A stretch of 64,000 nt of DNA from Chanos chanos (GCF_902362185.1 NC_044497.1:42097501-42161500), one strand, 5' to 3'; numbered from the stretch's first letter, positions 1 through 64,000 are shown. Notes: generated by a model from the letters alone, not told the origin. A program made the numbers and translations.

Positions 1-376
1 GGAACTGGCAGCTGAAGAATAAAAAGAGCATGAACTTTGACAATCCAGTGTATCTGAAGACAACTGAAGAAGACCTTAACATTGATATCAGTAGACACGC
101 TTCTGTTGGCCACACATATCCTGCAGTAAGTGGTCTTTGGACATGGTTGTATTGAGTTTTAATGTGTCTTAAGACTATTTATAGAAGAGCAAGGATCACT
201 GGTTCATAATATATCTTGTTTTACTGCACTCTGTGTCAGGCTACTCAGTAGCCTTTGAGATGCAAAACCTTCCGAAACTGGATATTTCCCCATGTCAGCC
301 TGTTAATTCATACTTCTAATCATGTGTTTTCTCTGTTCAGATATCAGTGGTGAACACAGAGGATGACCTGCCGTAA
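1..376 (+). CDS. vldlr: Very low density lipoprotein receptor, C-terminal end (partial)
   Basis: This is the last part of the cytoplasmic tail of an LDL-receptor-family protein that enters from the left edge. Coding exons are 1-125 (frame starts at base 3; donor GTAAG at 126) and 341-376 (acceptor ttcag ending at 340; stop TAA 374-376). The joined tail of 52 residues contains FDNPVY, the NPxY motif that binds PTB-domain adaptors such as Dab1 and drives clathrin endocytosis. It continues with TTEEDL and ends in a GHTYPAISVV-type segment and an acidic DDLP terminus. From memory this matches vertebrate VLDLR almost residue for residue and fits it better than LRP8 or LDLR. The known role is as a receptor for reelin and apoE-lipoproteins. 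Adjacency to kcnv2 supports the call, because the two genes are neighbours in human. Only the tail is in the window, so the ligand-binding part cannot be assessed. Confidence 0.93.
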
Positions 377-1225
377 CCAAACTTCTACACTGCTCCATCC
401 TTTCACCGTCTCTTTGGCACCTGCCAGCAGCTGCTGTTTCAGCAGTTACAACCAGATGCCTTCTGAAGCGCATTTGTTTTTCTTTTTCCTGGAGGGATGT
501 ATATCCTTGTGTGAATACAATGATGAATCATCGCCTCCTCACACTATGTGTGCCCAAAGCATTTAGGAAATTGAAGGAATGGGCTGCTCCCTCGCCCAGC
601 CCCACCATGAACAACCCCCCCACCCCTCCTCCCCCTCCCAAAATGTCAAAGATTCAGCAGTTGAGCAGCTTAAACCTTCCGGTTTCTCGAGGCACAGCTG
701 AAGATCCAGGCCATTCAGTCAACACGGACAATTTTGTTTGTGAATATTACAATGAAATCTGAATTTTAGGCAGATGTATCTAAGTTTTTGTTTGTTTGTT
801 TGTTTGTTTGTTTTTTCTTTCCTATGAACATTACCTCCAGAAACGCATTCTTATAAGGCTTCATGTGCGTCTCTGTGCTGGGGAAAAATAAGCTCTATAA
901 GGAAAGTGCTGTTACAACATTTGTAAAACACAGTGTATATATTCTTCTCTAGAGAACAGAATCAGGACTCTGAAGCACTTTGATCAAATGTTCCACTGTA
1001 AATAAGATTGTATACATTTAACTGAATCAATTTTGCTATGGTTGGGCATAGTGCTGGGTAGATGAAAATGTATTTAAAAAAATGAAGTTTGTTAAAACTA
1101 TTTTCTATGTTTGTGTGCTGTTCCTGTGACTTTTATAGCGTTATACAGGGGAACTAAATGCTCTGTATTGTGAAGAAAAAAACATTTGCAAACACTTCAA
1201 ATAAAACAACAAAAAAAAAAAACCA
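377..1225 (+). other. vldlr: vldlr 3' UTR
   Basis: This is non-coding sequence after the vldlr stop. It contains a (TTTG)n microsatellite at about 785-817. A canonical AATAAA at 1200-1205 is followed at once by an A-rich stretch, so the transcript probably ends shortly after 1205. Short open frames here (for example 511-762) have low-complexity proline-rich translations and no family resemblance. Confidence 0.6.
785..817. repeat. (TTTG)n microsatellite
   Basis: About seven tetranucleotide repeats of TTTG lie in the vldlr 3' UTR and end in a T run. Confidence 0.85.
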
Positions 1226-2513
1226 GTCAACTCACACTTTATACCGAGACCATAGTACTTAGATTAAAGAGTGTCATGGTGACAAATGAACACTTCATGT
1301 GTTTCTTGCAATCCCCTAGATGCAAAACACATTGAATATTACAATGAGTTGTGAATCTGTTACCCCTGTTGCCTTTTTAATCTGTACTGACCTCAGCTGT
1401 TTTATGATTGTACGCTGTAGGTCTAATGTTACCTGTGTTTTATGAGTCATGTCTTTTTGACCACTACAAATGAAGACAGTAGAACTAGGTGGCAGTGTGG
1501 ATTAAGCTTTCATAAACGAGACTTCATCCATGGCATCTATAATCAGGAAGACTTAAACAAATCCCCTGGCAAGTCTGTCAGAGCTTACAACAGAGAATGA
1601 GGTGACATGGTCCCGTTAAATGGATTTTTAAAGAAGGTGGCTTCAAAACCTCTGGGAAGACCTTTTTTCACGGGAGTAGCAGAGATATCCGAGTAAAATC
1701 TGTGTAAATATGAAAATATTCCATATTTTTCTCCTTGTGGGAGATTTGTTTGTTTTGTTTTGCAGTAAAGGTACTACTTGAGTGAGTTCTTTACAATTCA
1801 AGGACTGAAATAAGCAGTAATCTAGAACCAGTATGATGAAGCACCATTGGTACCCTGAGAATTAATGTTAGTAGAAAAAAACTTTGGTGACCGCTCCCCT
1901 GATCCTCTAATATCCCCCCCCCCCCCCCCCATAATCCCATGTTTAAAGACTGTTCACTGATCACTAGTTGTATTCATTGGTTCAGTTGTACACTGGCTTG
2001 CTTTGACTCAGCAACATGCCCCATTTTTTTCCCCTTTTTCAATTACTACCCTAATTAATACATTTTTGGGTATCCCACTGATACTCAATTCACAATACTC
2101 AAGTCTGTGAGACATTATCATTGATGAGTTATGGACCAACTATCGAAATGTACAGTTACAATTTATCAAGCTGTACATTACCTCCCTGATCACAAAATTA
2201 CTGTTTAAAACAATATCATTAACATGTCTAGTTTTGAGTAGTTCGTTTGTAAAGGTGGTTTTCTTGTGATGTTCAATAGAACCTACAGTCTCCTGTGAAC
2301 ACGTGTCATAGAATGTAAGGCAAATGAAAGACGTTGGGGCGGAGACAGACTGCAAGATAATAGTATTTAAAACGTTAAGCACATAGATCCTCCCAGTCAG
2401 CAACTTGGATGGCCAGTGCTGCCTCCTATTCCTGTTCTGTGGTCTGACTCAGAGGTATTAGTGACACACACAATGCCTCCACACACTCAGTAGCCTGTGT
2501 GTCTGTTTTACAG
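1226..2513. other. vldlr-kcnv2 intergenic region and kcnv2 upstream region
   Basis: No coding sequence is recognised. A run of 17 C lies at 1914-1930. The right edge looks like a 5'-UTR intron of kcnv2: a pyrimidine-rich stretch ends in a TTTTACAG acceptor at 2513, seven bases before the kcnv2 ATG. The upstream non-coding exon and promoter were not located. Confidence 0.5.
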
Positions 2514-2520
2514 AGCGAAC

Positions 2521-4778
2521 ATGACCAGCATGTTTAAGCTTAAGGGCAGGAGACAAAGTCTCTTCCCCAATTACAAACTTGGGGGCACAGCCCCTGTTGT
2601 CAAAGATCCAGAAGATGATCATGACCTTCCATTTGGCCAGCACAACTGGGTGAAACCATGGAATTCAATGCAAGAACTCAGCCGGGATATTTATGATATC
2701 TATGCAGAGTATGAGGACGAGGAGGAGGATAAACTTTTTGCCACTCCTATCAAGCTTTCCTCCCCAGCTAAAAACTACATGCTTAACATCAATGTTGGGG
2801 GCAAGGTCTACCAGATCTCCTACAGGGTAGCAGCAAAATATCCAAAAACAAGAATTGGTCGTCTAGCAACATACACTGACCACAACAGGAAGCTTGATCT
2901 CTGTGATGACTACATTGTCCAAAACAATGAGTTCTTCTTCGACAGGGACCCAGATATCTTTCACAACATCTTCAACTTCTACAGGACTGGAGTTCTCTGG
3001 ATCAAAGATGAGCTGTGCCCTCGCAATTTCTTGGAGGAAATCAATTACTGGGGTGTCCGGATCAAGAACACACACCGGTGCTGTCGTATTTCATTTGAGG
3101 AGCGTCAGGACGAGCTGAATGAGCAGCTGAAGGTGCAGCGGGAGTTGCAAGCAGAAGTGGAGACAGAGGAGAATGAGGAGCTTTTCCATGGCATGGCATT
3201 TGGCCAAACACGTCGCATGATCTGGAACTTGATGGAGAAACCTTTCTCCTCTGTTACAGCCAAGCTCATGGCAGTGGCCTCCAGCTTTTTTGTGCTGGTC
3301 TCACTTGTGGCTATGACCCTCAACACAGTGGAGGAGATGCAATACAAGACACCCACGGGACAGCTGAGTGGAAAGACCTACGGTGAGTACGTGGAGACCT
3401 TCTGTATTGCCTTCTTCACAATGGAATATCTGCTGCGACTGGTGTCCACACCAGACCTCAGGCACTTTGGGAGGAGCATGCTCAATGCTGTGGACCTCAT
3501 TGCCATTCTGCCGCTGTATTTGCAGATGGTTCTAGAATGCTTTGAGAATGAGGACTATGGGAAACATGGCACTGACATTGAGACAGTGGGTCGGGTGGGT
3601 AAAGTAGGGCAGGTCTTACGCATCATGCGTCTCATGCGGATCTTCCGCATCCTGAAGTTGGCTCGCCATTCCACAGGACTGCGAGCTTTTGGCTTCACTC
3701 TCCGCCAGTGTTACCAACAGGTGGGCTGTCTTTTTCTCTTCATTGCCATGGGAATTTTCACCTTCTCTGCCATGGTCTACACTGTGGAGCATGATGTCCA
3801 TCAAACAAACTTCACAAGCATTCCCCATGCATGGTGGTGGGCAGCTGTGAGTATATGTTTATTAACTAAACAAACCTAAGCATAAATGTCAGATGTTTGT
3901 CACAGCCATTATGTACAATGTTCTTGCAAGAACAGACAGCTAAAGCACACGGCAGTGTTCACGACAATAATTTCTGGTATCTCTTACTGATTGCATGAGT
4001 CTTAACCACTGAGGTCCAAATTAATTTGATATTAACTAGTGAATGAGGAGCACCTTTTTCCACAGTACCACAGAGTGAAAGCACATAAAATACATTACAA
4101 CCTCATGGCTATTAAAAACCATGTAGGAATTCTCACTTGATCCCTACTTGGTCTAGATGTTAAGAACTTTAACATAATGACAATTTGGGATACTGTCCAT
4201 TATTTCAAAGCTTTCACAGGCATTCAAAAGTAAATATAGAGTCTGGCAGCAGTGCATCAGTTGACCTTTTCTACAGTAATCCTCTAGAGCTAATATAAGT
4301 GTACCTACTTGGCTCTAGGTCAAGTTCACACCACAGGAAGCAAACCTGTCAAGGATAGCAAGTGCTCATTGGAACACACTGATTTTTCTTAAAGAGAGTC
4401 GTTTACAAGGATCTTTAGTTTGAATTGCCAGTTGTTTTCTGTCTCAAAATCAAACCTTTCATTTACAAATATGACAGACACTTAGGAGTGCTAAAGCACA
4501 GCTAATATTCTTTCCCACAGGTTAGCATCTCTACAGTTGGCTATGGAGACATGTTTCCGGAAACACACCTCGGCAGGATCTTCGCCTTTGCCTGTATATC
4601 TTTTGGGATAATATTAAATGGCATGCCTATATCCATCCTGTACAACAAATTTTCAGACTACTACTCCAAGCTTAAATCCCACGAGTATACCTCCACTCTG
4701 AAGGCTCGTGGGAAAGTGAGGTTTGTCAAGAGGGCAGCCAAGAGGTTTGCTCAATGCTGTGAAGATGCCATACATTAG
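2521..4778 (+). CDS. kcnv2: Kv8.2, modifier subunit of voltage-gated potassium channels
   Basis: There are two coding exons, 2521-3846 (donor GTGAGT) and 4521-4778 (acceptor CCCACAG, stop 4776-4778), giving 527 aa; human KCNV2 has about 545. The order is an acidic N-terminus (EYEDEEED near residue 65), a T1 tetramerisation domain (NINVGG near 91, FFDRDP, YWGVR), and S1-S6. The S4 voltage sensor has arginines in [18 protein letters not shown], followed by an S5 with [12 protein letters not shown]. The pore holds the selectivity filter TVGYGD at about 447-452, just after the intron, and S6 contains [18 protein letters not shown]. Kv8 subunits are silent alone and assemble with Kv2 subunits at the plasma membrane; in mammals Kv8.2 acts in photoreceptors, and its loss causes cone dystrophy with supernormal rod response. 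The start is the first ATG after the putative acceptor; the open frame further upstream has only a GTG. Nothing looks broken. Confidence 0.96.
3847..4520 (+). other. kcnv2: kcnv2 intron (splits pore helix from selectivity filter)
   Basis: This is a 674-bp intron with GT-AG ends. It separates the WWWAA of the pore helix from [10 protein letters not shown], between complete codons. No other gene or repeat is recognised inside. Confidence 0.9.
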
Positions 4779-6722
4779 TGCTACCTATTTAGTTCTAACC
4801 CTCTCAGACATTAAACATGGTGTTACACCATCTTATCCACATGCATAAAGCTCAAAAATAATGCACTTGACATGAGAGGTATGCTGAAATTACAATGACA
4901 ATGAATTTGAAGTTTTACATGTCCTAAAAGCTGCATTTTTTGTTGTTGTTGTTGTCTTTAAGGTTAGTTTACAGGTATGGATACTAGTTCACATCTTTAA
5001 TTGATAACTAAGATAAATTGGCCATTTAAACCTATTTCTTCACAGTTTTTATCTAGCTTCAAAGAAATTCAAAACTAAACAGTGATGTGTGTGTCAACAA
5101 CTCCAACAACTCAACAGATTCAGTGCTATCAAAACCTAAAAAAAAAACACTTTTTTTGCATATCAATGCTCCTAAGGAGCTTATGGCTACTATGAAATGA
5201 AGCAATCCTATGAGATTGGTACCATTTTAAATGAAATCTTTTTTTTTCTTTGCTTTTTTAAGGAAGCTTTTGGCATGCAAGTAGTTTGAAGAAATACCTA
5301 TATGCAGTCAAATACTGTATTGCTGAATAGGTTCATGAAACCTGTTGATCTATGGAAACGTCCTATGACTGAAAAACAGTATGAGGACAGCAAAATAAAG
5401 CTTTGAGACACGATTCAATGTTTACAGTCATTTTCATGCACCTTTAAGTCATAACATTTGGTTTTGAGTTGTATGTAACTTCAGAATGGTGTCATTTAAA
5501 AAGACCAAACAGCGACTACGACACAAACCCTTAAAGATAGGTTTATCAAAATGACCTTCGCCAGATGATGTTTAACATTGAGAAATAAACCAGAATAATC
5601 CAGGGCAGAATAGTTGATGGTTTGAAATAATCAGTTCAAGTCTCAACATCTGGCTGAATACGAGTGTAGGTTCAATACTTTTTCCCATCCCACTATGGAC
5701 ATCTGTGTAAGATACAATCTCCAAAAGCCGATTTATGAATCCTATAAACAGCTTTCCTCCAACAACAGTCTCTGTGCCTGATAGATTAGAAATGCTCGTC
5801 CCACCTGTGCAAATGTACAGTCTATTTCCCACAGTATTTGTGGGAACACTGGGTTTATTTAGCTTTAGGGTTTATTTAGGTTTAGGGTTCATTTAAAATA
5901 TGTTTCAATATCCCTGATGGATATTTAAATAAAAAGCTAGGGGGATGTCTAATAAACCAGGTAAGAGGTCCGTCCGTCATTGGAGCATACCTTGATTTGC
6001 AGTTTCAAAGAGAAGCAGAATTTGAATGGTAAAAAGGTATGCAATACCACTGACTTAAGAGGAAGCCCTGACGTTACGATTTGCAGAATGCATCTATAGC
6101 AATTACATTTCTAAACCATGCAAGGGCAAGCATCAATAATCCTTAAAAAGATTAATCCTGAGAATGCCAGTGTTTCAGAGACGATTGCAAGAGAATAACT
6201 TCTTTCTCAGCTGACTGGGTCCGTTCTGATAAGACAGATGGAAGGCTGAGCACCACCACTAAATTAATTTTCTCATAAGCTTGCCTTTGTTTTTCTCTGC
6301 ACACACAAATACCATTCATCATATGAGATTTGTAATTCAATGTGGCGCAAAAACAAGACATGATGGCACTTTGATGTAAAATTGTGTCTGACAGTTTTTC
6401 TTCGAGTCTTTATGTTGTATTTCACAAAAATGATCTGCCCTTTTAGATTTCTGACTTTTCTGCTTGTTGAATTGGAATATTCTTATACTCAAAGATAGAC
6501 TTCCTGCCTTGAAAATATACATCTCCGCTAAAAAGCAGAATGTTAAAGGTTTTAGAATTTCAGCATAGAGACAACAGAACATCACAAAGTCTAACATTTA
6601 TATACATATTCAAATGACTCAGAAAATACTTGCTGAGGGTCAAGGCAAAGATTTTATGTTTAAATACACAGGTCAAACTCAGGGACAAAGATTTCTCCAT
6701 CGCTTGGGAGGTACATTCTCTC
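4779..6722. other. Convergent 3' UTR region of kcnv2 (+) and pum3 (-)
   Basis: This is AT-rich non-coding sequence between two facing stop codons. AATAAA occurs on the + strand at 5394-5399 and 5584-5589, as candidate kcnv2 poly(A) signals. The reverse-strand AATAAA seen as TTTATT near 5854 and 5871 could serve pum3. The transcript ends were not fixed, so the 3' UTRs may overlap. No ORF here has a credible family. Confidence 0.5.
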
Positions 6723-9700
6723 TCAGTCCAGTTTCTCCAGCAGAGCTTCCACTCCTTTTGAATTCTGGATCTTTTGTAAGTCGGGAACAACAGATTTAAG
6801 CGCACCCTTCACCTCCTCTGCGACACTCTCATCTGCACTTTGAAGAAGGCTGTGAAGAAAAGAGCATTCACACACGCATGTCTGAGTTTATCGAAGTCAT
6901 TTAGGCACCCACACAACACTAAGTGTTAAGTGTAATCTGGTGCACATGCTCCCAAAAAATAGGTTTACCTACAATAACGTTTTTTTACCTTACTCAGCAT
7001 AAAAACATTACTGTTGAAAAATCAATTATTTCAAAGTAAAACTGCACATAACAGTACTGAAATAAAGGAAGCACCAACACACCATTACTCAAGAGCATGT
7101 AGAATGAAACTGCTTAATGTCTTAGGGGGAGATTAAGGAGGGTCACGCACAGAGAAGGAGAGTAAAGAAACAATGCAGGCCAACGGGAGGGAGGGAGGGA
7201 GGGGACTGAGGGTGAAAGAGGGGGTGAACAAGACATAATTAATGACCTGCTGCATACTCAAGTGTTTTTCTAGACTGAATAGCATCTGAGAGGACTCTGT
7301 ATAGCCCTTGATTTGCATGGACACACTGAGAATTTAGAATGCGAAGAGCTTAACCATGATCTGACTGCAGGGAGTTCTTTAAAAAAGGGCTGCAGAGCAC
7401 AAAGCTTGACTGAAAAGCAACAAATGTTAAGTGATACAGGCCTGTTTTTGTTTTTTGTTTTTTTTAAAACAAGAGACAAGATTTTAAACATCAATGGTGT
7501 TGCCTTACTTTTCCAGAAATGCCAACTGCAGCATGATTTGACGGGGACTGGTTCTTGAACAAGTGAATTTCATGGTTTGTCTCTCTAAATCTTTAACAAA
7601 TTATAAAGGTAGGGACCTATAATGCCTCCTATAATACACAACAGCAGCTAAAATTAAAAAAAGAGAGAGAAAGGACGTCACTCACCAGCACAGCACAATA
7701 GCACCACGGTTGACTGCCACCCAAGTTTTGAGTTTGTCTAGACCAACTCTCTCCAGCAAGACCCTAGAGAAGCGCTCTGTGGATAAAATACATCACTGAT
7801 AAAGCTGATTACCACAAGACTGCAGTGAAATCAAAAACAGACATCTAAAACCCCTAACCATTAGCACACGTTGGGAAAACCTGTCATTTTTTATCATTTC
7901 TCTTTAAGAAACCCTGAGAAGGTTTTCTAACCTCTAAGCATGCTTTTTGTATCCTAACAACTGCTCTTCTATACTTCTGTGAAAGATGTTCATTTTGAAT
8001 ACCAGGGAAACTGGTTTTCCCATATGTTCCTTACCTTCTCTTCCTGCCTCCTTCAACTTAGCATCCTGTTCTATCAACCACTTCAGCACCAGGTGACCAG
8101 CAGGATCTTCAGCCATATGTAACTATACGACAGGGAGGACACTGTGATGAATTCATTCAAATCTCAACACAATACAGCAAAGTGTAAAGCACTTGAGAGG
8201 ATTTTTTAGAAATATTAGAACTTAAAGTTGGAGTAGGCACTGGCCCCTAGAAAAAGCAGGCCCCAGGTTCAAGTCAGAGCTTTCTAAGCATTTCACCTGG
8301 CCATCTACTCCACCAGGTACAAAGTCCGCTGCAGCCAGATCTGCTACTGCCTCCATGGCAGGTCGCAGGTCACCGAGAGCAGCTCCTAGGATGTCACTGA
8401 CGGCCACGCTGCAGGCTTTGTCTGTCACCATCGATTGGGCGTTTTCACACAAGTACTTCAGCAGGGGAGGAGATACAGCCTCCAACAGCTCTCTCCGTCG
8501 AACAGCCACATCCTTTTTACTGTTGAGATCAACACATTCAAAGCTCCATACAATGCTTAGATCACAGCGTCCTGGATAACTTCAGCAGTTTTGCATACAG
8601 CAAAGATATGCTGAAGGTAAGGAACATCAATCAGTAGAGATTGGTACAAATGAACCAATATTAATAAAAGACAAGTAAGAGTGTACAGTTGTAACTGACC
8701 TGTGGGCATTGCCATCACCCATCTCAAGTACTTGGATGATCTCAGGTAGGAGGTGGGCTGGGTCTCGGGGGCTTAGGAGGTACAGTAACACCTTTTTACC
8801 ATACTTGTTCCTGATGATATCTGGCAGGGAGCTGATCATCTCCTGCAGAGGATATGAAAACAAAAGTCAGTTTTGTCAAGTTTAACTAATGAACAGGAAC
8901 AAGCTTTTGGTAAGGGAAGAAATATCCATCAGAGTACTCACCGATATAATGGCCTGTTTCACCAGTTTTGTGTCATCAATGCAGTCAAAGGCAGCAAGAA
9001 GTACTAAGTGAGCATACTCACCCTGCAATAGGGAACACGCAGTGTGGATTATCATTTCATTGAAAAAAAAAAAAAAGATTGTTTTGTATATGTGAATTGT
9101 GAATTATGCATTTATGAATTTTGCACATGCAAAATCTCTTACCATTGCAAATTTTGCAATGTATGTCTTCATGGTTTTTACAATAACTTTCCTATCCTGA
9201 AATGTAAAAGGCACAAAATCAATGAAGTTTGTTTTTTAAACAATATAAAGCTGGTAAGACATTTAATTCATTGATGACTATAACAAGTAACAGCAAGAGA
9301 GCTTACTTTGGGTGTTCCATGCCACAAGCAGTGCATGGCGACTCTAGCCCCATCGTGGGTATGGGCCATATACACCACTGATTCTCTGATGGACTCGATC
9401 ATTTCCTGCCAAGGAAAGATGAGTCATTATACCAACAGAAAACATTACAATCCCTTCCACATACACGACATTAGTGGTGAGGTCACTTACTGTTCTCTGT
9501 TTGGCTGGTGCGTGCAAGAAAAAGTCTAAGAACACCTTGTGGACGAGAGAATGTTTTATCACCGCCTCCCTGTTGAATAAGACGACAGTGTTTTCATCAA
9601 TAACAATAATGAAAACTGTCTAGAGTTTTTAATATGGGAAAATACAAAATTATAGAACAAGAGAGTTCATTGATCAAAACGGTTATTATTTCACCAGCAC

Positions 9701-12700
9701 TAAAAATAAATTTTCACCAGCACTAAAAATAAATTTGTATAGTTTTCAACCAGAAATTCCACACTTTCTACTTTTTCTTGGATAACTTCACTTCATTTTC
9801 AGATAGTCAATCATTTTTCAAATATCAAGCCTGAATAAACAATTTTTTGTAAATTACTGAAGGCTGGCTGCCTGAGCTGTTTGACTAAAATACTTACTTC
9901 TGGGCCATGGGTGTAAGAATCTGCTTCATTTCATCCATGATTCCATTCGCCTTATCAGGATTGGTCTCTAAAACTTTGTCTAGCGTCGGACACACGGAAG
10001 ACTGAAATAATAAAAATCTAAATGAACAGCATGGCCTTACCATTAGGCACCACAAACTTTCACATTTCTATGTACTAAAACTGGGAAAAAAAGTGGGCAT
10101 CAACAGCTTTTCCACAGAATAACAGGGTTAGCCTAATAATAAAGCATCAGTAAGGTTACTCTCAATATGGTACAATTTACACCACTGTACATCAAAAATG
10201 TGAGGACTTCTTGACTGCTTGATCCTCATACCTTGCATACTTGGAATGTGTTGCCATAGAGCTCCTCTGTAAGCATGAGCCTTTGTGAGAGTATGGCTTT
10301 GTCGTTGTAAGCATACTCAACCACTGAGGAGGCTTCCGAGTGTCGCAGCATCTGCCTCACTTTCCCCTTAAAGGCTGTTATCACCTCTGCAACCTGCTGC
10401 TTGTTCCTGTGGGAGGGAACGTGGAAACTGAGCTTATGCACCTCAAATTAACCTCAAAGTAATAGAAAGGACTGCAGGTCCACCAAGAGCTGAAGTATGA
10501 GGGAATGGAGGAGAAATATTCTAAATGGTCTGACTTAGTTACACATCTGGCCTGTAAGCACAATAGTGAACACTTCAGTATGTATACCTCATTTTCTCAG
10601 AGACTGTGTGTCCATATGTAACAAATACAGATTCAGCAATTTGGTCTATTTTTGTCGACTCCATCAGAATGCTGACATTTAATACAAAAGACTTTGATAA
10701 ACTGAGAATGTGGGGGCTCCTGAGTTGAACACTCATATGGCATCCACTTCCCTGCCAAAAATGCATCCTACATTTGGAACTTATGGAGAAAATCCCAGCC
10801 ATGCAACACTTGCTACAACCAGCATGAATTCTGGGACATTTTAGAGTATGTCACTCTCCTGCAGTGCCAAACTACAAGTCTGAGTTAGGCTCTTAGCACT
10901 CCTCCGAGCATGTTACGTCGCTTAATGACACTACACATTTCAGAGTGTAGAATAAGAAAGCTGTCCACAAGAAATTTGAAATTTTGAACTTACTTGATAC
11001 TTCCATGTCAGGTGTGTTTATCATCATGTAATCATAAGCAAAAAATAGACTGACTTGGAAAAGGGCTGTGAGTGACCCAGGAAAATGCACAGACTACAGA
11101 CTACTGCTGCCGTCACTGAGGTCTGAGTACAATGTTCAACACTGGCTGACATCAAACTGAACTGATTTTATTTAAAGACTGGGGCAAAGACAGATGGATG
11201 CAGCCACAAGAGGCTCAGCGGGGCACTCCACAATTATCTAATAACACACTGGAGAGACAGCCCATACCACAAACCACTCCAAAAATATATCTTTGGAGAA
11301 CTTTAATACCATTTTAGAAATATTTATATCCAAGACATCAATAAAATATACAGATATGATACTTTCAGGTAAATTAACTACAACAGAAAATTTGCTTTCA
11401 CTTCATCGTCAGAGTCAAAGTTCAAAGTTTAGCTGATGGACATATAGCATGTTTATTGAGGCTGGTGACATTCACGTTCCCCTTACGATACTTAACCTGT
11501 ACACTTCTCCAATTTGTGTCAGTTCTGTTAGCTCTAAACTCTAAACAATCAGTTTCTAACTGGACACAACATTTCTTGTTTTAATGATCTAAATGTCTTA
11601 TTTTAATGTCAGGACTTAAGTAATTTGCTTGTACACCGCAACAAGCAAACAAACAAGCAACATGTACTCTATTGTAAAACTGTTGCAAAAAAGAGACATA
11701 CCCGTGCATTAAAAACACTTACCCATACATCAAAAATTTCTTCACAATGTTTCTGGCATACTTGGATTTACTCAACTCAATCACATGATCTAGAAAAGAC
11801 ATTTGGAGAAACCATATTAAATCATATTAAGCTTAAATGTAACACAACAGCAAAAGAAATAATGATGCAATTGAGCACTAACCTTTGAGTTCCTCAAAAA
11901 CTTCCTGTCTCTGCTTGTCATTCCCAAACTGAATGTAACACTGCAGCACTCGGGTAGAATCGTGAGCAAAGGCAATCTACAGAACACAGACGAAAATGAT
12001 CCCACATTGTCCTGTGAACTCTCAGTGTTGAGAGAATGGTAACAACCGTATAGATTATGCATGTCTTTTTTAATGTTGTCACGTAAAGTCACTAGCCAGT
12101 TTATTAGGTAAACCCATCTCGGGACACTGTCTCAGACCCCCTGTGGGATTGGAAGAGCCTAAATTCTTTGATATGGATTCTATAGTGTCCGGAATGATCC
12201 ACAGGGACAACAGCCAATACTGATGATAGCCAATGCTGAGCCAACTGCCCAATCCAATTCATCCCAAACAAGCTCCCCTGGGTTGAAGATTGGAAACTGC
12301 ACAGACCACTCAAGCAAGTGAATATGATTTATATCTGCTGGAACCATTCTGAGACAATATGTATTTTATGAAAAGGAGCTTCACTGTGCTGGAAGTATGT
12401 GTGCATGATAAGTAATAAACCGAAGACCTGATGGCATGGGCCATCATCCACAATATTCAGACATGCTGTCATGCAGACAAGATGCTGAACTGGTATTAAT
12501 TAAGGAGCACAATGCATGCAAAGAAAACATTCCCCTCTCCATTAAATCTCCACTATCAGCCTAAGCAAATGACAGCTAAGAGTATGAGTTCAAGAGGACA
12601 TGCTGCTTACACTAAATTGCTGCTCTATCATAATCGTGCTGCATTAGGATCATGCCCACTGAAACCATGTCTCCTAGGTTTCAGTTGACAGAAATGGAAC

Positions 12701-13522
12701 CTGGTGTGTGCATCTGCTGCTATTTCCAATCTCTGACAAGGACTGACCTGTTGTGCTTCCTAAGATGCCTATCACATTTGTTCTGTACCGTTACGTCCCT
12801 ATTCATCATCCACCTTTTAGCTTAACTGATTCTTGTTGATAAGAAAAGTTGAAGAACAACAACAAGTTGTTTCTGGTCAGTTGGTGCCTGTTTTTTCATT
12901 TGTTGTATTATTCTAAGTAAATACAACATAATGTACAAAAAGATATTGACAGTCGATGAATTGACGGTCATTCCTGAGATTCTACCCCACCAGGCAACAA
13001 TGATTACACCACACGAAAACCAACTCGCTCTTGAATTTTCATTTGAAAGGGATGGAAATGCTACTTTTCTTAACCGAAAAATAAAACGCAACATGACAAG
13101 AATATTTTCATTTAGCAATACTCACTGTTTTAATCTTGCCTTGCACAAGCCCTTGCAGTTCTTTCATCAGTTTTGCTCTCTTTTCTTTATCACAGTCTTT
13201 CCTGTTTGGAAGGGTAAAAAGAAAATATACTAAACGCTCAAATGTGCAGCAGTAAAACCACAGAACTACTTGAATATGAAATGACCTCTTGCGTATGAAT
13301 GATTAATGGCAAGATGTGCTCACCTCCTGACCATCTCCCACACTTGCTTGGCTCTTGTTATTATGTGATAACTCTCTTTCCTCTCATTCTGTTGGCGATT
13401 CTGTTTCAATTCTTTCTTCTTCTGCTTGAATTCATCCCACTTGGGTTTCTTAGCTACAGAACCTGTAGAGGTGATCACATTTCCAACAAATACAATGAGC
13501 TACTGTCCACAATATTGTATGG

Positions 13523-13560
<38 letters not shown>

Positions 13561-13981
13561 CATTATTCTAACCTTCTTCATGTGTCTCCTTCCCAAATGA
13601 CGCTTTCCTCTTCCTTGTGAATGTTCCATCTGTTGTCTTTTTCTTTAAAAATTTCTGTGGGCCTCCTTTTCCTCTGGGCTTTTCAAATGTCTTTCCTGTG
13701 CCTTTGGCGTGTGGTTTAAATGGTTGTTTGCCAGGTTTGTCAGATGGTCTCCCAGCTGCTTGGCCTGTCAGCATACACATTTGTATATCAGTGTGCACAT
13801 CCCCTCGGTAAAAACATTTATACTGGCAGTGAAAATCAGAGGCAAATTTCTATATGAATGCAGCAAAAAGCAAACAAGAAAGTAAGCTTCTCCAAAGAGC
13901 TGTGACCTTACCTTTTCTCTTGAATGCCGCTTTTTTCCCATCTTTAGCAGCAAATGACTTCGTTTTAGCCTTCCCCTCCAT
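6723..13981 (-). CDS. pum3: Pumilio homologue 3 (Puf6-type nucleolar PUF protein)
   Basis: Seventeen coding exons join in phase to 633 aa (human about 648): 13981-13912, 13764-13573, 13462-13324, 13201-13126, 11976-11883, 11789-11723, 10406-10232, 10001-9898, 9569-9491, 9405-9307, 9196-9143, 9022-8942, 8842-8700, 8519-8297, 8122-8035, 7776-7686, 6849-6723. Every intron has GT-AG ends. The N-terminus is lysine-rich and basic (MEGKAKTKSFAAKDGKK, then KPKWDEFKQKKKELKQ), followed by divergent PUF repeats: IAFAHDSTRVLQCYIQ, KYARNIVKKFLMYG, RHSEASSVVEYAYNDKAIL, KHSLVHKVFLDFF, THDGARVAMHCLWHGTPK, KYGKKVLLYLLSPRDPAH and HPAGHLVLKWLIEQD-like. It ends in GVEALLEKLD. The family (PUM3/KIAA0020, yeast Puf6) acts in the nucleolus in ribosome biogenesis and binds RNA without the usual PUF sequence code. 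ATG 13979-13981 begins the conserved MEGK N-terminus and lies just after an acceptor. No defect was seen. Confidence 0.95.
7137..7685 (-). other. pum3: Part of the last pum3 intron
   Basis: The intron from 6850 to 7685 holds purine-rich stretches (GGGAGGGAGG near 7185-7203) and a T run near 7450. Nothing coding is recognised in it. Confidence 0.5.
9689..9734. repeat. Two-copy 23-bp tandem repeat in pum3 intron
   Basis: A 23-bp segment (tttcaccagcactaaaaata then aat) occurs twice in direct succession, 9689-9711 and 9712-9734. It looks like replication slippage or a small tandem duplication inside an intron. Confidence 0.9.
10407..11722 (-). other. pum3: Long pum3 intron
   Basis: This 1.3-kb intron lies between the KFLMYG exon and the exon beginning NKQQVAEV. 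The codon for the shared glycine is split 2+1. I see no further gene and no recognisable repeat in it. Confidence 0.8.
12094..12800 (-). mobile_element. Decayed Tc1/mariner-like DNA transposon fragment
   Basis: The stretch starts with a sequence close to the terminal repeat of a common fish Tc1-like family (agccagtttattaggtaaac, 12095-12114). It then follows, with many changes and gaps, the reverse complement of that family's transposase region. Blocks I recognise from memory are CCATCT...GACCCCC, AGCCT-AATTCTT, ATGGATTCTA, GATGCT-AA-TGGTA-TAA near 12481, AAGAAAACATTCCCC near 12520, and TCTGCTGCT with TGTTGTGC near 12711-12760. About 700 bp of an element usually near 1.2 kb remain. There is no open transposase frame, and I did not find the opposite terminal repeat. 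It lies inside a pum3 intron (11977-13125), so the transposase would run on the minus strand. Family assignment is by recall, not by search. Confidence 0.7.
13526..13558. repeat. (TA)n microsatellite in a very short pum3 intron
   Basis: About 16 TA repeats occupy roughly a third of the 110-bp intron 13463-13572. Confidence 0.9.
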
Positions 13982-13988
13982 AGTGTAT

Positions 13989-14490
13989 CTTGAACATGAA
14001 ACAATGATGGGTATCAGACTACTATAAGCTACTACAGTTTATCAAAACTAGCTTGGCTGTTTCAAAGAGGTCAGGAAGAGTCACTTCTAGTTAAATTAGA
14101 ACGCTGTTAAACAGCACAAACTATAGCAGATATCCTCGAACAGAGGAAAAAAACAACTTCATGTCGTTAGGAAAATGATTGTTTAGCCAGCTAACCAGTG
14201 ACTATATAAGCGGCACGACTTGATAACTCTTACGAGCGTTTCTTTAACACACTTTTGTTTAGAACTGACAACTCGGATATATATAGAATATGCCAAATGA
14301 ACTGGTCGATGAAGTGTTACGTTAAGTTAGTGAGCACTTTCGAACGATTTAGGTTTTACAGTGAGTATACTATACTCCTCATCAGCGTTCAGATATAAAG
14401 CACGTTTGCTTACCTGCCCATGTGTTAGTAGCTAACAGTTTACAGCAGATCGTCAATAGCAAAGGGTGTCGTAAAAAGTTATGTTTTGCG
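13989..14490 (-). other. pum3: pum3 5' non-coding exon and first intron
   Basis: The coding exon probably extends to 13988, with acceptor TTCAAG read on the minus strand, leaving seven bases of leader before the ATG. A donor CAG|GTAAGC on the minus strand marks the end of an upstream non-coding exon at 14414. That exon would reach to roughly 14490. The transcription start is a guess; I saw no clear TATA box. Confidence 0.45.
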
Positions 14491-14536
14491 ACAGTGACGG
14501 AGGCAGCAGGTTTCTTCTTCTTCCTCCTCTTCTGCT

Positions 14537-14572
14537 TTCTGTCTGTCTGTCTGTCTTTCTTTCTCTCTCTTC
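14537..14572. repeat. Pyrimidine-rich (TCTG)n/(TTTC)n tract
   Basis: TCTG tetranucleotides run into TTTC and CT repeats just upstream of the presumed pum3 start. The complementary purine strand produces spurious lysine/glutamate-rich open frames. Confidence 0.8.
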
Positions 14573-14579
14573 CTTTTTT

Positions 14580-16975
14580 TTGGCGTCAGAACTGCTAAAG
14601 AAAATATTGAGTGTAGAGTGTTTTTTACTAGGGTATGAATATAACATGTTAACTTTAAAGTCAAAGGTGAACGGCTGTCAAAGCTTAATGGAACATCATT
14701 CGTTTGTCGAGAAATGTCATTTTTTCATTTTTCACACTGATTGTCAGATTGAAGATAACATAAGATAACATAAGTGGCACAGCTGCTCAGGAAATACACA
14801 TAACGAGGTGGTTTTGGAAAAGTACAAGAAGAAAGTAATAATACAAATATAAATACCATTAACTCTTACCCTCTCTATTCTACCACTAGAAGACAAATAA
14901 AAATAAAACTCTAGACTATTTAAAAGGAAATACAAAGGTAAAGCTAAGGGAAGGTGTAGTGCGGTAGTGCATGTTGAACCAATAAGGCAGTATACTGTAG
15001 ACAGATAAAATAGAAAAAGGTGATTCTATCATGGGTTGTCAATGCACAAATCGTAGGCTGCCTGTTCTTAAAGTTCCTCGTGCCCCAGCGCTCTGGATGG
15101 AGAAAGAGCCAGAGGGGGAGGGGGGAAGACGAGGGGGGAGGAGTTGTACACTGTTGACTGCCACATGGAGCCCCCAACACCCCACAGAGGATTTCCTGTG
15201 GCATTCAGAGATGCACATCAGTGGTATTAGTCTATTGCTGAAGGAGCCTCTGTGACTGTTCAGTACTGTATGCAGAGGGGGTAGAGGTATTGTCCGTGAT
15301 GCTCAGTGGTTTGTCAACAACAAAGCATGGATGACTTTGCAAAAAAATTCAACTACATGTCCAAAAGCGGCGTGTAGGATGCAGATATTGTGGCCGCCTG
15401 CAGCACGATATATCCAGATCAGAGCTGCAATTTCATCTCCATGCCTGGATTACACCCAGACCAACTGCAGAACCACATATAGGTGATATGACATAACCTT
15501 TTTTTAATTGTTCTAGTCTTCCCGCTGGCATTTGACAGAAACACTTCTCATGTTGCCCAGGCTTAGGTGCACCCTTCTCAGTAAAATATAAGTAAGTGAG
15601 AAAAGAAGCTAGGCTGCATGGAGAAAATAGGACACTAATAAATTATTCTATATATACCAGAACCAAACAAATAATACAAGTCTCACACTGAACTATGACA
15701 ACAGTTGGTAAATATTAAAAAGGAGAGGAAACTAAGTTAACTTTTAAATGGTTTTATTGACTGCCTAAATGCAAAGAAAATAATAACTATTCTTTTAATT
15801 ATTCTTTTTTTTTCTTTTTGAACAGCTAAAATCATTTTGTTCACTAACACTTATCATTTTTTAATAATTATATTTTTGAAATATAAAATATATTATTTGC
15901 CTCCAGTATCATGAATTCTAGTGTTTTATTAATAGAAAATAGGACTGCTATTTTTACCAGTTTATAGGGCATACATATGAAATACATGCCTTGCCTGCAA
16001 ATGAAAGAGAGTGTGCATAAAGCAGCAGTAACAAGAAATCCTTTAATAAGCGTGCATCATCACTAGATATTCATTTAAGAAGTTTACATCAGACAGAACA
16101 GGACAATACCCTGGAAACAATGAAGAGGTCGTAGCACTGCATCATTGTTACTGTCAATGTCCTTTGATTTTGTACACCATGGAAGTGATAAAATTCTTCC
16201 CAGCAGGATTCCTGTCATGGTATACATCATTTTCAGCAATACATAAAAATTGGCCATTTCTGTTGCCAGTGTACATTTTAAACAATTCATTGATGTTCAT
16301 TAGAAAGTCATAAAATGCTATTGTCTGACTGACAGACAACAAGATTAGGAGATAAAACGGCTGAAGGGACTGAGCAGATTTTCACACCACTTGATTGCAA
16401 ACTAGGCATACCTGAAAAAGAAGAGAGCAAGTTGAGAAAATCAACAAGATTTTACAGCGTAAATTAAGCACACAGATACGTAAAACATTTGTGAAAGAGG
16501 GCTTAAAAAGGAACAGAGAGCTATTTCTCTCAGTTGTAACTGCACATCTGTTAATGTAGCCTACATGACTCATGACATTGTGCATGTCCCATATACAGTG
16601 AGTGTCAGCCCTTGGAAGAAATGATTGAGAGATACAGAATACAAACATTAGAGGAAAGCAAGCATTTGAAGCAGAGAAAGCATAGAATAAGTACTATACA
16701 AAACTACTTTTATTTCATAGAACCAGTATGATAGTGATTATCCTCTATTTATTTCACAGTAAATGCTACTCCCCATCTAAAGTGGCACCTAGATCATTTG
16801 ATTTTACTACTTTATTTCTATTTTAATGGCAGCAATAGTTCTGTTAGGGTGGAAATACAATGTATTACAGCACAAAGAGATGGTGTTGCTCTAATTTAAA
16901 GTCATCATAGACCAGATCCTGCTGCACTTCAATGTGGTTGTACTTTACCAAGCCTAGTCCAAGGATCCAGAGTTC
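14580..16975. other. Intergenic region between pum3 and the carm1-like gene, including its 3' UTR
   Basis: No gene is recognised. The part next to 16975 should hold the 3' UTR of the carm1-like gene. There is an 11-bp direct duplication near 14753-14775 (agataacata repeated). A coding-looking stretch at 15327-15482 (+) has one internal stop and is treated as a finding. The rest is AT-rich and featureless. Confidence 0.5.
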
Positions 16976-25401
<8,426 letters not shown>

Positions 25402-27425
25402 AGTCCACTCCACCGCTCCTCTATTTTGTGCATCTGTTATATGTTGCTCCGGTCAGTAATGTGCGAGAGAACATGTAGCAGTGCATTGGCTTAAGCAAGA
25501 GGAGGTTCTTAAACTAGTAAGCAGGAGGTTTACAAGGAGGCGGGGAGACGTTAAAAAGGAAGCTGGAAACTGCACTACAATGCAGAGTAGACACGACCAT
25601 GCCGATATGACAGCAACGCACACCGGCAGATTAGATTAAATGGATGTAAACGTCTTAAATAACCAGATCCTTGCCAGTTTCAAGATATATGTCTCTTGAG
25701 CACATAACTCTAAAAATATTACAAAGCCTAAAGATAGTCTAAATAGAGTTATTAAAGGAAAATGTTATGTCCTTGCACAAGTGCATGCATATCTGTAGTG
25801 TCGTCAAAAGGAGTGCCAGTTTGTTTCCATGTAGACAAAGACGTGAAGTTCGATCATGTACTACTTAATAATGAATTATCAAACGAAAAAAGAAAAAAAA
25901 GAACTCTCGAGTTTTTGAATGAACATACTGAAATGATGTTATAGCTACAAAAACCACATATTATGAGATCAACTTCACAAAGGGGGTTATTGTCAGACTT
26001 TTACAGTGTCCTTGAAAACAGAAGTATGTTGTGAGAATGAAAACGGTACATATTCGTGTACCTAGTAGTGCACAGTTTAGTGGTGCATAGTTTAAGATGT
26101 TAAACTTTTCATGTGTGTTGTAATAGTGATACACAGACACTTTCAAATACTCACAAGGGTAAAAAGCGTGACACCCAATCCTCCTAAAACCCAATTCACC
26201 CAAATACATGTTTTTGAATCCAGCTTTATATTAATAAGAAACAAGATGAAATCTTGAATAATTGTTTATATTTCTTGAAATATTTCTTTCGGTTCAATTT
26301 CTACATACATGCCTTTGTGTATTTCAGCCTGCTGTTTCTACTTGCCTGTACGTGGTAAAAACGTGGTAAAAAGTAACGTGTAACTGAAATGTTTATTTTT
26401 CTGCTTAGTGAAGCCCTGTAACACATTACAATTACAATCACTTTTCATTTACTTTGACTTTCGTTACTTACGTTACACATAGATTTATAAGTAAATAACA
26501 TTAATTATATGGCATACATTCAAAATAAAAATTTAGTAAATAGGCTATTATAATATCCCTGCCAGCCTGCCTCGTTTCCATCATTACTTGGGACAGCTGA
26601 CGTCCACGGGTCAGCACAACAGCTGTTGTGCTGACTTTTCAGCTATGGTAGTCTTCTGTTGATCCCAAAGAGGTGCAACCGTTCTCCTAAAAGATTTGAG
26701 AGTTTTGTACAGGTTATTACACAAAAAATGTTCAGCGTCTCAAACGTGATATCCATCCTTTAATCATACTCACGTTTTTCCTCCAGACACCCTTATTCGA
26801 AAGGCTCATTATAACTTTAGACTACGGTACAGTGCAGCTGTTCTGCTGATTATTGTTCATAGTGGTCTAACTTTTAGTAGTGCATCATCCCCTACATCGG
26901 GCGACAGCGACTTTTCTTGCACTTGTTTTCTAGCCGCCCCTAAGTTTGTGCTGGTTCTGCCTGTGTTCGTCTGTAGTTTACTCTTTGACCTCCTTAAATT
27001 AACTCCTGCACTTGTATCTGATTAATGTAGAGCATACAAACATGGGAGCTCCCCCGTATCATTTGTGTTTTCTTGAATACTTACATGTAGTCTAACGAAT
27101 CCAAATCACTCAGTCGCCTTATAGCGCAGCGATTTAGTTTAGGGGAGAGCAGAAAAATGGTCGAATGTTAGTGCAAAGTCTAGGGGTGAGAGGGTTTGTA
27201 TAACGCCAAAAACTTGATTAAAAGCTTAGAGGAAGCTTAAAAGTTTAAAACCGGTAGAGTTAACGTGGCCTGGGGACTCTTTCTATTGAAGAATCAGACT
27301 GGACTCAAGGAACGGAATGAGAAGACGGTGGTGTGTGGGGTACAGTACTGCCAACTCTCACGCCACACATGCCTTTCCTCACGCTAACCTTTCGTCTGCG
27401 CTTCCTCCGATGCAAAATATGTTAT
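25402..27425. other. Intergenic region between the carm1-like gene and the hsp30 array
   Basis: This is the 5' side of the carm1-like gene and the unique left flank of the array. No gene is recognised. It holds a perfect 26-bp palindrome at 26610-26635. The last 200 bp before the first array unit are unique and do not recur between later units. Confidence 0.6.
26610..26635. repeat. Perfect 26-bp palindrome
   Basis: The half-site GTCAGCACAACAG is followed directly by its exact reverse complement, with no spacer. The centre is an E-box, CAGCTG. It could be a protein-binding site or could form a cruciform, but no function can be assigned. Confidence 0.9.
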
Positions 27426-27434
27426 TTTAGGACG

Positions 27435-27451
27435 TGACTCAAGTGACGTCA
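27435..27451 (+). promoter_or_regulatory. AP-1 site and palindromic CRE at the start of each unit
   Basis: TGACTCA (27435-27441, AP-1 consensus) and TGACGTCA (27444-27451, full CRE) stand two bases apart, 209 and 200 bp upstream of the ATG. Both are unchanged in every unit that I compared. They lie within ten bases of the unit boundary, so they have been carried along with each duplication. Confidence 0.75.
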
Positions 27452-27498
27452 TCAGCTGCCCCTATGTCGCCACACAGTGGAAGAACGTGGCATTGACA

Positions 27499-27513
27499 GG
27501 AACATTCCTGAAC
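27499..27513 (+). promoter_or_regulatory. Heat shock element (HSF binding site)
   Basis: GGAACATTCCTGAAC holds three perfect alternating pentamers (GAA-nn-TTC-nn-GAA). A further GAA stands in phase ten bases on (27520-27522), with its intervening TTC missing. The site is 145 bp before the ATG and about 39 bp before the TATA box. It recurs at the same offset before all 19 genes, which indicates heat-inducible transcription through HSF1. Confidence 0.9.
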
Positions 27514-27537
27514 TCACTCGAACACCTAGAGGCTGAC

Positions 27538-27544
27538 TATAAAA
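27538..27544 (+). promoter_or_regulatory. TATA box of hsp30 copy 1 (same offset in every unit)
   Basis: TATAAAA lies 106 bp before the ATG. The transcription start should fall near 27568, giving an A-rich leader of about 75 nt, a typical layout for heat shock leaders. Confidence 0.85.
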
Positions 27545-27643
27545 GCTGAGCGGCTCACACTCCTCAAGTCAGAACGAACAGACGCAACACTCAAACAGAG
27601 AGCAAGCAAAGAGCTAAAGAAACCAACACAACCATCCCCGAAA

Positions 27644-28267
27644 ATGCTGAGCCTTCATGGATACCAGCCTGTCTTCAGTCCACTCATGGACCTCCACTGG
27701 CCTGTGCGCAGCCTCTGGCCAGAGGTCACACCACTTTACAGCCACAGAGAGCTACTGCTGAGAAACATGCAGGAGATGAAAACTTGTCTGGAGCAGCTGG
27801 AGAAAATGCAGCACAAGGTCTTTGAAGAGCTCGACCACATGCCAGCTTCTGGGGACGTCCAACCAGTCTCCTACACTCTGGACAAGGAGGGAGACGGGTT
27901 TGCCCTGACGCTGGACGCCAGAGACTTTTCCCCAGAAGAGCTGTCTGTCAAACAGGTGGGCAGGAAACTGCAGGTCAGCGGCAAGACGGAGAAGAAGCAG
28001 GACGATGGACACGGCTCCTATTCCTACAGAGTGCAGGAGTTCAGGCGGGAGTTTGATCTGCCCGAAGGGGTGAGCCCCGAAGCGGTCACTTGTTTCATGG
28101 CTGATGGGAAGCTCCACATCCAGGCACCCAAGAATCAGATAGCCGACAAGCCGGAGAGGGTAGTCCCCATCGACTGCGGCAAAACCGTTGGGGCTGCCGT
28201 GCACTCCTCCATGACAGAGGACAGCGCCGCTGAAACGCAGAAGAACCCGGAGGAAAAACAAATCTAA
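27644..28267 (+). CDS. hsp30: Hsp30-type small heat shock protein, copy 1
   Basis: This intronless gene encodes a 207-aa ATP-independent chaperone that holds unfolding proteins in the cytosol or nucleus. The N-terminal region has the RSLWPE motif (about 22-27) seen in fish and amphibian Hsp30, followed by a leucine/glutamate-rich helix (about 36-64). The alpha-crystallin domain spans about 75-165: FALTLDARDFSPEELSVK, then the FRREFDLPEGV segment, in which R135 matches the conserved alpha-crystallin arginine (R120 of alphaB), and ADGKLHIQAP. A V-P-I motif (174-176) is the IxI/V anchor used in oligomer assembly. The tail is polar. The start has A at -3. This is the only copy with unique sequence on its left; its 3' UTR carries the CAATGTG form shared with copies 13-17. 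It resembles teleost and Xenopus Hsp30 more than HSPB1 or alpha-crystallins. Confidence 0.95.
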   Translation: MLSLHGYQPVFSPLMDLHWPVRSLWPEVTPLYSHRELLLRNMQEMKTCLEQLEKMQHKVFEELDHMPASGDVQPVSYTLDKEGDGFALTLDARDFSPEELSVKQVGRKLQVSGKTEKKQDDGHGSYSYRVQEFRREFDLPEGVSPEAVTCFMADGKLHIQAPKNQIADKPERVVPIDCGKTVGAAVHSSMTEDSAAETQKNPEEKQI

Positions 28268-28417
28268 AGACACTAAGGAACTATGCGGATAGAATTTCAA
28301 AAAGAATAAAAAAGACTGAATATTTGGTCTCTGGTTAGACCTTTTGTAAAATACCGTTCAAATGCCGGCACTTGTCGCTCAAGTGACATTTTTTGTACAT
28401 TTTTTACAATGTGAAAA

Positions 28418-28423
28418 AATAAA
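28418..28423 (+). terminator. Poly(A) signal of hsp30 copy 1 (same offset in every unit)
   Basis: AATAAA stands 151 nt after the stop codon, followed by a T-rich stretch. A second AATAAA at 28305-28310, only 38 nt after the stop, could be used as an alternative. Both recur in the other units. Confidence 0.7.
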
Positions 28424-28439
28424 ACCATCTTGTCTCTTA

Positions 28440-29386
28440 CATTTTCATGTCTTGGTTTCTTTCTTTGGGTCTCTGCTTGCCTACGCATAGGGGTACTTAG
28501 CTCTTTCACAATGACATGAAGGTTTTCTTAACACAGACAAACTTCTGACACTACAAACAAGCTCCAAAGCATAGGTCAGTCACATCCACTGGCCCGCAAT
28601 CTGTGACACCATACTTGCAGTAGCAATAATTGTATTCTTTTCACACAGGAAAGCCCATCAGGTACGCTAATATTTTCTCTACACAATAGCTTGCTGCGGT
28701 ACACACTGTTGTGGCTGCTTTCTCATTTCTCCACAAAACCTGCTGAAACGAAGGCCCGAAGAGACGCTGGGGGGGGAGAGTTTTGAGGTGTGCTACGGCT
28801 CCCTCGGAAATTTAAAAAAAAGAAGAAGAAAAAGACAGAAAAGCATTCATTTATTTAAAGTAGCAATCCACCCACATGTATCGTGCAGGTATGTTATACC
28901 GATGGACTGAAAGATTTATCAGCTGGGCTGGGGAACGCTAAAGGTACAGATGACTGAGAACTCCTGATTTAACGTGCGTTCAAAGTCAATGCACCTGAGC
29001 TTTAAAAAAATGAAAGAAAGGAAAAATTCAAAAAACACTTTCCGTTAAACAGTCTCTCAAAACCAGAGACCAGTTACACAACCAGCCAGTGCACAGTTCC
29101 TACGTTTAAAAAAATAAGGAATAACAATAGTAATAATAATAATGATAATTTTCTAAAAAAGAAAAAAAAAGTACAATCTCAGCGCTCGATGCAGAAAATG
29201 AGTCCTTCAAAGGGCCTCAAGGAAGCATTTTTGCATCATCTTTTTGTCCAAATTCAGTCTGGTGGCTTTTGATGAGTTTAAGGGAAGAGAGAAAGAAAAC
29301 AAGCAAAAGCACAGCCCCTCAAACACATTTTGTATTTTCTCAGCCAAGGAGTTTCAAGAGTATCACCACTAGACTACAGTTCCATG
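28440..29386. other. Spacer of the array unit (unit 1 as example)
   Basis: About 0.95 kb lies between the poly(A) site of one gene and the next unit start. It holds a G8 run (about 28769), an A8(GAA)n tract (about 28814), a TAA/TAATAA-rich patch (about 29120-29150) and A-rich runs. It is non-coding: a frame that opens in unit 3 only does so because of single-base indels. Most length differences between units fall in these tracts. Confidence 0.8.
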
Positions 29387-29604
29387 TTTAGGACGTGACT
29401 CAAGTGACGTCATCAGCTGCCCCTATGTCGCCACACAGTGGAAGAACGTGGCATTGACAGGAACATTCCTGAACTCACTCGAACACCTAGAGGCTGACTA
29501 TAAAAGCTGAGCGGCTCACACTCCTCAAGTCAGAACGAACAGACGCAACACTCAAACAGAGAGCAAGCAAAGAGCTAAAGAAACCAACACAACCATCCCC
29601 GAAA

Positions 29605-30228
29605 ATGCTGAGCCTTCATGGATACCAGCCTGTCTTCAGTCCACTCATGGACCTCCACTGGCCTGTGCGCAGCCTCTGGCCAGAGGTCACACCACTTTAC
29701 AGCCACAGAGAGCTACTGCTGAGAAACATGCAGGAGATGAAAACTTGTCTGGAGCAGCTGGAGAAAATGCAGCACAAGGTCTTTGAAGAGCTCGACCACA
29801 TGCCAGCTTCTGGGGACGTCCAACCAGTCTCCTACACTCTGGACAAGGAGGGAGACGGGTTTGCCCTGACGCTGGACGCCAGAGACTTTTCCCCAGAAGA
29901 GCTGTCTGTCAAACAGGTGGGCAGGAAACTGCAGGTCAGCGGCAAGACGGAGAAGAAGCAGGACGATGGACACGGCTCCTATTCCTACAGAGTGCAGGAG
30001 TTCAGGCGGGAGTTTGATCTGCCCGAAGGGGTGAGCCCCGAAGCGGTCACTTGTTTCATGGCTGATGGGAAGCTCCACATCCAGGCACCCAAGAATCAGA
30101 TAGCCGACAAGCCGGAGAGGGTAGTCCCCATCGACTGCGGCAAAACCGTTGGGGCTGCCGTGCACTCCTCCATGACAGAGGACAGCGCCGCTGAAACGCA
30201 GAAGAACCCGGAGGAAAAACAAATCTAA
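29605..30228 (+). CDS. hsp30: Hsp30-type small heat shock protein, copy 2
   Basis: The protein is identical to copy 1. From this unit to unit 12 the 3' UTR reads CAATGCG instead of CAATGTG. Its left flank is the spacer of unit 1, so this is the first copy with an array-type junction (CCATG joined to TTTAGG). Confidence 0.95.
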   Translation: MLSLHGYQPVFSPLMDLHWPVRSLWPEVTPLYSHRELLLRNMQEMKTCLEQLEKMQHKVFEELDHMPASGDVQPVSYTLDKEGDGFALTLDARDFSPEELSVKQVGRKLQVSGKTEKKQDDGHGSYSYRVQEFRREFDLPEGVSPEAVTCFMADGKLHIQAPKNQIADKPERVVPIDCGKTVGAAVHSSMTEDSAAETQKNPEEKQI

Positions 30229-31565
30229 AGACACTAAGGAACTATGCGGATAGAATTTCAAAAAGAATAAAAAAGACTGAATATTTGGTCTCTGGTTAGA
30301 CCTTTTGTAAAATACCGTTCAAATGCCGGCACTTGTCGCTCAAGTGACATTTTTTGTACATTTTTTACAATGCGAAAAAATAAAACCATCTTGTCTCTTA
30401 CATTTTCATGTCTTGGTTTCTTTCTTTGGGTCTCTGCTTGCCTACGCATAGGGGTACTTAGCTCTTTCACAATGACATGAAGGTTTTCTTAACACAGACA
30501 AACTTCTGACACTACAAACAAGCTCCAAAGCATAGGTCAGTCACATCCACTGGCCCGCAATCTGTGACACCATACTTGCAGTAGCAATAATTGTATTCTT
30601 TTCACACAGGAAAGCCCATCAGGTACGCTAATATTTTCTCTACACAATAGCTTGCTGCGGTACACACTGTTGTGGCTGCTTTCTCATTTCTCCACAAAAC
30701 CTGCTGAAACGAAGGCCCGAAGAGACGCTGGGGGGGGAGAGTTTTGAGGTGTGCTACGGCTCCCTCGGAAATTTAAAAAAAAGAAGAAGAAAAAGACAGA
30801 AAAGCATTCATTTATTTAAAGTAGCAATCCACCCACATGTATCGTGCAGGTATGTTATACCGATGGACTGAAAGATTTATCAGCTGGGCTGGGGAACGCT
30901 AAAGGTACAGATGACTGAGAACTCCTGATTTAACGTGCGTTCAAAGTCAATGCACCTGAGCTTTAAAAAAATGAAAGAAAGGAAAAATTCAAAAAACACT
31001 TTCCGTTAAACAGTCTCTCAAAACCAGAGACCAGTTACACAACCAGCCAGTGCACAGTTCCTACGTTTAAAAAAATAAGGAATAACAATAGTAATAATAA
31101 TAATGATAATTTTCTAAAAAAGAAAAAAAAAGTACAATCTCAGCGCTCGATGCAGAAAATGAGTCCTTCAAAGGGCCTCAAGGAAGCATTTTTGCATCAT
31201 CTTTTTGTCCAAATTCAGTCTGGTGGCTTTTGATGAGTTTAAGGGAAGAGAGAAAGAAAACAAGCAAAAGCACAGCCCCTCAAACACATTTTGTATTTTC
31301 TCAGCCAAGGAGTTTCAAGAGTATCACCACTAGACTACAGTTCCATGTTTAGGACGTGACTCAAGTGACGTCATCAGCTGCCCCTATGTCGCCACACAGT
31401 GGAAGAACGTGGCATTGACAGGAACATTCCTGAACTCACTCGAACACCTAGAGGCTGACTATAAAAGCTGAGCGGCTCACACTCCTCAAGTCAGAACGAA
31501 CAGACGCAACACTCAAACAGAGAGCAAGCAAAGAGCTAAAGAAACCAACACAACCATCCCCGAAA

Positions 31566-32189
31566 ATGCTGAGCCTTCATGGATACCAGCCTGTCTTCAG
31601 TCCACTCATGGACCTCCACTGGCCTGTGCGCAGCCTCTGGCCAGAGGTCACACCACTTTACAGCCACAGAGAGCTACTGCTGAGAAACATGCAGGAGATG
31701 AAAACTTGTCTGGAGCAGCTGGAGAAAATGCAGCACAAGGTCTTTGAAGAGCTCGACCACATGCCAGCTTCTGGGGACGTCCAACCAGTCTCCTACACTC
31801 TGGACAAGGAGGGAGACGGGTTTGCCCTGACGCTGGACGCCAGAGACTTTTCCCCAGAAGAGCTGTCTGTCAAACAGGTGGGCAGGAAACTGCAGGTCAG
31901 CGGCAAGACGGAGAAGAAGCAGGACGATGGACACGGCTCCTATTCCTACAGAGTGCAGGAGTTCAGGCGGGAGTTTGATCTGCCCGAAGGGGTGAGCCCC
32001 GAAGCGGTCACTTGTTTCATGGCTGATGGGAAGCTCCACATCCAGGCACCCAAGAATCAGATAGCCGACAAGCCGGAGAGGGTAGTCCCCATCGACTGCG
32101 GCAAAACCGTTGGGGCTGCCGTGCACTCCTCCATGACAGAGGACAGCGCCGCTGAAACGCAGAAGAACCCGGAGGAAAAACAAATCTAA
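31566..32189 (+). CDS. hsp30: Hsp30-type small heat shock protein, copy 3
   Basis: The protein is identical to copy 1. The following spacer has lost one G (near 32852) and gained one A (near 32945), so the unit keeps its length of 1,961. Confidence 0.95.
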   Translation: MLSLHGYQPVFSPLMDLHWPVRSLWPEVTPLYSHRELLLRNMQEMKTCLEQLEKMQHKVFEELDHMPASGDVQPVSYTLDKEGDGFALTLDARDFSPEELSVKQVGRKLQVSGKTEKKQDDGHGSYSYRVQEFRREFDLPEGVSPEAVTCFMADGKLHIQAPKNQIADKPERVVPIDCGKTVGAAVHSSMTEDSAAETQKNPEEKQI

Positions 32190-33526
32190 AGACACTAAGG
32201 AACTATGCGGATAGAATTTCAAAAAGAATAAAAAAGACTGAATATTTGGTCTCTGGTTAGACCTTTTGTAAAATACCGTTCAAATGCCGGCACTTGTCGC
32301 TCAAGTGACATTTTTTGTACATTTTTTACAATGCGAAAAAATAAAACCATCTTGTCTCTTACATTTTCATGTCTTGGTTTCTTTCTTTGGGTCTCTGCTT
32401 GCCTACGCATAGGGGTACTTAGCTCTTTCACAATGACATGAAGGTTTTCTTAACACAGACAAACTTCTGACACTACAAACAAGCTCCAAAGCATAGGTCA
32501 GTCACATCCACTGGCCCGCAATCTGTGACACCATACTTGCAGTAGCAATAATTGTATTCTTTTCACACAGGAAAGCCCATCAGGTACGCTAATATTTTCT
32601 CTACACAATAGCTTGCTGCGGTACACACTGTTGTGGCTGCTTTCTCATTTCTCCACAAAACCTGCTGAAACGAAGGCCCGAAGAGACGCTGGGGGGGGAG
32701 AGTTTTGAGGTGTGCTACGGCTCCCTCGGAAATTTAAAAAAAAGAAGAAGAAAAAGACAGAAAAGCATTCATTTATTTAAAGTAGCAATCCACCCACATG
32801 TATCGTGCAGGTATGTTATACCGATGGACTGAAAGATTTATCAGCTGGGCTGGGAACGCTAAAGGTACAGATGACTGAGAACTCCTGATTTAACGTGCGT
32901 TCAAAGTCAATGCACCTGAGCTTTAAAAAAATGAAAGAAAGGAAAAAATTCAAAAAACACTTTCCGTTAAACAGTCTCTCAAAACCAGAGACCAGTTACA
33001 CAACCAGCCAGTGCACAGTTCCTACGTTTAAAAAAATAAGGAATAACAATAGTAATAATAATAATGATAATTTTCTAAAAAAGAAAAAAAAAGTACAATC
33101 TCAGCGCTCGATGCAGAAAATGAGTCCTTCAAAGGGCCTCAAGGAAGCATTTTTGCATCATCTTTTTGTCCAAATTCAGTCTGGTGGCTTTTGATGAGTT
33201 TAAGGGAAGAGAGAAAGAAAACAAGCAAAAGCACAGCCCCTCAAACACATTTTGTATTTTCTCAGCCAAGGAGTTTCAAGAGTATCACCACTAGACTACA
33301 GTTCCATGTTTAGGACGTGACTCAAGTGACGTCATCAGCTGCCCCTATGTCGCCACACAGTGGAAGAACGTGGCATTGACAGGAACATTCCTGAACTCAC
33401 TCGAACACCTAGAGGCTGACTATAAAAGCTGAGCGGCTCACACTCCTCAAGTCAGAACGAACAGACGCAACACTCAAACAGAGAGCAAGCAAAGAGCTAA
33501 AGAAACCAACACAACCATCCCCGAAA

Positions 33527-34150
33527 ATGCTGAGCCTTCATGGATACCAGCCTGTCTTCAGTCCACTCATGGACCTCCACTGGCCTGTGCGCAGCCTCTG
33601 GCCAGAGGTCACACCACTTTACAGCCACAGAGAGCTACTGCTGAGAAACATGCAGGAGATGAAAACTTGTCTGGAGCAGCTGGAGAAAATGCAGCACAAG
33701 GTCTTTGAAGAGCTCGACCACATGCCAGCTTCTGGGGACGTCCAACCAGTCTCCTACACTCTGGACAAGGAGGGAGACGGGTTTGCCCTGACGCTGGACG
33801 CCAGAGACTTTTCCCCAGAAGAGCTGTCTGTCAAACAGGTGGGCAGGAAACTGCAGGTCAGCGGCAAGACGGAGAAGAAGCAGGACGATGGACACGGCTC
33901 CTATTCCTACAGAGTGCAGGAGTTCAGGCGGGAGTTTGATCTGCCCGAAGGGGTGAGCCCCGAAGCGGTCACTTGTTTCATGGCTGATGGGAAGCTCCAC
34001 ATCCAGGCACCCAAGAATCAGATAGCCGACAAGCCGGAGAGGGTAGTCCCCATCGACTGCGGCAAAACCGTTGGGGCTGCCGTGCACTCCTCCATGACAG
34101 AGGACAGCGCCGCTGAAACGCAGAAGAACCCGGAGGAAAAACAAATCTAA
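33527..34150 (+). CDS. hsp30: Hsp30-type small heat shock protein, copy 4
   Basis: The protein is identical to copy 1. I noticed no private variant in this unit; it represents the common form of units 2-12. Confidence 0.95.
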   Translation: MLSLHGYQPVFSPLMDLHWPVRSLWPEVTPLYSHRELLLRNMQEMKTCLEQLEKMQHKVFEELDHMPASGDVQPVSYTLDKEGDGFALTLDARDFSPEELSVKQVGRKLQVSGKTEKKQDDGHGSYSYRVQEFRREFDLPEGVSPEAVTCFMADGKLHIQAPKNQIADKPERVVPIDCGKTVGAAVHSSMTEDSAAETQKNPEEKQI

Positions 34151-35487
34151 AGACACTAAGGAACTATGCGGATAGAATTTCAAAAAGAATAAAAAAGACT
34201 GAATATTTGGTCTCTGGTTAGACCTTTTGTAAAATACCGTTCAAATGCCGGCACTTGTCGCTCAAGTGACATTTTTTGTACATTTTTTACAATGCGAAAA
34301 AATAAAACCATCTTGTCTCTTACATTTTCATGTCTTGGTTTCTTTCTTTGGGTCTCTGCTTGCCTACGCATAGGGGTACTTAGCTCTTTCACAATGACAT
34401 GAAGGTTTTCTTAACACAGACAAACTTCTGACACTACAAACAAGCTCCAAAGCATAGGTCAGTCACATCCACTGGCCCGCAATCTGTGACACCATACTTG
34501 CAGTAGCAATAATTGTATTCTTTTCACACAGGAAAGCCCATCAGGTACGCTAATATTTTCTCTACACAATAGCTTGCTGCGGTACACACTGTTGTGGCTG
34601 CTTTCTCATTTCTCCACAAAACCTGCTGAAACGAAGGCCCGAAGAGACGCTGGGGGGGGAGAGTTTTGAGGTGTGCTACGGCTCCCTCGGAAATTTAAAA
34701 AAAAGAAGAAGAAAAAGACAGAAAAGCATTCATTTATTTAAAGTAGCAATCCACCCACATGTATCGTGCAGGTATGTTATACCGATGGACTGAAAGATTT
34801 ATCAGCTGGGCTGGGGAACGCTAAAGGTACAGATGACTGAGAACTCCTGATTTAACGTGCGTTCAAAGTCAATGCACCTGAGCTTTAAAAAAATGAAAGA
34901 AAGGAAAAATTCAAAAAACACTTTCCGTTAAACAGTCTCTCAAAACCAGAGACCAGTTACACAACCAGCCAGTGCACAGTTCCTACGTTTAAAAAAATAA
35001 GGAATAACAATAGTAATAATAATAATGATAATTTTCTAAAAAAGAAAAAAAAAGTACAATCTCAGCGCTCGATGCAGAAAATGAGTCCTTCAAAGGGCCT
35101 CAAGGAAGCATTTTTGCATCATCTTTTTGTCCAAATTCAGTCTGGTGGCTTTTGATGAGTTTAAGGGAAGAGAGAAAGAAAACAAGCAAAAGCACAGCCC
35201 CTCAAACACATTTTGTATTTTCTCAGCCAAGGAGTTTCAAGAGTATCACCACTAGACTACAGTTCCATGTTTAGGACGTGACTCAAGTGACGTCATCAGC
35301 TGCCCCTATGTCGCCACACAGTGGAAGAACGTGGCATTGACAGGAACATTCCTGAACTCACTCGAACACCTAGAGGCTGACTATAAAAGCTGAGCGGCTC
35401 ACACTCCTCAAGTCAGAACGAACAGACGCAACACTCAAACAGAGAGCAAGCAAAGAGCTAAAGAAACCAACACAACCATCCCCGAAA

Positions 35488-36111
35488 ATGCTGAGCCTTC
35501 ATGGATACCAGCCTGTCTTCAGTCCACTCATGGACCTCCACTGGCCTGTGCGCAGCCTCTGGCCAGAGGTCACACCACTTTACAGCCACAGAGAGCTACT
35601 GCTGAGAAACATGCAGGAGATGAAAACTTGTCTGGAGCAGCTGGAGAAAATGCAGCACAAGGTCTTTGAAGAGCTCGACCACATGCCAGCTTCTGGGGAC
35701 GTCCAACCAGTCTCCTACACTCTGGACAAGGAGGGAGACGGGTTTGCCCTGACGCTGGACGCCAGAGACTTTTCCCCAGAAGAGCTGTCTGTCAAACAGG
35801 TGGGCAGGAAACTGCAGGTCAGCGGCAAGACGGAGAAGAAGCAGGACGATGGACACGGCTCCTATTCCTACAGAGTGCAGGAGTTCAGGCGGGAGTTTGA
35901 TCTGCCCGAAGGGGTGAGCCCCGAAGCGGTCACTTGTTTCATGGCTGATGGGAAGCTCCACATCCAGGCACCCAAGAATCAGATAGCCGACAAGCCGGAG
36001 AGGGTAGTCCCCATCGACTGCGGCAAAACCGTTGGGGCTGCCGTGCACTCCTCCATGACAGAGGACAGCGCCGCTGAAACGCAGAAGAACCCGGAGGAAA
36101 AACAAATCTAA
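35488..36111 (+). CDS. hsp30: Hsp30-type small heat shock protein, copy 5
   Basis: The protein is identical to copy 1, and the unit appears the same as unit 4 throughout. Confidence 0.95.
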   Translation: MLSLHGYQPVFSPLMDLHWPVRSLWPEVTPLYSHRELLLRNMQEMKTCLEQLEKMQHKVFEELDHMPASGDVQPVSYTLDKEGDGFALTLDARDFSPEELSVKQVGRKLQVSGKTEKKQDDGHGSYSYRVQEFRREFDLPEGVSPEAVTCFMADGKLHIQAPKNQIADKPERVVPIDCGKTVGAAVHSSMTEDSAAETQKNPEEKQI

Positions 36112-37448
36112 AGACACTAAGGAACTATGCGGATAGAATTTCAAAAAGAATAAAAAAGACTGAATATTTGGTCTCTGGTTAGACCTTTTGTAAAATACCG
36201 TTCAAATGCCGGCACTTGTCGCTCAAGTGACATTTTTTGTACATTTTTTACAATGCGAAAAAATAAAACCATCTTGTCTCTTACATTTTCATGTCTTGGT
36301 TTCTTTCTTTGGGTCTCTGCTTGCCTACGCATAGGGGTACTTAGCTCTTTCACAATGACATGAAGGTTTTCTTAACACAGACAAACTTCTGACACTACAA
36401 ACAAGCTCCAAAGCATAGGTCAGTCACATCCACTGGCCCGCAATCTGTGACACCATACTTGCAGTAGCAATAATTGTATTCTTTTCACACAGGAAAGCCC
36501 ATCAGGTACGCTAATATTTTCTCTACACAATAGCTTGCTGCGGTACACACTGTTGTGGCTGCTTTCTCATTTCTCCACAAAACCTGCTGAAACGAAGGCC
36601 CGAAGAGACGCTGGGGGGGGAGAGTTTTGAGGTGTGCTACGGCTCCCTCGGAAATTTAAAAAAAAGAAGAAGAAAAAGACAGAAAAGCATTCATTTATTT
36701 AAAGTAGCAATCCACCCACATGTATCGTGCAGGTATGTTATACCGATGGACTGAAAGATTTATCAGCTGGGCTGGGGAACGCTAAAGGTACAGATGACTG
36801 AGAACTCCTGATTTAACGTGCGTTCAAAGTCAATGCACCTGAGCTTTAAAAAAATGAAAGAAAGGAAAAATTCAAAAAACACTTTCCGTTAAACAGTCTC
36901 TCAAAACCAGAGACCAGTTACACAACCAGCCAGTGCACAGTTCCTACGTTTAAAAAAATAAGGAATAACAATAGTAATAATAATAATGATAATTTTCTAA
37001 AAAAGAAAAAAAAAGTACAATCTCAGCGCTCGATGCAGAAAATGAGTCCTTCAAAGGGCCTCAAGGAAGCATTTTTGCATCATCTTTTTGTCCAAATTCA
37101 GTCTGGTGGCTTTTGATGAGTTTAAGGGAAGAGAGAAAGAAAACAAGCAAAAGCACAGCCCCTCAAACACATTTTGTATTTTCTCAGCCAAGGAGTTTCA
37201 AGAGTATCACCACTAGACTACAGTTCCATGTTTAGGACGTGACTCAAGTGACGTCATCAGCTGCCCCTATGTCGCCACACAGTGGAAGAACGTGGCATTG
37301 ACAGGAACATTCCTGAACTCACTCGAACACCTAGAGGCTGACTATAAAAGCTGAGCGGCTCACACTCCTCAAGTCAGAACGAACAGACGCAACACTCAAA
37401 CAGAGAGCAAGCAAAGAGCTAAAGAAACCAACACAACCATCCCCGAAA

Positions 37449-38144
37449 ATGCTGAGCCTTCATGGATACCAGCCTGTCTTCAGTCCACTCATGGACCTCC
37501 ACTGGCCTGTGCGCAGCCTCTGGCCAGAGGTCACACCACTTTACAGCCACAGAGAGCTACTGCTGAGAAACATGCAGGAGATGAAAACTTGTCTGGAGCA
37601 GCTGGAGAAAATGCAGCACAAGGTCTTTGAAGAGCTCGACCACATGCCAGCTTCTGGGGACGTCCAACCAGTCTCCTACACTCTGGACAAGGAGGGAGAC
37701 GGGTTTGCCCTGACGCTGGACGCCAGAGACTTTTCCCCAGAAGAGCTGTCTGTCAAACAGGTGGGCAGGAAACTGCAGGTCAGCGGCAAGACGGAGAAGA
37801 AGCAGGACGATGGACACGGCTCCTATTCCTACAGAGTGCAGGAGTTCAGGCGGGAGTTTGATCTGCCCGAAGGGGTGAGCCCCGAAGCGGTCACTTGTTT
37901 CATGGCTGATGGGAAGCTCCACATCCAGGCACCCAAGAATCAGATAGCCGACAAGCCGGAGAGGGTAGTCCCCATCGACTGCGGCAAAACCGTTGGGGCT
38001 GCCGTGCACTCCTCCATGACAGAGGACAGCGCCGCTGAAAACGCAGAAGAACCCGGAGGAAAAACAAATCTAAAGACACTAAGGAACTATGCGGATAGAA
38101 TTTCAAAAAGAATAAAAAAGACTGAATATTTGGTCTCTGGTTAG
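37449..38144 (+). CDS. hsp30: Hsp30-type small heat shock protein, copy 6, frameshifted C-terminal tail
   Basis: One extra A in the run at about 38038-38041 shifts the frame after residue 197. The alpha-crystallin domain, R135 and V-P-I motif remain, but the normal ten-residue tail is replaced by 34 residues read through the old 3' UTR. The new tail is rich in lysine and arginine (NYADRISKRIKKTEY) and brings the protein to 231 aa. A second extra A lies in the 3' UTR near 38168, so this unit is 1,963 bp. It could be a real variant, an early decaying copy or two base-calling errors. A stable chaperone is still plausible because the core is intact. Confidence 0.85.
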   Translation: MLSLHGYQPVFSPLMDLHWPVRSLWPEVTPLYSHRELLLRNMQEMKTCLEQLEKMQHKVFEELDHMPASGDVQPVSYTLDKEGDGFALTLDARDFSPEELSVKQVGRKLQVSGKTEKKQDDGHGSYSYRVQEFRREFDLPEGVSPEAVTCFMADGKLHIQAPKNQIADKPERVVPIDCGKTVGAAVHSSMTEDSAAENAEEPGGKTNLKTLRNYADRISKRIKKTEYLVSG

Positions 38145-39411
38145 ACCTTTTGTAAAATACCGTTCAAAATGCCGGCACTTGTCGCTCAAGTGACATTTTT
38201 TGTACATTTTTTACAATGCGAAAAAATAAAACCATCTTGTCTCTTACATTTTCATGTCTTGGTTTCTTTCTTTGGGTCTCTGCTTGCCTACGCATAGGGG
38301 TACTTAGCTCTTTCACAATGACATGAAGGTTTTCTTAACACAGACAAACTTCTGACACTACAAACAAGCTCCAAAGCATAGGTCAGTCACATCCACTGGC
38401 CCGCAATCTGTGACACCATACTTGCAGTAGCAATAATTGTATTCTTTTCACACAGGAAAGCCCATCAGGTACGCTAATATTTTCTCTACACAATAGCTTG
38501 CTGCGGTACACACTGTTGTGGCTGCTTTCTCATTTCTCCACAAAACCTGCTGAAACGAAGGCCCGAAGAGACGCTGGGGGGGGAGAGTTTTGAGGTGTGC
38601 TACGGCTCCCTCGGAAATTTAAAAAAAAGAAGAAGAAAAAGACAGAAAAGCATTCATTTATTTAAAGTAGCAATCCACCCACATGTATCGTGCAGGTATG
38701 TTATACCGATGGACTGAAAGATTTATCAGCTGGGCTGGGGAACGCTAAAGGTACAGATGACTGAGAACTCCTGATTTAACGTGCGTTCAAAGTCAATGCA
38801 CCTGAGCTTTAAAAAAATGAAAGAAAGGAAAAATTCAAAAAACACTTTCCGTTAAACAGTCTCTCAAAACCAGAGACCAGTTACACAACCAGCCAGTGCA
38901 CAGTTCCTACGTTTAAAAAAATAAGGAATAACAATAGTAATAATAATAATGATAATTTTCTAAAAAAGAAAAAAAAAGTACAATCTCAGCGCTCGATGCA
39001 GAAAATGAGTCCTTCAAAGGGCCTCAAGGAAGCATTTTTGCATCATCTTTTTGTCCAAATTCAGTCTGGTGGCTTTTGATGAGTTTAAGGGAAGAGAGAA
39101 AGAAAACAAGCAAAAGCACAGCCCCTCAAACACATTTTGTATTTTCTCAGCCAAGGAGTTTCAAGAGTATCACCACTAGACTACAGTTCCATGTTTAGGA
39201 CGTGACTCAAGTGACGTCATCAGCTGCCCCTATGTCGCCACACAGTGGAAGAACGTGGCATTGACAGGAACATTCCTGAACTCACTCGAACACCTAGAGG
39301 CTGACTATAAAAGCTGAGCGGCTCACACTCCTCAAGTCAGAACGAACAGACGCAACACTCAAACAGAGAGCAAGCAAAGAGCTAAAGAAACCAACACAAC
39401 CATCCCCGAAA

Positions 39412-40035
39412 ATGCTGAGCCTTCATGGATACCAGCCTGTCTTCAGTCCACTCATGGACCTCCACTGGCCTGTGCGCAGCCTCTGGCCAGAGGTCACACC
39501 ACTTTACAGCCACAGAGAGCTACTGCTGAGAAACATGCAGGAGATGAAAACTTGTCTGGAGCAGCTGGAGAAAATGCAGCACAAGGTCTTTGAAGAGCTC
39601 GACCACATGCCAGCTTCTGGGGACGTCCAACCAGTCTCCTACACTCTGGACAAGGAGGGAGACGGGTTTGCCCTGACGCTGGACGCCAGAGACTTTTCCC
39701 CAGAAGAGCTGTCTGTCAAACAGGTGGGCAGGAAACTGCAGGTCAGCGGCAAGACGGAGAAGAAGCAGGACGATGGACACGGCTCCTATTCCTACAGAGT
39801 GCAGGAGTTCAGGCGGGAGTTTGATCTGCCCGAAGGGGTGAGCCCCGAAGCGGTCACTTGTTTCATGGCTGATGGGAAGCTCCACATCCAGGCACCCAAG
39901 AATCAGATAGCCGACAAGCCGGAGAGGGTAGTCCCCATCGACTGCGGCAAAACCGTTGGGGCTGCCGTGCACTCCTCCATGACAGAGGACAGCGCCGCTG
40001 AAACGCAGAAGAACCCGGAGGAAAAACAAATCTAA
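39412..40035 (+). CDS. hsp30: Hsp30-type small heat shock protein, copy 7
   Basis: The normal reading frame and tail are present right after the frameshifted copy 6. Private changes in the spacer are C to A near 40321 and one extra A near 40876. Confidence 0.95.
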   Translation: MLSLHGYQPVFSPLMDLHWPVRSLWPEVTPLYSHRELLLRNMQEMKTCLEQLEKMQHKVFEELDHMPASGDVQPVSYTLDKEGDGFALTLDARDFSPEELSVKQVGRKLQVSGKTEKKQDDGHGSYSYRVQEFRREFDLPEGVSPEAVTCFMADGKLHIQAPKNQIADKPERVVPIDCGKTVGAAVHSSMTEDSAAETQKNPEEKQI

Positions 40036-41373
40036 AGACACTAAGGAACTATGCGGATAGAATTTCAAAAAGAATAAAAAAGACTGAATATTTGGTCTCT
40101 GGTTAGACCTTTTGTAAAATACCGTTCAAATGCCGGCACTTGTCGCTCAAGTGACATTTTTTGTACATTTTTTACAATGCGAAAAAATAAAACCATCTTG
40201 TCTCTTACATTTTCATGTCTTGGTTTCTTTCTTTGGGTCTCTGCTTGCCTACGCATAGGGGTACTTAGCTCTTTCACAATGACATGAAGGTTTTCTTAAC
40301 ACAGACAAACTTCTGACACTAAAAACAAGCTCCAAAGCATAGGTCAGTCACATCCACTGGCCCGCAATCTGTGACACCATACTTGCAGTAGCAATAATTG
40401 TATTCTTTTCACACAGGAAAGCCCATCAGGTACGCTAATATTTTCTCTACACAATAGCTTGCTGCGGTACACACTGTTGTGGCTGCTTTCTCATTTCTCC
40501 ACAAAACCTGCTGAAACGAAGGCCCGAAGAGACGCTGGGGGGGGAGAGTTTTGAGGTGTGCTACGGCTCCCTCGGAAATTTAAAAAAAAGAAGAAGAAAA
40601 AGACAGAAAAGCATTCATTTATTTAAAGTAGCAATCCACCCACATGTATCGTGCAGGTATGTTATACCGATGGACTGAAAGATTTATCAGCTGGGCTGGG
40701 GAACGCTAAAGGTACAGATGACTGAGAACTCCTGATTTAACGTGCGTTCAAAGTCAATGCACCTGAGCTTTAAAAAAATGAAAGAAAGGAAAAATTCAAA
40801 AAACACTTTCCGTTAAACAGTCTCTCAAAACCAGAGACCAGTTACACAACCAGCCAGTGCACAGTTCCTACGTTTAAAAAAAATAAGGAATAACAATAGT
40901 AATAATAATAATGATAATTTTCTAAAAAAGAAAAAAAAAGTACAATCTCAGCGCTCGATGCAGAAAATGAGTCCTTCAAAGGGCCTCAAGGAAGCATTTT
41001 TGCATCATCTTTTTGTCCAAATTCAGTCTGGTGGCTTTTGATGAGTTTAAGGGAAGAGAGAAAGAAAACAAGCAAAAGCACAGCCCCTCAAACACATTTT
41101 GTATTTTCTCAGCCAAGGAGTTTCAAGAGTATCACCACTAGACTACAGTTCCATGTTTAGGACGTGACTCAAGTGACGTCATCAGCTGCCCCTATGTCGC
41201 CACACAGTGGAAGAACGTGGCATTGACAGGAACATTCCTGAACTCACTCGAACACCTAGAGGCTGACTATAAAAGCTGAGCGGCTCACACTCCTCAAGTC
41301 AGAACGAACAGACGCAACACTCAAACAGAGAGCAAGCAAAGAGCTAAAGAAACCAACACAACCATCCCCGAAA

Positions 41374-41997
41374 ATGCTGAGCCTTCATGGATACCAGCCT
41401 GTCTTCAGTCCACTCATGGACCTCCACTGGCCTGTGCGCAGCCTCTGGCCAGAGGTCACACCACTTTACAGCCACAGAGAGCTACTGCTGAGAAACATGC
41501 AGGAGATGAAAACTTGTCTGGAGCAGCTGGAGAAAATGCAGCACAAGGTCTTTGAAGAGCTCGACCACATGCCAGCTTCTGGGGACGTCCAACCAGTCTC
41601 CTACACTCTGGACAAGGAGGGAGACGGGTTTGCCCTGACGCTGGACGCCAGAGACTTTTCCCCAGAAGAGCTGTCTGTCAAACAGGTGGGCAGGAAACTG
41701 CAGGTCAGCGGCAAGACGGAGAAGAAGCAGGACGATGGACACGGCTCCTATTCCTACAGAGTGCAGGAGTTCAGGCGGGAGTTTGATCTGCCCGAAGGGG
41801 TGAGCCCCGAAGCGGTCACTTGTTTCATGGCTGATGGGAAGCTCCACATCCAGGCACCCAAGAATCAGATAGCCGACAAGCCGGAGAGGGTAGTCCCCAT
41901 CGACTGCGGCAAAACCGTTGGGGCTGCCGTGCACTCCTCCATGACAGAGGACAGCGCCGCTGAAACGCAGAAGAACCCGGAGGAAAAACAAATCTAA
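41374..41997 (+). CDS. hsp30: Hsp30-type small heat shock protein, copy 8
   Basis: The protein is identical to copy 1. The spacer has one extra A near 42895 and one T fewer near 43060, which cancel in length. Confidence 0.95.
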   Translation: MLSLHGYQPVFSPLMDLHWPVRSLWPEVTPLYSHRELLLRNMQEMKTCLEQLEKMQHKVFEELDHMPASGDVQPVSYTLDKEGDGFALTLDARDFSPEELSVKQVGRKLQVSGKTEKKQDDGHGSYSYRVQEFRREFDLPEGVSPEAVTCFMADGKLHIQAPKNQIADKPERVVPIDCGKTVGAAVHSSMTEDSAAETQKNPEEKQI

Positions 41998-43334
41998 AGA
42001 CACTAAGGAACTATGCGGATAGAATTTCAAAAAGAATAAAAAAGACTGAATATTTGGTCTCTGGTTAGACCTTTTGTAAAATACCGTTCAAATGCCGGCA
42101 CTTGTCGCTCAAGTGACATTTTTTGTACATTTTTTACAATGCGAAAAAATAAAACCATCTTGTCTCTTACATTTTCATGTCTTGGTTTCTTTCTTTGGGT
42201 CTCTGCTTGCCTACGCATAGGGGTACTTAGCTCTTTCACAATGACATGAAGGTTTTCTTAACACAGACAAACTTCTGACACTACAAACAAGCTCCAAAGC
42301 ATAGGTCAGTCACATCCACTGGCCCGCAATCTGTGACACCATACTTGCAGTAGCAATAATTGTATTCTTTTCACACAGGAAAGCCCATCAGGTACGCTAA
42401 TATTTTCTCTACACAATAGCTTGCTGCGGTACACACTGTTGTGGCTGCTTTCTCATTTCTCCACAAAACCTGCTGAAACGAAGGCCCGAAGAGACGCTGG
42501 GGGGGGAGAGTTTTGAGGTGTGCTACGGCTCCCTCGGAAATTTAAAAAAAAGAAGAAGAAAAAGACAGAAAAGCATTCATTTATTTAAAGTAGCAATCCA
42601 CCCACATGTATCGTGCAGGTATGTTATACCGATGGACTGAAAGATTTATCAGCTGGGCTGGGGAACGCTAAAGGTACAGATGACTGAGAACTCCTGATTT
42701 AACGTGCGTTCAAAGTCAATGCACCTGAGCTTTAAAAAAATGAAAGAAAGGAAAAATTCAAAAAACACTTTCCGTTAAACAGTCTCTCAAAACCAGAGAC
42801 CAGTTACACAACCAGCCAGTGCACAGTTCCTACGTTTAAAAAAATAAGGAATAACAATAGTAATAATAATAATGATAATTTTCTAAAAAAGAAAAAAAAA
42901 AGTACAATCTCAGCGCTCGATGCAGAAAATGAGTCCTTCAAAGGGCCTCAAGGAAGCATTTTTGCATCATCTTTTTGTCCAAATTCAGTCTGGTGGCTTT
43001 TGATGAGTTTAAGGGAAGAGAGAAAGAAAACAAGCAAAAGCACAGCCCCTCAAACACATTTGTATTTTCTCAGCCAAGGAGTTTCAAGAGTATCACCACT
43101 AGACTACAGTTCCATGTTTAGGACGTGACTCAAGTGACGTCATCAGCTGCCCCTATGTCGCCACACAGTGGAAGAACGTGGCATTGACAGGAACATTCCT
43201 GAACTCACTCGAACACCTAGAGGCTGACTATAAAAGCTGAGCGGCTCACACTCCTCAAGTCAGAACGAACAGACGCAACACTCAAACAGAGAGCAAGCAA
43301 AGAGCTAAAGAAACCAACACAACCATCCCCGAAA

Positions 43335-43958
43335 ATGCTGAGCCTTCATGGATACCAGCCTGTCTTCAGTCCACTCATGGACCTCCACTGGCCTGTGCGC
43401 AGCCTCTGGCCAGAGGTCACACCACTTTACAGCCACAGAGAGCTACTGCTGAGAAACATGCAGGAGATGAAAACTTGTCTGGAGCAGCTGGAGAAAATGC
43501 AGCACAAGGTCTTTGAAGAGCTCGACCACATGCCAGCTTCTGGGGACGTCCAACCAGTCTCCTACACTCTGGACAAGGAGGGAGACGGGTTTGCCCTGAC
43601 GCTGGACGCCAGAGACTTTTCCCCAGAAGAGCTGTCTGTCAAACAGGTGGGCAGGAAACTGCAGGTCAGCGGCAAGACGGAGAAGAAGCAGGACGATGGA
43701 CACGGCTCCTATTCCTACAGAGTGCAGGAGTTCAGGCGGGAGTTTGATCTGCCCGAAGGGGTGAGCCCCGAAGCGGTCACTTGTTTCATGGCTGATGGGA
43801 AGCTCCACATCCAGGCACCCAAGAATCAGATAGCCGACAAGCCGGAGAGGGTAGTCCCCATCGACTGCGGCAAAACCGTTGGGGCTGCCGTGCACTCCTC
43901 CATGACAGAGGACAGCGCCGCTGAAACGCAGAAGAACCCGGAGGAAAAACAAATCTAA
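43335..43958 (+). CDS. hsp30: Hsp30-type small heat shock protein, copy 9
   Basis: The protein is identical to copy 1, and the unit is of the common form without private changes that I could see. Confidence 0.95.
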   Translation: MLSLHGYQPVFSPLMDLHWPVRSLWPEVTPLYSHRELLLRNMQEMKTCLEQLEKMQHKVFEELDHMPASGDVQPVSYTLDKEGDGFALTLDARDFSPEELSVKQVGRKLQVSGKTEKKQDDGHGSYSYRVQEFRREFDLPEGVSPEAVTCFMADGKLHIQAPKNQIADKPERVVPIDCGKTVGAAVHSSMTEDSAAETQKNPEEKQI

Positions 43959-45295
43959 AGACACTAAGGAACTATGCGGATAGAATTTCAAAAAGAATAA
44001 AAAAGACTGAATATTTGGTCTCTGGTTAGACCTTTTGTAAAATACCGTTCAAATGCCGGCACTTGTCGCTCAAGTGACATTTTTTGTACATTTTTTACAA
44101 TGCGAAAAAATAAAACCATCTTGTCTCTTACATTTTCATGTCTTGGTTTCTTTCTTTGGGTCTCTGCTTGCCTACGCATAGGGGTACTTAGCTCTTTCAC
44201 AATGACATGAAGGTTTTCTTAACACAGACAAACTTCTGACACTACAAACAAGCTCCAAAGCATAGGTCAGTCACATCCACTGGCCCGCAATCTGTGACAC
44301 CATACTTGCAGTAGCAATAATTGTATTCTTTTCACACAGGAAAGCCCATCAGGTACGCTAATATTTTCTCTACACAATAGCTTGCTGCGGTACACACTGT
44401 TGTGGCTGCTTTCTCATTTCTCCACAAAACCTGCTGAAACGAAGGCCCGAAGAGACGCTGGGGGGGGAGAGTTTTGAGGTGTGCTACGGCTCCCTCGGAA
44501 ATTTAAAAAAAAGAAGAAGAAAAAGACAGAAAAGCATTCATTTATTTAAAGTAGCAATCCACCCACATGTATCGTGCAGGTATGTTATACCGATGGACTG
44601 AAAGATTTATCAGCTGGGCTGGGGAACGCTAAAGGTACAGATGACTGAGAACTCCTGATTTAACGTGCGTTCAAAGTCAATGCACCTGAGCTTTAAAAAA
44701 ATGAAAGAAAGGAAAAATTCAAAAAACACTTTCCGTTAAACAGTCTCTCAAAACCAGAGACCAGTTACACAACCAGCCAGTGCACAGTTCCTACGTTTAA
44801 AAAAATAAGGAATAACAATAGTAATAATAATAATGATAATTTTCTAAAAAAGAAAAAAAAAGTACAATCTCAGCGCTCGATGCAGAAAATGAGTCCTTCA
44901 AAGGGCCTCAAGGAAGCATTTTTGCATCATCTTTTTGTCCAAATTCAGTCTGGTGGCTTTTGATGAGTTTAAGGGAAGAGAGAAAGAAAACAAGCAAAAG
45001 CACAGCCCCTCAAACACATTTTGTATTTTCTCAGCCAAGGAGTTTCAAGAGTATCACCACTAGACTACAGTTCCATGTTTAGGACGTGACTCAAGTGACG
45101 TCATCAGCTGCCCCTATGTCGCCACACAGTGGAAGAACGTGGCATTGACAGGAACATTCCTGAACTCACTCGAACACCTAGAGGCTGACTATAAAAGCTG
45201 AGCGGCTCACACTCCTCAAGTCAGAACGAACAGACGCAACACTCAAACAGAGAGCAAGCAAAGAGCTAAAGAAACCAACACAACCATCCCCGAAA

Positions 45296-45919
45296 ATGCT
45301 GAGCCTTCATGGATACCAGCCTGTCTTCAGTCCACTCATGGACCTCCACTGGCCTGTGCGCAGCCTCTGGCCAGAGGTCACACCACTTTACAGCCACAGA
45401 GAGCTACTGCTGAGAAACATGCAGGAGATGAAAACTTGTCTGGAGCAGCTGGAGAAAATGCAGCACAAGGTCTTTGAAGAGCTCGACCACATGCCAGCTT
45501 CTGGGGACGTCCAACCAGTCTCCTACACTCTGGACAAGGAGGGAGACGGGTTTGCCCTGACGCTGGACGCCAGAGACTTTTCCCCAGAAGAGCTGTCTGT
45601 CAAACAGGTGGGCAGGAAACTGCAGGTCAGCGGCAAGACGGAGAAGAAGCAGGACGATGGACACGGCTCCTATTCCTACAGAGTGCAGGAGTTCAGGCGG
45701 GAGTTTGATCTGCCCGAAGGGGTGAGCCCCGAAGCGGTCACTTGTTTCATGGCTGATGGGAAGCTCCACATCCAGGCACCCAAGAATCAGATAGCCGACA
45801 AGCCGGAGAGGGTAGTCCCCATCGACTGCGGCAAAACCGTTGGGGCTGCCGTGCACTCCTCCATGACAGAGGACAGCGCCGCTGAAACGCAGAAGAACCC
45901 GGAGGAAAAACAAATCTAA
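45296..45919 (+). CDS. hsp30: Hsp30-type small heat shock protein, copy 10
   Basis: The protein is identical to copy 1. One extra T in the 3' UTR T run (about 46040-46046) makes the unit 1,962 bp. Confidence 0.95.
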   Translation: MLSLHGYQPVFSPLMDLHWPVRSLWPEVTPLYSHRELLLRNMQEMKTCLEQLEKMQHKVFEELDHMPASGDVQPVSYTLDKEGDGFALTLDARDFSPEELSVKQVGRKLQVSGKTEKKQDDGHGSYSYRVQEFRREFDLPEGVSPEAVTCFMADGKLHIQAPKNQIADKPERVVPIDCGKTVGAAVHSSMTEDSAAETQKNPEEKQI

Positions 45920-47257
45920 AGACACTAAGGAACTATGCGGATAGAATTTCAAAAAGAATAAAAAAGACTGAATATTTGGTCTCTGGTTAGACCTTTTGTA
46001 AAATACCGTTCAAATGCCGGCACTTGTCGCTCAAGTGACATTTTTTTGTACATTTTTTACAATGCGAAAAAATAAAACCATCTTGTCTCTTACATTTTCA
46101 TGTCTTGGTTTCTTTCTTTGGGTCTCTGCTTGCCTACGCATAGGGGTACTTAGCTCTTTCACAATGACATGAAGGTTTTCTTAACACAGACAAACTTCTG
46201 ACACTACAAACAAGCTCCAAAGCATAGGTCAGTCACATCCACTGGCCCGCAATCTGTGACACCATACTTGCAGTAGCAATAATTGTATTCTTTTCACACA
46301 GGAAAGCCCATCAGGTACGCTAATATTTTCTCTACACAATAGCTTGCTGCGGTACACACTGTTGTGGCTGCTTTCTCATTTCTCCACAAAACCTGCTGAA
46401 ACGAAGGCCCGAAGAGACGCTGGGGGGGGAGAGTTTTGAGGTGTGCTACGGCTCCCTCGGAAATTTAAAAAAAAGAAGAAGAAAAAGACAGAAAAGCATT
46501 CATTTATTTAAAGTAGCAATCCACCCACATGTATCGTGCAGGTATGTTATACCGATGGACTGAAAGATTTATCAGCTGGGCTGGGGAACGCTAAAGGTAC
46601 AGATGACTGAGAACTCCTGATTTAACGTGCGTTCAAAGTCAATGCACCTGAGCTTTAAAAAAATGAAAGAAAGGAAAAATTCAAAAAACACTTTCCGTTA
46701 AACAGTCTCTCAAAACCAGAGACCAGTTACACAACCAGCCAGTGCACAGTTCCTACGTTTAAAAAAATAAGGAATAACAATAGTAATAATAATAATGATA
46801 ATTTTCTAAAAAAGAAAAAAAAAGTACAATCTCAGCGCTCGATGCAGAAAATGAGTCCTTCAAAGGGCCTCAAGGAAGCATTTTTGCATCATCTTTTTGT
46901 CCAAATTCAGTCTGGTGGCTTTTGATGAGTTTAAGGGAAGAGAGAAAGAAAACAAGCAAAAGCACAGCCCCTCAAACACATTTTGTATTTTCTCAGCCAA
47001 GGAGTTTCAAGAGTATCACCACTAGACTACAGTTCCATGTTTAGGACGTGACTCAAGTGACGTCATCAGCTGCCCCTATGTCGCCACACAGTGGAAGAAC
47101 GTGGCATTGACAGGAACATTCCTGAACTCACTCGAACACCTAGAGGCTGACTATAAAAGCTGAGCGGCTCACACTCCTCAAGTCAGAACGAACAGACGCA
47201 ACACTCAAACAGAGAGCAAGCAAAGAGCTAAAGAAACCAACACAACCATCCCCGAAA

Positions 47258-47881
47258 ATGCTGAGCCTTCATGGATACCAGCCTGTCTTCAGTCCACTCA
47301 TGGACCTCCACTGGCCTGTGCGCAGCCTCTGGCCAGAGGTCACACCACTTTACAGCCACAGAGAGCTACTGCTGAGAAACATGCAGGAGATGAAAACTTG
47401 TCTGGAGCAGCTGGAGAAAATGCAGCACAAGGTCTTTGAAGAGCTCGACCACATGCCAGCTTCTGGGGACGTCCAACCAGTCTCCTACACTCTGGACAAG
47501 GAGGGAGACGGGTTTGCCCTGACGCTGGACGCCAGAGACTTTTCCCCAGAAGAGCTGTCTGTCAAACAGGTGGGCAGGAAACTGCAGGTCAGCGGCAAGA
47601 CGGAGAAGAAGCAGGACGATGGACACGGCTCCTATTCCTACAGAGTGCAGGAGTTCAGGCGGGAGTTTGATCTGCCCGAAGGGGTGAGCCCCGAAGCGGT
47701 CACTTGTTTCATGGCTGATGGGAAGCTCCACATCCAGGCACCCAAGAATCAGATAGCCGACAAGCCGGAGAGGGTAGTCCCCATCGACTGCGGCAAAACC
47801 GTTGGGGCTGCCGTGCACTCCTCCATGACAGAGGACAGCGCCGCTGAAACGCAGAAGAACCCGGAGGAAAAACAAATCTAA
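47258..47881 (+). CDS. hsp30: Hsp30-type small heat shock protein, copy 11
   Basis: The protein is identical to copy 1. The spacer G run near 48383 has nine instead of eight G. Confidence 0.95.
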   Translation: MLSLHGYQPVFSPLMDLHWPVRSLWPEVTPLYSHRELLLRNMQEMKTCLEQLEKMQHKVFEELDHMPASGDVQPVSYTLDKEGDGFALTLDARDFSPEELSVKQVGRKLQVSGKTEKKQDDGHGSYSYRVQEFRREFDLPEGVSPEAVTCFMADGKLHIQAPKNQIADKPERVVPIDCGKTVGAAVHSSMTEDSAAETQKNPEEKQI

Positions 47882-49219
47882 AGACACTAAGGAACTATGC
47901 GGATAGAATTTCAAAAAGAATAAAAAAGACTGAATATTTGGTCTCTGGTTAGACCTTTTGTAAAATACCGTTCAAATGCCGGCACTTGTCGCTCAAGTGA
48001 CATTTTTTGTACATTTTTTACAATGCGAAAAAATAAAACCATCTTGTCTCTTACATTTTCATGTCTTGGTTTCTTTCTTTGGGTCTCTGCTTGCCTACGC
48101 ATAGGGGTACTTAGCTCTTTCACAATGACATGAAGGTTTTCTTAACACAGACAAACTTCTGACACTACAAACAAGCTCCAAAGCATAGGTCAGTCACATC
48201 CACTGGCCCGCAATCTGTGACACCATACTTGCAGTAGCAATAATTGTATTCTTTTCACACAGGAAAGCCCATCAGGTACGCTAATATTTTCTCTACACAA
48301 TAGCTTGCTGCGGTACACACTGTTGTGGCTGCTTTCTCATTTCTCCACAAAACCTGCTGAAACGAAGGCCCGAAGAGACGCTGGGGGGGGGAGAGTTTTG
48401 AGGTGTGCTACGGCTCCCTCGGAAATTTAAAAAAAAGAAGAAGAAAAAGACAGAAAAGCATTCATTTATTTAAAGTAGCAATCCACCCACATGTATCGTG
48501 CAGGTATGTTATACCGATGGACTGAAAGATTTATCAGCTGGGCTGGGGAACGCTAAAGGTACAGATGACTGAGAACTCCTGATTTAACGTGCGTTCAAAG
48601 TCAATGCACCTGAGCTTTAAAAAAATGAAAGAAAGGAAAAATTCAAAAAACACTTTCCGTTAAACAGTCTCTCAAAACCAGAGACCAGTTACACAACCAG
48701 CCAGTGCACAGTTCCTACGTTTAAAAAAATAAGGAATAACAATAGTAATAATAATAATGATAATTTTCTAAAAAAGAAAAAAAAAGTACAATCTCAGCGC
48801 TCGATGCAGAAAATGAGTCCTTCAAAGGGCCTCAAGGAAGCATTTTTGCATCATCTTTTTGTCCAAATTCAGTCTGGTGGCTTTTGATGAGTTTAAGGGA
48901 AGAGAGAAAGAAAACAAGCAAAAGCACAGCCCCTCAAACACATTTTGTATTTTCTCAGCCAAGGAGTTTCAAGAGTATCACCACTAGACTACAGTTCCAT
49001 GTTTAGGACGTGACTCAAGTGACGTCATCAGCTGCCCCTATGTCGCCACACAGTGGAAGAACGTGGCATTGACAGGAACATTCCTGAACTCACTCGAACA
49101 CCTAGAGGCTGACTATAAAAGCTGAGCGGCTCACACTCCTCAAGTCAGAACGAACAGACGCAACACTCAAACAGAGAGCAAGCAAAGAGCTAAAGAAACC
49201 AACACAACCATCCCCGAAA

Positions 49220-49843
49220 ATGCTGAGCCTTCATGGATACCAGCCTGTCTTCAGTCCACTCATGGACCTCCACTGGCCTGTGCGCAGCCTCTGGCCAGAG
49301 GTCACACCACTTTACAGCCACAGAGAGCTACTGCTGAGAAACATGCAGGAGATGAAAACTTGTCTGGAGCAGCTGGAGAAAATGCAGCACAAGGTCTTTG
49401 AAGAGCTCGACCACATGCCAGCTTCTGGGGACGTCCAACCAGTCTCCTACACTCTGGACAAGGAGGGAGACGGGTTTGCCCTGACGCTGGACGCCAGAGA
49501 CTTTTCCCCAGAAGAGCTGTCTGTCAAACAGGTGGGCAGGAAACTGCAGGTCAGCGGCAAGACGGAGAAGAAGCAGGACGATGGACACGGCTCCTATTCC
49601 TACAGAGTGCAGGAGTTCAGGCGGGAGTTTGATCTGCCCGAAGGGGTGAGCCCCGAAGCGGTCACTTGTTTCATGGCTGATGGGAAGCTCCACATCCAGG
49701 CACCCAAGAATCAGATAGCCGACAAGCCGGAGAGGGTAGTCCCCATCGACTGCGGCAAAACCGTTGGGGCTGCCGTGCACTCCTCCATGACAGAGGACAG
49801 CGCCGCTGAAACGCAGAAGAACCCGGAGGAAAAACAAATCTAA
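49220..49843 (+). CDS. hsp30: Hsp30-type small heat shock protein, copy 12
   Basis: The protein is identical to copy 1. This is the last member of the homogeneous block of units 2-12 with the CAATGCG 3' UTR. Confidence 0.95.
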   Translation: MLSLHGYQPVFSPLMDLHWPVRSLWPEVTPLYSHRELLLRNMQEMKTCLEQLEKMQHKVFEELDHMPASGDVQPVSYTLDKEGDGFALTLDARDFSPEELSVKQVGRKLQVSGKTEKKQDDGHGSYSYRVQEFRREFDLPEGVSPEAVTCFMADGKLHIQAPKNQIADKPERVVPIDCGKTVGAAVHSSMTEDSAAETQKNPEEKQI

Positions 49844-51180
49844 AGACACTAAGGAACTATGCGGATAGAATTTCAAAAAGAATAAAAAAGACTGAATATT
49901 TGGTCTCTGGTTAGACCTTTTGTAAAATACCGTTCAAATGCCGGCACTTGTCGCTCAAGTGACATTTTTTGTACATTTTTTACAATGCGAAAAAATAAAA
50001 CCATCTTGTCTCTTACATTTTCATGTCTTGGTTTCTTTCTTTGGGTCTCTGCTTGCCTACGCATAGGGGTACTTAGCTCTTTCACAATGACATGAAGGTT
50101 TTCTTAACACAGACAAACTTCTGACACTACAAACAAGCTCCAAAGCATAGGTCAGTCACATCCACTGGCCCGCAATCTGTGACACCATACTTGCAGTAGC
50201 AATAATTGTATTCTTTTCACACAGGAAAGCCCATCAGGTACGCTAATATTTTCTCTACACAATAGCTTGCTGCGGTACACACTGTTGTGGCTGCTTTCTC
50301 ATTTCTCCACAAAACCTGCTGAAACGAAGGCCCGAAGAGACGCTGGGGGGGGAGAGTTTTGAGGTGTGCTACGGCTCCCTCGGAAATTTAAAAAAAAGAA
50401 GAAGAAAAAGACAGAAAAGCATTCATTTATTTAAAGTAGCAATCCACCCACATGTATCGTGCAGGTATGTTATACCGATGGACTGAAAGATTTATCAGCT
50501 GGGCTGGGGAACGCTAAAGGTACAGATGACTGAGAACTCCTGATTTAACGTGCGTTCAAAGTCAATGCACCTGAGCTTTAAAAAAATGAAAGAAAGGAAA
50601 AATTCAAAAAACACTTTCCGTTAAACAGTCTCTCAAAACCAGAGACCAGTTACACAACCAGCCAGTGCACAGTTCCTACGTTTAAAAAAATAAGGAATAA
50701 CAATAGTAATAATAATAATGATAATTTTCTAAAAAAGAAAAAAAAAGTACAATCTCAGCGCTCGATGCAGAAAATGAGTCCTTCAAAGGGCCTCAAGGAA
50801 GCATTTTTGCATCATCTTTTTGTCCAAATTCAGTCTGGTGGCTTTTGATGAGTTTAAGGGAAGAGAGAAAGAAAACAAGCAAAAGCACAGCCCCTCAAAC
50901 ACATTTTGTATTTTCTCAGCCAAGGAGTTTCAAGAGTATCACCACTAGACTACAGTTCCATGTTTAGGACGTGACTCAAGTGACGTCATCAGCTGCCCCT
51001 ATGTCGCCACACAGTGGAAGAACGTGGCATTGACAGGAACATTCCTGAACTCACTCGAACACCTAGAGGCTGACTATAAAAGCTGAGCGGCTCACACTCC
51101 TCAAGTCAGAACGAACAGACGCAACACTCAAACAGAGAGCAAGCAAAGAGCTAAAGAAACCAACACAACCATCCCCGAAA

Positions 51181-51804
51181 ATGCTGAGCCTTCATGGATA
51201 CCAGCCTGTCTTCAGTCCACTCATGGACCTCCACTGGCCTGTGCGCAGCCTCTGGCCAGAGGTCACACCACTTTACAGCCACAGAGAGCTACTGCTGAGA
51301 AACATGCAGGAGATGAAAACTTGTCTGGAGCAGCTGGAGAAAATGCAGCACAAGGTCTTTGAAGAGCTCGACCACATGCCAGCTTCTGGGGACGTCCAAC
51401 CAGTCTCCTACACTCTGGACAAGGAGGGAGACGGGTTTGCCCTGACGCTGGACGCCAGAGACTTTTCCCCAGAAGAGCTGTCTGTCAAACAGGTGGGCAG
51501 GAAACTGCAGGTCAGCGGCAAGACGGAGAAGAAGCAGGACGATGGGCACGGCTCCTATTCCTACAGAGTGCAGGAGTTCAGGCGGGAGTTTGATCTGCCC
51601 GAAGGGGTGAGCCCCGAAGCGGTCACTTGTTTCATGGCTGATGGGAAGCTCCACATCCAGGCACCCAAGAATCAGATAGCCGACAAGCCGGAGAGGGTAG
51701 TCCCCATCGACTGCGGCAAAACCGTTGGGGCTGCCGTGCACTCCTCCATGACAGAGGACAGCGCCGCTGAAACGCAGAAGAACCCGGAGGAAAAACAAAT
51801 CTAA
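51181..51804 (+). CDS. hsp30: Hsp30-type small heat shock protein, copy 13
   Basis: The protein is identical to copy 1, with a silent GGA to GGG change at Gly122. The more variable block starts here: the 3' UTR returns to CAATGTG, CCTACGC becomes CCTGCGC (about 52018-52023), and the A/GAA tract near 52350 is 3 bp shorter (A11 then one GAA), giving a 1,958-bp unit. Confidence 0.95.
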   Translation: MLSLHGYQPVFSPLMDLHWPVRSLWPEVTPLYSHRELLLRNMQEMKTCLEQLEKMQHKVFEELDHMPASGDVQPVSYTLDKEGDGFALTLDARDFSPEELSVKQVGRKLQVSGKTEKKQDDGHGSYSYRVQEFRREFDLPEGVSPEAVTCFMADGKLHIQAPKNQIADKPERVVPIDCGKTVGAAVHSSMTEDSAAETQKNPEEKQI

Positions 51805-53138
51805 AGACACTAAGGAACTATGCGGATAGAATTTCAAAAAGAATAAAAAAGACTGAATATTTGGTCTCTGGTTAGACCTTTTGTAAAATACCGTTCAAAT
51901 GCCGGCACTTGTCGCTCAAGTGACATTTTTTGTACATTTTTTACAATGTGAAAAAATAAAACCATCTTGTCTCTTACATTTTCATGTCTTGGTTTCTTTC
52001 TTTGGGTCTCTGCTTGCCTGCGCATAGGGGTACTTAGCTCTTTCACAATGACATGAAGGTTTTCTTAACACAGACAAACTTCTGACACTACAAACAAGCT
52101 CCAAAGCATAGGTCAGTCACATCCACTGGCCCGCAATCTGTGACACCATACTTGCAGTAGCAATAATTGTATTCTTTTCACACAGGAAAGCCCATCAGGT
52201 ACGCTAATATTTTCTCTACACAATAGCTTGCTGCGGTACACACTGTTGTGGCTGCTTTCTCATTTCTCCACAAAACCTGCTGAAACGAAGGCCCGAAGAG
52301 ACGCTGGGGGGGGAGAGTTTTGAGGTGTGCTACGGCTCCCTCGGAAATTTAAAAAAAAAAAGAAAAAGACAGAAAAGCATTCATTTATTTAAAGTAGCAA
52401 TCCACCCACATGTATCGTGCAGGTATGTTATACCGATGGACTGAAAGATTTATCAGCTGGGCTGGGGAACGCTAAAGGTACAGATGACTGAGAACTCCTG
52501 ATTTAACGTGCGTTCAAAGTCAATGCACCTGAGCTTTAAAAAAATGAAAGAAAGGAAAAATTCAAAAAACACTTTCCGTTAAACAGTCTCTCAAAACCAG
52601 AGACCAGTTACACAACCAGCCAGTGCACAGTTCCTACGTTTAAAAAAATAAGGAATAACAATAGTAATAATAATAATGATAATTTTCTAAAAAAGAAAAA
52701 AAAAGTACAATCTCAGCGCTCGATGCAGAAAATGAGTCCTTCAAAGGGCCTCAAGGAAGCATTTTTGCATCATCTTTTTGTCCAAATTCAGTCTGGTGGC
52801 TTTTGATGAGTTTAAGGGAAGAGAGAAAGAAAACAAGCAAAAGCACAGCCCCTCAAACACATTTTGTATTTTCTCAGCCAAGGAGTTTCAAGAGTATCAC
52901 CACTAGACTACAGTTCCATGTTTAGGACGTGACTCAAGTGACGTCATCAGCTGCCCCTATGTCGCCACACAGTGGAAGAACGTGGCATTGACAGGAACAT
53001 TCCTGAACTCACTCGAACACCTAGAGGCTGACTATAAAAGCTGAGCGGCTCACACTCCTCAAGTCAGAACGAACAGACGCAACACTCAAACAGAGAGCAA
53101 GCAAAGAGCTAAAGAAACCAACACAACCATCCCCGAAA

Positions 53139-53762
53139 ATGCTGAGCCTTCATGGATACCAGCCTGTCTTCAGTCCACTCATGGACCTCCACTGGCCTGT
53201 GCGCAGCCTCTGGCCAGAGGTCACACCACTTTACAGCCACAGAGAGCTACTGCTGAGAAACATGCAGGAGATGAAAACTTGTCTGGAGCAGCTGGAGAAA
53301 ATGCAGCACAAGGTCTTTGAAGAGCTCGACCACATGCCAGCTTCTGGGGACGTCCAACCAGTCTCCTACACTCTGGACAAGGAGGGAGACGGGTTTGCCC
53401 TGACGCTGGACGCCAGAGACTTTTCCCCAGAAGAGCTGTCTGTCAAACAGGTGGGCAGGAAGCTGCAGGTCAGCGGCAAGACGGAGAAGAAGCAGGACGA
53501 TGGACACGGCTCCTATTCCTACAGAGTGCAGGAGTTCAGGCGGGAGTTTGATCTGCCCGAAGGGGTGAGCCCCGAAGCGGTCACTTGTTTCATGGCTGAT
53601 GGGAAGCTCCACATCCAGGCACCCAAGAATCAGATAGCCGACAAGCCGGAGAGGGTAGTCCCCATCGACTGCGGCAAAACCGTTGGGGCTGCCGTGCACT
53701 CCTCCATGACAGAGGACAGCGCCGCTGAAACGCAGAAGAACCCGGAGGAAAAACAAATCTAA
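53139..53762 (+). CDS. hsp30: Hsp30-type small heat shock protein, copy 14
   Basis: The protein is identical to copy 1, with a silent AAA to AAG change at Lys108 shared only with copy 15. The 3' UTR has TACGTTT in place of TACATTT (about 53892). The spacer has nine G and an A to T change near 54622. Confidence 0.95.
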   Translation: MLSLHGYQPVFSPLMDLHWPVRSLWPEVTPLYSHRELLLRNMQEMKTCLEQLEKMQHKVFEELDHMPASGDVQPVSYTLDKEGDGFALTLDARDFSPEELSVKQVGRKLQVSGKTEKKQDDGHGSYSYRVQEFRREFDLPEGVSPEAVTCFMADGKLHIQAPKNQIADKPERVVPIDCGKTVGAAVHSSMTEDSAAETQKNPEEKQI

Positions 53763-55100
53763 AGACACTAAGGAACTATGCGGATAGAATTTCAAAAAGA
53801 ATAAAAAAGACTGAATATTTGGTCTCTGGTTAGACCTTTTGTAAAATACCGTTCAAATGCCGGCACTTGTCGCTCAAGTGACATTTTTTGTACGTTTTTT
53901 ACAATGTGAAAAAATAAAACCATCTTGTCTCTTACATTTTCATGTCTTGGTTTCTTTCTTTGGGTCTCTGCTTGCCTGCGCATAGGGGTACTTAGCTCTT
54001 TCACAATGACATGAAGGTTTTCTTAACACAGACAAACTTCTGACACTACAAACAAGCTCCAAAGCATAGGTCAGTCACATCCACTGGCCCGCAATCTGTG
54101 ACACCATACTTGCAGTAGCAATAATTGTATTCTTTTCACACAGGAAAGCCCATCAGGTACGCTAATATTTTCTCTACACAATAGCTTGCTGCGGTACACA
54201 CTGTTGTGGCTGCTTTCTCATTTCTCCACAAAACCTGCTGAAACGAAGGCCCGAAGAGACGCTGGGGGGGGGAGAGTTTTGAGGTGTGCTACGGCTCCCT
54301 CGGAAATTTAAAAAAAAGAAGAAGAAAAAGACAGAAAAGCATTCATTTATTTAAAGTAGCAATCCACCCACATGTATCGTGCAGGTATGTTATACCGATG
54401 GACTGAAAGATTTATCAGCTGGGCTGGGGAACGCTAAAGGTACAGATGACTGAGAACTCCTGATTTAACGTGCGTTCAAAGTCAATGCACCTGAGCTTTA
54501 AAAAAATGAAAGAAAGGAAAAATTCAAAAAACACTTTCCGTTAAACAGTCTCTCAAAACCAGAGACCAGTTACACAACCAGCCAGTGCACAGTTCCTACG
54601 TTTAAAAAAATAAGGAATAACTATAGTAATAATAATAATGATAATTTTCTAAAAAAGAAAAAAAAAGTACAATCTCAGCGCTCGATGCAGAAAATGAGTC
54701 CTTCAAAGGGCCTCAAGGAAGCATTTTTGCATCATCTTTTTGTCCAAATTCAGTCTGGTGGCTTTTGATGAGTTTAAGGGAAGAGAGAAAGAAAACAAGC
54801 AAAAGCACAGCCCCTCAAACACATTTTGTATTTTCTCAGCCAAGGAGTTTCAAGAGTATCACCACTAGACTACAGTTCCATGTTTAGGACGTGACTCAAG
54901 TGACGTCATCAGCTGCCCCTATGTCGCCACACAGTGGAAGAACGTGGCATTGACAGGAACATTCCTGAACTCACTCGAACACCTAGAGGCTGACTATAAA
55001 AGCTGAGCGGCTCACACTCCTCAAGTCAGAACGAACAGACGCAACACTCAAACAGAGAGCAAGCAAAGAGCTAAAGAAACCAACACAACCATCCCCGAAA

Positions 55101-55724
55101 ATGCTGAGCCTTCATGGATACCAGCCTGTCTTCAGTCCACTCATGGACCTCCACTGGCCTGTGCGCAGCCTCTGGCCAGAGGTCACACCACTTTACAGCC
55201 ACAGAGAGCTACTGCTGAGAAACATGCAGGAGATGAAAACTTGTCTGGAGCAGCTGGAGAAAATGCAGCACAAGGTCTTTGAAGAGCTCGACCACATGCC
55301 AGCTTCTGGGGACGTCCAACCAGTCTCCTACACTCTGGACAAGGAGGGAGACGGGTTTGCCCTGACGCTGGACGCCAGAGACTTTTCCCCAGAAGAGCTG
55401 TCTGTCAAACAGGTGGGCAGGAAGCTGCAGGTCAGCGGCAAGACGGAGAAGAAGCAGGACGATGGACACCGCTCCTATTCCTACAGAGTGCAGGAGTTCA
55501 GGCGGGAGTTTGATCTGCCCGAAGGGGTGAGCCCCGAAGCGGTCACTTGTTTCATGGCTGATGGGAAGCTCCACATCCAGGCACCCAAGAATCAGATAGC
55601 CGACAAGCCGGAGAGGGTAGTCCCCATCGACTGCGGCAAAACCGTTGGGGCTGCCGTGCACTCCTCCATGACAGAGGACAGCGCCGCTGAAACGCAGAAG
55701 AACCAGGAGGAAAAACAAATCTAA
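55101..55724 (+). CDS. hsp30: Hsp30-type small heat shock protein, copy 15 (G124R, P202Q)
   Basis: This is the most changed full-length protein of the array. Gly124 to Arg lies in the loop before the SYSYRV strand of the alpha-crystallin domain (GGC to CGC). Pro202 to Gln is in the polar tail (CCG to CAG). It shares the silent Lys108 AAG and TACGTTT forms with copy 14, so the two are close relatives. Confidence 0.95.
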   Translation: MLSLHGYQPVFSPLMDLHWPVRSLWPEVTPLYSHRELLLRNMQEMKTCLEQLEKMQHKVFEELDHMPASGDVQPVSYTLDKEGDGFALTLDARDFSPEELSVKQVGRKLQVSGKTEKKQDDGHRSYSYRVQEFRREFDLPEGVSPEAVTCFMADGKLHIQAPKNQIADKPERVVPIDCGKTVGAAVHSSMTEDSAAETQKNQEEKQI

Positions 55725-57061
55725 AGACACTAAGGAACTATGCGGATAGAATTTCAAAAAGAATAAAAAAGACTGAATATTTGGTCTCTGGTTAGACCTT
55801 TTGTAAAATACCGTTCAAATGCCGGCACTTGTCGCTCAAGTGACATTTTTTGTACGTTTTTTACAATGTGAAAAAATAAAACCATCTTGTCTCTTACATT
55901 TTCATGTCTTGGTTTCTTTCTTTGGGTCTCTGCTTGCCTGCGCATAGGGGTACTTAGCTCTTTCACAATGACATGAAGGTTTTCTTAACACAGACAAACT
56001 TCTGACACTACAAACAAGCTCCAAAGCATAGGTCAGTCACATCCACTGGCCCGCAATCTGTGACACCATACTTGCAGTAGCAATAATTGTATTCTTTTCA
56101 CACAGGAAAGCCCATCAGGTACGCTAATATTTTCTCTACACAATAGCTTGCTGCGGTACACACTGTTGTGGCTGCTTTCTCATTTCTCCACAAAACCTGC
56201 TGAAACGAAGGCCCGAAGAGACGCTGGGGGGGGAGAGTTTTGAGGTGTGCTACGGCTCCCTCGGAAATTTAAAAAAAAGAAGAAGAAAAAGACAGAAAAG
56301 CATTCATTTATTTAAAGTAGCAATCCACCCACATGTATCGTGCAGGTATGTTATACCGATGGACTGAAAGATTTATCAGCTGGGCTGGGGAACGCTAAAG
56401 GTACAGATGACTGAGAACTCCTGATTTAACGTGCGTTCAAAGTCAATGCACCTGAGCTTTAAAAAAATGAAAGAAAGGAAAAATTCAAAAAACACTTTCC
56501 GTTAAACAGTCTCTCAAAACCAGAGACCAGTTACACAACCAGCCAGTGCACAGTTCCTACGTTTAAAAAAATAAGGAATAACAATAGTAATAATAATAAT
56601 GATAATTTTCTAAAAAAGAAAAAAAAAGTACAATCTCAGCGCTCGATGCAGAAAATGAGTCCTTCAAAGGGCCTCAAGGAAGCATTTTTGCATCATCTTT
56701 TTGTCCAAATTCAGTCTGGTGGCTTTTGATGAGTTTAAGGGAAGAGAGAAAGAAAACAAGCAAAAGCACAGCCCCTCAAACACATTTTGTATTTTCTCAG
56801 CCAAGGAGTTTCAAGAGTATCACCACTAGACTACAGTTCCATGTTTAGGACGTGACTCAAGTGACGTCATCAGCTGCCCCTATGTCGCCACACAGTGGAA
56901 GAACGTGGCATTGACAGGAACATTCCTGAACTCACTCGAACACCTAGAGGCTGACTATAAAAGCTGAGCGGCTCACACTCCTCAAGTCAGAACGAACAGA
57001 CGCAACACTCAAACAGAGAGCAAGCAAAGAGCTAAAGAAACCAACACAACCATCCCCGAAA

Positions 57062-57685
57062 ATGCTGAGCCTTCATGGATACCAGCCTGTCTTCAGTCCA
57101 CTCATGGACCTCCACTGGCCTGTGCGCAGCCTCTGGCCAGAGGTCACACCACTTTACAGCCACAGAGAGCTACTGCTGAGAAACATGCAGGAGATGAAAA
57201 CTTGTCTGGAGCAGCTGGAGAAAATGCAGCACAAGGTCTTTGAAGAGCTCGACCACATGCCAGCTTCTGGGGACGTCCAACCAGTCTCCTACACTCTGGA
57301 CAAGGAGGGAGACGGGTTTGCCCTGACGCTGGACGCCAGAGACTTTTCCCCAGAAGAGCTGTCTGTCAAACAGGTGGGCAGGAAACTGCAGGTCAGCGGC
57401 AAGACGGAGAAGAAGCAGGACGATGGACACGGCTCCTATTCCTACAGAGTGCAGGAGTTCAGGCGGGAGTTTGATCTGCCCGAAGGGGTGAGCCCCGAAG
57501 CGGTCACTTGTTTCATGGCTGATGGGAAGCTCCACATCCAGGCACCCAAGAATCAGATAGCCGACAAGCCGGAGAGGGTAGTCCCCATCGACTGCGGCAA
57601 AACCGTTGGGGCTGCCGTGCACTCCTCCATGACAGAGGACAGCGCCGCTGAAACGCAGAAGAACCCGGAGGAAAAACAAATCTAA
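57062..57685 (+). CDS. hsp30: Hsp30-type small heat shock protein, copy 16
   Basis: The protein is identical to copy 1. The unit carries the same 3-bp-shorter A/GAA tract as unit 13, one extra T in the 3' UTR, and ten instead of eight G in the spacer. These cancel to 1,961 bp. A private C to T change lies near 58684. Confidence 0.95.
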   Translation: MLSLHGYQPVFSPLMDLHWPVRSLWPEVTPLYSHRELLLRNMQEMKTCLEQLEKMQHKVFEELDHMPASGDVQPVSYTLDKEGDGFALTLDARDFSPEELSVKQVGRKLQVSGKTEKKQDDGHGSYSYRVQEFRREFDLPEGVSPEAVTCFMADGKLHIQAPKNQIADKPERVVPIDCGKTVGAAVHSSMTEDSAAETQKNPEEKQI

Positions 57686-59022
57686 AGACACTAAGGAACT
57701 ATGCGGATAGAATTTCAAAAAGAATAAAAAAGACTGAATATTTGGTCTCTGGTTAGACCTTTTGTAAAATACCGTTCAAATGCCGGCACTTGTCGCTCAA
57801 GTGACATTTTTTTGTACGTTTTTTACAATGTGAAAAAATAAAACCATCTTGTCTCTTACATTTTCATGTCTTGGTTTCTTTCTTTGGGTCTCTGCTTGCC
57901 TGCGCATAGGGGTACTTAGCTCTTTCACAATGACATGAAGGTTTTCTTAACACAGACAAACTTCTGACACTACAAACAAGCTCCAAAGCATAGGTCAGTC
58001 ACATCCACTGGCCCGCAATCTGTGACACCATACTTGCAGTAGCAATAATTGTATTCTTTTCACACAGGAAAGCCCATCAGGTACGCTAATATTTTCTCTA
58101 CACAATAGCTTGCTGCGGTACACACTGTTGTGGCTGCTTTCTCATTTCTCCACAAAACCTGCTGAAACGAAGGCCCGAAGAGACGCTGGGGGGGGGGAGA
58201 GTTTTGAGGTGTGCTACGGCTCCCTCGGAAATTTAAAAAAAAAAAGAAAAAGACAGAAAAGCATTCATTTATTTAAAGTAGCAATCCACCCACATGTATC
58301 GTGCAGGTATGTTATACCGATGGACTGAAAGATTTATCAGCTGGGCTGGGGAACGCTAAAGGTACAGATGACTGAGAACTCCTGATTTAACGTGCGTTCA
58401 AAGTCAATGCACCTGAGCTTTAAAAAAATGAAAGAAAGGAAAAATTCAAAAAACACTTTCCGTTAAACAGTCTCTCAAAACCAGAGACCAGTTACACAAC
58501 CAGCCAGTGCACAGTTCCTACGTTTAAAAAAATAAGGAATAACAATAGTAATAATAATAATGATAATTTTCTAAAAAAGAAAAAAAAAGTACAATCTCAG
58601 CGCTCGATGCAGAAAATGAGTCCTTCAAAGGGCCTCAAGGAAGCATTTTTGCATCATCTTTTTGTCCAAATTCAGTCTGGTGGTTTTTGATGAGTTTAAG
58701 GGAAGAGAGAAAGAAAACAAGCAAAAGCACAGCCCCTCAAACACATTTTGTATTTTCTCAGCCAAGGAGTTTCAAGAGTATCACCACTAGACTACAGTTC
58801 CATGTTTAGGACGTGACTCAAGTGACGTCATCAGCTGCCCCTATGTCGCCACACAGTGGAAGAACGTGGCATTGACAGGAACATTCCTGAACTCACTCGA
58901 ACACCTAGAGGCTGACTATAAAAGCTGAGCGGCTCACACTCCTCAAGTCAGAACGAACAGACGCAACACTCAAACAGAGAGCAAGCAAAGAGCTAAAGAA
59001 ACCAACACAACCATCCCCGAAA

Positions 59023-59646
59023 ATGCTGAGCCTTCATGGATACCAGCCTGTCTTCAGTCCACTCATGGACCTCCACTGGCCTGTGCGCAGCCTCTGGCCA
59101 GAGGTCACACCACTTTACAGCCACAGAGAGCTACTGCTGAGAAACATGCAGGAGATGAAAACTTGTCTGGAGCAGCTGGAGAAAATGCAGCACAAGGTCT
59201 TTGAAGAGCTCGACCACATGCCAGCTTCTGGGGACGTCCAACCAGTCTCCTACACTCTGGACAAGGAGGGAGACGGGTTTGCCCTGACGCTGGACGCCAG
59301 AGACTTTTCCCCAGAAGAGCTGTCTGTCAAACAGGTGGGCAGGAAACTGCAGGTCAGCGGCAAGACGGAGAAGAAGCAGGACGATGGACACGGCTCCTAT
59401 TCCTACAGAGTGCAGGAGTTCAGGCGGGAGTTTGATCTGCCCGAAGGGGTGAGCCCCGAAGCGGTCACTTGTTTCATGGCTGATGGGAAGCTCCACATCC
59501 AGGCACCCAAGAATCAGATAGCCGACAAGCCGGAGAGGGTAGTCCCCATGGACTGCGGCAAAACCGTTGGGGCTGCCGTGCACTCCTCCATGACAGAGGA
59601 CAGCGCCGCTGAAACGCAGAAGAACCCGGAGGAAAAACAAATCTAA
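59023..59646 (+). CDS. hsp30: Hsp30-type small heat shock protein, copy 17 (I176M)
   Basis: ATC to ATG changes Ile176 to Met, so the C-terminal V-P-I anchor becomes V-P-M. The rest of the protein is unchanged. The 3' UTR has a private A to C near 59655. The spacer has TGACTCC in place of TGACACC and AAGAGAAG in place of AAGGGAAG, both shared with unit 18. Confidence 0.95.
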   Translation: MLSLHGYQPVFSPLMDLHWPVRSLWPEVTPLYSHRELLLRNMQEMKTCLEQLEKMQHKVFEELDHMPASGDVQPVSYTLDKEGDGFALTLDARDFSPEELSVKQVGRKLQVSGKTEKKQDDGHGSYSYRVQEFRREFDLPEGVSPEAVTCFMADGKLHIQAPKNQIADKPERVVPMDCGKTVGAAVHSSMTEDSAAETQKNPEEKQI

Positions 59647-60984
59647 AGACACTACGGAACTATGCGGATAGAATTTCAAAAAGAATAAAAAAGACTGAAT
59701 ATTTGGTCTCTGGTTAGACCTTTTGTAAAATACCGTTCAAATGCCGGCACTTGTCGCTCAAGTGACATTTTTTGTACATTTTTTACAATGTGAAAAAATA
59801 AAACCATCTTGTCTCTTACATTTTCATGTCTTGGTTTCTTTCTTTGGGTCTCTGCTTGCCTACGCATAGGGGTACTTAGCTCTTTCACAATGACATGAAG
59901 GTTTTCTTAACACAGACAAACTTCTGACACTACAAACAAGCTCCAAAGCATAGGTCAGTCACATCCACTGGCCCGCAATCTGTGACTCCATACTTGCAGT
60001 AGCAATAATTGTATTCTTTTCACACAGGAAAGCCCATCAGGTACGCTAATATTTTCTCTACACAATAGCTTGCTGCGGTACACACTGTTGTGGCTGCTTT
60101 CTCATTTCTCCACAAAACCTGCTGAAACGAAGGCCCGAAGAGACGCTGGGGGGGGAGAGTTTTGAGGTGTGCTACGGCTCCCTCGGAAATTTAAAAAAAA
60201 GAAGAAGAAAAAGACAGAAAAGCATTCATTTATTTAAAGTAGCAATCCACCCACATGTATCGTGCAGGTATGTTATACCGATGGACTGAAAGATTTATCA
60301 GCTGGGCTGGGGAACGCTAAAGGTACAGATGACTGAGAACTCCTGATTTAACGTGCGTTCAAAGTCAATGCACCTGAGCTTTAAAAAAATGAAAGAAAGG
60401 AAAAATTCAAAAAACACTTTCCGTTAAACAGTCTCTCAAAACCAGAGACCAGTTACACAACCAGCCAGTGCACAGTTCCTACGTTTAAAAAAATAAGGAA
60501 TAACAATAGTAATAATAATAATGATAATTTTCTAAAAAAAGAAAAAAAAAGTACAATCTCAGCGCTCGATGCAGAAAATGAGTCCTTCAAAGGGCCTCAA
60601 GGAAGCATTTTTGCATCATCTTTTTGTCCTAATTCAGTCTGGTGGCTTTTGATGAGTTTAAGAGAAGAGAGAAAGAAAACAAGCAAAAGCACAGCCCCTC
60701 AAACACATTTTGTATTTTCTCAGCCAAGGAGTTTCAAGAGTATCACCACTAGACTACAGTTCCATGTTTAGGACGTGACTCAAGTGACGTCATCAGCTGC
60801 CCCTATGTCGCCACACAGTGGAAGAACGTGGCATTGACAGGAACATTCCTGAACTCACTCGAACACCTAGAGGCTGACTATAAAAGCTGAGCGGCTCACA
60901 CTCCTCAAGTCAGAACGAACAGACGCAACACTCAAACAGAGAGCAAGCAAAGAGCTAAAGAAACCAACACAACCATCCCCGAAA

Positions 60985-61617
60985 ATGCTGAGCCTTCATG
61001 GATACCAGCCTGTCTTCAGTCCACTCATGGACCTCCACTGGCCTGTGCGCAGCCTCTGGCCAGAGGTCACACCACTTTACAGCCACAGAGAGCTACTGCT
61101 GAGAAACATGCAGGAGATGAAAACTTGTCTGGAGCAGCTGGAGAAAATGCAGCACAAGGTCTTTGAAGAGCTCGACCACATGCCAGCTTCTGGGGACGTC
61201 CAACCAGTCTCCTACACTCTGGACAAGGAGGGAGACGGGTTTGCCCTGACGCTGGACGCCAGAGACTTTTCCCCAGAAGAGCTGTCTGTCAAACAGGTGG
61301 GCAGGAAACTGCAGGTCAGCGGCAAGACGGAGAAGAAGCAGGACGATGGACACGGCTCCTATTCCTACAGAGTGCAGGAGTTCAGGCGGGAGTTTGATCT
61401 GCCCGAAGGGGTGAGCCCCGAAGCGGTCACTTGTTTCATGGCTGATGGGAAGCTCCACATCCAGGCACCCAAGAATCAGATAGCCGACAAGCCGGAGAGG
61501 GTAGTCCCCATCGACTGCGGCAAAACCGTTGGGGCTGCCGTGCACTCCTCCATGACAGAGGACAGCGCCGCTGAAACGCAGAAGAACCCGGAGGAAAAAC
61601 AAATCAAAAGACACTAA
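60985..61617 (+). CDS. hsp30: Hsp30-type small heat shock protein, copy 18 (stop loss, +3 residues)
   Basis: The usual TAA is changed to AAA at 61606-61608. Translation continues for Lys-Arg-His to the next in-frame TAA, giving 210 aa. The domain core and V-P-I motif are intact, so function is probably unaffected. The 3' UTR combines TACGTTT (as in copies 14-16) with CAATGCG (as in copies 2-12 and 19), a recombinant-looking mix. Confidence 0.95.
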   Translation: MLSLHGYQPVFSPLMDLHWPVRSLWPEVTPLYSHRELLLRNMQEMKTCLEQLEKMQHKVFEELDHMPASGDVQPVSYTLDKEGDGFALTLDARDFSPEELSVKQVGRKLQVSGKTEKKQDDGHGSYSYRVQEFRREFDLPEGVSPEAVTCFMADGKLHIQAPKNQIADKPERVVPIDCGKTVGAAVHSSMTEDSAAETQKNPEEKQIKRH

Positions 61618-62945
61618 GGAACTATGCGGATAGAATTTCAAAAAGAATAAAAAAGACTGAATATTTGGTCTCTGGTTAGACCTTTTGTAAAATACCGTTC
61701 AAATGCCGGCACTTGTCGCTCAAGTGACATTTTTTGTACGTTTTTTACAATGCGAAAAAATAAAACCATCTTGTCTCTTACATTTTCATGTCTTGGTTTC
61801 TTTCTTTGGGTCTCTGCTTGCCTACGCATAGGGGTACTTAGCTCTTTCACAATGACATGAAGGTTTTCTTAACACAGACAAACTTCTGACACTACAAACA
61901 AGCTCCAAAGCATAGGTCAGTCACATCCACTGGCCCGCAATCTGTGACTCCATACTTGCAGTAGCAATAATTGTATTCTTTTCACACAGGAAAGCCCATC
62001 AGGTACGCTAATATTTTCTCTACACAATAGCTTGCTGCGGTACACACTGTTGTGGCTGCTTTCTCATTTCTCCACAAAACCTGCTGAAACGAAGGCCCGA
62101 AGAGACGCTGGGGGGGGAGAGTTTTGAGGTGTGCTACGGCTCCCTCGGAAATTTAAAAAAAAGAAGAAGAAAAAGACAGAAAAGCATTCATTTATTTAAA
62201 GTAGCAATCCACCCACATGTATCGTGCAGGTATGTTATACCGATGGACTGAAAGATTTATCAGCTGGGCTGGGGAACGCTAAAGGTACAGATGACTGAGA
62301 ACTCCTGATTTAACGTGCGTTCAAAGTCAATGCACCTGAGCTTTAAAAAAATGAAAGAAAGGAAAAATTCAAAAAACACTTTCCGTTAAACAGTCTCTCA
62401 AAACCAGAGACCAGTTACACAACCAGCCAGTGCACAGTTCCTACAATTAAAAAAATAAGGAATAACAATAGTAATAATAATAATGATAATTTTCTAAAAA
62501 AGAAAAAAAAAGTACAATCTCAGCGCTCGATGCAGAAAATGAGTCCTTCAAAGGGCCTCAAGGAAGCATTTTTGCATCATCTTTTTGTCCAAATTCAGTC
62601 TGGTGGCTTTTGATGAGTTTAAGAGAAGAGAGAAAGAAAACAAGCAAAAGCACAGCCCCTCAAACACATTTTGTATTTTCTCAGCCAAGGAGTTTCAAGA
62701 GTATCACCACTAGACTACAGTTCCATGTTTAGGACGTGACTCAAGTGACGTCATCAGCTGCCCCTATGTCGCCACACAGTGGAAGAACGTGGCATTGACA
62801 GGAACATTCCTGAACTCACTCGAACACCTAGAGGCTGACTATAAAAGCTGAGCGGCTCACACTCCTCAAGTCAGAACGAACAGACGCAACACTCAAACAG
62901 AGAGCAAGCAAAGAGCTAAAGAAACCAACACAACCATCCCCGAAA

Positions 62946-63569
62946 ATGCTGAGCCTTCATGGATACCAGCCTGTCTTCAGTCCACTCATGGACCTCCACT
63001 GGCCTGTGCGCAGCCTCTGGCCAGAGGTCACACCACTTTACAGCCACAGAGAGCTACTGCTGAGAAACATGCAGGAGATGAAAACTTGTCTGGAGCAGCT
63101 GGAGAAAATGCAGCACAAGGTCTTTGAAGAGCTCGACCACATGCCAGCTTCTGGGGACGTCCAACCAGTCTCCTACACTCTGGACAAGGAGGGAGACGGG
63201 TTTGCCCTGACGCTGGACGCCAGAGACTTTTCCCCAGAAGAGCTGTCTGTCAAACAGGTGGGCAGGAAACTGCAGGTCAGCGGCAAGACGGAGAAGAAGC
63301 AGGACGATGGACACGGCTCCTATTCCTACAGAGTGCAGGAGTTCAGGCGGGAGTTTGATCTGCCCGAAGGGGTGAGCCCCGAAGCGGTCACTTGTTTCAT
63401 GGCTGATGGGAAGCTCCACATCCAGGCACCCAAGAATCAGATAGCCGACAAGCCGGAGAGGGTAGTCCCCATCGACTGCGGCAAAACCGTTGGGGCTGCC
63501 GTGCACTCCTCCATGACAGAGGACAGCGCCGCTGAAACGCAGAAGAACCCGGAGGAAAAACAAATCTAA
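62946..63569 (+). CDS. hsp30: Hsp30-type small heat shock protein, copy 19
   Basis: The protein is identical to copy 1. The spacer just before this unit has CTACAATTA in place of CTACGTTTA near 62444. The unit's own spacer has A to G near 63959 and is cut by the window edge at 64000, so the array goes on. Confidence 0.95.
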   Translation: MLSLHGYQPVFSPLMDLHWPVRSLWPEVTPLYSHRELLLRNMQEMKTCLEQLEKMQHKVFEELDHMPASGDVQPVSYTLDKEGDGFALTLDARDFSPEELSVKQVGRKLQVSGKTEKKQDDGHGSYSYRVQEFRREFDLPEGVSPEAVTCFMADGKLHIQAPKNQIADKPERVVPIDCGKTVGAAVHSSMTEDSAAETQKNPEEKQI

Positions 63570-64000
63570 AGACACTAAGGAACTATGCGGATAGAATTTC
63601 AAAAAGAATAAAAAAGACTGAATATTTGGTCTCTGGTTAGACCTTTTGTAAAATACCGTTCAAATGCCGGCACTTGTCGCTCAAGTGACATTTTTTGTAC
63701 ATTTTTTACAATGCGAAAAAATAAAACCATCTTGTCTCTTACATTTTCATGTCTTGGTTTCTTTCTTTGGGTCTCTGCTTGCCTACGCATAGGGGTACTT
63801 AGCTCTTTCACAATGACATGAAGGTTTTCTTAACACAGACAAACTTCTGACACTACAAACAAGCTCCAAAGCATAGGTCAGTCACATCCACTGGCCCGCA
63901 ATCTGTGACACCATACTTGCAGTAGCAATAATTGTATTCTTTTCACACAGGAAAGCCCGTCAGGTACGCTAATATTTTCTCTACACAATAGCTTGCTGCG

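Follow-up and report, generated by a model that had tools for sequence, protein, structure and literature searches.

One edge of a regular tandem array of hsp30-type small heat shock protein genes, probably retained for stress-inducible dosage

The window (the whole stretch of DNA analysed, 64,000 nucleotides) probably captures one end of an array in which heat-inducible hsp30-type genes follow each other in tandem, in a vertebrate that is likely a fish, and which has been kept for stress-inducible dosage. The array lies on the + strand at 27426–64000 and consists of 18 full units of 1958–1963 bp followed by 1273 bp of a nineteenth, as defined by unit self-comparison. Units run head to tail with 99.5–100% identity to unit 2, and units 2, 4, 5, 9 and 12 show no difference across all 1961 bp. 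An earlier note on this DNA had described 19 head-to-tail units of ∼1,961 bp, each with a complete intronless small heat shock protein gene, and had counted 15 of 19 predicted proteins as identical with copies 6, 15, 17 and 18 as the exceptions; the 19 open reading frames (ORFs) and the copy comparison bear out both statements. Spacing between successive ORF starts is nearly constant (1961, 1961, 1961, 1961, 1961, 1963, 1962, 1961 and 1961 bp for copies 1–10, and 1962, 1962, 1961, 1958, 1962, 1961, 1961, 1962 and 1961 bp for copies 10–19), and a chance origin of the array is excluded. The left edge falls exactly at 27426, with the unit match extending 0 bases into the flank. Unit 19 is cut by the end of the window, with its ORF still complete, and as the array is still running at position 64000, 19 is a lower bound for the copy number and the right end is no boundary. 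What can be read directly from the window is the array itself, the presence of an intact predicted promoter in front of every copy, how nearly identical the copies are and the reticulate pattern of their variants. Duplication and exchange are supported by the anatomy of the units and by the reticulate variants, and retention for dosage is what we infer from the whole.

Every unit contains one intronless ORF (207 codons in all except copies 6 and 18), and its product matches the alpha-crystallin/HSP20 family (PF00011) in Pfam with a score of 67.6 bits where the curated cut-off is 20.8 (E = 1e-18, residues 81–176). The best PDB match over the same residues is alphaB-crystallin; the domain core is alignable, and the C-terminal [I/V]-X-[I/V] motif is present, with ‘pervvpi’ (‘VVPI’) aligning with ‘PERTIPI’ of alphaB-crystallin. 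Similarity to the small heat shock proteins in the PDB (HSPB1, 2, 4, 5, 6, 7 and 8) is confined to the domain. Judged by these matches, the array gene is a member of the small heat shock protein family, and Hsp30 type is the putative name for it: the length, the intronless coding sequence (CDS) and the N-terminus would agree with Hsp30. Relatives of the protein were absent from bacterial and archaeal genome contigs and from viral contigs, as expected for a vertebrate gene, and no mention of its N-terminal motif was found in the literature covered. Teleosts do have Hsp30, with independent duplications (PMC8945262), and the Hsp30 subfamily is present in oviparous animals and missing from mammals (PMC5101479). 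The coding sequences of standard length are located at 27644–28267 (copy 1, 207 aa; ORF and Pfam), 29605–30228 (copy 2), 31566–32189 (copy 3), 33527–34150 (copy 4), 35488–36111 (copy 5), 39412–40035 (copy 7), 41374–41997 (copy 8), 43335–43958 (copy 9), 45296–45919 (copy 10), 47258–47881 (copy 11), 49220–49843 (copy 12), 51181–51804 (copy 13), 53139–53762 (copy 14), 55101–55724 (copy 15), 57062–57685 (copy 16), 59023–59646 (copy 17) and 62946–63569 (copy 19), all on the + strand and called as ORFs, as are copies 6 and 18 described below.

The gene is a single open CDS accompanied by a heat-shock element, a TATA box and two AATAAA signals, and its anatomy is conveniently read from unit 1 (27426–29386, + strand), in which a promoter and leader (27426–27643) precede the CDS (27644–28267), a 3′ UTR reaching to ∼28445 and a spacer reaching to 29386. 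The promoter of every unit carries an AP-1-like TGACTCA (27435–27441 in unit 1) and a CRE-like TGACGTCA (27444–27451), both of which are consensus matches only. A perfect three-box heat-shock element, GAACATTCCTGAA, was located by motif search at 27500–27512 in unit 1, and the same element recurs on the + strand in units 2–10 (29461, 31422, 33383, 35344, 37305, 39268, 41230, 43191 and 45152) and in units 11–19 (47114, 49076, 51037, 52995, 54957, 56918, 58879, 60841 and 62802). The whole window thus holds 19 such elements, one per unit and 0 outside the array, where shuffled sequences lead one to expect 1.1, and with a perfect element in each unit and none elsewhere in the window, heat inducibility of the array genes is well predicted. 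In each unit a TATA box (TATAAAA, 27538–27544 in unit 1) begins 38 bp after the first base of the heat-shock element. The putative 5′ leader (27568–27643, with the transcription start placed from the TATA box) is 49% A and 5% T and is weakly folded; its folding is ordinary for its composition (z = 1.2), so that only the composition is notable. A-rich, weakly folded leaders are typical of heat-shock mRNAs. Two AATAAA polyadenylation signals per unit lie after the stop codon (28305 and 28418 in unit 1, spanning 28305–28423). The spacer, 0.94 kb per unit, gave no Pfam match in six frames and no CTCF-like site by a simple consensus, and it did not resemble the left flank, leaving hidden genes, insulators and captured flank unsupported. 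No RNA families were detected in the window and no tandem repeats at a score of 50 in the array; the spacer holds only weak AAT and AAG tracts, in which one AAG step varies (units 13 and 16). Strong induction of such genes is documented in other fish, with hsp30 raised >10-fold in heated medaka embryos (PMC6688511) and two hsp30-like transcripts ranking first and third in anoxic embryos of an annual killifish (PMC5819677).

In the mechanism we propose, the amplified unit would be one whole gene cassette, comprising the AP-1/CRE-like site, the HSF element, the TATA box, the leader, the CDS, the poly(A) signals and the spacer. An initial tandem duplication would have opened the way to unequal sister-chromatid exchange and to gene conversion; between them these would expand the array and keep it homogeneous. 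HSF1 would then drive every copy on heat, giving an output proportional to copy number, and the array would be retained since extra Hsp30 chaperone is useful under stress.

Variation among the copies is sparse and unevenly distributed, with 19 substitution sites and 11 indel sites among the units. The unit opens with 541 bp (27426–27966 in unit 1) that make up the promoter, the leader and the first 323 bp of the CDS and that contain 0 substitutions or indels in 19 of 19 copies. Units 1–12 have two variable substitution sites in 23.5 kb (mean pairwise difference 0.017%) and are so alike, with several of their differences being 1-nt indels, that the assembled count is least certain there. Units 13–18 (50963–62727, + strand) diverge by a mean of 0.37% and carry shared, recombined variants, and unit 19, as far as it lies in the window, again resembles units 1–12. 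On this evidence units 13–18 are an older, recombined island between the near-uniform units 1–12 and the similar unit 19. Several pairs of non-coding sites within the island show all four gametes, as exchange between copies predicts; one of these sites, unit position 987, is a CpG, and recurrent mutation is an alternative there. Units 13 and 16 were also seen to share a 3-bp AAG deletion, and units 14/15 and 17/18 have other variants in common. If the mutation rate is taken as 1e-8 per base and generation, the spread of units 1–12 would date back on the order of ten thousand generations and their split from units 13–18 on the order of a hundred thousand, figures that are illustrative because conversion resets the clock.

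Within the CDS, copy 15 carries G124R and P202Q, copy 17 carries I176M, and copy 18 (60985–61617, 210 aa) has lost its stop codon (TAA to AAA, +3 aa), all by copy comparison. Copy 6 (37449–38144, 231 aa) has a 1-nt insertion at codon 197/198 that shifts the frame after residue 197 and alters the C-terminus, with the alpha-crystallin domain intact by Pfam. The loss of the stop in one copy and of the C-terminal frame in another means that at least some copies drift. As a separate observation, copy 6 has two 1-nt A insertions in short A runs, at unit positions 807 and 934, and 0 substitutions, and these could be either a genuine drifting copy or consensus error. Variable sites in the CDS comprise two synonymous, three missense and one stop-loss (22% synonymous is expected at random); missense changes are not depleted, and the CDS changes say nothing clear on selection acting on individual copies. 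The earlier note had read the array as dosage amplification that may reflect selection for a large, fast Hsp30 response. The small heat shock protein gene, an intact heat-shock promoter per unit and a recent, homogenised amplification are supported. Heat induction, a large or fast response and positive selection for dosage are hypotheses, and the CDS changes carry no clear purifying signal.

The tolerated missense and stop-loss changes are also what would be seen if copy number had drifted by unequal crossing-over with no dosage benefit, the gene being a passenger in a satellite-like 2-kb repeat. Near-uniform units 1–12 are likewise expected from a recent neutral amplification, and variant density is similar in the spacer (13 substitution sites per 1119 bp) and the CDS (6 per 624 bp). 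Set against this are the alpha-crystallin domain, open in 19 of 19 genes, the promoter, unchanged in as many, although recency alone explains much of that, and the position of the invariant stretch, which coincides with the promoter and the 5′ half of the CDS and not with some arbitrary piece of spacer. With the unit treated as a circle, the longest interval between neighbouring substitution sites is 645 bp (p = 0.014 under random placement), a value to be read with the region having been picked after the data were seen, for which the test compensates only in part. Nothing but this invariant promoter and 5′ half hints at constraint, and gene conversion, or a bias in it, could also have produced the pattern. 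We regard neutral expansion as unlikely, if the most substantial of the alternatives, and favour retention for stress-inducible dosage.

The five units identical over all 1961 bp bear on another explanation, that a few real units were over-expanded by the assembler, above all in units 1–12, where several differences are 1-nt indels, mostly in homopolymers, and possibly consensus errors. That the copies are distinct genomic loci and not an assembly product is argued from internal variants only: shared substitutions set units 13–18 apart, private ones do the same for units 1 and 7 and, should the indels be genuine, at least one marker would fall in every three units (∼6 kb), within the reach of long reads. 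Near-identical arrays are, moreover, more often collapsed than expanded by assemblers, and an artefact of this kind, if a serious rival like neutral expansion, appears improbable. Location alone would suggest a sex-linked or haplotype-specific amplicon, one that is fixed on a single haplotype and that conversion preserves on account of the chromosome it sits on rather than of heat stress: kcnv2 and pum3, found in the left flank, are neighbours of vldlr and dmrt1 in many vertebrates, and this block has become sex-linked in some lineages. No sign of such linkage is seen in the window and each unit carries a full stress promoter, which makes this by far the least credible reading. Returning to the preferred account of a dosage array, its boldest form is conceivable, if on the doubtful side: copies all alike in function would number in the tens and far exceed 19, selection would hold their promoters invariant, and copy number would vary with thermal habitat between individuals or populations, as a heat-stress counterpart of the antifreeze gene arrays of fish.

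Hsp30 multigene families have reportedly been described in Poeciliopsis (by Norris in 1997) and in Xenopus (by Krone in 1992). Like the array gene, the Hsp30 genes of fish and Xenopus are intronless, encode small heat shock proteins of ∼200 aa, have a stress-inducible promoter, as is predicted for the array, and are multicopy in many non-mammalian genomes. The sea bass Lateolabrax has 12 sHsp genes in total, a few of them Hsp30-like and with differing motif content (PMC8945262). Compared with Lateolabrax Hsp30L, the present locus brings at least 19 copies together in a single array with a regular unit of 1.96 kb, and 15 of these copies encode one identical protein.

Cold-related amplification of copy number, as in antifreeze genes, is a classic example of gene dosage as an adaptation in fish, and an equally regular array of heat-shock chaperone genes would be its natural counterpart for heat or hypoxia. 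The type I antifreeze array of flounder consists of 12 near-identical tandem repeats of 11.2 kb, for which unequal crossing-over was proposed, and the alleles of one fish had 33 and 4 genes, with dosage following latitude (PMC9122973). Both arrays place a fish stress-protein gene in near-identical tandem repeats, and what characterises the antifreeze type, namely a long head-to-tail run of near-identical copies that all have a promoter of their own and an intact ORF, is found here as well; the flounder array differs in its protein and stress, in its longer two-gene unit and in having had its copy number checked by BAC clones and alleles. HSP83 of Leishmania is a head-to-tail heat-shock gene array whose copy number varies between strains and species (PMC8831618), although it belongs to a protist and is an HSP90-class gene. 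In the ‘high-speed rail’ model, the units have to be joined by a short repeat whose copy number varies (PMC8831618). Such a joining repeat is not clearly evident in the hsp30 array, where the spacer holds only the weak tracts. The hsp70 cluster of Drosophila has a few copies only. The HSP70 cluster of camel consists of clustered heat-shock genes with heat-shock elements (PMC3212538). The Drosophila and camel clusters resemble the array in the clustering of heat-shock genes with heat-shock elements, but differ in having only a few copies and no regular array of identical short units.

A comparable vertebrate array of small heat shock protein genes of such size was not found in the literature covered, a scope with most subscription journals outside it, which is weak evidence of absence. 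Arrays of this kind are already known from the antifreeze and Leishmania HSP83 loci, and what is new here is the invariant 541 bp and the island of units 13–18. The private variants of copies 1, 6, 7 and 13–18 let RNA-seq tell which copies fire, and in fish genomes assembled from short reads, both hsp30 counts and expression values may be badly collapsed.

The left flank is ordinary vertebrate sequence with the order kcnv2, pum3, a carm1-like gene and then the array. No diverged hsp30 relic was found in this flank (best tblastn E = 0.61). A kcnv2-like channel gene on the + strand (2521–4775; Pfam and PDB for the channel family), which we take to be KCNV2 rather than another silent Kv subunit, has two coding exons (exon 1 from 2521 to ∼3860, exon 2 ending at 4775) split immediately before the TVGYGD pore motif. 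Upstream of it, a weak match to Flavi_E_stem at 1–2518 (E = 0.033, below the cut-off) was set aside as chance. On the − strand, pum3 (KIAA0020/Puf-A; 8225–13849) has its CPL domain at ∼8.3–8.5 kb, a PDB match to KIAA0020 and a basic, N-terminal-looking exon at 13571–13849. The CARM1-like arginine methyltransferase gene (14000–25452, − strand) shows domains at ∼23.9, 22.2 and 18.4 kb and a possible first exon near 25.2–25.45 kb; a MATH match at 25210–25452 (E = 0.059) was treated as chance. An abrupt junction ∼2 kb upstream of this gene marks the start of the array, which points away from the gene. Because human CARM1 is on a different chromosome from PUM3 and KCNV2, the CARM1-like gene may be a retained ohnolog that was lost in mammals.
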